Of a stretch of DNA of 64,000 nt, positions 1 through 64,000 are shown piece by piece; position 1 is the stretch's first letter; every line of letters starts with the position of its first letter. Source of the stretch: a virus; the IMG/VR virus record IMGVR_UViG_3300005936_000001, positions 121,257 to 185,256 of that record; one strand, 5' to 3'. The notes beneath the pieces were generated by a model. The model was not told the origin of the DNA. It saw only the letters and a list, made by a program, of their open reading frames with translations, and ran no database searches. Made by a program: the position numbers and the translations under genes.

Positions 1-2
1 AG

Positions 3-533
3 ATGCCTGAGTATTCTTCTACTATTTACGAGGGGTCACAGGGATTACTACTGGATCAGAACTTTGGGTTTTTCCCGAATGTCACACGTTCAAACACGGG
101 AAGTAAGAATGCTGTCGCTATACAAGGTTCATCCGACTTTCATATATATCTGGTAACCAGAGCCTATCAGACCAGGCACGGTAACGGATTTATGTCTAAG
201 GAAGATATCAAACATAATATATTGACAGACCCCCTGGAAACAAACCAAACAGGTAAGTATCAGGGGGAGTTTCGAAGAGCTATACTCGATGTGTCTATGC
301 TCGAGTATGCTATTAATAAAGATGATGTTATTCGTAACGCAGGTTCCCGGACATTGGTAGTAACATGTCTCGACCATCTGTCGGAGTATTGTCTTTATTA
401 TAAAGGTTGTTTCCTACGATGTAATAATGAGTCAGACTTCATTACATTTATTTCCAGTACATTGGGAATAGATAACGTACTCATAAGTAGGAGTAATGAC
501 TCAAAAAACATAGAGGAGTTTAACAGTTCATAA
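3..533 (+). CDS. Adenylosuccinate synthetase-like protein (PurA/PurZ family), C-terminal part, cut by window edge
   Basis: The frame is open to the left edge, so the N-terminal half, with the GTP/IMP-binding loop, is missing. The visible 176 residues contain YEGSQGLLLDQNFGFFP, which matches the family's EGAQG-x-LLD block, then TRSNTGSKNA and VTRAYQTRHGNGF, which matches the conserved Arg-rich substrate loop, then QGEFRRAILDVSMLEYAI. Family knowledge: PurA joins IMP and aspartate using GTP in AMP synthesis; phage PurZ relatives do the same on dGMP to make 2-aminoadenine DNA. The residues separating the two activities are upstream of the window, so I do not choose between them. It is followed by a stem-bounded intergenic element, then small genes. 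Family membership is secure; the substrate is not. Confidence 0.8.
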   Translation: MPEYSSTIYEGSQGLLLDQNFGFFPNVTRSNTGSKNAVAIQGSSDFHIYLVTRAYQTRHGNGFMSKEDIKHNILTDPLETNQTGKYQGEFRRAILDVSMLEYAINKDDVIRNAGSRTLVVTCLDHLSEYCLYYKGCFLRCNNESDFITFISSTLGIDNVLISRSNDSKNIEEFNSS

Positions 534-539
534 CTTTTT

Positions 540-601
540 GGATGGGTGGTCTCTAAAAACGTTAAACTAACGGAAAAGATATAAGTAAGTGCTGCCCATC
601 C
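540..601 (+). ncRNA. Stem-bounded intergenic RNA element, possibly a tRNA relic
   Basis: GGATGGG (540-546) pairs with CCCATCC (595-601), and the stem can extend four more pairs with wobbles. An inner hairpin CGTTA/TAACG lies near 560-572. The 7-bp outer stem followed by an unpaired A looks like a tRNA acceptor stem, but the 62-nt body has no recognisable D, anticodon or T arm. It also shares a TTTTTGGA lead-in with the tRNA-like element at 1874. It could equally be a processing or mRNA-stability structure. Confidence 0.3.
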
Positions 602-635
602 ATCTTAACCATTAACCAGAAAGGATATATGATAT

Positions 636-872
636 ATGATATATGTAGTTAGTACTTCAGAAGGAGATACATTTGTTAAGGAAGTAACCGAACAAGAGTT
701 AGTGAAAAATCTAGATGAAGGTCGGTATGGTGAACCGGAGTTTGTGAAAGATGTAAAAGGAAGAGACGGCGACACTGAGAACTGGGAAGATAAACTTCTT
801 ATTATTAAGGGCGAAATAATTACCCCCAAGCCAAGAGCAAAGGTAGTAAACTGGGAAATACCTGAGAAATAG
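636..872 (+). CDS. Hypothetical acidic protein, 78 aa
   Basis: No family recognised. It opens with a beta-like MIYVVSTSEGDTFVKE and is rich in Glu, Asp and Lys, with no membrane segment and no Cys. The start is one of three closely spaced ATGs in a GATATAT repeat; 636 is chosen because it opens the frame, with AGAAAGGA about 10 nt upstream. It lies between the PurA/PurZ-like gene and a membrane protein gene and may share their transcript. Confidence 0.6.
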   Translation: MIYVVSTSEGDTFVKEVTEQELVKNLDEGRYGEPEFVKDVKGRDGDTENWEDKLLIIKGEIITPKPRAKVVNWEIPEK

Positions 873-933
873 ATTTTGGACAGGTAGAGCAGTAACCATT
901 TATAAGAAAAGGAAAATAACAAAGGAGTACAGA

Positions 934-1290
934 GTGGCAAATTTTCTACGAGTAGTTGGTCTATGTGTAGCCGCTATATTAATTATTGCGGTTATGGTCG
1001 GTACGTTCTTCGGAGCACTGTATCTCAAGAGGTATGTGTATTCTCTGGAACGCGAAGCAGTTAAAGAATCGTTGCCTTACAAGGAGGGTAAGACAGCCCA
1101 GATGATGCAGTTGGCGTCTGAATATAACAGACTTGAAATTGAGATAGCCAAAACTGATTCTGAAAAACTAATAGAAGCACTAAAATCACAACAAGTATGT
1201 ATCATCGAAAAACTAAAGATCGAACGAGAAAAGATGCATGGAAAAGACATTCCGTCAGAAGTTCAAAAAATAATTAACTATCACGAATAA
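934..1290 (+). CDS. Small membrane-anchored coiled-coil protein (possible inner-membrane spanin), GTG start
   Basis: 118 aa from a GTG start preceded by AAAGGAG. Residues about 6-30 (VVGLCVAAILIIAVMVG and on) form one hydrophobic segment, followed by a basic stop (KRY) and a Glu/Lys/Leu-rich stretch, residues 45-100, with coiled-coil character. A gene for a lipobox protein begins 12 nt downstream. A membrane-anchored coiled coil next to a lipoprotein is the layout of two-component spanins, which fuse inner and outer membranes at lysis. This is inference from architecture: no lysis gene is visible nearby and the partner is larger than a typical outer spanin. Confidence 0.6.
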   Translation: MANFLRVVGLCVAAILIIAVMVGTFFGALYLKRYVYSLEREAVKESLPYKEGKTAQMMQLASEYNRLEIEIAKTDSEKLIEALKSQQVCIIEKLKIEREKMHGKDIPSEVQKIINYHE

Positions 1291-1302
1291 GGGAGTAAAG
1301 TT

Positions 1303-1863
1303 ATGAAACGTTTTATAGCGTTAATACTCATCATCCAGGTTATCTTTCTAACTGGGTGTGACGACAAAAGCAGTGATGCTAAAGATCAGGAGCTGGTTAA
1401 CAAGCAGCAGGGGCAGTATGGAAAGGTGCACCCGTTGCCGTTCTTCGACCACAGTATTCCACGGGATGTCTATACCCAGATTTACGAGGTAGTGACAACC
1501 AAGGCGTATACAACCTACACCATCATCGAATCGATCACAGGCATGACTAAGTTTCATGGCGTATCGATTGGATATGGGATACCGGTTGATACAAGCCTGA
1601 CAAATCCGCTTCAAAAATATAGTGGAAGACACCTTGCCGATGCTGTGATAGAACAGGCGGAGCCGAATGGCTTATTCTCCTCTAAGAATACAGATGGAAC
1701 CTGGGTACTCTTTGTACAGAGTGACGGGAGTGTTACTCCGATATATACGGAACATAAAGTAACCACCTTCCCATTCCCTGTAGTCCCTGATGGTTCAGGG
1801 GGCTGGTGTAGGCCGGATAATACCCCATCGAAATTCAAGGTTAAAATAAAATCGAGGAAGTAG
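1303..1863 (+). CDS. Phage lipoprotein of unknown function
   Basis: 186 aa. It starts with a signal peptide (MKRFIALILIIQVIFLTGC) ending in a lipobox LTGC, so Cys19 should be lipidated after signal peptidase II cleavage. The mature part contains PLPFFDHSIPRDVYTQIYEV, a block I associate with a family of phage lipoproteins of unknown role, then SIGYGIPVDTSLTNPLQ. GGAG lies 10 nt before the ATG. Possible roles are outer-membrane spanin partner of the upstream gene or superinfection exclusion; neither is shown by sequence. It is followed by tRNA-like elements. Confidence 0.7.
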   Translation: MKRFIALILIIQVIFLTGCDDKSSDAKDQELVNKQQGQYGKVHPLPFFDHSIPRDVYTQIYEVVTTKAYTTYTIIESITGMTKFHGVSIGYGIPVDTSLTNPLQKYSGRHLADAVIEQAEPNGLFSSKNTDGTWVLFVQSDGSVTPIYTEHKVTTFPFPVVPDGSGGWCRPDNTPSKFKVKIKSRK

Positions 1864-1873
1864 TATAGTTTTT

Positions 1874-1961
1874 GGACGGTCTGGCTGATAATAGCACCGG
1901 TCCTCTAAACCGGAGAATGCAGGTGAGTCCAGGTTCTAACGGACAAGTCCTGCACCGTCCA
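1874..1961 (+). tRNA. tRNA-like element, anticodon UCU (Arg), with interrupted T-loop
   Basis: Acceptor GGACGGT (1874-1880) pairs with ACCGTCC (1954-1960). The anticodon arm CCGGT/ACCGG (1897-1913) is a perfect 5-bp stem with 7-nt loop CCTCTAA, giving UCU; position 33 is C instead of U. T-stem GCAGG (1919-1923) pairs with CCTGC (1949-1953), but the loop is 25 nt and holds its own hairpin (GTCC...GGAC, 1927-1944). Removing 18 nt would leave a normal 7-nt loop. The D-arm has only three good pairs and no GG. It is either a decayed tRNA or an unusual tRNA mimic. AGA, the codon it would read, is very common in this phage. Confidence 0.4.
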
Positions 1962-1967
1962 TTTTAT

Positions 1968-2076
1968 GAGTAGTGTATGCAAGAAAGGCTCCTCTTGAGA
2001 AGGAGGGAAGGTGTCTGCTGATGGTTGACAACAGAGGCACTGAATCGCGGGTAATAAATCCCGCCACTACTCGCCA
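1968..2076 (+). tRNA. tRNA-like element, anticodon UGA (Ser), long variable arm, degenerate D and T arms
   Basis: An 8-bp acceptor GAGTAGTG (1968-1975)/CACTACTC (2065-2072) ends in GCCA, so the CCA is encoded. The anticodon arm CTCCT/AGGAG (1989-2005) has loop CTTGAGA, with U33 and anticodon UGA for serine. A long variable region (2006-2046) folds through GTGTCT/AGGCAC, as class II tRNAs do. T-stem GCGGG/CCCGC has an 8-nt loop TAATAAAT in place of TTCGAAT. Only 13 nt separate the acceptor from the anticodon stem and no D-stem is seen. The layout is tRNA-Ser-like but the missing D-arm argues for decay or mimicry. Confidence 0.42.
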
Positions 2077-2107
2077 TTTTTTGTTTGTAATAGGCAGGAG
2101 GCGAAAG

Positions 2108-2263
2108 ATGTTACCGATGGTACTGTTCTGGGTACTTGCAGTTGGAAGATGGTCAAAAGAGATTATAGTACAGAGGATTGATATGTTTCCTGATATCATG
2201 AGAAAAATAATCAGATCACTGACCAAGACGCTATGGGTGAAAAAAGCTTCCAACCAAAGCTAA
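2108..2263 (+). CDS. Small hydrophobic protein, 51 aa
   Basis: The ATG at 2108 follows a good ribosome site, GGCAGGAGGCGAAAG. The protein opens with MLPMVLFWVLAVGRW, a short membrane-compatible helix, then an amphipathic basic stretch rich in Ile, Arg and Lys. The frame stays open upstream into the tRNA-like element, so the ribosome site decides this start. No family recognised. Confidence 0.5.
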   Translation: MLPMVLFWVLAVGRWSKEIIVQRIDMFPDIMRKIIRSLTKTLWVKKASNQS

Positions 2264-2316
2264 CAATAACCATTACTATTATAAACATATTTTATTTAAC
2301 AGAAAGGAATTACAGT

Positions 2317-2850
2317 ATGAAGTGGGATCATCTTTTTATTAATATGTGTGATTGTATCGCACAGAAGTCGAAAGACTTAAGTACCAAAGTTGGGGCTGTT
2401 ATTGTCAGTCAGGACAACAAGGTCCGAAGTGTCGGCTTCAATGGTTTTCCTCGCGGAGCTATTGATAAGGTTGACAACGATGCCTACATACAGCTCTGTA
2501 AGCTACATAAAAAAAAGAATGGTTCTGTCGATACAGTTGCAGTAAAGCAACATTTGGCAGATATAATGTCGAAGAGGTATGAGCGTCCATTGAAGTATAA
2601 GTGGACTGAGCATGCTGAGCGTAATGCTATTTATAATGCAGAGATGACACTAAAAGGGTGTAAGATTTACATCAATAGTCTACCACCGTGCTGTGATTGT
2701 GCCAGAGCTATTATTCAGGCTGGAATCGTTGAAGTTATTACGGTTGAAAATGAAATACCGGAGCGTTGGAAAGAGGATTGTACTATTGCTCTGGAAATGC
2801 TCAGAGAATGTAATGTATATATAAGAGAGGGAAATGAAAACAATATCTGA
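2317..2850 (+). CDS. dCMP deaminase (zinc-dependent cytidine deaminase superfamily)
   Basis: 177 aa. It deaminates dCMP to dUMP, feeding dTMP synthesis during phage replication. Zinc site: TEHAERNAI with His99 and proton-shuttle Glu101, then PPCCDCA with Cys125 and Cys128. The N-terminal QKSKDLSTKVGAVIV and FNGFPRGA are typical of phage and bacterial dCMP deaminases, and the 45-residue insertion before the HAE motif resembles that of T4-type enzymes. The start at 2317 (AGAAAGGAATTACAGT upstream) is preferred over an in-frame ATG at 2233, which would add a non-conserved Ile-rich extension. It overlaps the next gene by 17 nt. Confidence 0.93.
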   Translation: MKWDHLFINMCDCIAQKSKDLSTKVGAVIVSQDNKVRSVGFNGFPRGAIDKVDNDAYIQLCKLHKKKNGSVDTVAVKQHLADIMSKRYERPLKYKWTEHAERNAIYNAEMTLKGCKIYINSLPPCCDCARAIIQAGIVEVITVENEIPERWKEDCTIALEMLRECNVYIREGNENNI

Positions 2851-3019
2851 TTTACTTGATTCATTTAAGAAGGAACTCGGCACTCAGTCATATATCAATA
2901 AGGTACAGATGATGATGGCTATTGAAGTGATTCGTGATAGATTATGTGGAGAAGATTCTGAAGAGGACTACAATAAAGCCACAGAGATTAGAGAAACGTT
3001 ACACGGTGAAAAGAAATGA
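2834..3019 (+). CDS. Hypothetical protein, 61 aa
   Basis: Its start lies inside the end of the dCMP deaminase gene with AGAGAGGGA just upstream, so translation is probably coupled. The sequence is helical and acidic (KTISDLLDSFKKELG, MMMAIEVIRDRLCGEDSEED). No family recognised. Its stop overlaps the next start as AATGA. Confidence 0.65.
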   Translation: MKTISDLLDSFKKELGTQSYINKVQMMMAIEVIRDRLCGEDSEEDYNKATEIRETLHGEKK

Positions 3020-3237
3020 AAACACAAAAACAAGCCTCTGAAAAAATAGAGAACTTAAAGAATGGGGAGCATTGCTACTTTAACACTTTTCAAGATGGAG
3101 GTGCGGTTTGTTATAGGTGTAACGATATGTATTTACTATTTGAAGTCCCGAATTACGGCGGTGATGAAAGGTATGTGGGTACTTATTTTGAAAATCAACT
3201 CAACGATATGATTGGTAAAGCGTTTAGCTGGACTTAA
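3016..3237 (+). CDS. Hypothetical protein, 73 aa
   Basis: It starts at an ATGA overlap with the preceding gene. After a basic N-terminal stretch come alternating aromatic and Cys residues (GEHCYFNTFQDGGAVCYRC, YLLFEVPNYGGDERYVGTYF) suggesting a small beta-sheet domain. The two CxxC-like pairs are not spaced like a standard zinc ribbon. It sits in the metabolic operon directly before the NMN adenylyltransferase gene; function unknown. Confidence 0.65.
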   Translation: MKTQKQASEKIENLKNGEHCYFNTFQDGGAVCYRCNDMYLLFEVPNYGGDERYVGTYFENQLNDMIGKAFSWT

Positions 3238-3250
3238 CAATGGAGAATTA

Positions 3251-4159
3251 ATGAAAACAAAAGTAAACGTAGGAGTAATAGTCGGTAGGTTTCAGGTAGC
3301 CGAACTGCACGAGGGACACAAGCAGTTAATTCAAAGTGTCCGGAACGAGCACAATAAGGTTATTATATTTCTAGGGCTGTCTGTATGTGTCGGGACAAAG
3401 AACAACCCTCTAGATTACGAAGCCCGTAAGCAGATGATACTCCAGACATTTCCGGAGATCATTGTAGGGTATATACAGGACATGCGTAACGACGAAGTAT
3501 GGTCTACAACCCTGGACAGAGAGATCAACAAACTCAAGAGTCCCGCGGAAAACGTAACCCTGTATGGAGGCAGAGATGCTTTCATTAAGCATTATTCAGG
3601 TTATTTCCCTGTAGTAGAGCTGGAGCCTGAGATATATATCTCCGGTTCTCAGGAGCGGGAGAAGGTAAGTTCTAAGGTAGTTTCTTCTCAGGAATTCAGA
3701 ATGGGTGTCATATGGAGAGCATACCATCAATACCCCAGATGTATTCCTACAGTGGATATCGCTATAATCAGGGATAATGAGGTACTTCTTGCACAGAAGC
3801 CCGGAGAGGACACGTGGCGCTTCGTAGGGGGTTTCGCGGACGGTAAGACGTCTTTTGACGTAGATGCCCGCAGAGAGGTGTTGGAGGAGACAGGATTGGA
3901 AGTTGGAGATATGGAATATATCTGCAGCTTGCCTATCGATGATTGGAGATATAAGGGTGAACAGGACAATATCGTAACGACATTCTTTAAAGCCAAGTAT
4001 GTATTCGGCTCTCCTAAACCGATGGATGATATATGCGGGCTGAAGTGGTTTGATATGACACATATCAAAGTAGAGGAAATCAATGAGGTACACCGTCCGC
4101 TAATGGAAAAACTATTGGGGATGGGATTATTAATAATGGAGGGAGATTCTATAGTATAG
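3251..4159 (+). CDS. Bifunctional NMN adenylyltransferase / Nudix hydrolase
   Basis: 302 aa. The N-terminal nucleotidyltransferase domain (residues 5-170) carries GRFQVAELHEGHKQLI with the HxGH signature (His20, His23) and a late YISGSQERE block like the ISGT-x-xR motif. It would join NMN and ATP into NAD. The C-terminal Nudix domain has GGFADGKTSF...REVLEETGL (about 193-216), with REVLEE intact but Lys/Thr where the first box Glu usually sits. This two-domain layout is known from phage and bacterial NadM-type proteins, where the Nudix half acts on ADP-ribose. The start at 3251 is chosen over an ATG at 3212 because it has GGAG upstream and begins at the conserved fold. The NAMPT gene follows after a homing endonuclease. 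Confidence 0.9.
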   Translation: MKTKVNVGVIVGRFQVAELHEGHKQLIQSVRNEHNKVIIFLGLSVCVGTKNNPLDYEARKQMILQTFPEIIVGYIQDMRNDEVWSTTLDREINKLKSPAENVTLYGGRDAFIKHYSGYFPVVELEPEIYISGSQEREKVSSKVVSSQEFRMGVIWRAYHQYPRCIPTVDIAIIRDNEVLLAQKPGEDTWRFVGGFADGKTSFDVDARREVLEETGLEVGDMEYICSLPIDDWRYKGEQDNIVTTFFKAKYVFGSPKPMDDICGLKWFDMTHIKVEEINEVHRPLMEKLLGMGLLIMEGDSIV

Positions 4160-4176
4160 TTGTAATTGTATCTTTT

Positions 4177-4209
4177 GTGTGTTAGCTTATATGATATAAG
4201 CTAACACAC
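4177..4209 (+). promoter_or_regulatory. Perfect inverted repeat ahead of the HNH endonuclease ribosome site
   Basis: A 16-nt arm (GTGTGTTAGCTTATAT) is followed by one base and its exact reverse complement, ending right against the GGAGG of the next gene. There is no U-tract, so it is not a simple terminator. In mRNA it would be a long hairpin touching the ribosome site, able to limit translation of the endonuclease or protect the 5' end. Confidence 0.7.
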
Positions 4210-4220
4210 GGAGGTACTAA

Positions 4221-5198
4221 GTGAACAACGTAGGACTATACAACAATTTAATTTCTAAAGCACAGCAGTCTAACAGAAGTATAGATGATGATATCTATTA
4301 TGAGCGTCATCATATTATACCTAAATGTATGAATGGAACCAATGATATAAATAATCTGGTTCTACTCACAGCAAGAGAACATTTTCTAGCCCATTGGATA
4401 TTAGTTAAAATACATAGGGGAAATTTTAAACTGATATATGCTTTTAATAGCTTTTGCATGTCTTTAGGGGATAGACCAAACTCACATATATATAAATACG
4501 CTCGAGACAGGTATATAAAAATGCTTAAGGAGAATGATGAGTGGAAATTAAAAATTTCTGAGACAAACAAAAAAAAGATATGGGTAAAGAGAGGGGATAC
4601 TTGTAGGCGTATTGTTCAAGAAGAAATGGATAAATATGTCGAGAAGGGCTGGGTTAAAGGTAGAATTATTTTACATAGGAAAACCCATAGCCAAATTACC
4701 AGAGATAAAATAGGGCTTGGAAATAAAGGACATATTCATGGACTTGAGGTGAAACAGAAAATATCAGAGGGGGGTAAAAATACCGTTTGGATAAATAAGG
4801 ACGGGATTGATAAAATGGCTAAAGGTGTGCGACTTACTAATTATTTAGAAGATGGATGGGTGAGAGGGAGAATAAATACAAAAAATTTAGGTACTGTAAA
4901 AGGATGTATAGTCATTACTAAAAATAATAGACAAACAAGAATAAACTCTAGTCAATTATCTGAATATTTAAAAGAGGGTTGGGCAAAAGGAGGCACTAAA
5001 GGTAGAAAGATTTTTTCACAGTCTCAGAAAGATAAAATATCTAAAAAGATGAAAAATACTGTATGGATGAATAATGAAAAAGATAGTTCTAAAAGGATTT
5101 CACTATTGGAATTACCTAAATATACTCATAACGGATGGGTTATAGGAAGACTAAAAACATCTTCATTAGGCAACAATCAATTTTCAGAGGGAAAATAA
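4221..5198 (+). CDS. HNH homing endonuclease with C-terminal DNA-binding repeats, GTG start
   Basis: 325 aa. Residues 28-60 hold the HNH core: ERHHIIPKCMNGTNDINNL followed by LLTAREHFLAHW, as in H-N-H endonucleases. Downstream are four imperfect repeats of a module ending in EKGWVKGRI, EDGWVRGRI, KEGWAKGGT and HNGWVIGRL, each preceded by a VWxN-like strand, probably DNA-binding modules of the NUMOD kind. It is more AT-rich than its neighbours, as expected of a mobile gene. It sits between the two NAD-synthesis genes without breaking either. The GTG start at 4221 follows GGAGG, itself next to a perfect hairpin. Confidence 0.87.
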   Translation: MNNVGLYNNLISKAQQSNRSIDDDIYYERHHIIPKCMNGTNDINNLVLLTAREHFLAHWILVKIHRGNFKLIYAFNSFCMSLGDRPNSHIYKYARDRYIKMLKENDEWKLKISETNKKKIWVKRGDTCRRIVQEEMDKYVEKGWVKGRIILHRKTHSQITRDKIGLGNKGHIHGLEVKQKISEGGKNTVWINKDGIDKMAKGVRLTNYLEDGWVRGRINTKNLGTVKGCIVITKNNRQTRINSSQLSEYLKEGWAKGGTKGRKIFSQSQKDKISKKMKNTVWMNNEKDSSKRISLLELPKYTHNGWVIGRLKTSSLGNNQFSEGK

Positions 5199-5200
5199 AA

Positions 5201-6568
5201 ATGAAAAATAACATATGTTTACTTTCAGATTCATATAAAATGGGGCATTTTTCCATGCTGCCTGAAGGCACCGAGTATGTATACAGTTACATGGAAGCAA
5301 GAAAGGGTGCGACATTCAATAATACTGTATTCTTCGGGCTGCAGTATCTGCTTAAAGAATACTTCACAGGGAGTGTTCTGACTGCTGGTAAGATACAGCA
5401 GGCACAAGCTGTAATAGATACACATCTAGGTCCCGGAGCTTTCAACAGAGAGGGATGGGAGAACATGCTGGATAAGCATCAAGGCATGTTACCTGTACGC
5501 ATAAAAGCCGTTCCTGAGGGGACACCCATAAGCATAGATAATATTATGATGTCTGTTCAGAACACTGACACCGAATCACCGTGGTTAACTGGATACATTG
5601 AGACTGTGCTGACGCACTTGTGGTACGCGTCTACAGTAGCTACGTTGAGTCGGGAATGTAAGAAGATGATGAAGAACTATCTGAATAACACCTCAGAGAA
5701 CATGGAGCGTCTTGATTTCATGCTGCATGATTTCGGGTTCAGAGGAGTATCCAGTGTGGAGAGTGCAGGATCCGGAGGAGCAGGACATCTTGTAAACTTC
5801 CAGGGCACAGATACTATACAAGCTCTGGAGTTTGCTATGGAGTATTACAACGCTCCTGTATGTGCTTATTCTGTTCCAGCTACTGAGCACAGTATAATGA
5901 CCGCTCTCGGGGAAGCCGGAGAGATGGAAATGATGGGAAGTTTGCTTGATAAGTATCCTGAAGGTATACTCAGTGTGGTTATTGATTCATACGACTACAT
6001 AAAGTTCATAGAGAATACACACAAGGCATATGGTAATAAGATAATGACAGGTAAATGTAAAGTAGTTTTTCGCCCGGATTCCGGGGAGCCTGTACGTACT
6101 AGCCTTAAAGTTGTTGAGCTTCTAGCAGAGAAGTTTGGTAGCTATAAGAACAGTAAGGGCTACAAAGCACTACATCCGAATATTGGAGTTCTCTGGGGGG
6201 ATGGGATTGATAAAGAAGGAATCAATCATATCCTGGATACTCTAAAGTCATATGGGTGGAGTTCCGACTGTATCGTTTTCGGTATGGGAGGAGGGCTGTT
6301 ACAGAAGGTTAATCGTGATACACAGCGGTTCGCTTTCAAGTCTTCGGCACAACGCCGTAAAGGTATTTGGCATGATATCTGGAAGGATCCCGTTGACAAA
6401 AGTAAAGTCAGTAAGCGCGGGAAACTTAAGCTTATCAAGGAAGGCAAGACTTTCCGCACCGTTTCACAACAGACTTCAGGAGAAGATCTTCTCGAAGTAG
6501 TATTTGAGAACGGGGAGTTGAAGCGGGATATGTCTTTCGATGAAGTCAGAGAGAATGCCAAGTTATAA
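5201..6568 (+). CDS. nadV: Nicotinamide phosphoribosyltransferase (NAMPT/NadV)
   Basis: 455 aa. It converts nicotinamide and PRPP to NMN; the upstream NMN adenylyltransferase would then make NAD. Conserved blocks are DSYKMGHFSMLPEGTEY at the N-terminus, FGFRGVSSVESAGSGGAGHL, GTDTIQALEF, VPATEHSIM with the catalytic-type His, VFRPDSGEP, LWGDGID and FGMGGGLLQKVNRDTQRFAFK near the phosphate site. The length fits the family. The start at 5201 begins at the conserved N-terminus; an in-frame ATG 66 nt upstream lies inside the endonuclease gene. A strong terminator follows. Confidence 0.95.
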   Translation: MKNNICLLSDSYKMGHFSMLPEGTEYVYSYMEARKGATFNNTVFFGLQYLLKEYFTGSVLTAGKIQQAQAVIDTHLGPGAFNREGWENMLDKHQGMLPVRIKAVPEGTPISIDNIMMSVQNTDTESPWLTGYIETVLTHLWYASTVATLSRECKKMMKNYLNNTSENMERLDFMLHDFGFRGVSSVESAGSGGAGHLVNFQGTDTIQALEFAMEYYNAPVCAYSVPATEHSIMTALGEAGEMEMMGSLLDKYPEGILSVVIDSYDYIKFIENTHKAYGNKIMTGKCKVVFRPDSGEPVRTSLKVVELLAEKFGSYKNSKGYKALHPNIGVLWGDGIDKEGINHILDTLKSYGWSSDCIVFGMGGGLLQKVNRDTQRFAFKSSAQRRKGIWHDIWKDPVDKSKVSKRGKLKLIKEGKTFRTVSQQTSGEDLLEVVFENGELKRDMSFDEVRENAKL

Positions 6569-6576
6569 TATATTAA

Positions 6577-6601
6577 AGAGTGTCGTACGACACTCTTTTT
6601 T
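6577..6601 (+). terminator. Rho-independent terminator after NAMPT
   Basis: The perfect palindrome AGAGTGTCGTACGACACTCT is followed by a run of T. It lies 9 nt after the NAMPT stop, and the promoter motif at 6606 follows directly. Confidence 0.92.
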
Positions 6602-6605
6602 AGCT

Positions 6606-6640
6606 ACTTAATTAAATCCATTTTATTGGCATTATATACT
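6606..6640 (+). promoter_or_regulatory. Phage promoter motif P1
   Basis: ACTTAAT at 6606 and TTGGCATTATATACT at 6626, exactly 20 nt apart start to start. Seven further copies in the window keep this spacing. It sits between a terminator and candidate ncRNA 1. Confidence 0.75.
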
Positions 6641-6790
6641 GATGAGGATCCCTTTATGTCATGGAAGAAGGCCCTCTGTATAGAGATGGTGTTATTCCCT
6701 ATTTTTTCACCGAATATAAAAAATAGGGGCGCAACAGCTGAGCTCTACAGGCTTAGCTGATTAGAAAGCCCGGTATTGGGCTTTCTTTTA
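6641..6790 (+). ncRNA. Candidate small noncoding RNA 1
   Basis: About 150 nt between promoter motif P1 and its own terminator, with no credible reading frame. Predicted elements are a long hairpin CCCTATTTTTT/AAAAAATAGGG (6697-6707 with 6719-6729), a CAGCT/AGCTG stem (6736-6760) and the terminal hairpin. The promoter-RNA-terminator layout recurs twice more in the window. Function unknown. Confidence 0.6.
6764..6790 (+). terminator. Terminator of candidate ncRNA 1
   Basis: Stem AGAAAGCCC (6764-6772) / GGGCTTTCT (6779-6787) with loop GGTATT and following T-rich tail. Promoter motif P2 begins 4 nt later. Confidence 0.85.
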
Positions 6791-6793
6791 GCT

Positions 6794-6828
6794 ACTTAAT
6801 AAAACTCCTTTTGTTGGCATTATATACT
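6794..6828 (+). promoter_or_regulatory. Phage promoter motif P2
   Basis: ACTTAAT (6794) and TTGGCATTATATACT (6814), 20 nt apart. It drives the three small genes 6864-7603. Confidence 0.75.
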
Positions 6829-6863
6829 AGAAACAAATAACCCCTAACATAAGGAGATAGGGA

Positions 6864-7034
6864 ATGAGTGCAAGAAAAGGAACAGCAGCAAAAGCTGTCC
6901 GTAAGACAGAGGCGGAAGCTCGGTTAGCAGAGTGGAAAGCGCTATCCATGGCAGAGAAAATCTCTGTCCTCCAGATAAGACCTGGAGAGAGTAAGAAACA
7001 ACTGGCTAAGCTACAGGTAGCGGATGTGGTATAA
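6864..7034 (+). CDS. Small basic hypothetical protein, 56 aa
   Basis: First gene after promoter motif P2, with AAGGAGATAGGG upstream of the ATG. It starts MSARKGTAAKAVRKTEAEAR, then a helical stretch with AEWKALSMAEKISVL. Charged and probably helical; no family recognised. Its end overlaps the start of the next gene (7024), implying coupled translation. Confidence 0.6.
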   Translation: MSARKGTAAKAVRKTEAEARLAEWKALSMAEKISVLQIRPGESKKQLAKLQVADVV

Positions 7035-7212
7035 AATAATTGCAAGTTTGATGATATTTCTAGCTGGGTTTCTAGTGGCTGGAAATATCATCTGCATGAA
7101 GTATGATGTAATCAACTTCAACTATGAGGGAAGTTGGTTTAACATCGTACTGGCTATGGTAGTGGTAGGTTATGCCATTCCCAGTATTATTAAGAAGGTG
7201 CCCGATGAATAA
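7024..7212 (+). CDS. Small membrane protein, 62 aa
   Basis: Two hydrophobic segments, residues 5-24 (IIASLMIFLAGFLVAGNIIC) and about 42-57 (IVLAMVVVGYAIPSII), separated by a short polar loop. It overlaps both neighbours, so the three genes are likely co-translated. No family recognised. Confidence 0.65.
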   Translation: MWYKIIASLMIFLAGFLVAGNIICMKYDVINFNYEGSWFNIVLAMVVVGYAIPSIIKKVPDE

Positions 7213-7603
7213 AAAAGATGTATGTAAAGAGTGTAGGGGCTGGTGTTGTTATAGATTTTGTATTAGCCTAATAAGCACAGCCTCTCAAGAACCTGACTGG
7301 GAAGCAGAACATGCTAGGGAGGATGCTATTCACAAGGATCTTGACTTTATGGAGAAAAATTTTAGAAAAGTCGGATGTCGTTCGATAGATAATTGCGATA
7401 AGATGTCGTTCCATTTTACATGCCTGAAGTACGATAAAGTCAGGGGGATTTGTACTGAGTATAAAAAAAGACGCCCTTATGCATGCATAAAGTTTAAATG
7501 TGAATGGCGTCAAAAAGGGGTAGTCCCCAGAGGTAAAGAATATCCCTGGCAGGCAAAACACATGAGGAAGGAAGGACTATCTCTAAAAAAACTACTTAAT
7601 TAA
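7205..7603 (+). CDS. YkgJ-type cysteine-cluster protein
   Basis: 132 aa from ATG 7205, which overlaps the preceding gene. It starts CKECRGWCCYRFC, the CxxCxGxCC signature of the YkgJ family, with further conserved Cys in CLKYDKVRGICTEYKKRRP and CIKFKCEW. The family is thought to bind zinc or an iron-sulfur cluster; its biochemical role is not established. An in-frame ATG at 7172 would place 11 unrelated residues ahead of the motif. Promoter motif P3 overlaps the end of this gene. Confidence 0.8.
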   Translation: MNKKDVCKECRGWCCYRFCISLISTASQEPDWEAEHAREDAIHKDLDFMEKNFRKVGCRSIDNCDKMSFHFTCLKYDKVRGICTEYKKRRPYACIKFKCEWRQKGVVPRGKEYPWQAKHMRKEGLSLKKLLN

Positions 7604-7628
7604 TGCTGTTTTTTTGGCAGTATATATT
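7594..7628 (+). promoter_or_regulatory. Phage promoter motif P3
   Basis: ACTTAAT (7594) and TTGGCAGTATATATT (7614), 20 nt apart. It overlaps the last codons of the YkgJ-like gene and precedes candidate ncRNA 2. Confidence 0.7.
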
Positions 7629-7862
7629 AGTAGAGAATAGCATCTCTACCCAACGGACTGATCATCCCGAGGTTCTATACTTAGTGGGTATGGGTAAAAA
7701 ACTCTTTCCATGTCGAAAGACACTGTTGTACCGGGGATCCGCACCTACGAGGTGTGAAGTTAAACTCAGCCCGTCTCCTTTTGGCCAAGGAGAAAAGCAG
7801 GGTCCCTCACGGGGCTTAGTGCGAGTGGGGAAGGAGAGAGAGGGTAAATGTCTCTTCTTTTA
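7629..7862 (+). ncRNA. Candidate structured noncoding RNA 2
   Basis: About 230 nt between promoter motif P3 and a terminator-like hairpin. It holds several local hairpins, including CACCT/AGGTG near 7742-7755 and TCTCCTT/AAGGAGA near 7775-7795. An 86-codon frame crosses it, but it has no ribosome site, starts inside the promoter motif, and its translation is low-complexity. No known RNA family recognised. Confidence 0.55.
7838..7862 (+). terminator. Probable terminator of candidate ncRNA 2
   Basis: AGAGA and TCTCT arms flank GGGTAAATG, followed by TCTTTT. It is weaker than the other terminators here but sits in the same place, directly before the next promoter motif. Confidence 0.55.
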
Positions 7863-7865
7863 GCT

Positions 7866-7899
7866 ACTTAATAAAACTCTTTTTATTGGCATAATAACT
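7866..7899 (+). promoter_or_regulatory. Phage promoter motif P4 driving the KGQL gene array
   Basis: ACTTAAT (7866) and TTGGCATAATAACT (7886), 20 nt apart. The downstream half is slightly diverged (TAATAACT for TATATACT). It is the only copy of this motif I saw upstream of the array's first block. Confidence 0.65.
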
Positions 7900-7925
7900 G
7901 TAGACAATAACTATAAATATTTTTA

Positions 7926-7952
7926 GTTTATAGTTTACAGTAAACTATAAAC
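7926..7952 (+). promoter_or_regulatory. Leader hairpin before the KGQL array
   Basis: Perfect inverted repeat: GTTTATAGTTTAC, one A, then GTAAACTATAAAC, ending 3 nt before AGGAG of the first array gene. The placement matches the hairpin at 4177-4209. Likely an mRNA-stabilising or translation-control element. Confidence 0.65.
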
Positions 7953-7965
7953 ATAGGAGCTTTAT

Positions 7966-8175
7966 ATGCTAAGAAATAATCTGAATCAACTACTTAAACA
8001 CAAGGGGCAGTTGAACACAGGGGATAAAGTAAATTGTAGGTGTGAAGAGCATGCGTGTCATTTTAATAAGGTAACAATAAAGGGAGATACAGGTAATATG
8101 TTCCACTACCCTATAATATTTAGAAAAGGAGAGGGCTGGGTATTTAAAGGGGGGTGTCCTTACAACAATGTCTAA
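7966..8175 (+). CDS. KGQL-family protein 1
   Basis: 69 aa. First array member, behind promoter motif P4 and a leader hairpin, with AGGAG before the ATG. Core HKGQLNTGDKVN; variable window CRCEEHACHF is Cys/His-rich; it ends with GEGWVFKGG. Overlaps the next gene by 8 nt. Confidence 0.78.
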   Translation: MLRNNLNQLLKHKGQLNTGDKVNCRCEEHACHFNKVTIKGDTGNMFHYPIIFRKGEGWVFKGGCPYNNV

Positions 8176-8398
8176 TTATCTTTTAAGTAACAGAATGCAT
8201 CAGCCCATAAAGTATAAAGGGCAATTGAATGAGAAGGACGAGGTATTATGTACTGGTTGCGGTACAGGAGATCCCTGTGAGTTCGACGTACAGAAGATGC
8301 AGGAGAATCAAGGTACTGTAAGGGATATCGATGAGGACTACGGTGAACATGATATACGGTTTATAGAAGGAACGGGCTGGGTAATAGCGTGTCACTAA
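8168..8398 (+). CDS. KGQL-family protein 2
   Basis: 76 aa. Core YKGQLNEKDEV, with the usual Gly before Asp replaced by Lys. Variable window CTGCGTGDPCEF again has several Cys, so members 1 and 2 may form a metal-binding or disulfide loop. Confidence 0.78.
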   Translation: MSNYLLSNRMHQPIKYKGQLNEKDEVLCTGCGTGDPCEFDVQKMQENQGTVRDIDEDYGEHDIRFIEGTGWVIACH

Positions 8399-8411
8399 TA
8401 AAGGATAATAT

Positions 8412-8759
8412 ATGGATACTGGAAAATTATATAATAGATTAAGGCAGCCTATAAAGTATAGGGGGCAGCTGACTGTGGGAGATGCGGTATATAAAGAGGC
8501 AAGCAGTTTCCCTCTGATGGTTACAAAAGTTATAGGTAAGCTAGGGCGGGCTAAAAGGGACACAAAAATATATAATCTCAGCTTTGATAAAAATAATGGC
8601 TGGGAGTGGTCCACTCTATCACCTTATGAAGAAATAAGAGAGTTTGGCACATATGATGCCACATATGGTTCCTACTGGCTTGCTGACGATGAAGCGTCAG
8701 CAGGAACTCGCAGATATACACCTCCTCCGCAAGTTCAGGCTACATGGGGGAGAAGATGA
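8412..8759 (+). CDS. KGQL-family protein 3 with C-terminal extension
   Basis: 115 aa. Domain in residues 9-65 (YRGQLTVGDAVY, then FDKNNGWEW), followed by about 50 extra residues rich in Tyr, Ser and Pro (TYGSYWLADDE, RRYTPPPQ). The extension is not seen in typical members. Confidence 0.75.
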   Translation: MDTGKLYNRLRQPIKYRGQLTVGDAVYKEASSFPLMVTKVIGKLGRAKRDTKIYNLSFDKNNGWEWSTLSPYEEIREFGTYDATYGSYWLADDEASAGTRRYTPPPQVQATWGRR

Positions 8760-8795
8760 TACATATAATTTTAACTGTTATAAACAAAGGAAAGT

Positions 8796-9071
8796 ATGAA
8801 TAATTTATATAATAGACTGGGTAAGAAAATAAGGTATAAAGGACAGCTAAGTGTGGATGATATGGCATACCTGGACACAGATATACGTCGACGGAATAGT
8901 ATAGTTGTATATGGATTGAACGGCGCTTATGGAAACGGTAGAGATAGAGGAGGTTCCGAATATGTCTTGAACTTTTTCGATACGTCCGGATGGGTTTGGG
9001 AACTTACTTATAGTTTTTACTATGATATGTCCTCTTCCTCTTCTGAGTCGTCTTCTTCGGAGGAGGACTAA
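8796..9071 (+). CDS. KGQL-family protein 4 with Ser/Glu tail
   Basis: 91 aa. GGAAAG lies before the ATG. Core YKGQLSVDDMAY. After TSGWVWELTYSFYYDM comes a low-complexity tail SSSSSESSSSEED. Its stop and the next start overlap by one base. Confidence 0.75.
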   Translation: MNNLYNRLGKKIRYKGQLSVDDMAYLDTDIRRRNSIVVYGLNGAYGNGRDRGGSEYVLNFFDTSGWVWELTYSFYYDMSSSSSESSSSEED

Positions 9072-9289
9072 TGAGTACTGGAGATCTGTATAATGAAAAT
9101 AAGCAGAGGATAGTGCATAAAGGGCAACTATGTAAAGGAGATGTAGTTTACAAAGGTAGACATATGTCATGTAAAAGAAGAATACGTCTCCTTAAGGGGG
9201 ACATAGGTGAAGTCATAAGTCCTAAAGGTATAGTGTATGATATAAAGTTCGTAAAAGATTATGGCTGGACGTGGACTAAACGGAGATAG
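9071..9289 (+). CDS. KGQL-family protein 5
   Basis: 72 aa. Core HKGQLCKGDVVY; variable window KGRHMSCKRRIR is strongly basic; then LLKGDIGEVIS and FVKDYGWTW. Confidence 0.78.
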   Translation: MSTGDLYNENKQRIVHKGQLCKGDVVYKGRHMSCKRRIRLLKGDIGEVISPKGIVYDIKFVKDYGWTWTKRR

Positions 9290-9292
9290 CTA

Positions 9293-9571
9293 ATGAGTAT
9301 AATATATAATGAAATGAAGCAGCCCATTAAACACAAGGGGCAGATATGTAAAGGAGATATAGTATACATAGAGGCAGGAGGTGCCCCTTATAAGGTTACC
9401 GAATGTAAAGATGGCTCTGGAGTAATAAAAAGCTTCGTAGGGTTTAAACGTGATATAACATTTATAGAAGGGAAAGGCTGGAGGAATACAGGTTCCCGTT
9501 ACTGGAGTGCACCGAGCCTGACTCTTAATGGAACAACAATGAACATAGACACAGTCACATTTAGATTTTAA
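9293..9571 (+). CDS. KGQL-family protein 6 with short C-terminal tail
   Basis: 92 aa. Core HKGQICKGDIVY, variable window IEAGGAPY, then VTECKDGSGVI and FIEGKGW. About 30 extra residues (SAPSLTLNGTTMNIDT) follow the usual end. Its central part is close to members 7 and 5. Confidence 0.77.
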   Translation: MSIIYNEMKQPIKHKGQICKGDIVYIEAGGAPYKVTECKDGSGVIKSFVGFKRDITFIEGKGWRNTGSRYWSAPSLTLNGTTMNIDTVTFRF

Positions 9572-9583
9572 TAAGGAGTTATA

Positions 9584-10177
9584 ATGTATATAATGATAAT
9601 AGATATATTAATAGTTATAATAACTGCTCTGATCTTGATTTCTTCAGTAGTAGTATTATGGAGGTGCATTATTAATTTTATAATTCTGGGAAATCAGCAG
9701 GGACACATAGAGTGTGTTTCTAATAGTACGCCGGAGGAGACTAATTGTGTAAGCGTTGTGAACTATACATATACGAAAGTATATAATGAAATGAAGCAGC
9801 CAATTATACATAAGGGACAGTTAAATAAAGGAGATACTATATATTTTAATTCAGAAGATATTGATAGGTATATAGTTATTGAATGTAAAGATAACTGTAC
9901 GATAGTGGAAAACTTCCTAGGAATTAAGCGTGATCTGGAGTTTATAGACGGGAAGGGCTGGGTGTATAAAGATGGTCTGGCGTGGTATTTACAGCACGCT
10001 CAAGATCAGATGATGGCTGCTATGAATATCCCTGCCACATACCACACTACTCCGGAGACATACCGCTTTACTCCTGAGATACTCAATACATTCTACAATA
10101 GACAGTCGGGAGAGTTTTATAATGCAGAACAGCTGAGGGGTACAAGAGAATACTATATACAGGATACAGAAAGGTGA
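9584..10177 (+). CDS. Membrane-anchored KGQL-family protein 7
   Basis: 197 aa. Residues 2-35 are a long hydrophobic segment (IIDILIVIITALILISS and on), followed by a linker, then the family domain at about 65-130 (HKGQLNKGDTIYF, VIECKDNCTIV, FIDGKGWVY), then a Gln/Thr/Tyr-rich tail of some 60 residues. The fusion places the domain at a membrane, in the cytoplasm or outside depending on topology. GGAG lies before the ATG. Confidence 0.78.
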   Translation: MYIMIIDILIVIITALILISSVVVLWRCIINFIILGNQQGHIECVSNSTPEETNCVSVVNYTYTKVYNEMKQPIIHKGQLNKGDTIYFNSEDIDRYIVIECKDNCTIVENFLGIKRDLEFIDGKGWVYKDGLAWYLQHAQDQMMAAMNIPATYHTTPETYRFTPEILNTFYNRQSGEFYNAEQLRGTREYYIQDTER

Positions 10178-10375
10178 GTGTTTAAGATGTTAGCAAGAAA
10201 ATTTTCAGGGGTACAAATACACTGCGATAAATGTTATAGAAATATACGGGTGAGTAACAGCTTGACGGAAGAAGCCTTTAAACGTCTGGTGCGTAAGAGA
10301 ATATTCTGTGGAAGATGTATAAGCAGAAGGATGAACAGATCGGGTAAATGTCCCCGGCGTTTCGAATTTCAATAG
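10178..10375 (+). CDS. Small zinc-ribbon-like protein, 65 aa
   Basis: Two pairs, HCDKCYRN and CGRCISRR, form a C-x2-C...C-x2-C ribbon in a strongly basic protein (RRMNRSGKCPRRFEF), suggesting nucleic-acid binding. Not a KGQL-family member although embedded in the array. Start is uncertain: GTG at 10178 or ATG at 10187. Confidence 0.6.
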   Translation: MFKMLARKFSGVQIHCDKCYRNIRVSNSLTEEAFKRLVRKRIFCGRCISRRMNRSGKCPRRFEFQ

Positions 10376-10410
10376 TCATATATTAAATTAAGAGAAAGGG
10401 GGGAATCCCA

Positions 10411-10800
10411 ATGTGTCTGGAAGAACGAATTCTATTACTTAGAACAGGTCTTTATATATTACCTGCACTTATATTCAGTGTAAGTGTTTTGGCTTTAGTG
10501 GTTGAGGAGTTTGTTCGGGATTCTATAACTAACGTCTTTAACGCGAGAATGTGTAATATATTTAATGAAAAAGGACAAGTTATAAAGTATAAAGGGCAAC
10601 TGGTTAAAGGGGATGAGGTAAGATATGGTTACTCCCCCTATGACTATACGGTGTTCGTATTCAGTATAAAAGGTAGTAAAGGAATAGCAATACGAAATGC
10701 TAATACGTATAGTCTAAAGTATATTGAGGGAACGGGCTGGATGGCTTATACAGGTAAGAAGATATGGTGGATACTAAATAATGTATTCAGAGTTATTTAA
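10411..10800 (+). CDS. Membrane-anchored KGQL-family protein 8
   Basis: 129 aa. AAAGGGGGG precedes the ATG. A hydrophobic segment at about residues 8-32 (TGLYILPALIFSVSVLALVV) precedes the domain (YKGQLVKGDEVRYGY, FSIKGSKGIAI, YIEGTGWMAY). Second membrane fusion in the family, built on a different anchor from member 7. Confidence 0.77.
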   Translation: MCLEERILLLRTGLYILPALIFSVSVLALVVEEFVRDSITNVFNARMCNIFNEKGQVIKYKGQLVKGDEVRYGYSPYDYTVFVFSIKGSKGIAIRNANTYSLKYIEGTGWMAYTGKKIWWILNNVFRVI

Positions 10801-10814
10801 TAGAAAGGGGTATT

Positions 10815-11060
10815 ATGTCTAAAAAACGGTTATACAATATGCTGGGACAGCCCCTTAGACACAGGGGTCAGATAAGTGTGGGGGATGAGATATATTATTC
10901 ACCTCCTCCGTCTACGATGTTTCATGGGATTATAAGATCTATTAATAAGAATAAGGGAACAGTGGAAAACAAAGTAGACGCTACCGATGTGAATGATATT
11001 ACATTTACAAAAGAAGAGGGCTGGCGCTGGACGGATCACGAAGGTTATTCGTATGAATAA
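10815..11060 (+). CDS. KGQL-family protein 9
   Basis: 81 aa, with its own GAAAGGGG before the ATG. Core HRGQISVGDEIYY; variable window SPPPSTMFHG is Pro-rich; FTKEEGWRW closes the domain. Confidence 0.78.
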   Translation: MSKKRLYNMLGQPLRHRGQISVGDEIYYSPPPSTMFHGIIRSINKNKGTVENKVDATDVNDITFTKEEGWRWTDHEGYSYE

Positions 11061-11071
11061 AGGGAGGAGAT

Positions 11072-11314
11072 ATGAGTAAGAGTTTAAATTCTTTACATAA
11101 TTATAAGGGACAATACATTAAATATAAAGGACAGCTGACTATGGGGGATGAGGTGAGCTGTTGCCCCGGAGGAACTCCGGATTTTAAGGTAATAGAGCTT
11201 AAGGGCAGGATCGGTGTAATATGTTACACCGGTAGAATCACAAATCCTACAAAATATAAAATATACTTTAATAAAGATAGAGGTTGGGAATGGGACAGTC
11301 AGAGTTCTGGATAG
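11072..11314 (+). CDS. KGQL-family protein 10
   Basis: 80 aa, GGGAGGAG before the ATG. Core YKGQLTMGDEVS, variable window CCPGGTPD, then FKVIELKGRIGVICY and FNKDRGWEW. The GGTPDFKVIEL stretch resembles members 14 and 15, suggesting recent common origin. Last of the first block. Confidence 0.78.
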   Translation: MSKSLNSLHNYKGQYIKYKGQLTMGDEVSCCPGGTPDFKVIELKGRIGVICYTGRITNPTKYKIYFNKDRGWEWDSQSSG

Positions 11315-11358
11315 AGCAGATTCATCATAGAAACTAAATTTAACAGGAGTATTACATT

Positions 11359-12189
11359 TTGGAAAAAGTAAAACGAACACCTGCTGGAGCTAATATGTGG
11401 AGTCATATTAACATGGGAGCATTCAATGGATGCGAATATGGTTGCAGATATTGTTATGCAAGTTGTCGTAAATTACAGTTAAAACAGATAAATAGTAAAA
11501 ATAAGTATATACCGACACCCCGTAAAATGTCCAGTATATTATCAGAACTGGCCCCGGGAAAAATAAAACTTATAGGTAAGCCAGCAACAATAATGTTCCC
11601 TAACACTCACGATATAACAGAGAACACTATTGATTACAGTATTGAGGTGATTAAGAAGATAATGGAGCGTAAGGCTGTAGCTAAGATTCTTCTGGTGACT
11701 AAGCCTAATCTTGGGTGTACCCGTAAAGTAATTGATAGGCTGAGGGACTATCAAAAAAATATCGAGATCAGAGTTACAATAGGTTCTAAGGACCAGAGTA
11801 TTCTGGACTTCTGGGAACCCGGAGCACCTGAATATGAAGAACGGATAGCGTGTCTTACCTATATGACAGGAGCTGGATTTCATACAAGTGTGTCTACGAT
11901 TCCAATGCTCGACAATAATATCGAAGCAGTTGTCAGAGATGTCCGTAACATAACATCAAGAGACATATGGATAGGGGTAATACGTCATCCCGAAGTCCGT
12001 ATAAAACGCAACACGGACAATGATGCTACATATATGGACAGGATGAATGAATTGCTGACTGAAAAGGATGAAGACAGGATTAAAGAATTGTATGCTAAGT
12101 ACGGGAAGGACAAAAAAATAAGATGGGCTTCCGATCTGAGGCCTTTACTGGGGCTGGAGCCCCTGAAAGAGCGGGGATTGGATATATAG
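11359..12189 (+). CDS. Radical SAM protein (spore photoproduct lyase-like motif)
   Basis: 276 aa. CEYGCRYCYASC near residue 27 gives the CxxxCxxC cluster that ligates a 4Fe-4S centre and cleaves S-adenosylmethionine. The CxxxCxYCYA form is shared with SplB and related phage proteins. Downstream, KPATIMFPNTHDIT and ILLVTKPN fit TIM-barrel strands, and GAGFHTSVSTIPMLDN a later strand. No accessory Fe-S domain is evident. The substrate is unknown; DNA or nucleotide modification is possible. The protein starts at an ATT/TTG-type position: the codon at 11359 is TTG, with AACAGGAG upstream. A strong terminator follows. Confidence 0.85.
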   Translation: MEKVKRTPAGANMWSHINMGAFNGCEYGCRYCYASCRKLQLKQINSKNKYIPTPRKMSSILSELAPGKIKLIGKPATIMFPNTHDITENTIDYSIEVIKKIMERKAVAKILLVTKPNLGCTRKVIDRLRDYQKNIEIRVTIGSKDQSILDFWEPGAPEYEERIACLTYMTGAGFHTSVSTIPMLDNNIEAVVRDVRNITSRDIWIGVIRHPEVRIKRNTDNDATYMDRMNELLTEKDEDRIKELYAKYGKDKKIRWASDLRPLLGLEPLKERGLDI

Positions 12190-12201
12190 TTTAAAAGGGC
12201 T

Positions 12202-12231
12202 GGGAGTGTACAACAAGTACACTCCCTTTTA
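12202..12231 (+). terminator. Rho-independent terminator after radical SAM gene
   Basis: GGGAGTGTAC (12202-12211) and GTACACTCCC (12217-12226) form a perfect 10-bp stem with loop AACAA, followed by TTTTATT. Confidence 0.92.
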
Positions 12232-12246
12232 TTATGAAGGAAAATT

Positions 12247-13485
12247 ATGGTTAAAAAGAGAAAAGGTCCAAAGCCTAAAACACAAGAACAGGCAACAGCT
12301 GATTTTATAAAAAAACACGGCAATAAGTTTAATTATTCAAGAATGGTTTATATAAACAGGATTACCAAAATACTTATAATATGTAATAAATGCCATACAG
12401 AATTCCTACTATCTCCTAAAAACCATTTGATGAATTCTGCAGGTGGATGTCCTAAAAGATGCTGGGCAAAGAGCACTAGGTTTACTGAAGAAGAATTTCG
12501 TAACAGGTGTTTCAAAGTACATGGTAATAATTATAGTTATTCTAAAGCTAAATATAAAGGCATTCATAAAAAGATTTTAATAATATGTAATGAATGTGAA
12601 AATATTTTTAAACAAAAACCCGATAATCATTTACAAGGGCAGGGTTGTCCACATGTATGCTATGATAATGAGGGAAAGCCAAAAATACTTAGTATTATTA
12701 GGAAAGGTTTAAAAATAAATGGTACTAATTATGATTATTCCATTTGTAAACGTATAACGTCAAAGAACAAGTATGGTAACTATAGGGTTTTTTTGTCAGA
12801 TATTATATGTAATGAATGTAAAACTGTTTTCACTAAAGACGTATATAATCATGTAGTTAATGGACAAGGCTGTCCATGGAAATGTTATATAGACCTTAAA
12901 GCTTCCCGTGGGAGTAACAAGAAATATAATACTCTCCTCGAGGATAATGACAGGTATTCTACTCCCGGTAAAGAGAATGTGACAGAGATGATGTTTGATA
13001 TTATCGGTAAATATGTGGGAAATGATTTCAACTTCCTATCGCTTCCGGGAAACGGCAGAGAACTGCTACGTATATCGAAAGCCTTTAATATAGATATAGA
13101 AAATAGCTTAGGTGTTGAGTTGTATCAGATGCAGTATCGTATACTACAACATTTAATTAAGAAGAATATGGGAATGGATATGCCTCTTTTAAAGGGAGAT
13201 GTCGATAAGCTTATTCTTGATGGAGAAATACATAACAAGTTCAGAGTCAGCCACTTAGACTATAACGGACCTTTAATACAAAGGAGATGGGACGCTATAA
13301 ATAAGTTGGTTGATAATACGGAGAAAGACGGATTAGTATTTATAACTCTGAATAATAAAGCGAGACACGGAACTAAGCTGAACAAAGTATTAGCTCCGGA
13401 TAACAGCTGTACTATAATGGATCAGAATTACGAAGGAATGCGTCATGCGAACATGACGACATTAGGTTTTCTAAAAACAAACTAA
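12247..13485 (+). CDS. Triple zinc-finger protein fused to a methyltransferase-like domain
   Basis: 412 aa. The N-terminal 215 residues hold three repeats of a KHGNKFNYSR-type lead-in plus zinc module (LIICNKCHTEFLLSPKNHL...CPKRC; LIICNECENIFKQKPDNHL...CPHVC; IICNECKTVFTKDVYNHV...CPWKC), a module common beside phage and giant-virus endonucleases. The C-terminal part (about 225-412) has FLSLPGNGRELLRI, SLGVELYQMQYRIL and FRVSHLDYNGPL, consistent with a Rossmann-type SAM methyltransferase with a DxNGP in place of DPPY (inference). The first half is clearly more AT-rich than the second, suggesting an acquired zinc-finger region joined to an older gene. AAGGA lies before the ATG. Confidence 0.7.
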   Translation: MVKKRKGPKPKTQEQATADFIKKHGNKFNYSRMVYINRITKILIICNKCHTEFLLSPKNHLMNSAGGCPKRCWAKSTRFTEEEFRNRCFKVHGNNYSYSKAKYKGIHKKILIICNECENIFKQKPDNHLQGQGCPHVCYDNEGKPKILSIIRKGLKINGTNYDYSICKRITSKNKYGNYRVFLSDIICNECKTVFTKDVYNHVVNGQGCPWKCYIDLKASRGSNKKYNTLLEDNDRYSTPGKENVTEMMFDIIGKYVGNDFNFLSLPGNGRELLRISKAFNIDIENSLGVELYQMQYRILQHLIKKNMGMDMPLLKGDVDKLILDGEIHNKFRVSHLDYNGPLIQRRWDAINKLVDNTEKDGLVFITLNNKARHGTKLNKVLAPDNSCTIMDQNYEGMRHANMTTLGFLKTN

Positions 13486-13501
13486 ACTAAAGGAACATAT
13501 C

Positions 13502-13777
13502 ATGCAGAAAAACAAAGAATTCGTAAACAAAATATTACGTGCCGTAGATCGTGGAGATGTTGCGGATCAAAATATTGACTGGAAATTTCTAGAATGCCCC
13601 GAAGAAATGATATCCTGTTGGAACGGTATTGAAGAAGATACTCTTGATGATGAACTCCTTCATTATGATATTGAAAAATCTGAAGATGGTGAAGAGTACA
13701 TAGTAACAGAGTGTCATACAGGGGGATGCAGTTGTGCTCCCGGAGTACTGGAATGTCTTGTTAAAGAAGTTGCATAG
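13502..13777 (+). CDS. Hypothetical acidic protein, 91 aa
   Basis: Strongly acidic with a Cys-rich end (TECHTGGCSCAPGVLECL). AGGAAC precedes the ATG. Contains CPEEMISCWNGIEED. No family recognised. The palindrome TCTACCATGGTAGA follows 16 nt after its stop. Confidence 0.6.
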   Translation: MQKNKEFVNKILRAVDRGDVADQNIDWKFLECPEEMISCWNGIEEDTLDDELLHYDIEKSEDGEEYIVTECHTGGCSCAPGVLECLVKEVA

Positions 13778-13792
13778 TCTAGAAGTAAAAAG

Positions 13793-13806
13793 TCTACCAT
13801 GGTAGA
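13793..13806. promoter_or_regulatory. Palindromic site TCTACCATGGTAGA, copy 1
   Basis: A perfect 14-bp palindrome flanked AAAAG/AAAT, 36 nt before the ATG of the membrane protein at 13843. Three more copies with similar flanks occur at 17592, 35773 and 57002. Candidate operator or short RNA hairpin. Confidence 0.6.
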
Positions 13807-13842
13807 AAATGGAGTAAACCCAAACAAACTAGGAGAGTAAGT

Positions 13843-14337
13843 ATGAAAGTAGTATTGTGTCTGATGTTAATAGCTCCGTTTCTATTATGGGTTGTTATAA
13901 GAACGACAAAATCCGCTAATTTTAAGATAGCTTGTGAAGGACATCTAAAAAGAGCCTCAGACGCTACCACAGTACCTTTAGCTGTACAGGAGCTGGAGAT
14001 AGCCCTTAAATATCTTAAAGACAATGAACTTACCAACGGGTATACCTCTATAACATTTGAGGACCCTTCTGAGGATATTCAGTTCTGGTACACGAATATA
14101 TTAGCGGCCAAAGAGGAGCTTAAGAAGATGCCTAAAGATGCGAATATGCTGACAAAAAGCAGCGTGTTGCTAAAATTAAGGGGGAGTATAATGTATTCCA
14201 AGGGGGAGAAAAGCGTATTAGTTCCCGAAGGAATAAGTGTATATCCGTTTAATGCGCTGTTCGCGATATTCGGATGGGGCACTTTAGTAATGCTTTTCTG
14301 CGGGGCTATAGGAATAATAATAATATGTAATGAATGA
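13843..14337 (+). CDS. Two-pass membrane protein, 164 aa
   Basis: Hydrophobic segments at residues 2-21 (KVVLCLMLIAPFLLWVVI) and about 140-162 (LFAIFGWGTLVMLFCGAIGI and on) flank a soluble domain with ACEGHLKRASDATTVPLAV, LEIALKYLKDN and SEDIQFWYTNILAAKEEL. The layout matches a conserved phage protein family of unknown function that I know only as hypothetical. AGGAGAG before the ATG; a palindromic site lies upstream and a terminator downstream, so it may be an independently controlled unit. Confidence 0.7.
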   Translation: MKVVLCLMLIAPFLLWVVIRTTKSANFKIACEGHLKRASDATTVPLAVQELEIALKYLKDNELTNGYTSITFEDPSEDIQFWYTNILAAKEELKKMPKDANMLTKSSVLLKLRGSIMYSKGEKSVLVPEGISVYPFNALFAIFGWGTLVMLFCGAIGIIIICNE

Positions 14338-14342
14338 TGGAG

Positions 14343-14369
14343 AGAGAGGGTTAGCAGCCCTCTCTTTAT
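14343..14369 (+). terminator. Rho-independent terminator
   Basis: AGAGAGGG (14343-14350) pairs with CCCTCTCT (14358-14365), loop TTAGCAG, then TTATT. It separates the membrane protein from the next KGQL block. Confidence 0.88.
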
Positions 14370-14401
14370 TATAACTACAAGCACAGAAGGAGACTAATTA
14401 A

Positions 14402-14617
14402 ATGGCAGGGTACACATACACCTTATTTAATAAAATGAAGCAGGATATAAAGCATAGAGGACAGCTTAGTGTAGGAGATAATATAATGGTAAAAGAAACT
14501 GAGCTGAATGTACTACGTATTGAAGGGAATAACGGGACAGTAAGCTCCGATTGGCATTCATACTCTATAAAGTTTATAGAAGGAACGGGCTGGTTACTTA
14601 ACCCCAGTTCCATATAA
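14402..14617 (+). CDS. KGQL-family protein 11
   Basis: 71 aa, GAAGGAGACTAATTA before the ATG. Core HRGQLSVGDNIM, short variable window VKETELN, FIEGTGWLL. Close paralogue of member 13, with the same MAxYTY start and LNPxSx end. One-base overlap with the next gene. Confidence 0.78.
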   Translation: MAGYTYTLFNKMKQDIKHRGQLSVGDNIMVKETELNVLRIEGNNGTVSSDWHSYSIKFIEGTGWLLNPSSI

Positions 14618-14868
14618 TGAATAACATATATAATAAAATGCAGCAACCTATAATGTATAGGGGGCAGTTGGTTTTAAGAGATATTGTATATCGATATGCT
14701 GAAGGGCTGGTACGGATAGAAAGAACTATTACTAACCTCAACGGAAATACCGGAGTTATGACTACCGGAACAAGTAAGATCCCTATATGGTTTATAGAAG
14801 GAAAGGGCTGGTGCTGGGGAGTCAAAGATTATTTGGAGGATATTTTAGTAGAGGAGGAGGCTAATTAA
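14617..14868 (+). CDS. KGQL-family protein 12
   Basis: 83 aa. Starts MNNIYNKMQQPIMY exactly as member 14, so members 11-12 and 13-14 look like a duplicated gene pair. Core YRGQLVLRDIVY lacks the usual Gly-Asp. It has an acidic tail after GKGWCWG. Confidence 0.78.
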   Translation: MNNIYNKMQQPIMYRGQLVLRDIVYRYAEGLVRIERTITNLNGNTGVMTTGTSKIPIWFIEGKGWCWGVKDYLEDILVEEEAN

Positions 14869-15087
14869 ATGGCAGCATATACATATAATTTATATAATAA
14901 GATGGATCAGAAGATAAAGCATAAAGGACAACTTAGTATAGGAGATCGTGTAACATTGAGATCAAGAAATGTCCTGAATATAACATATATTGAAGAAAAT
15001 ACAGGAAAAGCAAGAACTCAGAATTATGTATATCTTATAAAGTTTATAAAAGGGAAGGGCTGGCTACTTAATCCAGCCTCCGTATAA
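14869..15087 (+). CDS. KGQL-family protein 13
   Basis: 72 aa, with GAGGAGGCTAATTAA before the ATG inside the preceding gene. Core HKGQLSIGDRVT, window LRSRNVLN, FIKGKGWLL. Partner copy of member 11. Confidence 0.78.
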   Translation: MAAYTYNLYNKMDQKIKHKGQLSIGDRVTLRSRNVLNITYIEENTGKARTQNYVYLIKFIKGKGWLLNPASV

Positions 15088-15296
15088 TGAATAACATATA
15101 TAATAAAATGCAGCAACCTATAATGTATAAGGGGCAGCTGAGTATAGGAGATGAAGTAAGTTGTTCTTCCGGATGGTCAGACCCTGATTTTGAGGTGTTT
15201 GACTTAGATGGAGACGAAGGTGAGATTCGAGGCCTAGATGATGATGATATAACTTATATAAAGTTTATAGACGGGAAGGGCTGGGTGTGGAACTAA
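15087..15296 (+). CDS. KGQL-family protein 14
   Basis: 69 aa. Core YKGQLSIGDEVS, window CSSGWSDPD, then FEVFDLDGDEGEI and FIDGKGWVW. Same N-terminus as member 12; the SSGW window is shared with member 15. Confidence 0.78.
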   Translation: MNNIYNKMQQPIMYKGQLSIGDEVSCSSGWSDPDFEVFDLDGDEGEIRGLDDDDITYIKFIDGKGWVWN

Positions 15297-15326
15297 TGAA
15301 ATAGAAACTAACAAAGGAGTATGGCA

Positions 15327-15692
15327 ATGGACGGAGTAACATTTTTCTATATAGCGAGCTGTGCGGCATGTTTATTCACAGGGTATTTTGTATGTTATTT
15401 AATGCAGTATGAAAGACTATGGAGCACAATATGTAAGTATGAAAACGAACTCTTAAAAAAGACTAAACATATTGGTAAGTTGGATGAGGAGTTGTTTAAC
15501 CTCAGAATGGATTCGTATAAGGAAGAAGAAAAGAAAAGCTGTGATAAATGTGCGTGGTTAAAATATATATCACCCAGTTTCGATCAGCCTTTCCCGGAGC
15601 TTTGGTGTGCTATGGGTCACTGGGATGGCGTTGATAGTACAGATAAGCTATCCGAAGAAATTAACTGTGACGACTTTTACCCAGAAGAATGA
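15327..15692 (+). CDS. Membrane-anchored Cys-motif protein, 121 aa
   Basis: ATG 15327 is preferred to the ATG at 15321 because AAAGGAG ends only 1-2 nt before the latter. One hydrophobic segment (FFYIASCAACLFTGYFVCYL) precedes a coiled stretch and a C-terminal module CDKCAWLKY...WCAMGHWDGV...INCDDFYPE. This four-Cys pattern suggests metal binding. Function unknown. Confidence 0.62.
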   Translation: MDGVTFFYIASCAACLFTGYFVCYLMQYERLWSTICKYENELLKKTKHIGKLDEELFNLRMDSYKEEEKKSCDKCAWLKYISPSFDQPFPELWCAMGHWDGVDSTDKLSEEINCDDFYPEE

Positions 15693-15723
15693 AATCAACA
15701 AAAGAAAGGTTTAAGGAGGGAAA

Positions 15724-15912
15724 ATGAAGCTGTATAAATTAATATTTGAGCTACCTGTATGCAGGAGAAGAGTCTTAGCCTGCTACTTGTTCCTTGAGAA
15801 CATCTGTGTTTTCAGGGATGTATGCTTTGAACGTCATTGTAAAGAAGTCCACTGGAAGTTAGTCAGCACTCTGCTGGCTCTGGGTGAACTGGCAACTTTG
15901 GAGGACGAATGA
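15724..15912 (+). CDS. Hypothetical protein, 62 aa
   Basis: AAGGAGGGAAA precedes the ATG. Moderately hydrophobic with five Cys (VCRRRVLACYLFLENICVF). No family recognised. Its stop overlaps the next start as ATGA. Confidence 0.55.
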   Translation: MKLYKLIFELPVCRRRVLACYLFLENICVFRDVCFERHCKEVHWKLVSTLLALGELATLEDE

Positions 15913-16100
15913 TACACATAGTATCGATATATAGTAGTCGTAAAGTTAAGAATGAGAATGGCTATGGCTTTATGAAGGAGGATAGAGTTGAGATATCAGA
16001 AGCGGATATTGAGGAGTGGGTAATGTCTCAATACAGGGAGTCAAACACTCTGGATGAAGAAAGAGAATATAAGGCTGAAATTGAAAGTACAACGACTTAA
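15909..16100 (+). CDS. Hypothetical acidic protein, 63 aa
   Basis: Coupled to the preceding gene by ATGA. Begins MIHIVSIYSSRKVKNENG, then an acidic segment EISEADIEEWVMSQYRESN. The beta-then-helix pattern vaguely resembles the protein at 636. No family recognised. Confidence 0.55.
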   Translation: MIHIVSIYSSRKVKNENGYGFMKEDRVEISEADIEEWVMSQYRESNTLDEEREYKAEIESTTT

Positions 16101-16113
16101 CTAGGAGGGATGA

Positions 16114-16341
16114 ATGCAGATATTATATAATACAATGCAGCAGCCCGTTAGACATATGGGACAGCTTAGTAAAGGGGATATGGTAAGCTGTTCTTCCGGA
16201 TGGCCCAATCCTGATTTTAAAGTAATAGAACTTAAAGGTAAGAAAGGCATTATAAGTTTAGCGGGGCCGAGGATTATGAAATTTGAAATTCTTTTTACGA
16301 AAATAAACGGTTGGTACGCGGAGCGTATTTTAAATATATGA
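16114..16341 (+). CDS. KGQL-family protein 15
   Basis: 75 aa, AGGAGGG before the ATG. Core HMGQLSKGDMVS (Met for Lys), window CSSGWPNPD, FKVIELKGKKGIISL. The final motif is worn down to KINGWYAE. First of the longest run of copies. Confidence 0.77.
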   Translation: MQILYNTMQQPVRHMGQLSKGDMVSCSSGWPNPDFKVIELKGKKGIISLAGPRIMKFEILFTKINGWYAERILNI

Positions 16342-16547
16342 CACATAAACTATATAATAAGCTAGGACAGCCCCTTATACACAAGGGACAGCTCTGTATA
16401 AATGATAAGGTATCTATCCTTTACTCCGACCGCCCCTATAAGGTAATTAAACTAGGTAAAGCTGTAGGTGTGGTTATGAGTAATCTAGGCTGTACATATC
16501 ATATATCGTTTACAAAAGAAAAGGGCTGGATGTTTTGGGTGAGATAA
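16338..16547 (+). CDS. KGQL-family protein 16
   Basis: 69 aa from ATG 16338, an ATGA overlap with member 15; the in-frame ATG at 16311 lies deep inside member 15. Core HKGQLCINDKVS, window ILYSDRP, FTKEKGWMFW. Confidence 0.77.
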   Translation: MTHKLYNKLGQPLIHKGQLCINDKVSILYSDRPYKVIKLGKAVGVVMSNLGCTYHISFTKEKGWMFWVR

Positions 16548-16548
16548 T

Positions 16549-16758
16549 ATGAGATTTATTCTGAAGAATGAAATGGGACAGCATATAAAACATAAGGGAC
16601 AGGTTAGTAAAGGAGATACTGTAATATGCAGTGTTACTTATTTTAAAGTTATCGAACTAAAGGGAGATATGGGCAGAGTTGGATACTCACATCATAATGG
16701 TAGGCTTACATATATTATAGAGTTTAAAAAAGGGAAGGGTTGGTTCTTGTTAGCATGA
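16549..16758 (+). CDS. KGQL-family protein 17
   Basis: 69 aa. Core HKGQVSKGDTVI, very short window CSVTY, then FKVIELKGDMGRVGY and FKKGKGWFLL. Overlaps the next gene as ATGA. Confidence 0.78.
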   Translation: MRFILKNEMGQHIKHKGQVSKGDTVICSVTYFKVIELKGDMGRVGYSHHNGRLTYIIEFKKGKGWFLLA

Positions 16759-16955
16759 GATTATTTAATGAAATGGGACAGCACATAATACATAAGGGAC
16801 AGCTCTGTCTGGGAGATACAGTAAAGACCGGTCCTCTGAGAACTAACTACTACATAGTTGTCAAATTAAAAGGAACCGAAGGTAGGGTGGAGAGCTGCCG
16901 AGAGTATAGCAGGTACCCGATACAGTTTATAAAAGGAAGGGGCTGGGTGTGGTAG
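16755..16955 (+). CDS. KGQL-family protein 18
   Basis: 66 aa from ATG 16755 (MRLFNEMGQHIIH). Core HKGQLCLGDTVK, window TGPLRTNYY, FIKGRGWVW. The MRLFNEMGQ start recurs in member 20. Confidence 0.78.
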   Translation: MRLFNEMGQHIIHKGQLCLGDTVKTGPLRTNYYIVVKLKGTEGRVESCREYSRYPIQFIKGRGWVW

Positions 16956-16956
16956 T

Positions 16957-17157
16957 ATGAGACATTTTATATATAATAAATTAGGACAGCCCATTATACA
17001 TAAAGGTCAATTAAATAAAGGGGATATGATAAGTGATACCAGCTATGGTAGGGCTTGTCTCAAAGTTATCGAACTAAACGGAGATATAGGTTCTGTTAAA
17101 TATTCTATGGGTGTATTTCCTATAGCGTTTAAAAAAGGAAGGGGCTGGGTGTGGTAG
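16957..17157 (+). CDS. KGQL-family protein 19
   Basis: 66 aa. Core HKGQLNKGDMIS, window DTSYGRACL, KVIELNGDIGSV, FKKGRGWVW. GGAAGGGG of the preceding gene's GRGW codons is the nearest ribosome-site-like sequence. Confidence 0.78.
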   Translation: MRHFIYNKLGQPIIHKGQLNKGDMISDTSYGRACLKVIELNGDIGSVKYSMGVFPIAFKKGRGWVW

Positions 17158-17158
17158 T

Positions 17159-17380
17159 ATGAGATTATTTAATGAAATGGGACAGCGCATAAAGTATAAG
17201 GGACAACTCAGTAAAGGAGATATAGTAAGGACTGTTCCCAAGTCAGTTTTCTATTACACAGTTGTTAAAGTAAGGGGAAGTACAGGCACAGCTGAACATA
17301 ACATTAAAAAGCCTTACATGTACCCGATACAGTTTAAAGAAGGAAGGGGCTGGTTAATACATGCGATATATGGCACATAA
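17159..17380 (+). CDS. KGQL-family protein 20
   Basis: 73 aa. Core YKGQLSKGDIVR, window TVPKSVFYY, FKEGRGWLI. Its last codons overlap the start of the frameshifted copy 21. Confidence 0.78.
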   Translation: MRLFNEMGQRIKYKGQLSKGDIVRTVPKSVFYYTVVKVRGSTGTAEHNIKKPYMYPIQFKEGRGWLIHAIYGT

Positions 17381-17587
17381 TACGATGAAACAACCTATCA
17401 CACATAAAGGACAGCTGTTAGCTGGTGATGATATATATATATACAAAGTGTTTTTATGGAGAGATGGTATGTAATGAAGGTAATTCATCTGGAGGGTAGC
17501 ATAGGTATAGTTCAGACTTCTATCACAAAGCGTGAGCACGAGATACACTTTGAAGACGAAGGCTGGATAGTAAGTACTAACATATGA
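17361..17587 (+). pseudogene. KGQL-family copy 21, frameshifted
   Basis: From ATG 17361 the frame gives MRYMAHNTMKQPITHKGQLL and GDDIYIYKVF, then stops at 17472. The rest of the domain (KVIHLEGSIGIVQ ... FEDEGWIVS) continues in the -1 frame from about 17456 to the stop at 17585-17587. One base missing from the run GTTTTTA (17450-17456) explains it; programmed -1 slippage is possible but the heptamer is imperfect. Confidence 0.75.
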
Positions 17588-17591
17588 AAAG

Positions 17592-17605
17592 TCTACCATG
17601 GTAGA
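17592..17605. promoter_or_regulatory. Palindromic site TCTACCATGGTAGA, copy 2
   Basis: Same AAAAG/AAAAT flanks as copy 1. It lies between the stop of frameshifted copy 21 and the ribosome site of member 22, 23 nt before its ATG. Confidence 0.6.
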
Positions 17606-17628
17606 AAATTCAGGAAAGGAGAATAAAT

Positions 17629-17850
17629 ATGGCTGCTTTTGGAGGTACTATATTACATAATATAAATGGACAGCCCCTTAGACATAAAGGACAGCTAAAC
17701 ATAGGGGATCAAATACGTCTACACGTCTACGATGTAAATAATAGAGCTGTTATTAAAAAACTAAGAAACAAACGAGGTGTAATGATAAAGCCCAAAACAG
17801 GTAGTAAGTATTTTACACTATACGTAGACGGGAAGGGCTGGTGCTGGTAG
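17629..17850 (+). CDS. KGQL-family protein 22
   Basis: 73 aa, with its own GGAAAGGAG. Start MAAFGGTILHNINGQPL differs from neighbours but resembles member 29. Core HKGQLNIGDQIR, window LHVYDVNNR, YVDGKGWCW. Strongly basic central region. Confidence 0.78.
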   Translation: MAAFGGTILHNINGQPLRHKGQLNIGDQIRLHVYDVNNRAVIKKLRNKRGVMIKPKTGSKYFTLYVDGKGWCW

Positions 17851-17851
17851 T

Positions 17852-18052
17852 ATGAGATTATACAATGAAATGGGACAGCAGATTAAACATAAGGGACAGC
17901 TTAATGTAAGGGACAAAGTAAGGGCCTACCCGAATGGTAGGAACATCTACACAGTGCTTAAAATAGCAGGGAACATCGCTAGGATTAAAAAAGTTCGTAC
18001 AGGTAGTATATATGTTGTGATGTATACAAAAGGAAATGGTTGGCGCTGGTGA
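17852..18052 (+). CDS. KGQL-family protein 23
   Basis: 66 aa. Core HKGQLNVRDKVR, window AYPNGRNIY, TVLKIAGNIARI, YTKGNGWRW. Basic, net positive like member 22. Stop and next start overlap as TGATG. Confidence 0.77.
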   Translation: MRLYNEMGQQIKHKGQLNVRDKVRAYPNGRNIYTVLKIAGNIARIKKVRTGSIYVVMYTKGNGWRW

Positions 18053-18264
18053 TGCATCCGTTATTTAATCTAATAGGACAGCCCATTAAACACAGGGGGC
18101 AGTTAAATAAAGGGGATAAGATATACCTTAGATCTACCAGTACTGTTTCTTACAAAGTCGTTGAGCTGGAAGGAGATACAGCTAAAATTAAAAATCTTTA
18201 TCGCCCTTTAAACTATACTATAAGGTATAGAAAAGGGCATGGTTGGTTTTGGAGGTCGATATGA
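18052..18264 (+). CDS. KGQL-family protein 24
   Basis: 70 aa from ATG 18052. Core HRGQLNKGDKIY, window LRSTSTVSY, KVVELEGDTAKI, YRKGHGWFW (His for Lys in the last motif). Confidence 0.77.
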   Translation: MHPLFNLIGQPIKHRGQLNKGDKIYLRSTSTVSYKVVELEGDTAKIKNLYRPLNYTIRYRKGHGWFWRSI

Positions 18265-18467
18265 GAAGAGAATATATGTTGTTTAATAAGTTAGGGCAGG
18301 TTATAAAGTATAGGGGACAGCTCTGTAAAGGAGATGAAGTAAGATGCCATAGCACTGATCTTGAAGTGTTAGAAGTAGAAGGGGATACAGGTAAACTTAT
18401 ATTCAACCATAACCCGTCAAATACATATAATATAAAATATATAAAAGGGAAGGGCTGGGTATATTAG
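18261..18467 (+). CDS. KGQL-family protein 25
   Basis: 68 aa from ATG 18261 with GGAGG close upstream, one of the few members with an evident ribosome site of its own. Core YRGQLCKGDEVR, window CHSTDL, EVLEVEGDTGKL, YIKGKGWVY. Confidence 0.78.
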   Translation: MRREYMLFNKLGQVIKYRGQLCKGDEVRCHSTDLEVLEVEGDTGKLIFNHNPSNTYNIKYIKGKGWVY

Positions 18468-18468
18468 T

Positions 18469-18684
18469 ATGAGTAGGGTATTATATAATAAGTTAGAGCA
18501 GCCCATTAAATATAAGGGGCAGCTCAGTAGAGCGGATACAGTATTACTTCATCCCACTAGATCTTTCCATTACTTAGTAATAGAACTAGAGGAAGACACA
18601 GGTAAGATTACACATGCCTGGGATAGGGATGTACATACAATAAAGTTTAAAGAAGGAACGGGCTGGGTCTGGGTGTCTGTATGA
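18469..18684 (+). CDS. KGQL-family protein 26
   Basis: 71 aa. Core YKGQLSRADTVL (Ala for Gly), window LHPTRSFHY, LVIELEEDTGKI, FKEGTGWVW. Confidence 0.78.
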   Translation: MSRVLYNKLEQPIKYKGQLSRADTVLLHPTRSFHYLVIELEEDTGKITHAWDRDVHTIKFKEGTGWVWVSV

Positions 18685-18905
18685 GGACACGACATATGTT
18701 ATACAATGGGATGGAACAGCCTATTGTATATAAGGGACAGCTTAGTCTGGGAGATATGGTAAGTTTAACTCCTGGAAGGGATTTCTTTTTCGAAGTCGTT
18801 GGGCTGCAAGGAGATAGAGGTATAGTCGAACATAAATTAAGTTTCGTGGTATATACTATAAAGCATGAAAAAGGGATGGGCTGGCTATTAATACACGAAT
18901 TATAA
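18681..18905 (+). CDS. KGQL-family protein 27
   Basis: 74 aa, ATGA-coupled to member 26. Core YKGQLSLGDMVS, window LTPGRDFFF, EVVGLQGDRGIV, HEKGMGWLL. Confidence 0.78.
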   Translation: MRTRHMLYNGMEQPIVYKGQLSLGDMVSLTPGRDFFFEVVGLQGDRGIVEHKLSFVVYTIKHEKGMGWLLIHEL

Positions 18906-19126
18906 GTGAATACATATTACATAACAAGATGGGACAGCCCGTTAAACACAAAGGGCAGTTAAGTGTAGGGGATGAAGTGAGTGTTACCCTGTGGGGGAAT
19001 ATAACCTTTACAGTTATCTCATTAAAGGGAGATACAGGTACATTAATCATACTGGATGTAGGTCCCGATAAAAACCCTATAATATATAAAAAAGGGTTGG
19101 GCTGGTATATACAAACATCCTATTGA
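18902..19126 (+). CDS. KGQL-family copy 28, ATA in place of start ATG
   Basis: Codons ATA AGT GAA TAC ATA from 18902 encode the expected N-terminus up to YILHNKMGQPVKH, but the family's usual ATG is ATA and no ATG, GTG or TTG is in frame before ATG 18929. The domain is otherwise intact: HKGQLSVGDEVS, window VTLWGNIT, YKKGLGWYI. Either ATA starts it weakly, the product begins at Met 18929, or the gene is silenced. Confidence 0.6.
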   Translation: MSEYILHNKMGQPVKHKGQLSVGDEVSVTLWGNITFTVISLKGDTGTLIILDVGPDKNPIIYKKGLGWYIQTSY

Positions 19127-19157
19127 TACTACTATACAACAGTAAAGGAGACTACTA

Positions 19158-19406
19158 ATGGAACAGGGAGTTTTACATAATATAAATGGACAGCCCATAC
19201 TATATAAAGGGCAGCTGAATAATGGTGACTCTGTATATAGAAAAAGATGGTCTGTGGGGAGGGCTGATATACTCCCGGCTAAAATAAAGAGTATAAAAGG
19301 GATTAAGGCAAATCTGCAGTATAATAACACAGCCTACACAATACCTATATTCTTTATAAGAGGAAGGGGCTGGATATGGGAATATAGAAGGGAGTATACA
19401 ATATGA
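19158..19406 (+). CDS. KGQL-family protein 29
   Basis: 82 aa, AAAGGAGACTACTA before the ATG. Starts MEQGVLHNINGQPI. Core YKGQLNNGDSVY, long basic window RKRWSVGRADILP, FIRGRGWIW plus a short tail. Confidence 0.78.
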   Translation: MEQGVLHNINGQPILYKGQLNNGDSVYRKRWSVGRADILPAKIKSIKGIKANLQYNNTAYTIPIFFIRGRGWIWEYRREYTI

Positions 19407-19669
19407 GTAAAGAAGAATATCTGAAAGGACACAAAGCGTCCGGACTGAAGGTAGGAGACTCTGTATTGGTTACAGGAGACTGCGAGAGCTTCGAGAAGGG
19501 CTGGAACAATATGTTTGTAGGTGGTATGAAGCAACATGTAAGTAAAGTCTATAAAATATGTATAGACAGAGATGACCAGGGATTTATGCTGGATCACGGG
19601 GCTCAAGTCCCGTATTACTATCCTTATTTTATCCTTAAAAAAGAAAGAAAGGTCTGGGGTATACGATGA
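19403..19669 (+). CDS. Conserved phage hypothetical protein, 88 aa, distinct from the KGQL family
   Basis: ATGA-coupled to member 29. GLKVGDSVLVTGD, GWNNMFVGGMKQHVSKVY and YYYPYFILKK fit a second small beta-barrel-like family found as hypothetical proteins in phages. It may share an SH3-like fold with the array but lacks KGQL and EGKGW. Function unknown. Confidence 0.65.
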   Translation: MSKEEYLKGHKASGLKVGDSVLVTGDCESFEKGWNNMFVGGMKQHVSKVYKICIDRDDQGFMLDHGAQVPYYYPYFILKKERKVWGIR

Positions 19670-19872
19670 CTACATTATATAACGAAATGCAACAACCTAT
19701 TATATATAGGGGACAGCTCTGTGTAGGAGATAAAGTATATACCAGCCCGGCTGGTATAAGTTTAAAAGTACTGAATATTAGAGAAGACGCAGGGAGGATT
19801 CTTGTATTGAATATAGGGAGTAAACACCCTATAATGTTTATAGAAGGAAAGGGCTGGTGTTACTATAAGTAA
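19666..19872 (+). CDS. KGQL-family protein 30
   Basis: 68 aa. Core YRGQLCVGDKVY, window TSPAGISL, KVLNIREDAGRI, FIEGKGWCY. ATGA-coupled to the non-family gene before it. Confidence 0.78.
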   Translation: MTTLYNEMQQPIIYRGQLCVGDKVYTSPAGISLKVLNIREDAGRILVLNIGSKHPIMFIEGKGWCYYK

Positions 19873-20068
19873 TATACTTAATGAACTGGAACAGCCCATT
19901 ATACACAAGGGACAGCTGTGTGAAGGAGATATGATACATTTTAACCGTGGGGGCGAAGATCGTTACGAGGTATATAGAATATGGAAATATGTAGGTAGAG
20001 CTAAATCCCTAAACAGTACTGTTGTACGCCGAATAAGGTTTATAAAAGGAAGGGGCTGGGTCTGGTGA
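19865..20068 (+). CDS. KGQL-family copy 31, ATA in place of start ATG
   Basis: ATA AGT AAT ATA from 19865 opens the expected frame (ILNELEQPIIHKGQL); no ATG, GTG or TTG start lies before the core. Window HFNRGGEDRYEV is unusually long, then FIKGRGWVW and stop at 20066. As in copy 28, the TATAAGT context looks like an ATG-AGT start mutated by one base. Confidence 0.55.
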   Translation: MSNILNELEQPIIHKGQLCEGDMIHFNRGGEDRYEVYRIWKYVGRAKSLNSTVVRRIRFIKGRGWVW

Positions 20069-20069
20069 T

Positions 20070-20269
20070 ATGATGTATAGAATATACAATGAGATAGGAC
20101 AGATCGTTAAACACAAAGGGCAGTTAGATGTAGGAGATACAGTATACGTCTGTAGCTGCCCCCATAAAGTTATTGAGTTAAAGGGAACACAGGTAGACTT
20201 AAATTTCTTAACAGGCTTAGTATATACCCTATAATATATATAGAAAGAAGGGGCTGGGTGACAGTATGA
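20070..20269 (+). pseudogene. KGQL-family copy 32, frameshifted
   Basis: ATG 20070 gives MMYRIYNEIGQIVKHKGQL, GDTVYVCSCPHKVIELKG, then the frame runs into LVYTL-stop. The true continuation (NTGRLKFLNRL ... YIERRGWVTV) is in the -1 frame, ending at TGA 20267. One base lost in AAGGGAAC (20181-20188) relative to the family's AAGGGNAAC accounts for it. Confidence 0.78.
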
Positions 20270-20481
20270 GCTTTAGACTATACAATAGAAATAGACAGCA
20301 GATAATACATAAGGGACAGGTCAGTGTAGGAGATAAGGTAAGTGGTACTGCAAACTGGAACTATCCTGATTACGAGGTAACTAACATAAATAATAATACA
20401 GGTACAATTAAACATATAATGGATCACAATACGTGTGATATAAAATATGTAGAAGGACAGGGCTGGGGAGGAGAAGCATAA
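20266..20481 (+). CDS. KGQL-family protein 33
   Basis: 71 aa. Core HKGQVSVGDKVS, window GTANWNYPD, YEVTNINNNTGTI, YVEGQGWGG. Confidence 0.78.
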   Translation: MSFRLYNRNRQQIIHKGQVSVGDKVSGTANWNYPDYEVTNINNNTGTIKHIMDHNTCDIKYVEGQGWGGEA

Positions 20482-20678
20482 TGTATAATCATATGAGACA
20501 ACGTATAATGTATAAAGGACAGCTGGATTTAGGAGATTATATACGCGCCGGAACAGATAGCGGTCTTAATTATAAAGTTATTAGAATAAAAGGAAATAGA
20601 GCTAGAGTACAAAGCAGATTACATAGCAATATATATAATCTGGGGTATACAGAAGAAAGGGGCTGGATGTTCTTATGA
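20481..20678 (+). CDS. KGQL-family protein 34
   Basis: 65 aa, starting right at MYNHMRQRIMY. Core YKGQLDLGDYIR, window AGTDSGLNY, KVIRIKGNRARV, YTEERGWMF (Glu-Arg for Gly-Lys). Confidence 0.77.
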   Translation: MYNHMRQRIMYKGQLDLGDYIRAGTDSGLNYKVIRIKGNRARVQSRLHSNIYNLGYTEERGWMFL

Positions 20679-20869
20679 AAATATATAATGCGTTAAAACA
20701 GCCCATTAGATACAAGGGACAGATATGTAAAGGAGATAAGGTTAGAGTTAGCCTTGAAGGAGGTATGCACCCTGTTATTGAGTTAAAGGGAAATGAAGGT
20801 AGGATTAAATATACATATGGTATAATGCCTATAGTGTTTACAGAAGAAAGGGGCTGGTTATTGACATGA
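20675..20869 (+). CDS. KGQL-family protein 35
   Basis: 64 aa, among the smallest intact members. Core YKGQICKGDKVR, window VSLEGGMH, PVIELKGNEGRI, FTEERGWLL. Shares the EERGW ending with member 34. Confidence 0.78.
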   Translation: MKIYNALKQPIRYKGQICKGDKVRVSLEGGMHPVIELKGNEGRIKYTYGIMPIVFTEERGWLLT

Positions 20870-21105
20870 TATACAAACTATACAATGCATTAAAACAGCC
20901 CCTTATACACAAAGGGCAACTATGTAACGGAGACATAGTACACTTCACTGATGGGGGCATAGCCAGTAATTATATAGTTATGGACCTGAAGGGAAGCTTC
21001 TGTACAATTCAACATGCGTGGGATAAGTATAGATACTACGACCATGTAGAGTTTACAGAAGGAGTGGGCTGGGGCTGGGAATCAGAAGGAGGATCGAGGG
21101 CATGA
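20866..21105 (+). CDS. KGQL-family protein 36
   Basis: 79 aa. Core HKGQLCNGDIVHF, window TDGGIASNY, IVMDLKGSFCTI, FTEGVGWGW plus a Glu/Ser tail. From here to member 43 most copies have an aromatic after GDxV. Confidence 0.78.
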   Translation: MIYKLYNALKQPLIHKGQLCNGDIVHFTDGGIASNYIVMDLKGSFCTIQHAWDKYRYYDHVEFTEGVGWGWESEGGSRA

Positions 21106-21317
21106 TAACTAAAATGTATAATGAAATGGGACAACCTATAAAGTATAAGGGACAACTCTGTCTGGGAGATATAATATATTTCGCTAAAACCCACGACTTT
21201 GGGGGATATAAAGTTATTAAATTAGAGGAAAATACAGGTATAGTTAAATATACAGAGCTCGGGGATGAATTCCCTGTATCCTTTACAAAAGTGGGCTGGG
21301 GGTATGTGACGAGATGA
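21102..21317 (+). CDS. KGQL-family protein 37
   Basis: 71 aa. Core YKGQLCLGDIIYF, window AKTHDFGGY, KVIKLEENTGIV; the last motif is shortened to FTKVGWGYV. Very similar to member 38. Confidence 0.78.
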   Translation: MITKMYNEMGQPIKYKGQLCLGDIIYFAKTHDFGGYKVIKLEENTGIVKYTELGDEFPVSFTKVGWGYVTR

Positions 21318-21529
21318 TATCTAAAATGCATAATAAACTAGGACAGATTATAAAGTATAGAGGACAGCTCTGTGTAGGAGATGTAGTCTGGTTCACTAAT
21401 AACAGCAGTTTCGGTGATTATAAAGTTATTAAATTAAAAGGAAATACAGGTACAATTAAACATATAATGCACGGGGATTTATTTGATGTAAAGTTTGTAG
21501 AAGGAACGGGCTGGGGGTATGTAATATGA
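21314..21529 (+). CDS. KGQL-family protein 38
   Basis: 71 aa. Core YRGQLCVGDVVWF, window TNNSSFGDY, KVIKLKGNTGTI, FVEGTGWGY. Members 37-38 share ISKMHNK/ITKMYNE starts and GWGYV ends, suggesting recent duplication. Confidence 0.78.
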   Translation: MISKMHNKLGQIIKYRGQLCVGDVVWFTNNSSFGDYKVIKLKGNTGTIKHIMHGDLFDVKFVEGTGWGYVI

Positions 21530-21747
21530 TATACAGCCTATACAATGAGATGAGACAGACTATTAATTACAAGGGGCAACTCAGTGTAGGAGATATAGTA
21601 TCTTATACTTCCAGTAGCAACGCCTGTGATTATAAAGTTATCGAACTGAAGAAAAACATAGGTATGATTAAGAACACACGGAATAAAAATGTATACTACT
21701 GTATTAGATATATAAAAGGAACGGGCTGGGTGGAGGTAACGACATGA
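21526..21747 (+). CDS. KGQL-family protein 39
   Basis: 73 aa. Core YKGQLSVGDIVSY, window TSSSNACDY, KVIELKKNIGMI, YIKGTGWVE. Confidence 0.78.
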   Translation: MIYSLYNEMRQTINYKGQLSVGDIVSYTSSSNACDYKVIELKKNIGMIKNTRNKNVYYCIRYIKGTGWVEVTT

Positions 21748-21989
21748 GAAAACTTAGTTTGATGTACAATGAAATGGGACAGCGTATAAAATATAAGGGA
21801 CAGGTTAGTGTAGGAGATAAGATACATTTTATAAGCAGCGGACATATAATATATAAGGTTATAAATCTAAAAGATGATATAGGCATAATTGAACGCTATA
21901 AAGATACATGGGATATAGACTTTGTAGAAGGTAAGGGCTGGGGCTGGTGGTCCTTCTTGGGGGAGTCATATGACATACGTATTGTATAA
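21744..21989 (+). CDS. KGQL-family protein 40
   Basis: 81 aa. Core YKGQVSVGDKIHF, window ISSGHIIY, KVINLKDDIGII, FVEGKGWGWW and an extra tail (SFLGESYDIRIV) that overlaps member 41 by 20 nt. Confidence 0.78.
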   Translation: MRKLSLMYNEMGQRIKYKGQVSVGDKIHFISSGHIIYKVINLKDDIGIIERYKDTWDIDFVEGKGWGWWSFLGESYDIRIV

Positions 21990-22203
21990 TGCAATGAAGC
22001 AGCCCATTAAACATAGAGGACAACTGAGTAAAGGGGATTTAGTGCATTTCAGTGACGATTGGACCCGTATGTTTAGAGTTATCCAATTAAAGGATAATAT
22101 AGCTGAAATTAAACTAAAGCATTCCAGCTACTGTTACTTCATACAGTTTGTAGAAGGAACGGGCTGGGGCTGGGGAGTAGAGTATGATGTTCTTAATACA
22201 TAA
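21970..22203 (+). CDS. KGQL-family protein 41
   Basis: 77 aa. Core HRGQLSKGDLVHF, window SDDWTRM, FRVIQLKDNIAEI, FVEGTGWGW. Overlaps member 42 by 20 nt, the same arrangement as at its own start. Confidence 0.78.
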   Translation: MTYVLYNAMKQPIKHRGQLSKGDLVHFSDDWTRMFRVIQLKDNIAEIKLKHSSYCYFIQFVEGTGWGWGVEYDVLNT

Positions 22204-22396
22204 TGAACTGGGACAGCCCGTTAAACACAAGGGTCAGATCAGTAAAGGGGATTTAGTGCATTTTGAGGATGGCACCGACAATTACTACATAGTAGTCGCA
22301 TTAAAGGTATGTACAGGTGAAATTAAACATATACTTTCCAAATATGCTTATAGTATACAGTTTAAAGAAGGAGTGGGCTGGGGGTATGGAACATGA
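22184..22396 (+). CDS. KGQL-family protein 42
   Basis: 70 aa. Core HKGQISKGDLVHF, window EDGTDNYY, IVVALKVCTGEI, FKEGVGWGY. Confidence 0.78.
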   Translation: MMFLIHNELGQPVKHKGQISKGDLVHFEDGTDNYYIVVALKVCTGEIKHILSKYAYSIQFKEGVGWGYGT

Positions 22397-22605
22397 CATA
22401 TGTACTGTATAATAGAATGAACCAGCCCGTTAGACATAAGGGACAGATCTGTCTGGGGGATATAATACGTTTTAAGGAAGACAATACATGTGATTATAAA
22501 GTTATCCGATTAAAAGAAGATAAAGGTAACATTAAAAATATCCGTAATGGATATAACTTTCATATGTATTTTATAGAAGGAAAGGGCTGGTGCTGGAAGA
22601 CATGA
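22393..22605 (+). CDS. KGQL-family protein 43
   Basis: 70 aa. Core HKGQICLGDIIRF, window KEDNTCDY, KVIRLKEDKGNI, FIEGKGWCW. Confidence 0.78.
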   Translation: MTYVLYNRMNQPVRHKGQICLGDIIRFKEDNTCDYKVIRLKEDKGNIKNIRNGYNFHMYFIEGKGWCWKT

Positions 22606-22817
22606 CATGTCAACTGTTTAATGAAATGAATCAATGTATTAGATATAGAGGTCAGTTAGTTGTAGGAGATGAAGTAACGTGTTACGGTGTTCCTCTCAAA
22701 GTTGTCCGGATAACAGGAGACAGAGGAGGAGTTGAATATATGAATGACACTGATCACAGTGTACATCTTATAAGGTTTATAGAAAGAGTGGGCTGGAGAT
22801 ATATAGGACAGGAGTAA
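22602..22817 (+). CDS. KGQL-family protein 44
   Basis: 71 aa from ATG 22602, an ATGA overlap. Core YRGQLVVGDEVT, short window CYGVPL, KVVRITGDRGGV, FIERVGWRY. Last of the uninterrupted run. Confidence 0.78.
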   Translation: MTCQLFNEMNQCIRYRGQLVVGDEVTCYGVPLKVVRITGDRGGVEYMNDTDHSVHLIRFIERVGWRYIGQE

Positions 22818-22900
22818 TATTTACAGCCCGGATAACATAATATCTTTGAAAGAAGTTACTACAAAGGGTATATTTATATAATATAAAAAGGAAATATACA

Positions 22901-23104
22901 ATGGAAATAGATTTTAAAAGTGTTCCCCCTAAAGCGTGGATAATCCTATCTCTCGCTATCTTCTTACTGTCTGTGGCAATAGGCTATTCCTTTATTATGG
23001 GATGGAGTAAAGTAGGGACAGTCAAGAAGGGCTGGAGTAAGGTGGGGCTGGAAGAGCATGCTGTAGAGAAAGAAGTCAATAAGATATGGAAAACTAAGAA
23101 GTAA
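22901..23104 (+). CDS. Small membrane-anchored protein, 67 aa
   Basis: AAAAGGAAATATACA precedes the ATG. Residues 12-33 (WIILSLAIFLLSVAIGYSFI) form one hydrophobic segment, followed by a tandem GWSKVG repeat and a basic tail (NKIWKTKK). Not a KGQL member. Function unknown. Confidence 0.62.
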   Translation: MEIDFKSVPPKAWIILSLAIFLLSVAIGYSFIMGWSKVGTVKKGWSKVGLEEHAVEKEVNKIWKTKK

Positions 23105-23143
23105 CTATATATTATATATATAGTGTTTATAACAGGAGCTATT

Positions 23144-23368
23144 ATGCTATTTAATATATATAATGAGACGAGACAACTTATTAGACACAGGGGCCAGATA
23201 TGTGTAGGAGATACAATATCTGATAATCCCGGTCTTTTCGTAACAGCTATGCGAGTTGCATATGTTAATAACAAGAAGGGAATTGGACAAGCGGTGTCAA
23301 CTATGGGAGGACCCAGTATACCTCTGACATTCGTTAAAGAGCGGGGCTGGTTTTTTGTAATATGTTAA
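23144..23368 (+). CDS. KGQL-family protein 45
   Basis: 74 aa from ATG 23144 with AACAGGAGC upstream. Core HRGQICVGDTIS, window DNPGLFVTAM, then RVAYVNNKKGIG replaces the usual KVIELKG, and FVKERGWFF. Members 45 and 46 form a divergent pair. Confidence 0.75.
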   Translation: MLFNIYNETRQLIRHRGQICVGDTISDNPGLFVTAMRVAYVNNKKGIGQAVSTMGGPSIPLTFVKERGWFFVIC

Positions 23369-23380
23369 ACAGGAGCTATT

Positions 23381-23602
23381 ATGCATTGTACATTATATAA
23401 TGAGATGGGGCAGCATGTTAGACATAAAGGACAGATAAGTGTAGGAGATTATGTATCTAATAATCCTGAAGCTTGTATAAATAGACCTATGGAAGTTACA
23501 TATATTAATGACAAAAAGAATCGTGGAGAAGCATCGTCTTATACAGGATGTGTAGCCCTGATATTTGATGAAGAGTCGGGCTGGTTTTACGTAATATATT
23601 AA
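23381..23602 (+). CDS. KGQL-family protein 46
   Basis: 73 aa, AACAGGAGC before the ATG as in member 45. Core HKGQISVGDYVS, window NNPEACINRPM, EVTYINDKKNRG, FDEESGWFY. Last array gene, closed by a terminator. Confidence 0.76.
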   Translation: MHCTLYNEMGQHVRHKGQISVGDYVSNNPEACINRPMEVTYINDKKNRGEASSYTGCVALIFDEESGWFYVIY

Positions 23603-23624
23603 AAGAGGAACTATCCTCTTTTTT
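23603..23624 (+). terminator. Terminator closing the KGQL array
   Basis: AAGAGGA (23603-23609) pairs with TCCTCTT (23614-23620), followed by TTTT. The virion operon starts 20 nt later. Confidence 0.85.
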
Positions 23625-23641
23625 AACTACAGGATAAATAA

Positions 23642-23983
23642 ATGAATAAGATAGCATACTACGAAGGATATATGAATAAGGAAGCCTCCAGAACAGATAT
23701 GTATCTAAAAACTATGGGAAGATTACTTCAAAAGGTTAAAGGTAAGGATAAACATTTTAAAGGAGCTATACCTATATTTTTAGATTCTGCCAAACAGACA
23801 TTTAATCTTCCCAGAGGGCATAAGGATATTTCAGCAGCCGCAAAACAACTCATAGATATGAAGAAGAAGGGGCTGAATACAGAAGTAGGAAAGATGCTTA
23901 TCGATACTACTGATATTATGTCTTCAATATCAAGAAAAGCCGAGAAAGCCAAACTTGCTGAAGCAGGTTCTTTACTAAAATAA
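23642..23983 (+). CDS. Leader-tagged virion-type protein, 113 aa
   Basis: It starts MNKIAYYEGYMNKEAS, the first of many genes here with an MNKxAFYxGYMxKEA leader. The rest is helical and basic (MGRLLQKVKGKDKHFKG, LPRGHKDISAAAKQLIDMKKK), with no membrane segment. By analogy with the capsid-targeting leaders of T4 internal proteins, which end in a Glu-Ala cleavage site, it may be packaged in the head and clipped after KEA (inference). No family recognised. Confidence 0.72.
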   Translation: MNKIAYYEGYMNKEASRTDMYLKTMGRLLQKVKGKDKHFKGAIPIFLDSAKQTFNLPRGHKDISAAAKQLIDMKKKGLNTEVGKMLIDTTDIMSSISRKAEKAKLAEAGSLLK

Positions 23984-23995
23984 AAAGGATAAATA

Positions 23996-24505
23996 ATGAA
24001 TAAGATAGCATACTACGAAGGATATATGAATAAGAAGGCGAAAGAACTTATAGAAGGCGGTAAAGCCGACGGTAAGGATACACAGGATATAGCACAGGAG
24101 AAGCAGGTAGATCCGGAGAAGATAGAAGAGCAGACTCAGAAGGGTCGGGCTGTAGAGCTGGAACATACAGATACACCCGATGTAGCAGAAGAGATCTCAC
24201 AGGATCATCTAGACGAGATACCTGATTACTACAATAGACTCGAAGACATGGAAGACGATGCTAAAGAGGAGAGTACGCTGGGAGACCCGGGGCCTGATGA
24301 TATCAAAATGATATTGGACTTTATGGCCACACAGGAGAATCTGGACGACGACAATGCGCACGAGTTTTATAAGTCTCTGGGAGTCGATCCGCACGAAGGG
24401 GAAGAGATAGTCTATTCAGCCCTTCAAAAACTATTAAAGATGTATCCGGATGCTCTCAACGATACTCCAATACCAGAGCAGGAAGTCGAAACAGAAGAAG
24501 AGTAA
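23996..24505 (+). CDS. Leader-tagged acidic virion-type protein, 169 aa
   Basis: The first 12 residues (MNKIAYYEGYMN) are identical to those of the preceding gene and the surrounding DNA is repeated, so the leader was duplicated as a unit. The remainder is very acidic (DTPDVAEEISQDHLDEIPDYY, split here for length; then EDMEDDAKEE) and lacks hydrophobic segments, resembling an internal head or scaffold-like protein. Followed by a terminator. Confidence 0.7.
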   Translation: MNKIAYYEGYMNKKAKELIEGGKADGKDTQDIAQEKQVDPEKIEEQTQKGRAVELEHTDTPDVAEEISQDHLDEIPDYYNRLEDMEDDAKEESTLGDPGPDDIKMILDFMATQENLDDDNAHEFYKSLGVDPHEGEEIVYSALQKLLKMYPDALNDTPIPEQEVETEEE

Positions 24506-24527
24506 TAGTAAAGTAGTAAGATTTATA

Positions 24528-24550
24528 GAAGGGGTTACACCCCTTCTTTT
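24528..24550 (+). terminator. Rho-independent terminator
   Basis: GAAGGGGT (24528-24535) pairs with ACCCCTTC (24539-24546), then TTTT. The same stem sequence closes the module at 30107. Confidence 0.88.
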
Positions 24551-24567
24551 AACTATAGGAAAATATA

Positions 24568-25284
24568 ATGTCGATAAAACTTAAAGAAGGTACTACCGAA
24601 GATATAAGACTGGACCGTATAGAGAAGTTTGATGAAAGAAGTAAACAGTTCCCTATAACAGATATCCTGACAGCGAAGAAACCCCGCTCCTATACATGGA
24701 GATGCAGGGCATGGCTGGATCAGAAAAATGAGGGGAGTTGTGTGGGTCATGGAATAGCGCATGAATTAGCAGCCCGTCCCGCGGAAGTACAGGGGCTTAC
24801 TCATAAGTATGCTAAGGAACAGATATACTGGGAAGCGCAGAAGATAGACAGATGGCCCGGAGGAAGTTATCCCGGAGCCTCTCCTGTCTACGAAGGCTCC
24901 AGTGTTCTGGCAGGTGTCAAGATAGCACACAAGCTGGGATGGATGGAAAGCTATAGATGGGGATTCGGGCTGGAAGACCTGATGCTCGGAGTAGGATACA
25001 ACGGACCTGCTGTATTGGGAGTACCGTGGTATAAGGGAATGTACAGCCCCAACAGCGAAGGATACATCAAAGTCACCGGAGACAGATTAGGCGGACATTG
25101 TATACTCTGTAACGCAGTTAATATTAAGAAGGAACGATTCACACTGCACAACAGCTGGGGTAAGGGCTGGGGTATGGATAGTGAATGTTATATTAGTTTC
25201 GAAGATATGGGTAAGCTCCTTAAATCCAGAGGCGAGTCTGCATTCTTCGTGAAGAGACATAAAATAGCACGAAAGGTGACATAA
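24568..25284 (+). CDS. Papain-like (C1 family) cysteine protease
   Basis: 238 aa. QKNEGSCVGHGIAHELA carries the catalytic Cys region (about residue 56), GGHCILCNAVNI the His, and LHNSWGKGWGMDSECYISF the Asn, in the order of C1 peptidases. No signal peptide or propeptide is seen. It lacks the MNK leader although it is surrounded by leader-tagged genes, and it overlaps the next one. It could process virion proteins or act on host proteins after infection; the T4-like maturation protease at 55533 is a separate enzyme. Confidence 0.88.
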   Translation: MSIKLKEGTTEDIRLDRIEKFDERSKQFPITDILTAKKPRSYTWRCRAWLDQKNEGSCVGHGIAHELAARPAEVQGLTHKYAKEQIYWEAQKIDRWPGGSYPGASPVYEGSSVLAGVKIAHKLGWMESYRWGFGLEDLMLGVGYNGPAVLGVPWYKGMYSPNSEGYIKVTGDRLGGHCILCNAVNIKKERFTLHNSWGKGWGMDSECYISFEDMGKLLKSRGESAFFVKRHKIARKVT

Positions 25285-25784
25285 TGAACAAACTAGCATA
25301 TTATCAAGCGTACATGAATAAGCTGTCGGAGATCGATCCGGAGCAGCAGGAGTTTACAAGAAAAGGTAAGAATTATTCAGATGTCGGAGCCATTGCCGGA
25401 GGTGTCGGAGGATCTGTAGCCGGACTTAAAATGGCTGGGAAAATAAAGCATCCCCTTCTGGCAGCACTTGCTCAAATAGTTCTCACAGGCGGGTCAGCCT
25501 ACGGAGGATATAAGGCCGGAGGCGCTCTGGAGAATACCCGTAAGATGAATTACGTCAAGGGATTATCCAATGAAAGCCCTTTTAAAGGTAGATATATGTC
25601 CGGAGAATACGATAAAGAAAGAACAGATCTTCTAGATAAATATAAGATGCTGTGGACAACATATCGTAAAGAGAATGTAGGGCCTCTCAAACATAAGGCT
25701 ATTAACTTCAATAACAAAGCTAAAAGAAAAGATCCTGAAGGATATCAAATCCTTACAGGAGATAAAAACCCTCCTAAGGTATAA
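25284..25784 (+). CDS. Leader-tagged glycine-zipper protein, 166 aa
   Basis: Leader MNKLAYYQAYMNKLSEID. Residues 35-80 form a Gly/Ala-rich hydrophobic hairpin (VGAIAGGVGGSVAGLKMAG, LTGGSAYGGYKAGGAL) of the glycine-zipper kind that inserts in membranes. The C-terminal part is basic and polar. Likely a virion protein that contacts the host membrane during DNA entry (inference). Confidence 0.7.
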   Translation: MNKLAYYQAYMNKLSEIDPEQQEFTRKGKNYSDVGAIAGGVGGSVAGLKMAGKIKHPLLAALAQIVLTGGSAYGGYKAGGALENTRKMNYVKGLSNESPFKGRYMSGEYDKERTDLLDKYKMLWTTYRKENVGPLKHKAINFNNKAKRKDPEGYQILTGDKNPPKV

Positions 25785-25785
25785 T

Positions 25786-28134
25786 ATGAATACTATTGAA
25801 AAAGATCCGGCTGTTACTAAAAAGGAATTATCCTACATTCTTGGAGGTACTGGCCTAACAGGAGCAGGCCTGGCCGCAGGGAAAGCATCCCGAGATATAC
25901 AGGATATCGGGATGCACCTGACAGACTGGGAAAGAGGTACAGGTCTATTGGGAGATACTGAAGTTCCCAGTCTGGCTTCCTATAACAAAGCTCTTAAGAA
26001 GTATGTTAAAGGAGGTCGGGAGACTCTGCGCAGTAAGATACTGGGCATGCCTGTCCCCCTCTGGGCTATAAAGGGTAAAGTATCTGCTGGAGCTAATGCG
26101 GCTATTTTAAGAGATAAGCTCACACTTAAAGCGATGCGGTTGACAAGATCTAATATCCCTCAGGAAATCTGGGACGCCGCTTACAATACTAAGCATATTA
26201 CAGATGAAAAAAATAGTCTTCTACACCATTACAATATGTTCTATAAGTCCAATCAAAAAGCTACTAAGAAGTATATGTTCAATAAGCATATCTGGGATGC
26301 TTTCGGAGAAGATATACCGGAACATTACAAATTTTTAAGTGATATGGATGTTCCCCTATCTGCAAGATTATCCAAACTTAATAAGATGAGTCCGGAAACT
26401 TACAAAAAGGTAGTGGATAAATTAAGACATGCTTTTTTGCAGATAGGGGGGAGTGCTAAAGATAGTTTACGTGGGTGGTCTTCCGTATATTCACAGACTA
26501 TCAATCCGACTATAAACAAAATATTCCCTAAACTTAAAAAGGCAGGGCTGGGAGCTGTTATTGCCGGAGGAGCTATGACTATCTTGGGACTGGCTGCTTT
26601 GTTACGCAGGAAACAGGGAGAGAAATCTGTTCTTAAGAAAGCTTCCGAAGGTATAGCAGATAATACAATCATACCTGCCGCCGGATTAGTAGGTGGTACA
26701 GGACTTGCAGCTCACGGAGTAGGAACTATCAGGCGTCCTCTTAATGTAGGGCTGTCTTGGGGGGAACAAGCTCAGTGGGGTGCGGGACATAAGACTCCGG
26801 GGAAAGTCCTGGAAAATATGCTAGAGGGTCTAACAGCTAATGATAAAAGAGTTAAACTTATTAAAGACATAAGAGGTAAAGCAGGGCTGGTCCCTGCCAA
26901 TCTATCCAATACTCCTTTCGATCTGTATTTCTCCACAGGGATGGGAGCTGCCGTAGATTCAGGAGCTATTGAGAACCCATTTCGAAGACTTATAGGAGGA
27001 CATCAAGTAAGTAATGTGAGTCGTAAAATAGCTCCTGGAGGATATGTGGGATACTTAACAGACGCAGGTGAAATGGCAGAAACCACTCCTTATAAAGAAC
27101 AGAAGGTTATAAGAAATCATAAAAAGCCACTGATTAAAGATAAAATGATAACCTGGGGAGATACTGGAGATACAGCTAAAGATATGAAGCAGTTGATGAC
27201 ATCGGATAAGGGCCCTTCTTTATTGGATATAGGTGTGACTAAGAAAATCTCCACTATAAGTAAAGTAGATGCTCTTAACAAGATAATCCTTAATAACCCC
27301 GATGTAGCTATCAGCCCCAAGAATAGCATGTTGTTTAAAAACATAGGTAATAAACGTATTGTTACAATAGTAGGGTCAGGCCGGGGAGACCAGGTGGCAT
27401 ACAGAGCTTTGAAATTAAGAACAGCCCTTAAGAAGATAGGCAGACTGGATGATGTACAGATAGTGGCTGTAATGGCGGGAGGGACAAGTCCTCTGGGAGG
27501 CTTAGTGCATAAACTGCCGGATATTATAGGTTTCGACAGACTCCCCAGAGATGCATATATTGCCACCCAGCGTATCAGTGATACCATTATAGGAAGTAGC
27601 GGTACATCTTCTTTATTCGAATCTCTGGGCTTACCTTCTAAACTTATATTACACCCAGCCCAGAATGCTTTAAGGGATTTAGAATTTAAATTAATATCCA
27701 AGCCAGGTACTATACCCAACATGTTGTGGAAAGATTTTCCGGGAGATTCGAAAAAAGCTTTAGAACGTATGACGCATGTGGATCTTGATTGGTGGAATAA
27801 AGGTAATAAAATACTGGCGAGTAAGTATAAGGGAGTATCTATGGCCCAGACTCCCGAGGAATGGATTAAAGTTATTTTTGATGACAAGGTATCTGAAAAG
27901 GATCTGGTTATAAGGAGCAGGCAGTTACTCAGGAATATGTCTAAAGGAGCAGGTAAGTTAAGGAAGACACATTTACCTAGACTTATCAGGAATGCTAAAC
28001 GTATGAAGACATTGAGGGGAGCAGGCCTGTTGGGGCTGGCGAGTCTTCCTATAGGATATTCTGTACACAAACTTATAGATATACTCAGAGATAAGAAGGA
28101 GAAAAGAAATGAACAAGACAGCCTCCTTCCGTAA
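25786..28134 (+). CDS. Large virion-type membrane protein with glycosyltransferase-B-like region, 782 aa
   Basis: No full MNK leader (MNTIEKDPAVTKKELS). Hydrophobic Gly-rich segments occur near residues 20-35, 250-272 (AGLGAVIAGGAMTILGLAAL), 295-315 and 745-760 (GAGLLGLASLPIGYSVHKL). Residues about 525-620 contain VTIVGSGRGDQVAYRALKL, VAVMAGGTSPLGG and SDTIIGSSGTSSLFESLGLP, which resemble the C-terminal half of GT-B enzymes such as MurG/GT28. This could be a cell-wall-active or degenerate enzyme domain. The similarity is by eye only. Confidence 0.6.
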   Translation: MNTIEKDPAVTKKELSYILGGTGLTGAGLAAGKASRDIQDIGMHLTDWERGTGLLGDTEVPSLASYNKALKKYVKGGRETLRSKILGMPVPLWAIKGKVSAGANAAILRDKLTLKAMRLTRSNIPQEIWDAAYNTKHITDEKNSLLHHYNMFYKSNQKATKKYMFNKHIWDAFGEDIPEHYKFLSDMDVPLSARLSKLNKMSPETYKKVVDKLRHAFLQIGGSAKDSLRGWSSVYSQTINPTINKIFPKLKKAGLGAVIAGGAMTILGLAALLRRKQGEKSVLKKASEGIADNTIIPAAGLVGGTGLAAHGVGTIRRPLNVGLSWGEQAQWGAGHKTPGKVLENMLEGLTANDKRVKLIKDIRGKAGLVPANLSNTPFDLYFSTGMGAAVDSGAIENPFRRLIGGHQVSNVSRKIAPGGYVGYLTDAGEMAETTPYKEQKVIRNHKKPLIKDKMITWGDTGDTAKDMKQLMTSDKGPSLLDIGVTKKISTISKVDALNKIILNNPDVAISPKNSMLFKNIGNKRIVTIVGSGRGDQVAYRALKLRTALKKIGRLDDVQIVAVMAGGTSPLGGLVHKLPDIIGFDRLPRDAYIATQRISDTIIGSSGTSSLFESLGLPSKLILHPAQNALRDLEFKLISKPGTIPNMLWKDFPGDSKKALERMTHVDLDWWNKGNKILASKYKGVSMAQTPEEWIKVIFDDKVSEKDLVIRSRQLLRNMSKGAGKLRKTHLPRLIRNAKRMKTLRGAGLLGLASLPIGYSVHKLIDILRDKKEKRNEQDSLLP

Positions 28135-28588
28135 CTTCGCAGGAAACATACACGACTATGCCAGAGCTACGGGACTTACTATGTCCCAGCTGCAGAGTAG
28201 GAGTGCTAAGGCTCGTAAAGCTAAAGAGGCTCTTAGGGCTGTTATACCCTACGACTTCTTCAAGACCAGAGAAGGACTCAAGTATCTTGCGGAGACTACA
28301 GTAGGATTCGATACAGACGCTTTATCCAAACTCAGAAAGATAGGATCTATGCACAAGACAGCATACTACATGGGATATATAGGTAAGACTGCTTTGGACC
28401 TGGATATAAATAAAGGAGATATTCTTTTAGGCGGAAGGTTCAAGAACAAACGGATGGAAGTTAAAGATATAGGGACAGACGAACTGGGACAGCCCACAGT
28501 CAACGGTCGAAAGCTTCTAAGCTTCCGTATCGAGAAGAAACTTCCTAAGAACAAGCAGAGCAAGATAACACAGGAGAAGCTTAATTAA
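28109..28588 (+). CDS. Two-part virion-type protein with a second internal leader, 159 aa
   Basis: It starts MNKTASFRNFAGN inside the end of the preceding gene. At residue 81 (ATG 28349, with AGGATCT before it) a second leader appears, MHKTAYYMGYIGKTALD, followed by INKGDILLGGRFKNKRMEV and GTDELGQPTVNGRKLL, a block I recognise from many phage hypothetical proteins. It is either a fusion of two once-separate genes or one gene with an internal start giving a 79-aa second product. Confidence 0.7.
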   Translation: MNKTASFRNFAGNIHDYARATGLTMSQLQSRSAKARKAKEALRAVIPYDFFKTREGLKYLAETTVGFDTDALSKLRKIGSMHKTAYYMGYIGKTALDLDINKGDILLGGRFKNKRMEVKDIGTDELGQPTVNGRKLLSFRIEKKLPKNKQSKITQEKLN

Positions 28589-28613
28589 TCTCCTTTTATT
28601 GGCATTATATACT
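28579..28613 (+). promoter_or_regulatory. Phage promoter motif P5
   Basis: GCTTAAT (28579) and TTGGCATTATATACT (28599), 20 nt apart, overlapping the end of the preceding gene. It opens an accessory module that ends at the terminator 30107. The leader AGAAATATATAACT...TTTAAAGGAGG is nearly shared with P6. Confidence 0.78.
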
Positions 28614-28645
28614 AGAAATATATAACTCTAATTTAAAGGAGGAGT

Positions 28646-28906
28646 ATGAAAGATAAATTAAAGATAGGAAATGATACAGAAGTAGCTGGGAAAATGATAT
28701 CATTTGAACCGGGAAGTTCTTGTGAATCTCTTACATTTGCCGAATTTAGCGGAATACTCAATACTATTAAAATAGAAACTGAGGGACGCATATATACTTT
28801 TAAAGATTGTAGTTTTTCAATTAACATTAAAAGTTTCGATTATAGTGTAGAATGCAACAAAAAACTTATAAAGGAGAGGGATTATGAAGAAAGCAAAGAA
28901 TGCTAA
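28646..28906 (+). CDS. Hypothetical protein, 86 aa
   Basis: First gene of the P5 module, AAAGGAGGAGT before the ATG. Beta-rich pattern (MISFEPGSSCESLTFAEFSG, IKIETEGRIYTFKDCSFSI), no membrane segment. No family recognised. Confidence 0.62.
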   Translation: MKDKLKIGNDTEVAGKMISFEPGSSCESLTFAEFSGILNTIKIETEGRIYTFKDCSFSINIKSFDYSVECNKKLIKERDYEESKEC

Positions 28907-29150
28907 AGAAGCATGGGATATGCAGGAGATGTACAAAGATAAGCCACACGGTTGGATACAATGGAAAGGTACAGATGTCTGTATGGATATCCATTGTAAA
29001 TGCGGCGCTTCTTGTCATATAGACGCCGATTTTGCTTATAACGTAAAGTGCATGGGATGCGGTACCGTGTATATGTGTAATGGACATATAGAGCTTATCG
29101 AGCTCGAAGAAACTCCGGTACAATGTGTTGTTAACGCATCTGTTTGTTAA
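28884..29150 (+). CDS. Zinc-ribbon phage protein, 88 aa
   Basis: GGWIQWKGTDVCMDIHC-like block: HGWIQWKGTDVCMDIHCKCG then VKCMGCGTVYMCNGHIELIE, giving a CxCG...CxxCG zinc ribbon. This arrangement recurs in phage hypothetical proteins. Role unknown; it overlaps the preceding gene and is followed by the beta-helix protein in the same module. Confidence 0.72.
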   Translation: MKKAKNAKEAWDMQEMYKDKPHGWIQWKGTDVCMDIHCKCGASCHIDADFAYNVKCMGCGTVYMCNGHIELIELEETPVQCVVNASVC

Positions 29151-29173
29151 TTGAGAATATGAAAGGAGAAAAT

Positions 29174-30103
29174 ATGATTCTACCAATAGAGGAAGCTAGA
29201 AGAATATACAAAGGAGCTATAATACATAAAACAGCCCTGATAGAAGAAGGAGCTGAAATACATGAAGGGGTTGAGATAGGCGCTCATACTATAATACATT
29301 CTAAAGCTATAATACATTCTAAAGCTAAAATATGTAAAGGGGCTATAGTGTATGCGGGGGCTGAAATAGCTTCTGAGGCTAAAATATGTAACGGGGCTAT
29401 AATATATACCGGAGCTATAGTAGGTACCGGAGCTATAGTAGGTGACGGAGCTATAATAAATGCTAAGTCTAAAATATACGCAGAGGCTAAAATAGGTGCG
29501 GGGTCTGAAATACTTGCGGAGACTATAGTAGGTGACGGAGCTGTCGTACACGAGGGAGTTATAATAGCTAGGGCTGTAGTACATTCCAAAGCTATAATAG
29601 GTAAGAAGGCTGAAATAGGTATAGGAGCTATAATACAGGAAGGGGCTGAAGTAGGTGCCGGAGTTATAATAGGTGCCGGGGCTGTAGTACATGTTAAGAA
29701 GCATGTATTTCTAGGAGGTACTTGTAACGAAAGTACCTGGCGGAATAGAATGATGATACATCTTAGTGAGGACGGGCTGGATTATTATAATCCGGTGGTC
29801 GAAGACGACGGGACACTTGAATGTATGCGGGAGGAATTGAAGCAGAGAGAAATATGTGACTACTGCTTGTATACAATAACTCCTAAGATGACAGGTTCTT
29901 ATGCTGTTGCTGAAGTAGTTGATGACAGCAACAAACGTCCCGACAGAACAGTTCTGGTAATATTAACAGAGGATGGTGACCGGAAGTTCACAGAGGGTCA
30001 GTTGAAGTCTCTTGGGGCTGTAGCTACTATGGTGAAGAATAATGGGGCTGTATACTTCGATAATTTGAAAGAAGCATCGAAGTATATGTCCAGAGATAAA
30101 TAA
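29174..30103 (+). CDS. Left-handed beta-helix fused to nucleoside 2-deoxyribosyltransferase-like domain
   Basis: 309 aa from ATG 29174 (AAAGGAGAAAAT upstream; the ATG at 29144 lacks this). Residues about 10-175 are hexapeptide repeats of the [IV]-[IV]-x-x-x-A form (KGAIIHKTALIEEGAEIHEG, and on), predicting a left-handed parallel beta-helix as in acyltransferases and carbonic anhydrases. From HVFLGGTCNESTWRNRM the protein switches to a nucleoside 2-deoxyribosyltransferase-like domain (YYNPVVEDDGTLECMREELK, CDYCLYTITPKMTGSYAVAE, EGQLKSLGAVA). That fold handles nucleotides and is used in base exchange and in some immune NADases. The fusion is unusual. Confidence 0.82.
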   Translation: MILPIEEARRIYKGAIIHKTALIEEGAEIHEGVEIGAHTIIHSKAIIHSKAKICKGAIVYAGAEIASEAKICNGAIIYTGAIVGTGAIVGDGAIINAKSKIYAEAKIGAGSEILAETIVGDGAVVHEGVIIARAVVHSKAIIGKKAEIGIGAIIQEGAEVGAGVIIGAGAVVHVKKHVFLGGTCNESTWRNRMMIHLSEDGLDYYNPVVEDDGTLECMREELKQREICDYCLYTITPKMTGSYAVAEVVDDSNKRPDRTVLVILTEDGDRKFTEGQLKSLGAVATMVKNNGAVYFDNLKEASKYMSRDK

Positions 30104-30106
30104 ACA

Positions 30107-30129
30107 GAAGGGGTATAACCCCTTCTTTT
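30107..30129 (+). terminator. Terminator closing the P5 accessory module
   Basis: GAAGGGG/CCCCTTC stem (30107-30125) with loop TATAA, then TTTTA. Confidence 0.88.
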
Positions 30130-30145
30130 AACTAAAGGTAAGAAA

Positions 30146-30319
30146 ATGAGTAATGCAATACGAGGAGTTAGAGACGGAACAGGCCCTTACAAAGGATCTG
30201 CTGTTAAATCTGTAAGCGATAAAGGACGTAGACAACTGACGGGACAGCCCTGCCCTTACGATCCGAAAGTAAAAGAGATACTTGATAAGTACAGAAGAAT
30301 CTATAAAAAGAAAGTTTAA
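30146..30319 (+). CDS. Small basic protein, 57 aa
   Basis: AAAGGTAAGAAA before the ATG. Protein MSNAIRGVRDGTGPYKGSAV then a basic tail ending YRRIYKKKV. Contains LTGQPCPYDPKVKEILDKY. It lies between two terminators, so it is probably its own short unit. No family recognised. Confidence 0.6.
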   Translation: MSNAIRGVRDGTGPYKGSAVKSVSDKGRRQLTGQPCPYDPKVKEILDKYRRIYKKKV

Positions 30320-30331
30320 CGACTTTCTTTT
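30310..30331 (+). terminator. Rho-independent terminator overlapping a stop codon
   Basis: GAAAGT (30310-30315) pairs with ACTTTC (30322-30327), then TTTT. The stop codon of the 57-aa gene lies in the loop. The next 85 nt are AT-rich leader without a frame. Confidence 0.75.
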
Positions 30332-30415
30332 AACTGTAACACAATAAATATTGTATACGAATAAATTAACAGGTATATTATATCAACAGCAATTATTAAA
30401 TTTAAAGGATAAGAA

Positions 30416-30730
30416 ATGAATAAGATAGCATTTTACACAGGATATATGGATGTCATCGAAAAAGAAGCCGGGCCTATACAGATGGCTAAAAGCTATGCAA
30501 AACATATGGGCAATGCTAACGTTAATAAATTGAGAGAAGCTCTAGAAAAGATTAAGGCCGTTACAGGAAGATATGTGCCCCCGCCTGTTTTAACACAAGC
30601 AGGTGCAGATGTAGCTAATGCAGAAGACATGCAGAAGTTAGTTAGATATGGTACTGGTGCAGGAGTAGTAGCAGCTGGTGCAGGTATTGCTCAGGCAACT
30701 AAAGGGAAGAAGAAAGATAAGGATAAATAA
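30416..30730 (+). CDS. Leader-tagged virion-type protein, 104 aa
   Basis: Leader MNKIAFYTGYMDVIEKEAGP, ending in KEA. A helical middle is followed by a Gly/Ala-rich hydrophobic segment (YGTGAGVVAAGAGIAQA) and a Lys-rich tail. Same architecture as its neighbour at 36264. Confidence 0.7.
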   Translation: MNKIAFYTGYMDVIEKEAGPIQMAKSYAKHMGNANVNKLREALEKIKAVTGRYVPPPVLTQAGADVANAEDMQKLVRYGTGAGVVAAGAGIAQATKGKKKDKDK

Positions 30731-31230
30731 TGGATAAGATAGCATTTTATACGGGATATATGGAGCTTGATAACCTTACCAAAGAATCTGGACTCATTAC
30801 AGATGTCGCTAAAATTCCTTTTAAGGCTGGAGGTCTGGCATTGGAAGGGCTGGGGGGCGCTATTATAGGAGGCGGGAAACTAGGCTTAAAAAGTGGGAAA
30901 TTAGCGGGTAAAGGAGCTCTCAAAAGTGGGAAGTTAGCTTTGAATAGTGGAAAACAGGTAGGTAAGGGAGTCAATGCAGCAGTCCAAGGAACTAAGAAAG
31001 CATTGATAGATGCTCCTATAGCTGTTGGAAGGGGAGCCGCTAATGCAGTTAAAAATGATTTAAAGATTGTACTTGATAAATTAAATAAAACTAAAGCTGT
31101 ATCTGCCGAACCTAAGAAATTTAATAAAGACAAGTTAATTAGACAACTGGTAGGTGGTACAGCAGTAGCAGCTCCAGCTGCAGGTGTCGGATACGCTGTT
31201 AAGAAAAGCATAGATGCTGAAAAGAAATAA
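30730..31230 (+). CDS. Leader-tagged glycine-zipper protein, 166 aa
   Basis: Leader MDKIAFYTGYMELDNLTKES. Then a long Gly/Lys repeat-like segment (GGAIIGGGKLGLKSGKLAGK, and further SGK repeats), predicted amphipathic, and a second hydrophobic Ala/Gly stretch (GGTAVAAPAAGVGYAV). One-base overlap with the previous gene. Good candidate for a membrane-inserting ejection protein. Confidence 0.7.
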   Translation: MDKIAFYTGYMELDNLTKESGLITDVAKIPFKAGGLALEGLGGAIIGGGKLGLKSGKLAGKGALKSGKLALNSGKQVGKGVNAAVQGTKKALIDAPIAVGRGAANAVKNDLKIVLDKLNKTKAVSAEPKKFNKDKLIRQLVGGTAVAAPAAGVGYAVKKSIDAEKK

Positions 31231-31394
31231 TGTCTGAAGAAAAGATAGCTAAACAGACTATACCGAAAGACCCGTATAGTCTGTTCGAATTACCAGAGGA
31301 AGCTCTGGAGATACTAAGACAGTTCGAAGAAGGCACTTTACCGACAATGCCTTATTACAATGATACTACTATAAAGGATATAAAAGATGAATAA
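31230..31394 (+). CDS. Small acidic protein, 54 aa
   Basis: It starts at a TAATG overlap with the preceding gene and ends inside the next. MSEEKIAKQTIPKDPYSLFE, then LPEEALEILRQFEEGTLPTM. Acidic and helical with no leader. Possibly a chaperone or assembly factor; no family recognised. Confidence 0.6.
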   Translation: MSEEKIAKQTIPKDPYSLFELPEEALEILRQFEEGTLPTMPYYNDTTIKDIKDE

Positions 31395-31908
31395 GACAGC
31401 GTTTTACTTCGCATACCACAACCCTAAAGAAGCTCTAGTTATATACAGAGAGCACTATGGGGAACCCGGGGCACTCGATAAAGAAGCTACAGAAAAGCTG
31501 GCTCTGGATATGAAGTTTCTAGAGAAGATATGGGCCGATCCTAAATACAAGAAGATGCTTCTAGGAGCTGGAGGCGCAGTAGCAGGTGGTCTCGGTGGTT
31601 ACGCTATGGGCGGAATGAAGGGAGCCTTGGCTGGAGCAGGTTTAGGCGGTCTCGGTGGATTCTACAGCCCTGAGATGTACAAATGGATCAATAAACTTAT
31701 AGCAGGTAAGACTAAAGCCCCAGACGCTAATCAGCAGTATGGAGCTTTTAATCCCCGTCAGAGACCTCTGGATATGCTACCTAACAGACAATATAAAGAT
31801 GAACCTTCATATCAAAATAGATTCAGAGCAAGTACAGATGGGCCTATAGATTTTGATATAGGAGAGGCTAACTTTAAACCTAATCCATGGGAATTGAAGA
31901 AGTACTAA
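31387..31908 (+). CDS. Leader-tagged glycine-zipper protein, 173 aa
   Basis: Leader MNKTAFYFAYHNPKEALV is a longer variant, with a second possible site at LDKEA. Residues 60-95 form a glycine-zipper hairpin (GAGGAVAGGLGGYAMGG, GALAGAGLGGLGGF). The polar C-terminus is rich in Asn, Gln, Arg and Pro. Confidence 0.7.
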   Translation: MNKTAFYFAYHNPKEALVIYREHYGEPGALDKEATEKLALDMKFLEKIWADPKYKKMLLGAGGAVAGGLGGYAMGGMKGALAGAGLGGLGGFYSPEMYKWINKLIAGKTKAPDANQQYGAFNPRQRPLDMLPNRQYKDEPSYQNRFRASTDGPIDFDIGEANFKPNPWELKKY

Positions 31909-31926
31909 AAATAACAGGAGATTAAT

Positions 31927-32589
31927 ATGTCAGGAGATTTTGTACAGACTAACAGGAGCGGTGTGTTCAAAGAGCAGTCCAGTACCCCTGGAAAATATGA
32001 ATCAGGGGATATGGGACGTACAGTACTTCCGGAAACATCAGGCCTCGGAGGATTTGGAGGCCCGGGAGAATATATGAAGTATCCCGAAGTAACAGTACAG
32101 AAATTTAATATGGATAAGGACGGAGTCGAGAAGACAGGAGAAGACACTGTTCCAGAGGTTAATTTTTTATCTCCTCCGCCGGATAGCTCTACTGCTCCTG
32201 ATAGAGGTGTCCACGAGGCGGAGGAGATTCTTTCTCCAACAGAGGCTGTTGTAGAAGAGCCTGTCACTAAGAAGAGAAAGAGAACGTCTAAGAAGAAAGA
32301 TATACCGGTAGAGAAGTATGTTCCTGTAACGATGGTGACATTCTCGGGAGATTTCGGAGAAACGACAGTGCCGTACGAGAAAGTATTCTTTTCCGGAATA
32401 ACACTTGTTCTGATAGCGGAAACAGATGGATCGGTTATGCTATACAGCCCGCCGCGGAACGATGTAGGTTTTGATGTCGAGTTCGACAATAATACAGTAA
32501 GAGCGTATTCGGTTGGAATATCTTTTATGTTCCCGGATACAACTAAGAAAGTAACAGTTTTACTTGTGGATGGAAAAAATGATAGCTAA
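31927..32589 (+). CDS. Virion-type protein, 220 aa
   Basis: No leader; ACAGGAGATTAAT before the ATG. The N-terminal half is low-complexity and acidic; the C-terminal half is strongly beta-patterned (VPVTMVTFSGDFGETTVPYE, LVLIAETDGSVMLYSPP, VGISFMFPD). Located directly before the portal cluster, so a head or neck protein is likely. No family recognised. Confidence 0.6.
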   Translation: MSGDFVQTNRSGVFKEQSSTPGKYESGDMGRTVLPETSGLGGFGGPGEYMKYPEVTVQKFNMDKDGVEKTGEDTVPEVNFLSPPPDSSTAPDRGVHEAEEILSPTEAVVEEPVTKKRKRTSKKKDIPVEKYVPVTMVTFSGDFGETTVPYEKVFFSGITLVLIAETDGSVMLYSPPRNDVGFDVEFDNNTVRAYSVGISFMFPDTTKKVTVLLVDGKNDS

Positions 32590-32785
32590 AGAGAACGATG
32601 AACGCAGAGTATGTCTGCATTGTAGTAATACCGTCGCAGACGGGACAGACTACTGTTCCCTCTGTAAGGAACTTTTATCTTATAACAAGAGAGAGATGAA
32701 GACTGCCTCCGAAGCTGTTGAACTGCCGGATACTTTAAGATCCTGTATAGACACAGCCGCATCTATCATCAAAGAGGGACTATAA
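32579..32785 (+). CDS. Small zinc-finger protein, 68 aa
   Basis: Overlaps the preceding gene. CLHCSNTVADGTDYCSLC is a C-x2-C-x11-C-x2-C zinc finger, followed by a helix with AVELPDTLRSC. ATG 32579 is chosen; an earlier GTG at 32564 is also possible. Its stop abuts the portal gene, so it may assist portal assembly or packaging (inference). Confidence 0.62.
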   Translation: MIAKENDERRVCLHCSNTVADGTDYCSLCKELLSYNKREMKTASEAVELPDTLRSCIDTAASIIKEGL

Positions 32786-34677
32786 TGGCTAACTATTCAC
32801 AATCCAATCCTTTCAGTCTTACACAGGATATTATCGGACAGAAAGACTTCGGCAGTCCTTTCGCTACATATGCCAGAGCTCATTACCCGAGGAATCTAAA
32901 AGAAGTATTCAACTGGGCGGAATATCTATGGCTCCATCAGGGAGTATATTCCAAAGCCATCCAGCGGGCTGTTCGCTACTTCATTACAAAAGTAGAGATA
33001 ACAGGTACTTCCGATTTTAATATCAAGAAGAAGTATGCGGAGTTCCTTACAGACAATCTACACATTCTGGATGTCATGTCCCTTATGGGGGACGATCTCA
33101 TGGCATACGGTAATTCATTCACTTCTGTATACAGACCTTTCAATCGTAATCTTATATGTAAAAACTGTAAGACAATGCATCCTATAGAGCAGGTAAAGTA
33201 CGAGTGGGCTGATTTCGGCTTCGAAGGCCCCTGCCCTAAGTGTAATAAGAAGGGTAAGTTCCTTGTCAAGGATATACCTAACGAACAGGACGACCTCAGA
33301 ATAACCCGCTGGAACCCACGATCAATAGAGTTGGAGTACCACGATATCAGCGGAGAGACCAGATATTACTACGAACCGCAGAGTAAGGTCAGAGGATACA
33401 TTACAAGCGGTAATAAGATGTATCTGGAACATACTCCATGGGAGATACTGGATGCTATCGCTAAAGACGAAAAGTTTATGTTCAAGAAGGGCGAGATCTA
33501 TCATATCAAATGCGAGGCCGCAGCTTCTCTTACTACAAAGATGAACGGCTGGGGACTTCCTCCGTTCCTTTCCAATTTCGAACAGGTCATCCATCTGCAG
33601 ATGCTTACTAAGTACAACGAAGCCATCGCCATGGATATGATCGTTCCTTTTAGATTTATTTCTCCGGGTACCCGTAAAGGCAGTGGCCCGGGTAACGACC
33701 CTTTATTGACTATCGACAGCGGACGCTTCATGCGTTCTGTCGAAGGGATGATAAAACAGCATCGCAAGGATCCTACAGCTATACACTCGATCCCATACCC
33801 TGTGGAATATCAGGCTCTGGGTGGAGAGGCTAAGAATCTGGCACCTACAGAACTTCTTCAGCTTGCTCTGGACGAACTTCTTAATTCAATGGGGATACCT
33901 CAGGAATTCTATTCAGGTAACCTTGTACAGGGAGGACCTCCAATAGGTCTCAGAATGTTCGAAAGAACTTGGATACATTTTATCTCGCAGATGAATAACT
34001 GGCTGGACTGGATGATGGGACAATGCAGTAAACATCTGATGTGGGAGGATCTTGGAGCAGAACTTACCAGAACATCAGTATTGGAAGATGATCTTGTCAG
34101 ACAGACCAAACTAAATTTACTGGGTGCTAACAAAGTATCCAATCAGACAGCCCTCAGTGCTTTCAATATCGATTACGAATACGAAGTCGATAAGATTCTT
34201 CTGGAACAGCAGATGTTCGACGAGAAGGCTGCAGATCTTGCCAGAAGTACAGGTAAAGATCAAGAGGGGCAGGCTATGATGGATCAGCCCGCACCTGCAC
34301 CGGGTGGAATGGGTGGAATGCCTCCTCCGGGAATGCCGATGGATATGGCTTCTATGGGTGGACCGGCTCCGGGTGGGATGTCTATGCCGATGCCAGGTGA
34401 ATCCCAGATGGGTGGAGCTATGCCTATGGGAGCAGGACCTACCCCTATGGGTGGACCTCAGTCTCTAGATGAAATGGCGATACAGGCAGAACAGATCGCT
34501 CAGCAAATATTAACAATGGATCCGACTACACGAAGAAGTGAGTTGGTTAATCTTAAACATTCGGACGATGCTCTCCATGCTATGGTGACATCTAAACTTA
34601 AGGAGCTTGAACAACAGGCTGCTCAGACCGGAGTCAATCTAACCAGGCAGGGACAAATCCCTCCAGGCGGAGTATAA
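32785..34677 (+). CDS. Portal protein
   Basis: 630 aa. Forms the dodecameric DNA gate at the capsid vertex. Portal hallmarks by eye: an N-terminal helical region with VYSKAIQRAVRYF, the clip/stem region with FKKGEIYHIKC and GWGLPPFLSNFEQV, and LLQLALDELLNSMGIPQEFY near residue 365, typical of large-phage portals. An inserted zinc ribbon CKNCKTMHP...CPKCNKKGK occurs near residues 128-155. The C-terminus carries a Gly/Met/Pro low-complexity region (PGGMGGMPPPGMPMDMASMG) like the protein at 45813. One-base overlap with the preceding gene. Confidence 0.88.
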   Translation: MANYSQSNPFSLTQDIIGQKDFGSPFATYARAHYPRNLKEVFNWAEYLWLHQGVYSKAIQRAVRYFITKVEITGTSDFNIKKKYAEFLTDNLHILDVMSLMGDDLMAYGNSFTSVYRPFNRNLICKNCKTMHPIEQVKYEWADFGFEGPCPKCNKKGKFLVKDIPNEQDDLRITRWNPRSIELEYHDISGETRYYYEPQSKVRGYITSGNKMYLEHTPWEILDAIAKDEKFMFKKGEIYHIKCEAAASLTTKMNGWGLPPFLSNFEQVIHLQMLTKYNEAIAMDMIVPFRFISPGTRKGSGPGNDPLLTIDSGRFMRSVEGMIKQHRKDPTAIHSIPYPVEYQALGGEAKNLAPTELLQLALDELLNSMGIPQEFYSGNLVQGGPPIGLRMFERTWIHFISQMNNWLDWMMGQCSKHLMWEDLGAELTRTSVLEDDLVRQTKLNLLGANKVSNQTALSAFNIDYEYEVDKILLEQQMFDEKAADLARSTGKDQEGQAMMDQPAPAPGGMGGMPPPGMPMDMASMGGPAPGGMSMPMPGESQMGGAMPMGAGPTPMGGPQSLDEMAIQAEQIAQQILTMDPTTRRSELVNLKHSDDALHAMVTSKLKELEQQAAQTGVNLTRQGQIPPGGV

Positions 34678-34681
34678 TATA

Positions 34682-35311
34682 ATGAATAAAGAAGCTTTTC
34701 TATTAGGATACGGAGTTAAGTCGGATTATCCCGCTATGCGGAAGTCTGCTTTTATTAAAGCATATACTGCAGGTCTGCAGAAGCAGGCGGAGTCAGGAGC
34801 ACAATTTTCTATGCGTCCCAGTGGTAAGGTTACAGATTACTCCGGAGGGGCATATACAAAACCAGGCAGTGTCGCCGGTTTTGCGAATAATACAGCGCAG
34901 GGATATGCAGATAACGTTGCCAATCTACCGCGTAATACTATAAATGCCGCAGGTACTGTTTTAGGAAAAGGAATGACTTCTGTTATGAGTCCAGAGGCGG
35001 CTCATAAGACTTTAAATTATATACAGCATCCTTTCGATACAGCTAAGAGTGATATAAAATCCGGAATTAAGTCTATGACTCCCAGTAAAGAAACTATACT
35101 GAAGACGATGCCTTGGGTACTTGGAGGTATAGGAGCATTAGGTTTAGGTTCCATGTTGTTCGGAGGCGGAGGAAAAGGACAGGCACAAGGACAGAATATG
35201 CCCGGAGGCGGAGGAATGTATTACGCCGGACCTACAAAAGGATATATACCTCGAGATCAACTAGGGATAGGATTACAACAGGGAACACCTCAGGAAATGA
35301 ATATACGATAA
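34682..35311 (+). CDS. Virion-type protein with tandem leaders and glycine-rich membrane segment, 209 aa
   Basis: Starts MNKEAFLLGYGVKSD and repeats a leader-like block at residue 18 (AMRKSAFIKAYTAGLQKQAE). Residues about 145-165 are hydrophobic Gly-rich (WVLGGIGALGLGSMLFGGGG). The polar region between has NAAGTVLGKGMTS. The doubled leader suggests two successive protease sites. Confidence 0.7.
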   Translation: MNKEAFLLGYGVKSDYPAMRKSAFIKAYTAGLQKQAESGAQFSMRPSGKVTDYSGGAYTKPGSVAGFANNTAQGYADNVANLPRNTINAAGTVLGKGMTSVMSPEAAHKTLNYIQHPFDTAKSDIKSGIKSMTPSKETILKTMPWVLGGIGALGLGSMLFGGGGKGQAQGQNMPGGGGMYYAGPTKGYIPRDQLGIGLQQGTPQEMNIR

Positions 35312-36246
35312 TGCAGAATGCACCTATAAATAAAGAAGCTGGAATAGGGGATCTTACTCTCCCCGATATCCAGGGCGCTTTTAATAAAGCTACAGTCAAT
35401 CCGGCTGTACGATCTCTGCTTATGGGTACAGTTGGATATTTCGGAACTAAGTACGGATACAGATATCTGTCGGATAAATTCGCCGGAATGCATATCCGTA
35501 AAGCACATAAAGATAATCCGGGGATGCAGAATCAGGCGTGGCAGGATTATATTAAGAGGAGAGATAAGATGGAACCTTGGTTAGCAGGAATAGGCGGAGC
35601 GGTAGGAGCAGCCCTTCCATTAACACAGACAATCAAACCTTTTCAGAGATCATACAAGAAGTTTGAGGACACAGGGAGTTTATCAGATCTTTCAGCCCCT
35701 CTGTTCAACAATAAACTACCTTTAGATAGATTTCCTAAGATAAGTTCTGAAAAGTCTACCACGATTGAAAAGTCTACCATGGTAGAAAATCTTTTACAGA
35801 AGCTTGCTGATTATGGATTACCTTCACACTCTCCGTATGGAAACCCTAATGATTTTGCTCTTGGTAAAGATTTTGTATTACCTAAAGTACGGGCTATAGA
35901 ATTTATAGGAGACCCTACTATTCCTAAAATGAGTTCTATGGATCTTCTACAGACACAGGCTCCTATATTAGGACCGGACCTCACAGCCCGACTGGTGGCA
36001 GGAATAGATAATGCCAGCCCCGAAGATTCAGGAATGATAAGCGGTATGGATATCGCTAAAGGATTGGCAAGGGTAGGAGTAGGCGCAGTAGCCGGATTGG
36101 GGCTGGGTAACATAATGGGAACTATCTTCTCACAACCTCCTGCGATGAAATCAAAGATGGGTAATTACGGGATGATCGGTGGGGCTATATTGAATTCAGG
36201 GCTGACAGGGCCTATATTAAATAAGTTTAAAGGGTTTTTACAATAA
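35311..36246 (+). CDS. Virion-type membrane protein, 311 aa
   Basis: ATG 35311 overlaps the preceding stop; an upstream in-frame ATG at 35113 gives an Arg-rich shadow of the previous gene. Starts MQNAPINKEAGIGDL, so INKEA may be the leader remnant. Hydrophobic Gly/Ala segments lie near residues 90-105 (LAGIGGAVGAALPLTQ) and 250-285 (RVGVGAVAGLGLGNIMG). The palindrome TCTACCATGGTAGA and a half copy lie inside the gene, encoding a tandem EKST repeat (SSEKSTTIEKSTMVE). Confidence 0.68.
   Translation: MQNAPINKEAGIGDLTLPDIQGAFNKATVNPAVRSLLMGTVGYFGTKYGYRYLSDKFAGMHIRKAHKDNPGMQNQAWQDYIKRRDKMEPWLAGIGGAVGAALPLTQTIKPFQRSYKKFEDTGSLSDLSAPLFNNKLPLDRFPKISSEKSTTIEKSTMVENLLQKLADYGLPSHSPYGNPNDFALGKDFVLPKVRAIEFIGDPTIPKMSSMDLLQTQAPILGPDLTARLVAGIDNASPEDSGMISGMDIAKGLARVGVGAVAGLGLGNIMGTIFSQPPAMKSKMGNYGMIGGAILNSGLTGPILNKFKGFLQ
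35773..35786. promoter_or_regulatory. Palindromic site TCTACCATGGTAGA, copy 3, inside a gene
   Basis: Same AAAAG/AAAAT flanks as copies 1 and 2. A half copy GAAAAGTCTACC precedes it by about 20 nt, giving an in-frame EKST duplication. A coding position argues against a simple promoter operator. Confidence 0.55.
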
Positions 36247-36263
36247 TATAAGGATTATATACA

Positions 36264-36572
36264 ATGGACAAGATGGCATTTTATACAGGATATATGGAAG
36301 GCATCCCTAAAGTAGCGGGATCAGCTACGGATCTTATAAAGAAAACTTTAACGAATACAGGAGCACTTGTAGCAGCTCCGGCAGGTGTCAGTTATCTGGC
36401 AGGTAGAATGCATTCTAAAGTACAGGAACCATCCTCTCAGGAAACTAAATTAATTCAGGCCCAGTATGTCAGGAAGAAACTGGAGCAGGCTATATCCGAT
36501 CTGGACAAACGTAAAAAGATGGAACAGATGAAGGAGCGTCAAGGTGGAAACAACGCAACCCTCAGGATTTAA
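36264..36572 (+). CDS. Leader-tagged virion-type protein, 102 aa
   Basis: Leader MDKMAFYTGYMEGIPKVAGS. A hydrophobic stretch (NTGALVAAPAGVSYLAG) precedes a long charged helix (LEQAISDLDKRKKMEQMKER). Small ejection-protein-like layout. Overlaps the next gene by 29 nt. Confidence 0.7.
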   Translation: MDKMAFYTGYMEGIPKVAGSATDLIKKTLTNTGALVAAPAGVSYLAGRMHSKVQEPSSQETKLIQAQYVRKKLEQAISDLDKRKKMEQMKERQGGNNATLRI

Positions 36573-36876
36573 AGAGAAATACGGTCCGAATACATTTGAA
36601 GGGCTTCCTTACGAAGGGGTCATATACGATAGGAAAGAATCAGATCCCGAAGAGAAGCAGCCCGTTATGGTACAGACTGTGCATGTCAGGCAGTTTAATT
36701 TAAGTGTTCCCGATGATATGGTTGAATGGGAAGAGATTATGCAGAAGGTTGCGGACGAGGTGGCGATAATTTCGTTCGAGGAAAAAATATACGATAAAGA
36801 TATAAAGTCATGGCGGATACTCCTGAGATGGATGGACCTGTCATTTACAAACCCGGAAGGTATCCAAGATGAATAA
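36544..36876 (+). CDS. Hypothetical virion-operon protein, 110 aa, GTG start
   Basis: GTG 36544, within the end of the preceding gene. Acidic with a beta-patterned core (VMVQTVHVRQFNLSVPDDM, VAIISFEEKIYDKDIKSW). No leader or membrane segment. Possibly a neck or completion protein; no family recognised. Confidence 0.6.
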   Translation: METTQPSGFKEKYGPNTFEGLPYEGVIYDRKESDPEEKQPVMVQTVHVRQFNLSVPDDMVEWEEIMQKVADEVAIISFEEKIYDKDIKSWRILLRWMDLSFTNPEGIQDE

Positions 36877-37954
36877 GACAGCAAGCCTAGGCGATATAGT
36901 TTCTTCTTTCGATGATATAGCTGATTATATACAACGTATCCGTAATATTAAACAGAGAGTCTCAGAGGCTAAAGTTCCTCTTAAAGAAGCTTATAAGAAG
37001 TATAAGGCTGCACAAAAGTTAGGTGTTCCCGGAAGTGCGACCGTCACGGACTATCTGAAACAGAAAGCTATTCTGGCTCAGATTCTTTCAGGGCATAAGA
37101 AAGATGTGTCATCCCTTAAAACAATAGGTGGGTTAAGTGCCGGAGCTACTGCTGTTGGAGTAGGTGGAGGGGCTGCTTACAGTGCTCTCGAGGATAAGAT
37201 AAAAGGCAATAAAGAAGCTCTTAACGAAAAGAAAAAGATTGAAACAAATCTGTCCCTCAAAGAACTGCAGTCAGATATTTCATCCGACAAAGATGTTTTC
37301 GGTAAACAGGCAGGTCTCAAAGGTAATGCTGCTATTATAGGAGCTAGTCTAGCTGCGGGTTCAGGTATTATAGGGCACAAAGCTTTTCAGGATTTAAAAG
37401 AAGTCAGAGACCTGGAAAAGAAAAAAGAACTTATGGAGCAGATCAAGACTTTAAGGTCTAAATACAATCAGAAATTCAGACAGTCAATGCTCGGTGAATT
37501 TAATATAGAGCCGACTGCTTTAAAAGAGGAAGCGGATATTTTAAAGACATCCGGACTCAAGAGCATGCTGGCAACAGCCGGTAAAACTGTTCTGGATAAC
37601 CCAGTACCCACCTCTCTAGCTATTCTCGGAGCCAGTGCCAGTGTACCTATGTATGCGGCAGGTAAAGAGCAGGGAGACGAAGCTTCAAAAAATATTCAGG
37701 ACCTTAAGAAATACAGAGCTACACTGGAAAGAGTATCTCGTATGCATAATGCCCCTGTCAATATATCAGAGACGTCTTTCAGTCCAGAAGAAATGGTGGC
37801 TATGCAGAAACTGCGTACAACCTCTCCTGTTAAGAAATCTAAGAAAACAAAAGAGGCGGACATTATAAAGAACACAAAGGGCGGAACGGAAGCTCCTACA
37901 GTTTCTGCTGCCGTAGATGATCCAGAACTTCAGGAATTACTCGGGAGTGTTTAA
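36869..37954 (+). CDS. Virion-type multi-segment membrane protein, 361 aa
   Basis: Short leader MNKTASLGDI. Coiled N-terminal region, then three Gly/Ala-rich hydrophobic segments: about 90-110 (IGGLSAGATAVGVGGGAAYS), 150-172 (GNAAIIGASLAAGSGIIG) and 230-255 (VPTSLAILGASASVPMYAAG). Several KQA, KEA and KTS-like sites between them could be protease sites. Last residue overlaps the RNAP beta start, so the two are translationally coupled. Confidence 0.68.
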   Translation: MNKTASLGDIVSSFDDIADYIQRIRNIKQRVSEAKVPLKEAYKKYKAAQKLGVPGSATVTDYLKQKAILAQILSGHKKDVSSLKTIGGLSAGATAVGVGGGAAYSALEDKIKGNKEALNEKKKIETNLSLKELQSDISSDKDVFGKQAGLKGNAAIIGASLAAGSGIIGHKAFQDLKEVRDLEKKKELMEQIKTLRSKYNQKFRQSMLGEFNIEPTALKEEADILKTSGLKSMLATAGKTVLDNPVPTSLAILGASASVPMYAAGKEQGDEASKNIQDLKKYRATLERVSRMHNAPVNISETSFSPEEMVAMQKLRTTSPVKKSKKTKEADIIKNTKGGTEAPTVSAAVDDPELQELLGSV

Positions 37955-40900
37955 TGCCTATCAATCCTTCGACTCCCCCTGCTTCAACGGGGATGAAATT
38001 TATCTCGGACACCCTATCGAAAGATAAAGGTGTCCTTACGTCTTTCGACGACTACGATAACCGTAGACAGCAGATTTTTGATTATTCTATAGACGCTGTT
38101 AAACAACGCTTTCCTTTATCCAATCAGAGATATACCCTGGAGTTGGATAATCCTTCCTACAAAGATACGAAACGTTTTTCATACAAAGAGCAGAAGGAAG
38201 CTATCCTTAACAACAGGTCTCTTACAAAGAAACTGCAGGGTAACTGGACTCTCAGAGACAACGAGACAGGTAAAGTCATAGACCGTACAAGTAAACGTAC
38301 TGTACTCAATGTACCTTATCTTACAGAAAGAGGGACCTTCGTCCGTAACGGAGTCGAACAATCCCTTATCAATCAGTTTAGACTTATTCCTAATGTATAC
38401 AGTAAAGTAGCCGGAGACGGTACATACGAATCCCACGTCAATGTCAGACAGGGAACAGGAAACAGTTTTAAAGTATCCATGAATCCTAAGACAGCCGAGT
38501 TCTACATCAGATCCGGAGGTAGAAAGATCAAACTCTATCCGGTACTGCAGGCGCTAGGCGTTCAGGACAGTTTACTGGAAGATGCATGGGGGCCGGAAAT
38601 CCTTAAGAGGAACAGAGCCGGTACTACAACTCAAGCTGTACACAGTGCTATACAGACCCTTATCCCTAAGCACATGCGTATGAATAAGACAGCCGAAGTA
38701 AAGATGATGGGTCCGGAAGCGGGAGATATAGAAACACTTAAACAATCTTTTAATGCTATGGAGCTGGACCCGGACGCTACACAGACAACATTAGGTGCTC
38801 CGCATTCCAATGTCGGTTCAGGTCTTTTCCTAGATGTTACTAAAAAGCTTTTGAACATATCCAGAGGAACAGCCAAATCAGACGATAGGGATTCTATGGA
38901 GTTCCAGAGAATGTACGGGCCCCATAACTATTTCGCCGAACGTATACTCAAAGATCCGGGTAATGTACTCAGGAATAAACTATGGAAGATTACCAATCAG
39001 GGTAACTTATCCTCTTTACAATCCGGAATGCTTAATAAACATGTGGACAGCCTGTTCAATACATCTGGGCTGAGTCAGATGCTCGAGGAGATAAATCCTC
39101 TAGACGCTTTAGATCAATCGTACAGGGTTACCAGAATGGGAGAGGGTGGAATAAGCTCTCTGGATGCAGTACCTGACGAAGCAAGAGCTGTACAGCCCAC
39201 ATATCGTGGGTATGTAGATATGGTGAGAAGTCCTGAATGTTACGACGACAAGACAGAAATCAAAACAAGTACGGGCTGGAAACTATTTAAAGATATCACA
39301 ATGCAGGACGAACTGGCCTGCCGTATTCATGACTGTGTCTATTATAAGACTCCGGAAGGACTTCAGTCTTACGATTACGACGGGCTGATGATAGGTTGTA
39401 AAAAACAGGTTAACTTCCTTGTTACTCCTAATCATAGAATGCGTGTTAAGACTAATGGTATAGGATATGTTATGACGCTTGCCGAAGATATTCTGGGTAA
39501 AGGTTTTAATATGGAAATCGACGGAGGTATTATTTATATTCTAAAGAACGATACTTTCGAAAAAGAATATAAAGGTGTAGTGTATTGTGCTACTGTTCAG
39601 GGAGGTCTTGTATATGTAAGACGTAAAGGCAAAGCTTTCTGGTGCGGTAACTCTCTAAGGGTCGGTGTCGATATGAAGATGGCTCAGGGAACTCAGTACG
39701 GGAAAGACGGTAAAGTATATCAGAAGTTCCTGAATACAAAAACAGGTAAGCAGGAGTATGTGGATTCTGTAACAGCATCCAGATCTATTGTAGCCTTTCC
39801 GGAAAGTTTTAAATACAAAGGTAAGTTTATTCCTGCGATGGTAAAGGGAGAGGGTATAAAGTATGTTCCCCGAACATCTGTGGATTACATGATAAACAGC
39901 GGTTCCGATCTCTTCAGTACAGGAGCTAACTTGGTGCCTATGGCTTCCGGGATAAAAGCTATGCGTTTGCTAATGGGGTCGAAAATGCACAATCAGGCGC
40001 TTCCTCTTACAAACAGAGAAGCTCCTCTTGTCCGTACAAGAATCGGTACTAAGGATATATACGATTACATCAGCCCGCATATGGGTAGAATAACTTCTGA
40101 AAAAGATGGTATCGTTAAATCCATAAGCAAAGATAAGATAACTACACAGAACGACGACGGAACAACATCCTCGTACGATACCTACGATAACTTTCCTTTC
40201 AGCAGAAAAACATCCGTGCGTACAATTCCTTTTGTAAAGGGAGCACAACGTGTTAAAAAAGGACAGGCTATCGCAGGATCTAACTTTACAGACGATAAGG
40301 GTACAGCAGCTCTGGGACTTAATCTCCGGGTAGCTTACATGCCTTATAAAGGGGCTGTGCATGAAGATGCTATAGTCATATCAGAAAGTGCCGCGAAGAA
40401 ACTAAACTCAGAACATATGTATGCTAATAAGCTTCGTGAAGAAAGCGGAGTGGAAGTTCTTAAAGATAAGTATACAGCAATGTTTCCGGGAACGTTTACC
40501 GCGGAACAGTTCAAGACTATCGGTAAAGAAGGTACAGTCAAACCGGGAACTCTCGTCAGACAGGGAGATCCGCTTATTCTATCTACAAAGACAAGACAGC
40601 CCGGACCCGGAACAATGGGTCGTAGGCTAACAAGAGACTCTTCTGTGAAGTGGGAGCATGAAGACCCGGGCGTTGTCACAGATGTTGTTAAGAATAAAGA
40701 GGGCTGGAAAGTCTATGTCCGAGCCAACGCTACAACTAAGCGGGGCGACAAACTGGCAAATTTCTACGGAGGTAAGGGCGTTGTCGGAGATATAATTCCC
40801 GATAACAAAATGATTCACGATAAGGACGGTAAGCCTTACGAAATTATTCTTAACCCTGTAGGTGTAATATCCAGAACGAATTCATCACAGCTCATAGAAT

Positions 40901-43900
40901 CGTCACTGGGTAAGGTAGCTACCAAGACAGGTAAACCTTATATATTACCAAGTTTTACAGACGACCCGGACGAATCCTTTATAGATCTAGCACAGACGGA
41001 ACTCAAGAAGCATGGGCTTAGCGATACAGACGATATATACGACCCTACAACAGGACGTAAGATACCTAAAGTATTTAACGGAGTTTCACACTTTTTTAAG
41101 TTACAGCATACCGCGGAAGCCAAGTCCGGAGGTAAGTCGTTCTCAGGATATACAATGGACGAACAGCCCTCTACAGGCGGTGGGAAGAGTAAGAGAATAG
41201 GTTGCTTTCCAGCAGGTCAAAAAATAAAAACTATTCATGGAGAAATACAAATAGGTAGATTAGTTGAAAAACGTTTTGCCGAGCAGGTCTGGACATTTGA
41301 TGAAGATAAGGAGGAGTGGACATTTAAACCCATTACGGACTGGTTTACTTATCGAGCTAAAATAGAAGATATATTGTGTGTTGAAGTATCAGGTATTCCC
41401 TGTGAGACAGGAGACAGAAAGATAAAGTATACCTCCTGTTTATATCCTACTAAAAATCATAAGGTATATACATTTGACGGATGTGAATTACTTGCCGGTG
41501 ATTTAACAGTTGATGATAAACTTATTTCATGGGGGCCTCTGGTAACAAAAGATCAGCTGGATGTATTGTATGGAGGTATGTTGGGGGATTCCTATTTTAA
41601 TAGTGTTATCCAGATTATGCATTCTACAAAGCAAATAGAATACATGGATTTTAAGCAGAAGGTTCTGGCGGGGCTGATGGCTTATAGAAGTGATTGTAAG
41701 CCTAGTTTTTTAAAAAGAACAGGTAAAAGTTATGGACGTGGATTAGTAACAATGCCTACTGCTTATGTAGTTGATCAGATGAAAGCAGTTTGTTTAAAAG
41801 ACGGTAAAAAACATGTAACTGAAGAATGGCTGAGCCATGTGGATGAATTAGGTATCTGTATGTGGGTATTGGATGATGGATCTATTTCCAATCGTTCTAA
41901 AGTCAAGGGAGGGGTTGCTTTACAAGGTGCAATAGCTACCCATGGATTTACTTACGAAGAAGTTGTTCTTTTACATAGATGGCTGGGTAATAAATTAAAT
42001 ATATCTTCTCTAAAAATATACAAAGCTTCAGGACGGGAAGAAGAGTGGTTTATTTATTTAACAGCAGAATCTTGTTGGATACTGATAGATATGTTAGCCA
42101 GAAATGTTCCTGCCTCTATTATTCCTAAAACAAAAAAGAAATTAAAAAAGCTGGTAGCTGAGAGACAACTGGTAAATCCTCCCCGTAAATTGGATATTGT
42201 TAATAGAATGGGTAAAGTTCCGGTATCTATTAAAGATATTAGACCTTATAAACATGATAAACCGGGAATAGACGAAATTAATGTTTATGATTTTACTGTT
42301 GATAAAACACATTCATATACTGCGGGAGGAGTTCTTGTTAGTAATAGCATGGAAATTGCAGCCCTTGTAAGCCACGGCGCTAAAGAGATAATGAAAGACG
42401 CCAAACTGATAAGAGGGTCTAAAAACGACGACTACTGGCGCGATCTTAAAATGGGTCGTACTCCTACGGTTCCCGACGAAAGCTTTATATACAAGAAGTT
42501 CCTTGCGATGATACAGGCTGCCGGAGTTAATATACATAAGGATAAGAACAAACTTAATATATTTGCGATGACGAATGAGAACGCCAAAGAACTTACAGGA
42601 ACCAGACAGATACAGACCGCAGATACATTCGATCCCAAACAGTTCAAGCCGGTTAAAGGCGGACTGTTCGACGAAACCTTAACAGGAGGAGCGGAAGGAA
42701 ACAGATTCTCGTACATCAAACTAGACGAGCCTGTTCCAAATCCAGTGATGGAAGACTTCCTGAGGAGAATACTCAATCTCAAACAGAAGGAGTATACAGA
42801 TCTTCTAGCAGGACGTAAAGAGTATAAAGGAGTTAAAGGCGGGAAAGCTATGTATAAGATGCTTTCCGAAATAGATGTCGATCAGGAAACACGCAGCGCA
42901 TTAAACGACGTCAAGACAGCATCAGCCTCCAGAAGAGACAACGCTGTTAAAAGACTCAGAGCTCTGCAGTCTATGAAAGAACATAAAGTCAGCCCGACCG
43001 AATTTATGCTGACCCGTGTTCCTGTACTGCCTCCTAAGTTCAGACCTATTGTTGTAACAGACGATATGAATATGTCTTCGGACTTCAATATTCTATATAG
43101 AGAACTCCTGCACAGCAGAAACGATCTAAGAGATGCCAAGACTACTCTACCCGACGAATATCTTCCTGAAGTACGGGAACGGCTGTATAACAGCTTTAAA
43201 GCTATCTCAGGGTTGGGAGACCCCGATAGCGTCGAACTACAGGAGAAGCGTGTTGGAGGGCTTTTAAAGACTATCTTTGGAAAAGGAAGTCCGAAGCACG
43301 GGATGATGCAGCGTCGTATGGTAGGAGGGGCTGTTGACCTTTCCTCGAGAGCTGTAGTAACTCCTAATCCTTCTCTCAAATTAAATCAGGTTGGATTGCC
43401 CGAGAACAGAGCATGGGAACTGTACGAGCCTTTCGTTATAAGACATATGGTGCGCGGGGGATACAAAGCGACAGAAGCCGCTAAATCTGTATCTGAAAGA
43501 AAAGGTGACGCTTTGGTCGCTCTGCGGGCTGTTATGGAGGAACGTCCTATTCTAATGAATAGAGCTCCGACAATGCACAAGTGGAGTATACTTGCGGCTA
43601 ATCCTATTCTTACAAAGGGAGATACTCTACAAGTACCTCCGCATATAGTTAAAGGGTTTAACCTGGACTTCGACGGAGATACAATGACGATACATGTGCC
43701 TTCCTCTGCTAAAGCAGTTGCGGAAGCTAGAGATAAAATGATGCCGGAAAAGATTCTGTTCGGAGCAAGAGATTTTAATCTGATGTATAAACCCGATCAG
43801 GAATATGTACAGGGAGCACATCTTGCCACAAAGACTCCTCTCAAAGGAACTCCGGTTGTTTTCGAAACAGAAGCCGATGCTGTCAAAGCATACAAGACAG

Positions 43901-43950
43901 GTAAAATAGATATAGATACACCTGTTAAGATCAGGAAACGAGGAGTATAA
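37954..43950 (+). CDS. RNA polymerase beta subunit fused to N-terminal half of beta-prime, with two inteins
   Basis: 1998 aa, 1479 after intein removal. Beta features: RGTFVRNGVEQSLINQFRL near residue 130, SKMHNQALPLTNREAPLVRT, VHEDAIVISESAA, GDKLANFYGGKGVVGDIIPD and the KRIG/SMEIAALVSHGA block split by intein 2. Beta-prime begins after about residue 1560: VKGGLFDETLTGG, VPVLPPKFRPIVV, ILMNRAPTMHKWSI and the catalytic NLDFDGDTMTIHVP (three Asp binding Mg). It ends DIDTPVKIRKRGV, matching the E. coli RpoC region just before KDTTVGR; the rest is encoded at 47755. Transcribes phage DNA. No sigma factor is visible. Location among virion genes suggests a virion RNAP (inference). Confidence 0.95.
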   Translation: MPINPSTPPASTGMKFISDTLSKDKGVLTSFDDYDNRRQQIFDYSIDAVKQRFPLSNQRYTLELDNPSYKDTKRFSYKEQKEAILNNRSLTKKLQGNWTLRDNETGKVIDRTSKRTVLNVPYLTERGTFVRNGVEQSLINQFRLIPNVYSKVAGDGTYESHVNVRQGTGNSFKVSMNPKTAEFYIRSGGRKIKLYPVLQALGVQDSLLEDAWGPEILKRNRAGTTTQAVHSAIQTLIPKHMRMNKTAEVKMMGPEAGDIETLKQSFNAMELDPDATQTTLGAPHSNVGSGLFLDVTKKLLNISRGTAKSDDRDSMEFQRMYGPHNYFAERILKDPGNVLRNKLWKITNQGNLSSLQSGMLNKHVDSLFNTSGLSQMLEEINPLDALDQSYRVTRMGEGGISSLDAVPDEARAVQPTYRGYVDMVRSPECYDDKTEIKTSTGWKLFKDITMQDELACRIHDCVYYKTPEGLQSYDYDGLMIGCKKQVNFLVTPNHRMRVKTNGIGYVMTLAEDILGKGFNMEIDGGIIYILKNDTFEKEYKGVVYCATVQGGLVYVRRKGKAFWCGNSLRVGVDMKMAQGTQYGKDGKVYQKFLNTKTGKQEYVDSVTASRSIVAFPESFKYKGKFIPAMVKGEGIKYVPRTSVDYMINSGSDLFSTGANLVPMASGIKAMRLLMGSKMHNQALPLTNREAPLVRTRIGTKDIYDYISPHMGRITSEKDGIVKSISKDKITTQNDDGTTSSYDTYDNFPFSRKTSVRTIPFVKGAQRVKKGQAIAGSNFTDDKGTAALGLNLRVAYMPYKGAVHEDAIVISESAAKKLNSEHMYANKLREESGVEVLKDKYTAMFPGTFTAEQFKTIGKEGTVKPGTLVRQGDPLILSTKTRQPGPGTMGRRLTRDSSVKWEHEDPGVVTDVVKNKEGWKVYVRANATTKRGDKLANFYGGKGVVGDIIPDNKMIHDKDGKPYEIILNPVGVISRTNSSQLIESSLGKVATKTGKPYILPSFTDDPDESFIDLAQTELKKHGLSDTDDIYDPTTGRKIPKVFNGVSHFFKLQHTAEAKSGGKSFSGYTMDEQPSTGGGKSKRIGCFPAGQKIKTIHGEIQIGRLVEKRFAEQVWTFDEDKEEWTFKPITDWFTYRAKIEDILCVEVSGIPCETGDRKIKYTSCLYPTKNHKVYTFDGCELLAGDLTVDDKLISWGPLVTKDQLDVLYGGMLGDSYFNSVIQIMHSTKQIEYMDFKQKVLAGLMAYRSDCKPSFLKRTGKSYGRGLVTMPTAYVVDQMKAVCLKDGKKHVTEEWLSHVDELGICMWVLDDGSISNRSKVKGGVALQGAIATHGFTYEEVVLLHRWLGNKLNISSLKIYKASGREEEWFIYLTAESCWILIDMLARNVPASIIPKTKKKLKKLVAERQLVNPPRKLDIVNRMGKVPVSIKDIRPYKHDKPGIDEINVYDFTVDKTHSYTAGGVLVSNSMEIAALVSHGAKEIMKDAKLIRGSKNDDYWRDLKMGRTPTVPDESFIYKKFLAMIQAAGVNIHKDKNKLNIFAMTNENAKELTGTRQIQTADTFDPKQFKPVKGGLFDETLTGGAEGNRFSYIKLDEPVPNPVMEDFLRRILNLKQKEYTDLLAGRKEYKGVKGGKAMYKMLSEIDVDQETRSALNDVKTASASRRDNAVKRLRALQSMKEHKVSPTEFMLTRVPVLPPKFRPIVVTDDMNMSSDFNILYRELLHSRNDLRDAKTTLPDEYLPEVRERLYNSFKAISGLGDPDSVELQEKRVGGLLKTIFGKGSPKHGMMQRRMVGGAVDLSSRAVVTPNPSLKLNQVGLPENRAWELYEPFVIRHMVRGGYKATEAAKSVSERKGDALVALRAVMEERPILMNRAPTMHKWSILAANPILTKGDTLQVPPHIVKGFNLDFDGDTMTIHVPSSAKAVAEARDKMMPEKILFGARDFNLMYKPDQEYVQGAHLATKTPLKGTPVVFETEADAVKAYKTGKIDIDTPVKIRKRGV
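39238..39651 (+). other. Intein 1 in RNAP beta (mini-intein, 138 aa)
   Basis: Begins at Cys429 (CYDDKTEIKTSTGWKLFKDI, block A), has VTPNHRMRVKT (block B) and ends VVYCATVQGGLVYVRRKGK then FWCGN before Ser567 (blocks F and G). No endonuclease domain. Penultimate residue is Gly where His is usual, a variant I know from phage mini-inteins. Exteins rejoin as SPE/SLRVGVDMKMAQ. Confidence 0.9.
41203..42345 (+). other. Intein 2 in RNAP beta with LAGLIDADG endonuclease (381 aa)
   Basis: Begins at Cys1084 (CFPAGQKIKTIHGEIQIGRL), has TKNHKVYTFDG (block B), endonuclease motifs LYGGMLGDSYF and CMWVLDDGSIS, and ends VYDFTVDKTHSYTAGGVLVS with final Asn before Ser1465. It is inserted in the conserved beta GGxRxGxMExxAL block, so exteins rejoin as KRIG/SMEIAALVSHG. 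AT-richer than the flanking extein. Confidence 0.92.
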
Positions 43951-44555
43951 TGAATAAACTAGCGTACTATCAGGGATATATAGAGAAGGAAGCTTTTAAC
44001 TCGGCTCCATATAGTATGGGAACTACTTTTAAAAAGCTATATGATAAGTCTAAGTTAGTTGAAGGGGGCGTAGAGGAAGCTGTTAGGTTAGGTACTGCTA
44101 ATAGAGGGGTTGATTACGGAGTAAGTAAACCTACTACTAATGCAGCCTTCACAGCATACGATTTTGGAAAGCAAGTTTTTAAAGATCCTACAAAGGGCTG
44201 GAATAAAGATATATTAAAGAATATAAAACGCAACGCAGATAAAACTATGAAGGAATCTCTTAAACAGAGTACTCCCAGAAGAATGTGGGAAGGTTATTCA
44301 GACAATGCTAAACCAATAGTAGCTGCAGGAGTCACAGGGGCTCGAACATATAGTGCTCTACAGGATATAACAAAGAATTATCTGGATTATCAGAATAAGA
44401 CAGGAAGAGTAATGAATACAGGAGCCCCCATTAGCAAGCAGGAAGTTATAAATGCTAATCTTACCAGACGCGAGAATACAGCCCACAAAGCCCCTATAAG
44501 CAGACAAGCTGTTGTCAACGCTAACAAAGCACGGGCTGTTAGAAGAGGTGAATAA
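43950..44555 (+). CDS. Leader-tagged virion-type protein, 201 aa
   Basis: Leader MNKLAYYQGYIEKEAFN, starting at the last base of the RNAP gene. The C-terminal part has a duplicated block: APISKQEVINANLTR and APISRQAVVNANKAR. Otherwise basic and helical, no clear membrane segment. No family recognised. Confidence 0.7.
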   Translation: MNKLAYYQGYIEKEAFNSAPYSMGTTFKKLYDKSKLVEGGVEEAVRLGTANRGVDYGVSKPTTNAAFTAYDFGKQVFKDPTKGWNKDILKNIKRNADKTMKESLKQSTPRRMWEGYSDNAKPIVAAGVTGARTYSALQDITKNYLDYQNKTGRVMNTGAPISKQEVINANLTRRENTAHKAPISRQAVVNANKARAVRRGE

Positions 44556-44561
44556 GTAACT

Positions 44562-44596
44562 CCTTAATTAATCTCCTTTTATTGGCATTATATACT
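44562..44596 (+). promoter_or_regulatory. Phage promoter motif P6
   Basis: CCTTAAT (44562) and TTGGCATTATATACT (44582), 20 nt apart. It opens an accessory module with two KGQL-family genes inside the virion operon; the leader closely matches that of P5. Confidence 0.78.
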
Positions 44597-44629
44597 GTAA
44601 GTATATAACTACTAATTTAAAGGAGGTAG

Positions 44630-44953
44630 ATGAGCACTCAAGTTGAAGGACACCATATTTTATTCGGTGCAAATAAAGCCCCTATTAAATATAAGGGTCA
44701 ACTTAATAATAATGATGTAGCTTATGCGGGGACTGAGGGATATGATAGACACCGTGTATTTAAGATACGCAGTTTTAAAGGGGATAGGGGTTTACTAGAG
44801 GAACAACCGCATTCCCGAGGACTTGTCTTAAATGATTGTATGATACTCTATTTCAAAGAAGGAATAGGGTGGTGTTATAGGAATGAAGATTTTATAGTAG
44901 GTGGTTTTAAGTGGTTAAAAGGTACAAAACCAGTTAGAGTAAAAGGTATTTAA
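44630..44953 (+). CDS. KGQL-family protein 47, outside the main array
   Basis: 107 aa, AAAGGAGGTAG before the ATG. Core YKGQLNNNDVAY, long window AGTEGYDRHRV, FKGDRGLLEE, FKEGIGWCY, then a tail of about 25 residues. It starts with an unusual N-terminal extension (MSTQVEGHHILFG). First gene after P6. Confidence 0.77.
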   Translation: MSTQVEGHHILFGANKAPIKYKGQLNNNDVAYAGTEGYDRHRVFKIRSFKGDRGLLEEQPHSRGLVLNDCMILYFKEGIGWCYRNEDFIVGGFKWLKGTKPVRVKGI

Positions 44954-44965
44954 AGAGGGAGGATT

Positions 44966-45433
44966 ATGAGATTAGTAGGGGAGTATTGGGTAGATAGTAA
45001 TAACAATAGATGGATCGCAATTAAATATACGAAAGAGAACGCAATAGCTTATAGCAAGACTTTAATTAATTGCCATAATTGTGCCCACTGCAGTAGATGT
45101 ACAAATTGTACGGATTGTCAGCAGTGTACGAATTGCATCGATTGTGTGAATTGCAGAGACTGCATGAATTGTTTAGATTGTGTGAATTGCACACGCTGTA
45201 AGGACTGTAATGACTGTAATGATCTAACAGAAAAACTAAGAATTAAGATATTATGTTGTCCTTTAAATAAACCTATTATATATAAAGGACAGCTCAGTAA
45301 AGGGGATATAGTGTATTTATCTAAAAAGAGCTGTATTAGATACACTGTCGATAAGTCTTTAAAAGAAGTATCTTTTGAGGGAGTTAAGAAGAAGATATGG
45401 TTTAATAAAAAGAGGGGCTGGGTATCGGTATGA
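44966..45433 (+). CDS. KGQL-family protein 48 with N-terminal Cys-repeat region
   Basis: 155 aa. After a short start (MRLVGEYWVDSNNNRWIAIK) come about 17 regularly spaced Cys in NCxxCxxC steps (LINCHNCAHCSRC, NCTDCQQCTNCIDC, and on, residues 35-85), probably a stacked beta-helix-like or metal-rich repeat. The family domain follows: YKGQLSKGDIVYL, LKEVSFEGVKKKI, NKKRGWVSV. ATGA-coupled to the next gene. Confidence 0.76.
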   Translation: MRLVGEYWVDSNNNRWIAIKYTKENAIAYSKTLINCHNCAHCSRCTNCTDCQQCTNCIDCVNCRDCMNCLDCVNCTRCKDCNDCNDLTEKLRIKILCCPLNKPIIYKGQLSKGDIVYLSKKSCIRYTVDKSLKEVSFEGVKKKIWFNKKRGWVSV

Positions 45434-45666
45434 AAAGAAAAGAATTATTGAAAGAAGCACCAGCATTCTACAGACCAACAGAGATAATAAAAATCTTTGT
45501 TGAGAAGTACGGGTACAATGGTTGCTCTGAGTTAGATACAAGCATTCTGGCTCAAAAGTTTTTATCTACGCGCGGTGGAGATGCGGTATGGGTGAAGATT
45601 CCAACAGAGGTGTTGGAATACGAGGAACCCACAATTTACTTAGGCAAGGATACCACAGAGCAGTAA
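45430..45666 (+). CDS. Hypothetical protein, 78 aa
   Basis: ATGA overlap with KGQL 48. MKRKELLKEAPAFYRPTEII then IFVEKYGYNGCSELDTSILA and VWVKIPTEVLEYEEP. Soluble alpha/beta pattern. No family recognised. Last gene of the P6 module. Confidence 0.6.
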   Translation: MKRKELLKEAPAFYRPTEIIKIFVEKYGYNGCSELDTSILAQKFLSTRGGDAVWVKIPTEVLEYEEPTIYLGKDTTEQ

Positions 45667-45720
45667 CGTTTAAAAAACACAGGGGGATAATATGAGAATT
45701 AGATTACTATAAGAACTAAA

Positions 45721-45743
45721 AAGGGATTAACCTCCCTTTTTTT
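45721..45743 (+). terminator. Terminator closing the P6 accessory module
   Basis: AAGGGA (45721-45726) pairs with TCCCTT (45733-45738), then TTTTT. The following 70 nt are AT-rich leader for the next virion gene with no frame. Confidence 0.8.
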
Positions 45744-45812
45744 AACTATATGATAAATAGTGGTAAAAAATAGTTTTATATTATATATTAAAAGATAAAA
45801 GGAGATCTGGAA

Positions 45813-46655
45813 ATGATTGATTTAAAATTACTTAGACAAGTAAAAGATTTGATGAACAAAGAAGCTGCTGTCCCTATGGGTCCGGCACCTGTAGCTCCTC
45901 CGATGGACCCGGCAATGATGGGCGGAGCACCAATGGACCCCTCTATGATGGGTGGAATGCCACCCCCAATGGGCGGAGCACCTCCAATGCCGATGGACCC
46001 AGCTATGATGGGCGGAATGCCTCCTCCTATGGATCCTGCTATGATGGGCGGAGCACCTCCTATGGATCCTGCTATGATGGGTGGAATGCCCCCTCCTCCG
46101 ATGGACCCAGCGATGATGGGTGGAATGCCTCCTATGGATCCTGCGATGATGGGCGCACCTCCTGTTGAAGAACCTGTAGGAACACCTCTTACCGAAGAAC
46201 GTTTTTTGGAAATCCTTCCTAAAGCTATCGAAGAAATGGATAAGGAAAAATCCGGAGAGCCTACTAAAGCAGACTTAGAAGCCCGAGTGGATGAAGTTGA
46301 AAATCAGGTAATGGAAGTTATGGGGGCTGTTGGAATGGCTCCTCCTGTCGCTCCGGAAGATCTCGGAGTTGTAGAAGAAGATACAACATCTCCCCCTCTC
46401 GGAGAAGAAACCACAGAAGTTCCCGAAGAAATTCAAGATGGAATGACTCCTGAAGCATTAGAAGCAGCAGCTGAACCTCCGGAAGAAGATCCAGCAGCGA
46501 TGGGTATGGGCGGAGCACAGCCCCCTATGCCTGGAATGCCTCCTCCTGGAATGCCTCCTCAAGGAATGCCTGGAATGCCTGTAATGGCTTCGAGTAGACA
46601 GCGTAAATCATCTGTTATGAAGATACAGGATCTTATTAAAAACCTCAGGAGCTAA
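45813..46655 (+). CDS. Met/Pro/Gly repeat protein, 280 aa
   Basis: AAAGGAGATCTGGAA before the ATG. N-terminal MIDLKLLRQVKDLMNKEAAV has an NKEA site. Residues 25-125 are repeats of MDPAMMGGMPPP type; the middle is acidic (EERFLEILPKAIEEMDKEKS); the C-terminus has more PPGMPP repeats and a basic end. Similar repeats end the portal protein. Probably a virion or assembly protein with disordered arms; no enzyme motif seen. Confidence 0.68.
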   Translation: MIDLKLLRQVKDLMNKEAAVPMGPAPVAPPMDPAMMGGAPMDPSMMGGMPPPMGGAPPMPMDPAMMGGMPPPMDPAMMGGAPPMDPAMMGGMPPPPMDPAMMGGMPPMDPAMMGAPPVEEPVGTPLTEERFLEILPKAIEEMDKEKSGEPTKADLEARVDEVENQVMEVMGAVGMAPPVAPEDLGVVEEDTTSPPLGEETTEVPEEIQDGMTPEALEAAAEPPEEDPAAMGMGGAQPPMPGMPPPGMPPQGMPGMPVMASSRQRKSSVMKIQDLIKNLRS

Positions 46656-46656
46656 A

Positions 46657-47046
46657 ATGAATAAACTAGCATTTTATCAGGGATATATAGATAAGAATGC
46701 TACGGATGCATTAAAAAGTGCAATCAGTGGCAATCCTACAGAAGGTCAGACAGGGGCTGTTAATTACGGAGGAGCTATAGGATCTCCTTCCTCTACAGAA
46801 AATATACCCCGGCAGATTGCTGACACTCAGAAACAGAAGGTGGAAGCTACATCTCCTTTAACGGTAGCTAAAAATACGCTTTCTCCTACAAAAAGCAAAA
46901 TGTCTACCAGTATTCCGATACCTAAAAGAAAGGGACCCTCCATGTTCCAACAGTTTAATTATGCCGGAGGTAAACCGTCAAATAAGATACAGCCCATTCC
47001 ACCTAATCCGTATCCACAGCAAAATCAATACGCTTCTAATAGGTAA
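46657..47046 (+). CDS. Leader-tagged virion-type protein, 129 aa
   Basis: Leader MNKLAFYQGYIDKNATDAL, with KNA in place of KEA. The rest is low in hydrophobics and rich in Thr, Pro, Gln, Asn and Lys (IPIPKRKGPSMFQQFNYAGG), probably disordered and cargo-like. Confidence 0.68.
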   Translation: MNKLAFYQGYIDKNATDALKSAISGNPTEGQTGAVNYGGAIGSPSSTENIPRQIADTQKQKVEATSPLTVAKNTLSPTKSKMSTSIPIPKRKGPSMFQQFNYAGGKPSNKIQPIPPNPYPQQNQYASNR

Positions 47047-47056
47047 ATAATGTCGA

Positions 47057-47755
47057 ATGAATAAATTAGCATTTCATATAGGATATCTTGAAAAGAAAGC
47101 TATAGATATAAAAGGAGTCCGTAAAGCCTCTAAACTCCTTAGACGGTCAGGGGATTGGATTAGACGAGCTCCTTTTATAAATGAGAATACCAACCTCACA
47201 GGATTTACTAAAAAAATATTGTCTAGTAATAAAGAGCCATTGATTAGTATAGGGGCTATAACATCTCAAAATATTCCATCTGTTTTAAGAAAGAAAATGC
47301 CTAAAATGCCTAATGTTCCTCCAGGTAAGATAATATCCAGAGGAGATATCTTAAATATCCCAGCGGTGAATTTTTTTAACCCCGATGCAAAAATACCTAT
47401 AAATAGAGAAATGATTAATCGCCTTTCAGTTATGCATGAGGGATTAGAACGTAAACAGGTCTTATCTAAACCCTTTCAATTATGGCATGGGCATAGAGGG
47501 CCTGAAGTAGTTATTCAGGAAAGTAATATGATAGCTTCTTTACCTAAAAAATATAAAGCTGTTAAAGATTTTTTTACTCATATGAGGAATATAGATAGCA
47601 GTCGTCCAATGTTGGAAAAGGTTCTTCCCGGATTTAAATATGGAAAAACTAGAGTCTCTAATAAGGCTGCGCTAAAAATGGGAGGGATAGTTTCTAAGAA
47701 GCTACCCGAAGAAGTAATGACAGAGAAAAGTTTAAAAAAACTACTTGGAGTATAA
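47057..47755 (+). CDS. Leader-tagged virion-type protein, 232 aa
   Basis: Leader MNKLAFHIGYLEKKAIDIKG. Basic; contains LSVMHEGLERKQVLSKPFQL and WHGHRGPEVVIQES. HEGLE resembles part of a zinc-peptidase HExxH but lacks the second His in register, so I do not assign it. Ends one base into the RNAP beta-prime C-terminal gene. Confidence 0.65.
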   Translation: MNKLAFHIGYLEKKAIDIKGVRKASKLLRRSGDWIRRAPFINENTNLTGFTKKILSSNKEPLISIGAITSQNIPSVLRKKMPKMPNVPPGKIISRGDILNIPAVNFFNPDAKIPINREMINRLSVMHEGLERKQVLSKPFQLWHGHRGPEVVIQESNMIASLPKKYKAVKDFFTHMRNIDSSRPMLEKVLPGFKYGKTRVSNKAALKMGGIVSKKLPEEVMTEKSLKKLLGV

Positions 47756-50043
47756 TGCCCGATACTACAACAATAGGTAAAGTGCTTTTTAACAGAGCGC
47801 TTCCTGAGAAATACAGAGATGAAGGCAGAGAACTCGATAAGAAGTCTCTGTCTGCTCTGTTATCAAGTGTAGCTGAAGACGACCCCGATGGATATATAGA
47901 TACCTTACAGAAGGTAAGCGATGTATCCCGAATGGCTGTCAATGACTATGGCAGGACCGCAAGTTTATCTCTTAACGATCTTAAACTGCCCCCTGCCATT
48001 AAACAGCTCAGAAATAAATACAGAGACGATGTTGCCAGGATAGCTAACAGCCCGACTCTAACTTCCGATCAGAAGGGCGAAAAAATAGTTAAACTGCTTG
48101 TTCCCGAAATGAAGAAAGTTCAGAATCTCCTTCTAAGATCGGGCGGAGGCAAAAACAGTTTCACAGAGCAGGTTCGTGTAGGGGCTAGAGGTAACACAGC
48201 CCAGCTCATGCAGCTAATGTTCGGAGACATGCTCGTTCTCGACCATAAAAATAAACCTGTCCCTATTCCGGGACTCCACGGGTATGGAGAGGGTGTGTCT
48301 CCGATTGAATACTGGGCCGCTTCGTATGGCTCTAGAAAAGGGTATAGCGATGTACAGTTCGCTACAGCAGACAGTGGGTATTTTGGTAAGCAGTTAACAC
48401 AAGCCGCACATAGAGTAGTAGTTACAGAGAATGATTGCGGAGCACAAGAGGTCGGGCTGGAAGTAGACGGGGATGATTCGGACAATGTCGGATCTATTCT
48501 CGCTAAACCTGTTAACGGATTACCTGCAGGAACAGAAATAAATAAGGAACATCTTCCTTTACTGGAAGACCAACCTGTTTATGTGCGTTCCGCAGCTACC
48601 TGTCAGGCCGCTACAGGAATATGTTCTAAATGTTCCGGACGCAGAGAAGGGGGAGAATTCCCTGATATAGGGGATGCTGTAGGAGTTACAGCTGCCAGAG
48701 CTATCGCGGAACCTACTACACAGGCAGGACTATGTTTAGAAGAAAACACTCTTGTAAGAATGGCAGACGGATCTGTCAGGAAGATCAAGGATATACAGGT
48801 TGGAGAATCTGTTATGGGGTCTGATGTACAATGTAATACATCCCCTGTAAAAGTTCTTAACGTTTTTAACAACGGTATCAAAGAATGCTACCATACTATA
48901 TTCGCAAGTCTGGATGTTAAATTCAGTGAATATCTAATAGCTACCAAGGAACATAAAGTACTAGGCTTCCCTATGGGGGACTGCGAACTTAATAAACATA
49001 AAATAATTCCTCTGCTGTCTCTGGGCACAGCTATATTTAAAAGGTCCGGAGAGAATGTACTGGGCTGGATGAGTTATTGCGAAGGACTCAGAGAAGTACA
49101 GACATACGATCTCGAAGTAGATAGCAGAGATCATCTCTTTGTATTGGCTAACGGAATGATAGTATCCAACAGCAGTAAACATAGTGGTGGGGTTGTCGGA
49201 GAAGACGATAAGAAGGTAACAGGGTTTAAAGAGATAGACCAGTTCGTACAGGTTCCTAAGAATTTTATAGGCTCCGCTACATTAGCTTCTACAGACGGTT
49301 CCATAGGAAAGATAGAAGATGCTCCACAAGGGGGCTGGTATGTACATATCAACTCCGAGGAACATTATGTACCCGGAGATAGAAAGTTAGAAGTAAAGAC
49401 AGGACAGCGTATGGAAGCGGGAGATGCTTTATCTTCCGGAGTTCCTAATCCAGGAGAGGTTGTCAAATACAAAGGCATCGGAGAGGGCAGACGCTACTTC
49501 ACAGAGAGGTACAATAAGATTTTAAAGGATAACGGGGCTGGTAACCATAGACGTAATATAGAAGCTATCTCCCGTGGATTTATAAACAGAGTTCGGGTAA
49601 CGGATCCTAACGGATACGAAGGACATTTTATTAACGATGTTATACCCTACGACGATGTTGTCAGAGATTATAGACCCAGACCTACTTCGACGTTACAGAA
49701 TCCTAAACAGTCGGTAGGAATGTATCTGGAGAAACCGGTACTGCATTATTCTATAGGCACTAAAATCACAGCTAATGTCGCAAAAAAGTTGTCTTCTGCT
49801 AAAACAGGTAATATAGTAGTACACAGGGATGTCCCTCCATTTGAACCGTTTGTATCCCGTGTCCGGGACATTGTATCAACAGATCCGGACTGGGTAACAC
49901 GCCTCGGAGGATTCGATCTTAAGAAGTCTTTTTTAGATGCAGCTCAAAAAGGAGCCACATCAGAAGGGGGAGGCACATCATATATCCCGAGTGTTGTCAG
50001 TGGACAAGAACTATATAAAAATATTAAGGACAAAAGAAAATGA
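47755..50043 (+). CDS. RNA polymerase beta-prime subunit, C-terminal half, with one intein
   Basis: 762 aa, 616 after splicing. It opens at the conserved TTIGKVLFNRALPEKY, which corresponds to the RpoC TTVGRA block, so the split from the 37954 gene falls exactly there. Other conserved parts: FTEQVRVGARGNTAQLMQL, ATCQAATGICSKCSGRR, and AARAIAEPTTQAGL, the bridge-helix/trigger-loop-side GEPxTQ block, which is interrupted by intein 3. The C-terminus has FLDAAQKGATSEGGGTS. It must assemble with the beta/beta-prime-N fusion. No MNK leader. Confidence 0.94.
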   Translation: MPDTTTIGKVLFNRALPEKYRDEGRELDKKSLSALLSSVAEDDPDGYIDTLQKVSDVSRMAVNDYGRTASLSLNDLKLPPAIKQLRNKYRDDVARIANSPTLTSDQKGEKIVKLLVPEMKKVQNLLLRSGGGKNSFTEQVRVGARGNTAQLMQLMFGDMLVLDHKNKPVPIPGLHGYGEGVSPIEYWAASYGSRKGYSDVQFATADSGYFGKQLTQAAHRVVVTENDCGAQEVGLEVDGDDSDNVGSILAKPVNGLPAGTEINKEHLPLLEDQPVYVRSAATCQAATGICSKCSGRREGGEFPDIGDAVGVTAARAIAEPTTQAGLCLEENTLVRMADGSVRKIKDIQVGESVMGSDVQCNTSPVKVLNVFNNGIKECYHTIFASLDVKFSEYLIATKEHKVLGFPMGDCELNKHKIIPLLSLGTAIFKRSGENVLGWMSYCEGLREVQTYDLEVDSRDHLFVLANGMIVSNSSKHSGGVVGEDDKKVTGFKEIDQFVQVPKNFIGSATLASTDGSIGKIEDAPQGGWYVHINSEEHYVPGDRKLEVKTGQRMEAGDALSSGVPNPGEVVKYKGIGEGRRYFTERYNKILKDNGAGNHRRNIEAISRGFINRVRVTDPNGYEGHFINDVIPYDDVVRDYRPRPTSTLQNPKQSVGMYLEKPVLHYSIGTKITANVAKKLSSAKTGNIVVHRDVPPFEPFVSRVRDIVSTDPDWVTRLGGFDLKKSFLDAAQKGATSEGGGTSYIPSVVSGQELYKNIKDKRK
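48733..49170 (+). other. Intein 3 in RNAP beta-prime (mini-intein, 146 aa)
   Basis: Begins at Cys327 (CLEENTLVRMADGSVRKIKD, block A), has IATKEHKVLGF (block B), and ends VQTYDLEVDSRDHLFVLANG then MIVSN before Ser473. No endonuclease motif. Inserted right after AEPTTQAGL; exteins rejoin as TTQAGL/SSKHSGG. Confidence 0.9.
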
Positions 50044-50693
50044 ACAAACTAGCATACTATAAAGGGTATATGGAGAAGGAAGCTTTAGGGATTATGCCTA
50101 CACGACAGGAAGAACTTGATAGGCATATGCGTAATAGGGAACTGAAGCAGAGGTCTGCATCATGGTTACGAGATTTTGTAACTGGAGGAGTAGCAGGAGG
50201 TATAGCAAAGGAAGTTCCAGAAAATGTAGATAAAAGCATACATGATTTTAAAGTGGATATAGGTAATATTTCTAAAGGAAACTTAGGATGGAGTAATTCA
50301 TTGAAAAGGAGTATTCCATTAGTATTTGGAAAACATACACCTCGACCTGTTATGGAGAAAGAGGCATTTAATCCAATAACTGTCGGAGCAACAATAGGAG
50401 CTCAAACAGCTAAAGATCCTATTGGGGGAGCTAAGCAAGGTGCAAAATCAGGACAAGAAACTAGGTATGGTTCAGCTGGAGTACATCCAGATTTAGCAGC
50501 CAATCCTGAATGGCAGAAGAAGAATAGGGAAATGAAGAAGTATTTTAATAATATCATGTCAGGACCATTCGGCATAAGAAATGAGAAGGCAACTTCTGAG
50601 CAGAAAATGAGATCTTATAGACTGAAAAAACTACTTGAATTAAGTAGGTCTAATCCTCAATTGAAGATGAAGTACAAGGTAAATTTAACATAA
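50040..50693 (+). CDS. Leader-tagged virion-type protein, 217 aa
   Basis: Leader MNKLAYYKGYMEKEALGI, identical through KEA to the gene at 50726. Overlaps the RNAP gene by 4 nt. A second KEA occurs at residue 109 (VMEKEAFNPITVGATIGAQT), followed by a Gly/Ala segment, so the protein might be cut in two. Basic; no family recognised. Confidence 0.7.
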   Translation: MNKLAYYKGYMEKEALGIMPTRQEELDRHMRNRELKQRSASWLRDFVTGGVAGGIAKEVPENVDKSIHDFKVDIGNISKGNLGWSNSLKRSIPLVFGKHTPRPVMEKEAFNPITVGATIGAQTAKDPIGGAKQGAKSGQETRYGSAGVHPDLAANPEWQKKNREMKKYFNNIMSGPFGIRNEKATSEQKMRSYRLKKLLELSRSNPQLKMKYKVNLT

Positions 50694-50725
50694 TTATATA
50701 AAAATATTAAGAAGGACAAGAAGAA

Positions 50726-51088
50726 ATGAACAAACTAGCATACTATAAAGGGTATATGGAGAAGGAAGCAGCTCGTGGAGAACCCCTTATTAGATGGCTT
50801 AAAAGATTAGCGGAACGTGGAGCCAAAAGTGGAAGGTCCCCTAATTTATTACCTGGAAATATGGCTACAAGAGCATTAACAAATCTTGAAGCAAAAATAC
50901 TTAATCGGAAGTCGGGTTTTTTAAAAGCTCTAACTCCAGAGCTTAAACACACAGCTTCACCCGGTATAGTAAAGGATTTAACAGGTATGGCTAAAGGTGT
51001 TCGTCATGAATTAAAAGCAGCACCGGCAAAAGCTCAGAAGCTTATGAATATTAAAGGTCTTAATTTACTTAATTCAATAAATAAATAA
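50726..51088 (+). CDS. Leader-tagged small basic protein, 120 aa
   Basis: Leader MNKLAYYKGYMEKEAARGE. The remainder is short and highly basic (LIRWLKRLAERGAKSGRSPN, LKAAPAKAQKLMNIKG), as expected for a DNA-associated internal head protein. DNA around the leader repeats that of the previous gene (AACAAACTAGCATACTATAA), indicating a duplicated leader cassette. Confidence 0.7.
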   Translation: MNKLAYYKGYMEKEAARGEPLIRWLKRLAERGAKSGRSPNLLPGNMATRALTNLEAKILNRKSGFLKALTPELKHTASPGIVKDLTGMAKGVRHELKAAPAKAQKLMNIKGLNLLNSINK

Positions 51089-51117
51089 ATCTAACACAAC
51101 AAACAAGGATTTAAAAG

Positions 51118-53406
51118 ATGGCTTTCGACTCTAATTTCGAACTGAAGTTCGCGCAGCTTGTGGACACACGTCTACAGGAGAAGGTCCCCTCCCTGTATCC
51201 AAACAGAGTCGGTTTTCAATTGATCGATGTCAATGACACACAGGATAAAGGTGTAGGGGTAATGGCATTCATCGTTGACGGGCAGTGGTTATATGCTCCC
51301 GCCTTTTTCATTAAAGGAGCTCTAAAAGGGCTGGAGATGCTGTATGTCAAAAATAAAGATATGTTCGTCCCTCTAAAGGACAGCTGGATTTCCTTCATAC
51401 AGAAGGGGGAAATGAAACTGCTGGGTAATGGAGTGGACAAGAAAGACCTTAAACTGCAGAGACCTGACATGATAGACTTGGTAATGTCTCCGCACGAGAA
51501 GATATCCAACGAACAGAACTCTCTTATAGACAACGATACAGTTAAAAAGATGTTCACAAAGTTCGCTGAATTACAGAGCGACCTTAAGACTGAACTGCCT
51601 AAGCTGGGTAAGACAGCCTTTGTATCCTTTGTTAAATCCATGGAAAATAACGGCGAGTTCGCTAATGCCGTATTTAATTTTTATACTCCTGCTGATCTTC
51701 GTAAGATGGCCGAACAGATCGATCTGAATGCTAAGAGCATCGATAAGAAGGAAGATAAGAAAATAGATCCTGAACAGCCCGAAACAGAACTTACAGACAA
51801 GGCTGACGATGCAGAGAATCTCCTGGCTAAAGCTATTATAGAGTCTATGGAGACTACAGACACCAAGACAGAGACAACGATAGTTCTTCCTACTCCGGAC
51901 GAAGAAATACCTTCCGACAACGAAGCTATTAAAGGAGTTAAAGAAAAGACTACGGATGTCCCCGAAGATGCTAAGGTAGACGGTTCTAAAAAGTCTATGA
52001 AGACAGACGAGCTTACCGTTATCACCAGCCCTTCAAGTGCCGAGGCGTCAACATTGACGGATAAGGAAAAAGAAATTTTAATGCGGGACGGTATCTTTGT
52101 AAAGGATAAACGTTCTGATACTTCAACTGTATTTAATACGGAAGTAAACACAGGCACATACAGTAATCCTACTTCAACAGGACTTTTCGAAGTTCTTCTG
52201 GCTGACGGGACAGGCATTCCAATGCTTATCATATTCCCGAACAAACAGGTTAAAAGTAGAACTTACTCGGACGACAAAAGTCCTAGTTACTGTCGGAGAA
52301 GTTCCACCGGGCTGGATTCTAAGATATGTCTGGTCGATCTTGCTCACCCCGATAAATACTACAGTGCTAAAACAAGAGATGTACTGTGTAAACCTTCAGC
52401 TAGACTTCCGGACGATCTGTACAACAAGATGAAGAATCTGCAGAAGTTCACACGTCAGAAATATATTGATGCTAAATTCAGTACATGCTTAGTCATCGAT
52501 AAGAAGCACAACGCTATTATCATCGACTATCCATACAGCACCACTACCAAACACACCGGAGATACTTTAAAGATCGGAGATAGCGATGCACATATCCGAT
52601 TTACAGGTAAAGACGGACGTTTGATTGTCGATAAGAATATGGTGTATGTTCCGGAAGGCGCAGCTTTCTTCGAAGGAGATACCTGTCCTTATACATTAGG
52701 GGACGTCAATACATTCATGTATCACATGCGTAAGAGTGCTAACCTTATGGATCTTAAGATCTATTCAGACCGTAACGGATACTCTATTACCTCTACTAAA
52801 GAGCAGACTTATAATCTTAATAAGAATGCTGCTCTGCTTAATCTGATATCCAATCAGGGTATTCAGGCATCTCTCGCTAAGAAGATGATTAAAGAGGCTA
52901 CAGACAGAGGCGGTATTCCTGTCTCTAAACGATACTTTGTAAAACAGGCAGATCTAAACGACCTCAATGCCGGAGACCCACGGGATAATCCTTCTGCATC
53001 AAGCGAAGCTCCGAGGGAAATAGAATACGACGACATGCCAGCACAAGCTCTGGAAACAGCTGTAGGCGCTTCCAACAAGGGAGTAAAGGAAGTTATGGAT
53101 ACATCTATTCTGGCTTCTCTTGCAGGTACTTCGCATTCTCTGGAGTTGATGGGGACATATGTGACCGATCTTATTAAAGCGATGGACAGACTCGGTAGAA
53201 TGTTATTTATGTTCTACTGGCATGAAGAAGAGTTCAGAGACCAATACGGAAATCAGGAACTGGTTGAGTTGGAAGAATCATTGAGAGAAGTTTTTGAATC
53301 CACAGGCGACTTAGTTCTTTTCCTTAAAGAAAAATCAGTAGATTTCGAATCTCTATTCAGTGGAGAACGAGGAGATCTGTCAGAAGATTTAGGAAACGTA
53401 GAATAA
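51118..53406 (+). CDS. Large structural protein, 762 aa
   Basis: AAGGATTTAAAAG before the ATG. The N-terminal 100 residues look folded (VGFQLIDVNDTQDKGVGVMA, WLYAPAFFIKGALKGLEML); residues 220-310 are acidic low-complexity; the C-terminal half is beta-rich and charged, with a late helical region (LELMGTYVTDLIKAMDRLGR). Contains MIKEATDRGG and FVKQADLNDL, possible maturation sites. Conserved-looking but no family recognised; its place between RNAP and the capsid genes suggests a head protein. Confidence 0.68.
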   Translation: MAFDSNFELKFAQLVDTRLQEKVPSLYPNRVGFQLIDVNDTQDKGVGVMAFIVDGQWLYAPAFFIKGALKGLEMLYVKNKDMFVPLKDSWISFIQKGEMKLLGNGVDKKDLKLQRPDMIDLVMSPHEKISNEQNSLIDNDTVKKMFTKFAELQSDLKTELPKLGKTAFVSFVKSMENNGEFANAVFNFYTPADLRKMAEQIDLNAKSIDKKEDKKIDPEQPETELTDKADDAENLLAKAIIESMETTDTKTETTIVLPTPDEEIPSDNEAIKGVKEKTTDVPEDAKVDGSKKSMKTDELTVITSPSSAEASTLTDKEKEILMRDGIFVKDKRSDTSTVFNTEVNTGTYSNPTSTGLFEVLLADGTGIPMLIIFPNKQVKSRTYSDDKSPSYCRRSSTGLDSKICLVDLAHPDKYYSAKTRDVLCKPSARLPDDLYNKMKNLQKFTRQKYIDAKFSTCLVIDKKHNAIIIDYPYSTTTKHTGDTLKIGDSDAHIRFTGKDGRLIVDKNMVYVPEGAAFFEGDTCPYTLGDVNTFMYHMRKSANLMDLKIYSDRNGYSITSTKEQTYNLNKNAALLNLISNQGIQASLAKKMIKEATDRGGIPVSKRYFVKQADLNDLNAGDPRDNPSASSEAPREIEYDDMPAQALETAVGASNKGVKEVMDTSILASLAGTSHSLELMGTYVTDLIKAMDRLGRMLFMFYWHEEEFRDQYGNQELVELEESLREVFESTGDLVLFLKEKSVDFESLFSGERGDLSEDLGNVE

Positions 53407-53421
53407 CAGAGGGTATTTAAC

Positions 53422-54246
53422 ATGAACCCAAATAGACGTCCAGAGTGGCGTCATAATTTGGCGGGTGATTACAGGAAGCAATCAGGGGCTTTCGATTTCG
53501 ATAAGGTCGAGTTCGAAGAGAACGAAGATAAGTTTATCGTAAAATATACCGAATACTTATTTTACGATGCTGCTCATAAAACGGGAGCCCGTAAGAAATA
53601 CCCGTTTATACATGACGCAAGAATGATATTTTACAGGGAAGACCAGTTCAGCCCCAGATGGGTTATAGAAGCACTGGCCCTGACAGACTTATCTGATAAG
53701 GAGATAGCGGATTACGCGTACATAGAAAAACCGGAAATAGTAAACACATTCTGTAAATTATTTTTCGATGTACGTGACAAAGACACAAAAAAGGTATATA
53801 TTAGAAATATATCCGGATTATGTGAATCCATTAAGAATGTAGAGCGATATGATATGGGCTGGAAGTATATAGCAGGTATCATGGGATTTGAATTTTTTGA
53901 TTCAACTGTGTTTAACAGGTCTAAGATGACCCGTTCGGATAAACAGGATTATGATACAGATCGAGTCAATATGCAGGCACAGACAGCTTGGTGGACGACG
54001 TTTAAAAGATATACATTGATAGACGAGACTCCTGATAATGATTTGAAAGTTCTGCTTGAAAAACAGAATCTGGATCTTGGTTCAACAGCATCACCGTCAG
54101 CAGGACAGGTAGACGGAGGTCCTTCGGAAGATGATGCAGCTATCATAAAGGCTGTTAAAGAGGTGGAAGGGTTAGTCGTACTGGCTGATCCGGATAAAAT
54201 TAAAAGTACAGAGAAAGAAGCAAGATTAACTAAAAAGAAGCGGTAG
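53422..54246 (+). CDS. Structural-operon protein, 274 aa
   Basis: Soluble. Contains WRHNLAGDYRKQSGAF, YTEYLFYDAAHKTGARKKYP and LTDLSDKEIADYAYIEKPEI, the last resembling a helix-turn-helix. Acidic then Lys-rich C-terminus. No leader, no membrane segment. No family recognised; probably head assembly. Confidence 0.62.
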   Translation: MNPNRRPEWRHNLAGDYRKQSGAFDFDKVEFEENEDKFIVKYTEYLFYDAAHKTGARKKYPFIHDARMIFYREDQFSPRWVIEALALTDLSDKEIADYAYIEKPEIVNTFCKLFFDVRDKDTKKVYIRNISGLCESIKNVERYDMGWKYIAGIMGFEFFDSTVFNRSKMTRSDKQDYDTDRVNMQAQTAWWTTFKRYTLIDETPDNDLKVLLEKQNLDLGSTASPSAGQVDGGPSEDDAAIIKAVKEVEGLVVLADPDKIKSTEKEARLTKKKR

Positions 54247-54253
54247 GCTCAAA

Positions 54254-55543
54254 ATGGAAAAAATGTCTAAAAGCAATGAAAAAAGATTACTGAAATCCTT
54301 AGACAAAGCGGCTAACCTTTCAAGAGCCGGTATGGATCCGAATCTTGTATTAACAAAGGTAGCTAAAGAATTTCAGCTCACTCCTCAGGAAATATGCAGA
54401 GTGTCCGAGACATATAATAAGGCCAAGTCTGTCGCATTCCTGAAAAAAGCTTCGTCTGAAAATAGGGCTGGGGATTTTCCTCTGGCAGATTCAAAAACTA
54501 TTATTCAGGGTATTTACGGAACTGTAGAGAAACAGGCATCCGACGGATCTTTCTCGATGAGAAACTATTCGACGACACGCTCGTATACAGTACTGGAGAA
54601 GACAGCTACGGAAGAAAAGAAAACTGTTCCGAGAGTAAGCTCCTGTGAAAGAGATCCCGGAAGTGTCTTTAAAGAAGCTACAGAATTTACGTATCTAAGC
54701 AGACAGATTCAGTCCGATATGTTTAATAAATACGCTTCGGAGAGGGACAACCTGGAGACGGCTATACGTAAAGTAGCCGAATACTGTCAGGTAGCTCCGG
54801 AAAAAGACCTTAAGAAAACAGCCCGACTCATCGTCAATGCACACGGAGAGCAAGGGGTTAAATTTATAAACGATGTTAACAAGCGGATGTTTAAAGAGTG
54901 TTTACCCGTCGTGGAAAAAACAGCACACGCTGCTGTCTTCCCCGCGTGCGAACCTTTTATATCTGTAGCTAACGCTTTCGAACACGGAAAGAATCTTGTA
55001 AAGACTTCCAGAGATATCGATAGCTTCGATAAGCAGGCTGACGCTGACCTCCTAAGTCTTATAGGTGCAGGTGTTCCGCAGGGAAAAGCTAAAACTAAAG
55101 CCCCCGAACAGGAAGGCTTTGTAGATCCGCAGACAGGTATGAGTCCTGTATGGGATAACTACCTTAAAGACCTACAAGCTAAGAAAACTTTATATACACT
55201 GTACAGATTCGATCCGATTATAAAATCGTATCCTTTCGAGGATGTTATCGATATGTACAACGAGGTAGCAGATACCACGCCTTCTCTGGCTAACAACAAA
55301 GCATGGATGCGTGCTTCTATGCGCAGAATGCTTACACAGGGTAAAGCAGCAGACCCGTTCGAGCTTAAAGATATGATGCAGGCAGAAACAGCCCGCACAG
55401 GCTCCCAGAAGCAGCATGTCGATATGATGTCTTCTATATATGGGGATAAGAAGTCTAAACCTGCGGAACCTCGCACAGAAGAGAATAAAACAACTAATGT
55501 GAGTATACCAGTCAGTCAACTAGCGGGCAAAAATGATAACTAA
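54254..55543 (+). CDS. Virion-type protein with multiple K-x-A sites, 429 aa
   Basis: Helical N-terminus (SLDKAANLSRAGMDPNLVLT). Through the chain there are many short K-[KQT]-A sites in similar context: FLKKASSENR, VEKQASDGSF, LEKTATEEKK, VEKTAHAAVF, FDKQADADLL. These resemble the xKEA ends of the leaders and could be repeated cleavage sites. It overlaps the maturation protease gene by 11 nt, consistent with being a core or substrate protein (inference). Confidence 0.65.
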   Translation: MEKMSKSNEKRLLKSLDKAANLSRAGMDPNLVLTKVAKEFQLTPQEICRVSETYNKAKSVAFLKKASSENRAGDFPLADSKTIIQGIYGTVEKQASDGSFSMRNYSTTRSYTVLEKTATEEKKTVPRVSSCERDPGSVFKEATEFTYLSRQIQSDMFNKYASERDNLETAIRKVAEYCQVAPEKDLKKTARLIVNAHGEQGVKFINDVNKRMFKECLPVVEKTAHAAVFPACEPFISVANAFEHGKNLVKTSRDIDSFDKQADADLLSLIGAGVPQGKAKTKAPEQEGFVDPQTGMSPVWDNYLKDLQAKKTLYTLYRFDPIIKSYPFEDVIDMYNEVADTTPSLANNKAWMRASMRRMLTQGKAADPFELKDMMQAETARTGSQKQHVDMMSSIYGDKKSKPAEPRTEENKTTNVSIPVSQLAGKNDN

Positions 55544-56987
55544 ACTTATACAGCCACACAGTTTCAATATGGACGAACCCACAGCGAAGCTTATAGAGAT
55601 CCATTCTAAAGGTATAGACAGTAACTGGATGTCTAAAAGGGCTGCTATGTTTGACGATATCAAAGATCAGATAAAACCTGAAAAGGGTAAGACCTGTATC
55701 CATCTAATTACTACTGGGGCTGGGGAAACATATGGAAGTAATAATAACTCTGACTTTTTTAATAAAGAAGCTAGAGAAGTTACTTTCCCGCATCCTAAAA
55801 AAGGAGCCTCTTCTAAAAGGATGCTGGCAGGAGGTCTTAAAGAGTATCATAAGACCTTTATGAAGACCGGGGCTGTATACAAACATCACAAGGATAATAA
55901 GGATAAGAATAAATCCAGCGGTTCAATTAAATTTGAAACATATAACCCTAAGATGGAACGGGGAGAACTTATTGTTGAACTGGATAATAATAAGTGGGAA
56001 AGTGAACTTAATAAACTCGCTAACGATGAATCGATTTATTTCAGTATTGGGGCTGGGGTTCCATACGATATCTGTTCGATATGTAACAACGTATCAACTA
56101 CAAGAGACCAGTACTGTCATCACATGAAAAATGAAATGCTTCAAATGGACAAGAATGCCAATCAGGTATTTGTCTATAATGATAAACCCGGATTCCACGA
56201 TATTAGTGGAGTGTTCCGGCCTGCGGATAAGATTGCCTTCGGACTGCGTAAAGTAGCTAACGGAGTTGTATCTTCCGCGGAACTCGCCGAAATGTCTCGC
56301 TATTCGATTCCTGTCGAATTCACGGACATCTACCTTACCGGTAAAAAATATGACAGAAGGCAGGTTCTTAAGAAACTTGCCGCTATGGAAGAAGTAATTG
56401 ACGGGGTGTCCGATGACAGCCCTCTAGGAATAGCTAAGTACGCTTTTTGCGGTGGCTCCGGATTTGATGAAATATCGCCTAATGTATTATCTAAATTAGG
56501 GGCTGACACAGATCAGTCCTTGTCCGAGATGGGTAGAGCGAAGGTAGTTTTACCTTTAGAGTTATTTTTTAAGCTCGCTCTCGGAAACAAAGCAGACGAG
56601 ATTGAACCTCATATTAAAGAGGCGAAGTCTAAGATGCCGAGTCTTTTTAGGGATATAGAATCAAACGACGGGCTGGACGAGTTCCTGGGGGACGGTACGT
56701 ATGACGGAGCACCATGTCTTCTCCGAAACATAAAAGACGAAGTTGGCGGTTTGACCGAGTCCCATTCTCTGGCAGACGAGCCCCTTAGGAAACGCATCAC
56801 AGTATCGATGATTCGTAAGGAGCCCGGGTCGGGACCGTCGGTTGAGACTATTAAGAAAGCTTCTTCGGAAGCTGTTAGTGGTCCCGCCAATTTCCTCGCT
56901 AGAGAGTACGGTAAGTACTTGCTGTCCTTTTGTAGGGATAAGGAAGAAGATGTTCAGAAATTGGCTGTTGTGCAGAAAGTTGTATAA
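55533..56987 (+). CDS. Capsid maturation protease (prohead core protease)
   Basis: 484 aa. The N-terminal protease domain has LITTGAGETYGSNNNSDFF, then AVYKHHKDNK, YNPKMERGELIVELD and YFSIGAGVPYDICSIC, the His and Ser blocks of the T4 gp21-like (U9/S78-type) serine protease fold. A zinc knuckle CSICNNVSTTRDQYCHHM follows. The C-terminal 250 residues are assembly-related and contain further KKA sites. It should cleave scaffold and leader-tagged proteins during head maturation. It begins inside the preceding gene. Confidence 0.85.
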   Translation: MITKLIQPHSFNMDEPTAKLIEIHSKGIDSNWMSKRAAMFDDIKDQIKPEKGKTCIHLITTGAGETYGSNNNSDFFNKEAREVTFPHPKKGASSKRMLAGGLKEYHKTFMKTGAVYKHHKDNKDKNKSSGSIKFETYNPKMERGELIVELDNNKWESELNKLANDESIYFSIGAGVPYDICSICNNVSTTRDQYCHHMKNEMLQMDKNANQVFVYNDKPGFHDISGVFRPADKIAFGLRKVANGVVSSAELAEMSRYSIPVEFTDIYLTGKKYDRRQVLKKLAAMEEVIDGVSDDSPLGIAKYAFCGGSGFDEISPNVLSKLGADTDQSLSEMGRAKVVLPLELFFKLALGNKADEIEPHIKEAKSKMPSLFRDIESNDGLDEFLGDGTYDGAPCLLRNIKDEVGGLTESHSLADEPLRKRITVSMIRKEPGSGPSVETIKKASSEAVSGPANFLAREYGKYLLSFCRDKEEDVQKLAVVQKVV

Positions 56988-57001
56988 AAAGTATCAATTT
57001 T

Positions 57002-57015
57002 CTACCATGGTAGAC
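57002..57015. promoter_or_regulatory. Palindromic site TCTACCATGGTAGA, copy 4
   Basis: Reverse-orientation flanks relative to copies 1-3 (ATTTT before). It lies in the gap between the maturation protease and scaffold genes, just upstream of a possible sigma70-like promoter (57024-57052). Confidence 0.6.
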
Positions 57016-57023
57016 AATTTAGT

Positions 57024-57052
57024 TGCAATTAGGCTTTTTTTAGCTTATTGTA
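57024..57052 (+). promoter_or_regulatory. Possible sigma70-like promoter before the scaffold gene
   Basis: TTGCAA (57024-57029) and TATTGT (57047-57052) with a 17-nt spacer. The palindromic site ends 9 nt before the -35 box, where an activator or repressor could act. Judged by eye only. Confidence 0.4.
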
Positions 57053-57089
57053 AAGAAAAGGTTAAATTAATTAACAGGAGTTTTTTGCC

Positions 57090-58154
57090 ATGCAAAAAAT
57101 TAGTGATGAACAGACTTTGTCCTTTATCGACAGTTTCCTCACCGAAGTAAAAGAAGAAAAGACAGCGGAAGAATCTCCGATAACTGTCACGACTTCTGAT
57201 ACCGGAGGTGAAGCTGCCGGAACCGTTCCAGCATCTGTCGAGGGTAGTGTAGTTAACGATCCTGACAAGACTAAGGAAGAGGAAAAGGCAAGTGAAGGTG
57301 CATTCGGAAAAGAAAAATCAGGGGATTTAGCGGGAGCTATCGCAGCTACTGATGTAGAAGAGCCGAAAGCAGAGAATAACGAAAAGGTGGATAACGAACG
57401 AGCCGCTGGGGATATTAATCAAGGCCCTGTTGAAAGTGCCAAGATCGATACACCGAGTGCTGTTGAAGCCGAGAAAATGAAAGTAGCTGAGGAAAAAGAC
57501 ATGACTAACGAATTAAAGAAAGCTCAGGATCTTGGCAATCTCATTTTGTCCAAATACGCTGAGAGTAAACAGGAAGCAGCTCCAGTAGCAGCTCCAGTAG
57601 CAGCTCCGGCAGTTGAAAAGACAGCCGAAGAAAAAGAAATGGACACATTGATCAAAACAGCTGCAGATCAGGCTTATCATGATTTCGTGACAAGTTACGA
57701 AGCAGGTCTTTTGAAAAGAGCTCAGGATGAACAGGATATTCAAGCCGCTCTGGGAGTTTCTCCAGAACAAGCATCAGGAATGCTTGATGAAGTAGCTGCT
57801 GAAAATCCAGAATCTGTAATGCCAGCGGAAGCTCCAGCCGAAGAAGCAATGGCAGAAGCCCCGATGGACGAAGCTCCTGTAGAAGAAGCAATGGGAGAAG
57901 CTCCAATGGAAGAAATGATTCCTGCAGAGGAAATTCCAGCTGGAATACCCGGCGAAGAAGGAATACCTGGCGAAGAAGGACTTCCTGGCGAAGAAGGAAT
58001 GCCCGGCGAAGAAGGCGTAGCAGATGAAGAAGCTATTCTTGCAGCCCTAGTAGAAGCAGGAGTAACTCCTGAAGAGCTAGAAGCCGCAGCTATGGAAGTA
58101 CAGGCGGATGAAAGGCATTCAGCTATTAAGGATGCTGTACGCTCCTTAAAGTAG
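57090..58154 (+). CDS. Prohead scaffold / core protein, 354 aa
   Basis: Very acidic and Ala/Glu-rich, soluble and largely helical or disordered, as scaffold proteins are. Contains repeats PGEEGIPGEEGLPGEEGMP (about 285-315) and a repeated APVAAPVAAPAVEKTAEE stretch. A compact helical C-terminus (DERHSAIKDAVRSLK) could bind the capsid protein. Gene order protease-scaffold-decoration-capsid supports the call. AACAGGAG before the ATG. Confidence 0.75.
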   Translation: MQKISDEQTLSFIDSFLTEVKEEKTAEESPITVTTSDTGGEAAGTVPASVEGSVVNDPDKTKEEEKASEGAFGKEKSGDLAGAIAATDVEEPKAENNEKVDNERAAGDINQGPVESAKIDTPSAVEAEKMKVAEEKDMTNELKKAQDLGNLILSKYAESKQEAAPVAAPVAAPAVEKTAEEKEMDTLIKTAADQAYHDFVTSYEAGLLKRAQDEQDIQAALGVSPEQASGMLDEVAAENPESVMPAEAPAEEAMAEAPMDEAPVEEAMGEAPMEEMIPAEEIPAGIPGEEGIPGEEGLPGEEGMPGEEGVADEEAILAALVEAGVTPEELEAAAMEVQADERHSAIKDAVRSLK

Positions 58155-58163
58155 GGGAATACA

Positions 58164-58472
58164 ATGAGTAATGTAAATAAAGAAGTTGTAGAGTATATCG
58201 AAGCTTCTAATAACATAATCGAAGTTCAGAAACAAACAATCGAAACTCTTCAGAAAGAAGCTTCCGAGAAAAACCGGAAGCTGGAAGAGTACGAAAAAGT
58301 TATTTCTGAAAACGAAAAACAGGTTGCTCAGTCCAAAGAAGTGAAAGCTTCTGAGGACGAGCAAGGTCCCGCCATCTCCTCTTTGGGAGAAGGCAAGAAA
58401 AAGGAAATTACTACAGACGGAATGCGGAAATCTGAACAAGTACTCTGCGACCGCTTTAGTATTCCATATTAA
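58164..58472 (+). CDS. Coiled-coil protein of the head operon, 102 aa
   Basis: Nine bases after the scaffold stop. A continuous charged coiled coil (IEVQKQTIETLQKEASEKN, LEEYEKVISENEKQ) leads to a short C-terminal block (MRKSEQVLCDRFSIPY). Contains QKEAS, a possible protease site. Probably a second core or head assembly component. Confidence 0.68.
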   Translation: MSNVNKEVVEYIEASNNIIEVQKQTIETLQKEASEKNRKLEEYEKVISENEKQVAQSKEVKASEDEQGPAISSLGEGKKKEITTDGMRKSEQVLCDRFSIPY

Positions 58473-58490
58473 TAATAAGGAGATTGAAAA

Positions 58491-59105
58491 ATGGCTGGAA
58501 CAATCACTCCAGGTCAGATGTTTGATCATTCTTTAGCTGAACTCAGCGGTCGTTCTACGATGCATGCGTTGGATTTTTCTGCGGCTCCGGCCTCAGGAGA
58601 ACTAACCTACGAAGGTAGCGTGATGACTCTGAATTCGAACGGCGAGTTTGTTGCTGGTATGGGCACGGGTGTAGCTAATACCCAATTGTACCAACATAAC
58701 GCTCCTATGGCAATCTTTATGATCCAGGGAACAAACGAATTCGACGCAAACTCAGACGTAGGTAATATGTCAGGCGGAGTACAATCAGGTATTGTAGCTT
58801 CCGGTGGATACGAAATCCAATCAACTGAATTTGTTGCTGGTACTTATAACCCTAATGATTTGTTAACTTTTGCTACTGGCGATGACCGTGGCGATGTTAC
58901 TATTTCTTCGGATAATTATAGCGACTGTCATGTAGTCGGTGTAGTAAGTAAGGGCACAGAAACTAATGCTGATAACAAGAGCGTACTATCTTTCTGGACT
59001 GTTTTCTGTCCGGCAATAAATAGTTCTCAAACTCCTCTTGATTACAGTTCTAGTTCTAACTCAAGTTCAAGTCAAAGTACTAAATCTAGTTCTAGTACTT
59101 CATAA
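58491..59105 (+). CDS. Capsid decoration-type protein A with Ser-rich tail, 204 aa
   Basis: MAGTITPGQMFDHSLAELSG starts a beta-patterned domain shared almost residue for residue with the next gene, ending SFWTVFCPA. After this comes a Ser/Asn/Thr low-complexity tail (SSSSNSSSSQSTKSSSST). Just before the capsid gene, a decoration or outer head protein is most likely; tail tube is an alternative. GGAGATTGAAAA precedes both copies. Confidence 0.72.
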   Translation: MAGTITPGQMFDHSLAELSGRSTMHALDFSAAPASGELTYEGSVMTLNSNGEFVAGMGTGVANTQLYQHNAPMAIFMIQGTNEFDANSDVGNMSGGVQSGIVASGGYEIQSTEFVAGTYNPNDLLTFATGDDRGDVTISSDNYSDCHVVGVVSKGTETNADNKSVLSFWTVFCPAINSSQTPLDYSSSSNSSSSQSTKSSSSTS

Positions 59106-59120
59106 TAAGGAGATTGAAAA

Positions 59121-59843
59121 ATGGCTGGAAACCTAACTCCTGGTCAGATGTTTGATCATTCTTTAATCGAGCTTAGCGGTCGTTCTACGATGCACGCTCT
59201 AGACTACTCAGCTGCTCCGGCATCTGGGGAATTGGTCTATGAAGGCAGTGTAATGACCCTGAATTCGAACGGTGAATTCGTTGCAGGTATGGGCTCAGGT
59301 GTGGCTAACACGCAGGTTTTCCAGCATAAAGCACCTCTGGCACTCTTTATGATCCAGGGGACGAACGAGTTCGATGCTAATTCAGATGTCGGGAACATGT
59401 CCGGTGGAGCACAGTCAGGTATTGTAGCTTCCGGCGGATATGAAATTCAAACAACTGAGTTCGTCGCAGGTACTTACAATCCTAACGATCTGATGACATT
59501 CGCTACCGGTGCAGACCGCGGTGATGTCACACTCGCTAAGGATAATTATACTGACTGTCATATCGTCGGTGTAGTAAGTAAAGGTACAGAAACTAATGTT
59601 GATAACAAGAGTGTAATATCTTTCTGGACTGTATTTTGTCCAGCAGTGAATAGTTCTAAAAGCCCTCTTGATAATAGTTCTAGCTCTACTTCAAGTAATA
59701 GTTCTAGCTCTAGCTCGACGATTGGTAAGAGTACAAGTTCTCAATCCAGTGATTCTAGTTCAACGATTGGTAAGAGTACAAGTTCTCAATCTAGTTCAAC
59801 TGAATCTAGTTCAACAGTTAATAAAAGTACAAGTACTTCTTAA
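59121..59843 (+). CDS. Capsid decoration-type protein B with long Ser-rich tail, 240 aa
   Basis: Paralogue of the preceding gene: the first 185 residues align without gaps, including SGRSTMHALDYSAAPASGEL. The tail is longer and contains repeats (TIGKSTSSQSS, SSSTIGKSTSSQ). Tails diverge faster than the domain, as expected for exposed or glycosylated surfaces. Confidence 0.72.
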   Translation: MAGNLTPGQMFDHSLIELSGRSTMHALDYSAAPASGELVYEGSVMTLNSNGEFVAGMGSGVANTQVFQHKAPLALFMIQGTNEFDANSDVGNMSGGAQSGIVASGGYEIQTTEFVAGTYNPNDLMTFATGADRGDVTLAKDNYTDCHIVGVVSKGTETNVDNKSVISFWTVFCPAVNSSKSPLDNSSSSTSSNSSSSSSTIGKSTSSQSSDSSSTIGKSTSSQSSSTESSSTVNKSTSTS

Positions 59844-59864
59844 AATAGTTAAAGGAGATTAATA

Positions 59865-60869
59865 ATGCAAGATCCAACAACAAGAATGGTTAATGAACAA
59901 ATCATTAACGGTTTCTTGTCTGACGATACCGTCATTCGTAAGGAAGCACAGGAAGGCGTAGAAGATTATCTGCGCATCCGTCTTTATGAAGATGGCTTCG
60001 CCCGTAGAATTCAGCCTCCGACGAAAGTCGAACCGGCTGACCTCGACCGTCAGGTAGACACTGAGAAACCAGTAATCATCCTTGATAAAGAACCTAATGC
60101 TCCTGCAGCGTATAGCGTACCTTTCGGTACTCTGCCTGTTGGTCATTATATCAAGGGACCGCGCTTCCGCGTAATGTTCGATAGAATCATGTCCCGTAGA
60201 TTCCGTGCAGACGTAAACACCCTGCTCACCTACGACATGGATATCAAACAGATCCTGGAAGATATTATCCTCAAACAAATAATGTCCGAAGAAGACCGGA
60301 AGTATTTATATGTTGTCGACTACATTGTCACGCAGGGATCACCTGCTAATGTAGATGTGGCTGCTGGTCAGGATGCTAACTCTCTGAACACCGAGATTAA
60401 CGCCTGTCAAAATATTACGTACAACGGAATCACAAGAGCTAATCTTGCCGAAATGCGTAAAGGTCTGCCTACGACTAATCGTCATCTTAATCCTGCCATG
60501 GCGCTGGTTAATAACATCACTATTTGGGATGTTGTCCAACTCAGTCGCGATAACATTGGTGGAGATTTGGCTGAAGAGATGTTTGTTAACGGATTCTCAC
60601 AGCAAAAAATCATGGGCTTAAATTGGATCGTCACTATCAAGACTGATCTGGTTCCGACTGGTGTAATCTATCAGTTTGCTGAGCCTAAGTATCTTGGTCG
60701 TTTCTTCGTTCTGGACGATGTTACACTGTCCACAAAGAAAGAAGACTTCATGTTGGAATTTTTTGCCTATGAATGTATTGGCGCGGCTGTGGGTAATGCT
60801 GCAGCAGTATGTCGGGCTGATTTTTCCGGAACGGCAAATCATAGCTGGGAAAATGGGGCGGTTATTTAA
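59865..60869 (+). CDS. Major capsid protein (HK97-like fold)
   Basis: 334 aa. Forms the capsid shell. By-eye support: PFGTLPVGHYIKGPRFRVMF (E-loop/N-arm side), ILEDIILKQIMSEEDRKY (spine helix), NRHLNPAMALVNNITIWDVV and VPTGVIYQFAEPKYLGRFFV in the P and A domains, in the order seen in large-phage capsid proteins, plus position after protease, scaffold and decoration genes. AAAGGAG before the ATG. A strong terminator follows. Confidence 0.85.
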   Translation: MQDPTTRMVNEQIINGFLSDDTVIRKEAQEGVEDYLRIRLYEDGFARRIQPPTKVEPADLDRQVDTEKPVIILDKEPNAPAAYSVPFGTLPVGHYIKGPRFRVMFDRIMSRRFRADVNTLLTYDMDIKQILEDIILKQIMSEEDRKYLYVVDYIVTQGSPANVDVAAGQDANSLNTEINACQNITYNGITRANLAEMRKGLPTTNRHLNPAMALVNNITIWDVVQLSRDNIGGDLAEEMFVNGFSQQKIMGLNWIVTIKTDLVPTGVIYQFAEPKYLGRFFVLDDVTLSTKKEDFMLEFFAYECIGAAVGNAAAVCRADFSGTANHSWENGAVI

Positions 60870-60908
60870 TATAACTACTTCAGTATAAACCAAGTATGTA
60901 GATATTCA

Positions 60909-60947
60909 AATCCTCCTTTTGAGTAAATTCAGAAGGAGGATTTTTTT
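60909..60947 (+). terminator. Strong terminator after the major capsid gene
   Basis: AATCCTCCTT (60909-60918) pairs with AAGGAGGATT (60933-60942), then a run of T. End of the virion operon in this window. Confidence 0.92.
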
Positions 60948-61018
60948 AGCTATTTTTTAAAGTTATACTTGATAAAGTCAATTATATAGGGTATATTAAG
61001 TAAAAGGAGGATTTTAAA

Positions 61019-62038
61019 ATGAAACAAGATATGATTGAATCAATCATTAACATGTACGTGCACGAAGGAATTGGCTGCCCTAAGATAGCCAAAATATTGG
61101 GGCTTACGAATTTCATAGTCCGTAATCGTTTGTTAAAAGAGGGTATCACAATTAGGTCTAAAAAAACCGCCACGAAGTTTAGAATACCTGAGGAGGTAAA
61201 ACAGAATATAATAAAAGACTATTTAGAAAATACTCTATCCGAGCCAGAATTGGTAAAGAAATATAATCTATCGAAGTCTACTTTAAATAGACGTTTAAAA
61301 GAATGGGAAAAAATAAGAAGCCATTCTGAAGCTCATAGACAGTATGCTGTGGATGAAGAGTATTTTGGTGATGTATTAAATGAAGAGAAGTTATATTTTT
61401 TAGGTCTTCTATACGCAGATGGGTGTTGTACGGGAGGAGAGATAGTATTAGGACTTATAGAAAAGGATAAACATATTTTAGATTTCTATAACAACAAACT
61501 TCACGAAGGTAAAAAACCCCTTACATATATAGCTCCTTATATTGGTAAAGAAGGATTTACCAGCAGCCCTTACTATAGATTAGTTATACATAATCAAAAA
61601 CTATATAAGAAGGCTCAGGAACTAGGTGTTGTAGAGAGAAAAACATTTAAGCTTACCTTTCCAGACTGGATACCCCCAGCCCTTCAACATCATTTTATAC
61701 GGGGATACATAGATGGGGACGGGTGTTTCCTTTTTTCAAAAAGGAAGGATAATCATGGTACTTATAATACGCGCATAGAGTTAATATCAACCCAGCCCTT
61801 CTGTGCTTCAGTACAGAATATACTGGAAGACAATAAAATACTTTCAAGTATAAAACCATGTAACAAAATATATAGGCTTAATATCTTCAATCGCATAAAC
61901 CTAAAGCGCACCATAGAATACCTATACAAGGATGCTACTATCTATCTACCCAGAAAGAAAGAGAAGGCTGATCAGATACTGGAGTACATCGACAGTATCC
62001 CTGAGGAGTATCAGTTCGATTGTAATCACATAGAATAA
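61019..62038 (+). CDS. Free-standing LAGLIDADG homing endonuclease
   Basis: 339 aa. N-terminal helix-turn-helix repeats (GCPKIAKILGLTNFIVRNRL; SEPELVKKYNLSKSTLNRRL) bind DNA; the catalytic part has YFLGLLYADGCC (about 121-132) and FIRGYIDGDGCF (about 235-246), the two LAGLIDADG helices with acidic ends. It cuts an intron- or endonuclease-free allele to spread its gene. AAAAGGAGG before the ATG. A possible sigma70 promoter (TTGATA 60969, TATATT 60992, 17-nt spacer) lies right upstream. Inserted after the capsid gene, outside any coding sequence. Confidence 0.87.
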   Translation: MKQDMIESIINMYVHEGIGCPKIAKILGLTNFIVRNRLLKEGITIRSKKTATKFRIPEEVKQNIIKDYLENTLSEPELVKKYNLSKSTLNRRLKEWEKIRSHSEAHRQYAVDEEYFGDVLNEEKLYFLGLLYADGCCTGGEIVLGLIEKDKHILDFYNNKLHEGKKPLTYIAPYIGKEGFTSSPYYRLVIHNQKLYKKAQELGVVERKTFKLTFPDWIPPALQHHFIRGYIDGDGCFLFSKRKDNHGTYNTRIELISTQPFCASVQNILEDNKILSSIKPCNKIYRLNIFNRINLKRTIEYLYKDATIYLPRKKEKADQILEYIDSIPEEYQFDCNHIE

Positions 62039-62062
62039 CGCCTTTTCAGCATGCCTGAATAT

Positions 62063-62097
62063 GCTTAATTTATCGCGTTTTTTTGTCAGTATATACT
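62063..62097 (+). promoter_or_regulatory. Phage promoter motif P7
   Basis: GCTTAAT (62063) and TTGTCAGTATATACT (62083), 20 nt apart. Precedes candidate ncRNA 3. Confidence 0.68.
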
Positions 62098-62446
62098 AGA
62101 GGATTATACCTCACCTGTGAAAGTAGTAAGTTTTCCTAGTGAAAACATTAGACAGATATCACAGGGGACAATAAGTAATCTGTCGCCGTTCCTATGCTGA
62201 ATTGTCTTGAAAAGCATAGGGGAACTCTTGCCTGGTGGGTTCTATCGGGTTGCCTTTAGTGAGGTATAAAAAGGGAAAGAATCTTTCCTGACACTGAGAT
62301 GCCCACCTTAAAATGGGACCTCCTGGAATTTACCAATCCAGGATGCACTGTATCCCACTAAGGGAGTGCAGTATGGATGAGCGGGGAGATAGGTGCTCTG
62401 TGGTAGAGAGTGGCTCCCACTTAGAAGGATTAATCCCCTTCTTTTA
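62098..62446 (+). ncRNA. Candidate structured noncoding RNA 3
   Basis: About 345 nt with no credible frame, between promoter motif P7 and a terminator. Local stems: CCTGTGA/TCACAGG near 62113-62165, GTTTTC/GAAAAC near 62131-62147, CCTATGCT/AGCATAGG near 62191-62220, and TCCTGGA/TCCAGGA near 62321-62343. The density of hairpins is much higher than in ordinary leaders. It is not recognisable as a tRNA, tmRNA, RNase P RNA or group I intron by eye. Confidence 0.58.
62423..62446 (+). terminator. Terminator of candidate ncRNA 3
   Basis: GAAGG and CCTTC arms flank ATTAATCC, followed by TTTTAG, then promoter motif P8. Confidence 0.72.
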
Positions 62447-62449
62447 GCT

Positions 62450-62484
62450 ACTTAATAAAGCTCCCTTTCTTGGCATTATATACT
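62450..62484 (+). promoter_or_regulatory. Phage promoter motif P8
   Basis: ACTTAAT (62450) and TTGGCATTATATACT (62470), 20 nt apart. Leads into the accessory genes from 62518 to the window end. Confidence 0.76.
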
Positions 62485-62517
62485 AGAAATATATAACCAT
62501 TAAATAAGTGGGGAATT

Positions 62518-63228
62518 ATGATAAAGACAATAATGAGTTGGTTATTCGGGTCATCTATTGACCCTAATGAATATTATGATACTACAAACTTAAAAGGTTT
62601 CTCTAAGTCTGTAGCTACAAAAAAGAGCACAGCCCGCACAGGCAAATCAAGTCCATTAACACAGACAAGTAAACCTAAGCCAAGCACCATCGATTCAAGC
62701 AGCGTAAGCAAAACTAAAGCTAATTATTCAGTAGCTAATAGACTGGCTATGATGAATATTGCAATAGGCCAGGTTCCCGGAGAGTTATCATATATAAATG
62801 TTAAAAAAGGAACATCTATGCTTGATATCTTGATAATAGCCGAGGTACATCATTTATATACTTCGGGGGCGTTTATTTTAAAGCTTAACGGGGCTGAAGT
62901 AGATTTGGATTCTGTAGTACAGGACGGCAGCAATATATTTCTGGTAAAGAAATATGGAGCTTTTTCAAGGTCCAAACCTATAAAAAAATATAATATGAGT
63001 ACTTTAGAGTGCTGGTACTGTGGCCATAAGTGGGGTAGTAAAACTGTTGTACCGCTGTCTAGATATTCAGGCCCGTGCCCATCTAGTTGTCCTGCTTGTG
63101 ACACCCAGTGCTGTCCAAATTGTGGGGGTCAGATGGGTAAAGCAGTAGACGACGGTGGTGATATGGATGAGTACACAAATGGAGGATGTCATAACTGTGA
63201 TTATACATGTTGTGGCGGATGTATTTAA
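62518..63228 (+). CDS. Ubiquitin/ThiS-like beta-grasp protein with C-terminal zinc-binding region, 236 aa
   Basis: After a Ser/Thr/Lys-rich N-terminus, residues about 85-150 read LSYINVKKGTSMLDILIIAE, then FILKLNGAEVDLDSVVQDGS and NIFLVKKYG, a pattern like ThiS/MoaD beta-grasp proteins (VNGxxVDLDxxLxDGDxIxLVxK). No terminal di-Gly follows. The last 80 residues contain CWYCGHKW, CPSSCPACDTQCCPNCGG and CHNCDYTCCGGC, probably two or three zinc sites. GTGGGGAATT before the ATG. The beta-grasp call is by eye. Confidence 0.62.
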   Translation: MIKTIMSWLFGSSIDPNEYYDTTNLKGFSKSVATKKSTARTGKSSPLTQTSKPKPSTIDSSSVSKTKANYSVANRLAMMNIAIGQVPGELSYINVKKGTSMLDILIIAEVHHLYTSGAFILKLNGAEVDLDSVVQDGSNIFLVKKYGAFSRSKPIKKYNMSTLECWYCGHKWGSKTVVPLSRYSGPCPSSCPACDTQCCPNCGGQMGKAVDDGGDMDEYTNGGCHNCDYTCCGGCI

Positions 63229-63244
63229 AAAAAGGAGAAGAAGT

Positions 63245-63571
63245 ATGATTAGAAAAGGTTACATGTTTAAGTTCGAAGATATTATTCTAAACCGAATACA
63301 CAAGGTCTATGTCTACAGAGATGAACAGAGCGATGAGGTAGATAATAGATTAGCTAGTACAGACGAGCTCATAAGCATAGTCCCCATCTCAGTGGAATAT
63401 GGTACCCCATTAGATGAACAGGGCTGTGAAAGTCTTGTGAAAATCATAGAAAAAAATAGAGAGATTCAGCATACCAAATTAATAGTGGAGAAGATGTCTA
63501 GGGAACTAACCACTGTCAAAAGGGAGTTGAAAACCCTTAAAAAGGGAGAGAGGAAGTATGGACAGACATAG
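63245..63571 (+). CDS. Hypothetical coiled-coil protein, 108 aa
   Basis: ATG 63245 has AAAGGAGAAGAAGT upstream; an in-frame ATG at 63155 lies inside the preceding gene. N-terminal half beta-like (GYMFKFEDIILNRIHKVYVY), C-terminal half a basic coiled coil (REIQHTKLIVEKMSRELTTV). Ends within the next gene. No family recognised. Confidence 0.62.
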   Translation: MIRKGYMFKFEDIILNRIHKVYVYRDEQSDEVDNRLASTDELISIVPISVEYGTPLDEQGCESLVKIIEKNREIQHTKLIVEKMSRELTTVKRELKTLKKGERKYGQT

Positions 63572-63983
63572 CAAAGGAGTAGTCTGGGGAAAGATGTCCA
63601 GTGAAGAGCATAAAGAGATAATAAAAGCAGGACACGTTCAGAGATATGAGGACGATGATATAGGATGGATGATATTAATAAATGAGTCCTGGAGGGATAA
63701 GGAGAGTGTACCGGTATATCATTGGTCTGAGTACTATTTCCTGGATTATCAGGCATACTGGTCTCACAAACTTAAATTAGTATCTGACAAAGTTAAGTCT
63801 AATGCTATTATTCCTTTAGGGCTTATGTCAGACAAGGAACGCAAAGAAATAAAGAAAGAATTTAAGAAGGATTTTACGAATGTAGAAATGTATTGGGGTG
63901 GTCCTGAACAATGGTGGAGACCACATAATGCACAAACCGATGGAATCTTTCTTAATTCATATCAACCATACAGATTAAAATAA
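63558..63983 (+). CDS. Hypothetical protein, 141 aa
   Basis: Overlaps the preceding gene by 14 nt; GGGAGAGAGGAAGT before the ATG. Trp/Tyr-rich and polar (DDDIGWMILINESWRDKES, YWGGPEQWWRPHNAQTDG). No membrane segment, no recognised family. Confidence 0.6.
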   Translation: MDRHSKGVVWGKMSSEEHKEIIKAGHVQRYEDDDIGWMILINESWRDKESVPVYHWSEYYFLDYQAYWSHKLKLVSDKVKSNAIIPLGLMSDKERKEIKKEFKKDFTNVEMYWGGPEQWWRPHNAQTDGIFLNSYQPYRLK

Positions 63984-63997
63984 AAAGGAGAGGAAGC

Positions 63998-64000
63998 ATG
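63998..64000 (+). CDS. Start codon of a gene cut by the right edge
   Basis: The window ends in AAAAAGGAGAGGAAGCATG: a strong ribosome site followed by ATG at 63998. The same spacing precedes the neighbouring genes, so another gene of this operon very probably begins here. Confidence 0.6.

Follow-up and report, generated by a model that had tools for sequence, protein, structure and literature searches.

Large phages can devote kilobases to versions of one tiny domain, which has been remarked since at least 2017 without explanation. The window analysed here, a 64,000-nt stretch of the record of a bacterial virus that is large and uncultured, raises this question again: why would a phage maintain dozens of paralogues of a single small domain? 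The present case offers 49 copies, a confidently predicted fold, and codon-level evidence for change at exposed sites and not in the core. A vague remark on genome growth by duplication can thereby become a testable claim on targets.

Copy number and organization of the array

A six-frame profile HMM search of the window yields 50 segments at E ≤ 3.2e-5. These equal 48 copies, since frameshifts split two copies into two segments each. Forty-six copies are in 7966-23602 and two in 44630-45433, all on the + strand, exactly as the initial annotation had it. The next-ranked matches are at chance level (E > 3). In the full record of 185,256 bases, a search with a 46-row profile gives 51 segments, or 49 copies. 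This record (185 kb, compared with >200 kb for a jumbo genome) is classed as linear and is possibly incomplete.

The family was originally described as 46 tandem copies filling about 12 kb. The count stands, but the tandem is not unbroken: the copies form four separate blocks with other genes between or inside them (Table 1), and the domain sequence alone sums to ~9.7 kb. Standard start codons open 42 of the 46 array copies, which are intact; two others are frameshifted and two apparently start at ATA. The whole-domain open frame is kept in 44 of the 46.

Parts of the array recur at 99.99–100% identity in independent contigs from other samples, and the frameshifted copy at 20 kb is among them. 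Because these contigs agree even in the broken copy, the array cannot be put down to faulty assembly of one sample, and chimeric assembly is rejected.

Table 1. Positions of family copies and intervening genes (window coordinates unless stated)
Feature	Position	Strand	Evidence
Block 1, 10 copies	7966..11314	+	HMM, each E ≤ 2e-19; gene table
Block 1, first five copies	7966-8175, 8168-8398, 8412-8759, 8796-9071, 9071-9289	+	
Block 1, last five copies	9293-9571, 9593-10177, 10411-10800, 10815-11060, 11072-11314	+	
Copies with C-terminal tails	8412-8759, 8796-9071	+	
Copy with hydrophobic N-terminus, domain and C-tail	9593-10177	+	
Copy with hydrophobic N-terminus and domain	10411-10800	+	
Unrelated genes separating blocks 1 and 2 (the next two and two small genes)	11359..14337	+	
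Radical SAM protein gene	11359-12189	+	Pfam PF04055, E = 6e-9
Zinc-finger protein gene, 412 aa	12247-13485	+	PF14311, E = 3e-8
Block 2, 4 copies	14402-14617, 14617-14868, 14869-15087, 15087-15296	+	HMM
Unrelated small genes separating blocks 2 and 3	15321..16100	+	ORF list; no match in Pfam search of 15321-15692
Block 3, 30 head-to-tail copies	16114..22817	+	HMM, gene table, junction count
Frameshifted copy, probably dead	17361..17587	+	Two HMM segments in different frames; sequence
Copy without ATG/GTG/TTG ahead of motif	18902..19126 (domain at 18911)	+	ATA AGT overlapping upstream TAA
Unrelated gene inside block 3	19403-19669		
Copy without ATG/GTG/TTG ahead of motif	19865..20068 (domain at 19868)	+	Begins ATA AGT
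Frameshifted copy	20070..20266	+	HMM; identical break in independent contig
Block 4, 2 copies	23144-23368, 23381-23602	+	HMM, gene table
Outlying copy between RNA polymerase genes	44630..44953	+	HMM, E = 3.8e-16
Outlying copy, N-terminal Cys repeat and C-terminal family domain	44966..45433	+	HMM, E = 7.9e-16; residues 1-88 match phrog_15341, E = 8e-25
49th copy, outside the window, with C-terminal tail	21657-22046 of the record		Profile search

Block 3 (6.7 kb) is packed stop-to-start. Its junctions are overlapping or ≤2 nt apart in 28 of 30 cases, and 15 are of the ATGA type. For 24 of the 30 next starts, a 4-mer resembling a Shine-Dalgarno site is present close to the GxGW codons. Block 3 contains no terminator-like site of ≥10 pairs; a strong one is found between blocks, at 12202-12226. 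Sigma-70 promoter-like sites show no excess in the array (76, versus 67 with sd 9 in shuffles), and an Rfam search of the window found no RNA family. The array members are probably co-expressed.

Constant frame, variable face and duplication

The mean identity among copies is ~34%. In the family alignment (A1), five columns are invariant (G, Q, D, G, and W) and two more (N and Q) are >90% conserved. The constant frame consists of the N-terminal strap N...QPIx[YH][KR]GQL..GD, the barrel core, and the closing GxGW. The variable face corresponds to residues 25-33 and 48-56, plus the outward positions of strands 43-48 and 54-60, along which variability alternates between inside and outside. Mean column entropy is 1.4 bits at residues 4-24 versus 3.4 at 25-33.

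Judging from these sequences, expansion of the family by tandem duplication is evident. Block 2 resembles a duplicated two-gene unit. The copies at 14617 and 15087 are 98% identical in the DNA of their first 15 codons and dissimilar in the remainder, which suggests gene conversion or mosaic duplication; this is the sole pair indicating recombination. A simulation test for recombination between copies was uninformative, because the tree on which it ran is saturated.

Selection on codons

The seven closest pairs show dS of 0.4–0.8 and omega of 0.58–1.01. A two-class fit to them gives omega of 0.38 at conserved sites and 1.84 at variable sites (p = 5e-4). When gap-adjacent codons are removed, the values are 0.34 and 1.55 (p = 0.007). 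Leaving out one pair at a time gives p ≤ 0.019 in each run. The top four pairs alone give p = 0.062, and a 2.0-bit class boundary with the gap guard gives variable-site omega of 1.33 (p = 0.065). Conserved-site omega is 0.24–0.38 across the fits; in a control, ordinary capsid-like paralogues of this phage, omega is 0.06. These results suggest diversifying selection at the family-variable sites (omega 1.3–1.8), a supported but not proven signal that comes from seven pairs, varies with class boundary and gap handling, and could be inflated by loop misalignment. Selection at the population level is not measurable, since the independent contigs are 99.99–100% identical. Both the conservation pattern and the codon analysis support the original idea of one domain used as a fixed frame with variable surfaces.

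Could the array be mostly non-adaptive filling, where copies with little function each arose by duplication after capsid enlargement and are tolerated by headful packaging? The tandem duplication and the retention of two frameshifted copies would fit, as would the duplication-growth view of jumbo phages (Hua et al. 2017, PMC5646251). However, 44 of 46 frames are open at ~34% identity, versus 7% remaining stop-free after 30% substitutions in a simple neutral simulation. The low omega at conserved sites and the presence of the invariant residues throughout the aligned copies also speak against filling, which is thus improbable.

Predicted fold

An SH3/KOW-like barrel had been proposed in the initial annotation, together with structure prediction of several members. 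Two members were predicted by AlphaFold and both are confident barrels. The basic member is a small five-stranded barrel (pLDDT 93.0, pTM 0.80), with DSSP strands at 23-25, 34-40, 43-48, 54-60, and 64-67. The most acidic member (pLDDT 95.2, pTM 0.81) has the identical strand order. The small all-beta barrel is thus upheld by prediction. Its class is less firm: Foldseek gives no significant match for the two (best PDB E-values 0.56 and 0.37), and SH3, Spt5 KOW, Tudor, and PWWP recur among the top non-significant PDB matches at TM ~0.3–0.5. SH3/KOW-like is the likeliest class for the predicted models. SH3-like small beta-barrels, including these four and the engineered fynomers, likewise have five short strands in ~65 residues. 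The family differs from them in that its TM-score is at most ~0.5 with E > 0.3, no sequence match is found, and its conserved strap and GxGW motif have no match in library families.

Such folds raise the question of whether the members are KOW-, Tudor-, or PWWP-like factors that bind nucleic acid or RNA polymerase, each tuning the transcription or stability of given phage or host transcripts. The pI exceeds 8 in 34 of 47 domains, and Spt5 KOW, Tudor, and PWWP stand among the best fold matches, non-significant as these are. Both outlying copies sit between genes of the phage's own multisubunit RNA polymerase. Phage G offers a parallel in its zinc-ribbon expansion, for which roles as transcription factors or DNA-binding proteins were proposed (PMC7824862). 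On the other hand, net charge spans -10 to +12, and the predicted fold is just as good for the acidic member. The exposed face is variable instead of forming a conserved basic patch, no PDB fold match reaches E < 0.3, and no KOW family matches at the cut-off. This role is considered unlikely.

Searches for relatives

Profile searches were among the checks proposed originally, and a match to a characterised family with a known simple role would have contradicted a new system. No such match was found: with 45 members scanned, Pfam, PHROG, NCBIfam, and PADLOC give no family above the curated cut-off. Hits in these four libraries are limited to single members at E ≥ 0.002, apart from one shared by two members at E = 0.007. 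A sequence search of PDB gave nothing convincing. No family member was found in GenBank phages and plasmids, nor in GTDB genomes by an insensitive scan with exact peptides of a consensus. In IMG/VR, the sole matches of motif scans are the same phage in other samples.

The family was also not found in 41 records of portal-related phages, a set with no positive control among them. This absence is weaker than it appears, because the contigs of the closest two, at 69% portal identity, are short and do not extend to the array region. Vibrio phages D69, D148, and D181 and Salmonella phage Arash, with genomes of ~181–188 kb, have portals related to that of the present phage; Arash additionally shares a multisubunit RNA polymerase and NAD-salvage genes. 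Profile searches of D69 and Arash found no copy of the family (D148 and D181 were outside this search). An all-against-all comparison of ORFs in stretches from five portal relatives found no comparable cluster. Based on these searches, the family appears lineage-specific and known from one phage only.

The relatives bear on a role in the virion or its morphogenesis, for example as a patchwork of small proteins that decorate the particle or lie inside it. Small beta domains are frequent in virion decoration, and a structural module lies directly downstream of the array on the same strand. However, the portal-related phages have the portal without the family, and the leader MNKxAYYxGYMxKEA, common to proteins of the neighbouring region, heads no member. 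A decoration protein is needed in high copy but with just one or a few sequences, as opposed to 49 different ones, and diversifying selection of this pattern is unexpected within a particle. A virion role has, in consequence, little probability.

Variability and lineage specificity, along with the hydrophobic N-termini of two members, would also be expected of a cassette of small toxins or superinfection-exclusion proteins directed against competing phages instead of the host. Neither immunity partners nor toxin-like motifs were found, and membrane segments and signals are missing from most members, which makes this reading very improbable.

As a source of variation, a diversity-generating retroelement was rejected: the record, which may be incomplete, contains no reverse transcriptase (PF00078), with positive controls.

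A possible set of binders

The best explanation, which we hold tentatively, is that the members are co-expressed intracellular binders with differing targets, probably serving host takeover or counter-defence. Duplication would have grown a lineage-specific family of small cytoplasmic one-domain binders, whose joint production would rely on a few polycistronic transcripts with coupled translation. On the constant frame of strap, core, and GxGW, each binder would bear a variable face of its own. In this account, tandem duplication supplies the copies, selection for new surfaces makes them diverge, and some copies die. As the cell is taken over, their likeliest use would be to bind many different proteins of the host, or else a single set of its defence or housekeeping factors that changes fast. 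The copies with hydrophobic N-termini would act at the membrane. The persistence of two dead copies counts against the binder set. A narrower version, a fixed repertoire of ~49 natural binders expressed together, diversified by duplication and positive selection, and each directed to a different host protein, is possible but doubtful; if true, it would be a viral counterpart to an engineered binder library. If the members are binders at all, the array would show, as a catalogue made by nature, which host proteins are worthwhile points of attack, and stable binding scaffolds of ~65 residues could be taken from it.

The initial annotation also mentioned small-molecule sponges; no data single out this role.

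Comparison with known phage arrays

The initial annotation knew of no described phage system with so many tandem copies. This is wrong, because tandem arrays of >30 similar genes were reported in jumbo phages G and 121Q (Hua et al. 2017, PMC5646251), where they are viewed as genome growth through duplication. Phage G was later reported to have ~35 zinc ribbons in a lineage-specific expansion (2021, PMC7824862). Profile searches of phage G and 121Q found no member of the present family.

In Escherichia phage 121Q (KM507819, 155.7-162.2 kb), an HMM finds 26 copies of a ~70-aa, probably helical family, which probably corresponds to the array of Hua et al. Like the present array, it has tens of ~70-aa paralogues on one strand with stop-start overlaps and outlying copies, and its divergence is also strong (mean identity 25%). 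The two domains are unrelated (hhalign probability 0.3%; no HMM match), and the copy number is 26 versus 49. The family of 121Q and its relatives (Asteriusvirus) is seen in 35 GenBank records, whereas the present family is seen in one phage. Copies turn over within the 121Q group: a phAPEC6 stretch contains 27 while the main run of 121Q contains 22, and best matches are 40–100% identical. By analogy, this turnover favours the binder account of the present array.

The zinc ribbons of phage G are a parallel, since there too a giant phage has expanded a single tiny domain into a very large family. Unlike the present family, that domain binds zinc and has a proposed role in transcription or DNA binding. 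The zinc-ribbon array was not recovered from the 240 kb of phage G scanned.

The present locus shares with the described arrays ≥20 similar small tandem genes (46, with 30 in one block) on one strand, touching or overlapping, but its protein family differs from theirs. It is a new and larger example of a type of phage array already known but unexplained.

At 49 copies, this family is the largest of its kind found in this comparison.

Copy number and arrangement of the array

An HMM seeded with obvious members and scanned across six frames of the window detects 50 segments (E <= 3.2e-5), all on the + strand, while the next best matches have E above 3. Two copies are each split in two segments, and the segments thus represent 48 copies, 46 at 7966–23602 and 2 at 44.6–45.4 kb, exactly as counted in the initial annotation. 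The whole 185,256-base record, of which the window spans bases 121257–185256, contains 51 segments, or 49 copies; the 49th, at 21.7 kb of the record, adjoins glycosyltransferase-like genes. Other metagenomes yield contigs that match the outlying copies and the right-hand part of the array at 99.99–100% identity. The array is therefore real, and a chimera is ruled out. The frameshift at 20 kb is also present in such contigs. The phage sampled is a single, nearly clonal one, whose genome may be incomplete.

The array consists of four blocks of 10, 4, 30, and 2 copies, with unrelated genes between or within them (a radical SAM protein, a zinc-finger protein, and small unknowns). In the 30-copy block, 28 of the 30 junctions are overlapping or at most 2 nt apart, half of the overlapping or touching ones are ATGA, and no strong terminator-like site is seen inside. 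The closing GxGW codons often correspond to the likely ribosome-binding site of the following gene. This layout suggests co-transcribed, translationally coupled genes. Of 46 array copies, 42 are intact from a standard start codon. Two copies begin with ATA AGT, where their sisters have ATG AGT or AGC, and overlap the end of the upstream gene; coupled re-initiation at AUA and loss of the start are both possible.

Coordinates of the array and other features
Feature	Position	Strand	Remark
Array blocks 1–4	7966–11314; 14402–15296; 16114–22817; 23144–23602	+	
Terminator-like site	12202–12226		10 pairs; between blocks
Frameshifted copies	17361–17587; 20070–20266	+	
ATA AGT copies	18902–19126; 19865–20068	+	
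Second small-paralogue family	L012 (same record, upstream of the window): 3795–4016, 4239–4451, 8728–9916		M[SN]EFQG...GCT..NC..C..C...KKWI.WQ.RRI
Leader examples	23642, 23996, 25284, 43950, 46657, 47057, 50040, 50726		MNKxAYYxGYMxKEA
NAD-salvage gene pair	3212–4159 and 5135–6568		Nucleotidyltransferase-Nudix-like ORF; nicotinamide phosphoribosyltransferase-like ORF

Conserved frame, variable face and selection

The mean identity among members is 34% (5th–95th percentile, 25–44%). G16, Q17, D22, G64, and W65 are invariant in the family alignment, and N6 and Q10 nearly so. AlphaFold2, run with this alignment, predicts the same five strands in the two members modelled, a basic protein (pLDDT 93.0, pTM 0.80) and the most acidic of the family (net charge −10; pLDDT 95.2, pTM 0.81). 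The Foldseek structure search gives no significant match; its best weak matches repeatedly include SH3, Spt5 KOW, Tudor, and PWWP domains. The predicted fold is a small barrel, probably SH3-like rather than a proven relative of SH3.

The mean column entropy is 1.4 bits at residues 4–24 and 3.4 bits at residues 25–33. In strands 43–48 and 54–60 it alternates, being low at inward and 3.1–3.7 bits at outward positions, as presumed from the alternation and not from coordinates.

Pairwise codon likelihood on the seven closest pairs (dS 0.4–0.8) gives omega of 0.58–1.01, biased downwards by the choice of pairs for high protein identity. For comparison, omega is 0.06 between two ordinary paralogues, capsid-like in type, that this phage also encodes. 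When codons are classed by variability among the other copies, omega is 0.38 at conserved versus 1.84 at variable codons with the boundary at 2.6 bits (p = 5e-4), and 0.25 versus 1.50 at 2.0 bits (p = 0.012). With codons within three of a gap removed, the values are 0.34 and 1.55 (p = 0.007) and 0.24 and 1.33 (p = 0.065), respectively. Leaving out one pair at a time at the 2.6 boundary gives p <= 0.019 in every run. This is good but not final evidence for diversifying selection on the variable sites.

These features are consistent with a set of binders in which selection acts to make the exposed faces differ. In a phage, their likeliest role would be host takeover or counter-defence. The domain charge ranges from −10 to +12, with pI above 8 in 34 of 47 domains. 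Given this bias in charge and the weak similarity to KOW and Tudor domains, the strongest rival to a binder set is that the members are factors binding nucleic acid or RNA polymerase. Other rivals are genome filling for the array, and virion parts or superinfection exclusion proteins for its members.

Known arrays and relatives of the phage

Such arrays were initially regarded as undescribed, which is contradicted by those reported in Escherichia phage 121Q, with more than 30 similar genes (Hua et al. 2017, PMC5646251), likewise in phAPEC6 (PMC7247149), and in phage G, with about 35 zinc ribbons (Iyer et al. 2021, PMC7824862). The examined stretches of 121Q contain 26 copies of a ~70-aa family with the motif LGTNYQE (mean identity 25%); 22 of these form a head-to-tail run of overlapping genes, all on one strand, at 155.7–160.8 kb. 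Judging from its sequence, this family is probably helical. With an hhalign probability of 0.3% and no HMM match, it is unrelated to the family described here. 121Q and phAPEC6 do not have the same set of array copies. Further small paralogue families are seen in 121Q at 133.4–134.8 kb and 160.8–176.8 kb, with 7 copies of MHKEYY... and another 7 of a family of ~120 aa; a single genome thus carries several arrays that differ in their small domain. This kind of array is already known; the novelty here lies in its domain, in the number of copies, and in the evidence of selection.

Judged by its portal protein, the phage is related to Vibrio phages D69, D148, and D181 and Salmonella phage Arash (28–32% identity), as well as to IMG/VR contigs. 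No family member is found in the 41 portal-related records searched, several of which are 165–201 kb; the two closest (69% portal identity) are contigs too short to extend to the array region. No member is found in GenBank phages and plasmids.

Other features of the genome

The outlying copy at 44966–45433 is a fusion of a Cys-rich repeat (NC..C.NC..C) to the family domain, and residues 1–88 of its product match phrog_15341 (E = 8e-25). A second small-paralogue family, unrelated to the present one, has seven Cys-containing members at 108.8–114.9 kb of the record; five are in tandem with overlapping ends. Many proteins encoded at 23642–51088 share an N-terminal leader, perhaps a capsid-targeting propeptide cut off by a head protease. 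In the RNA polymerase genes (37954–43950 and 47755–50043), beta and beta' parts are fused in one 1998-residue protein. An apparent intein has LAGLIDADG at residues 1203–1373, and a further Hint-like insert, also an apparent intein, is in 47755–50043. The product of 29144–30103 contains long runs of short repeats, of the left-handed beta-helix (hexapeptide) type. In the NAD-salvage pair, the phage Arash homologue of the nicotinamide phosphoribosyltransferase-like ORF is annotated as that enzyme.
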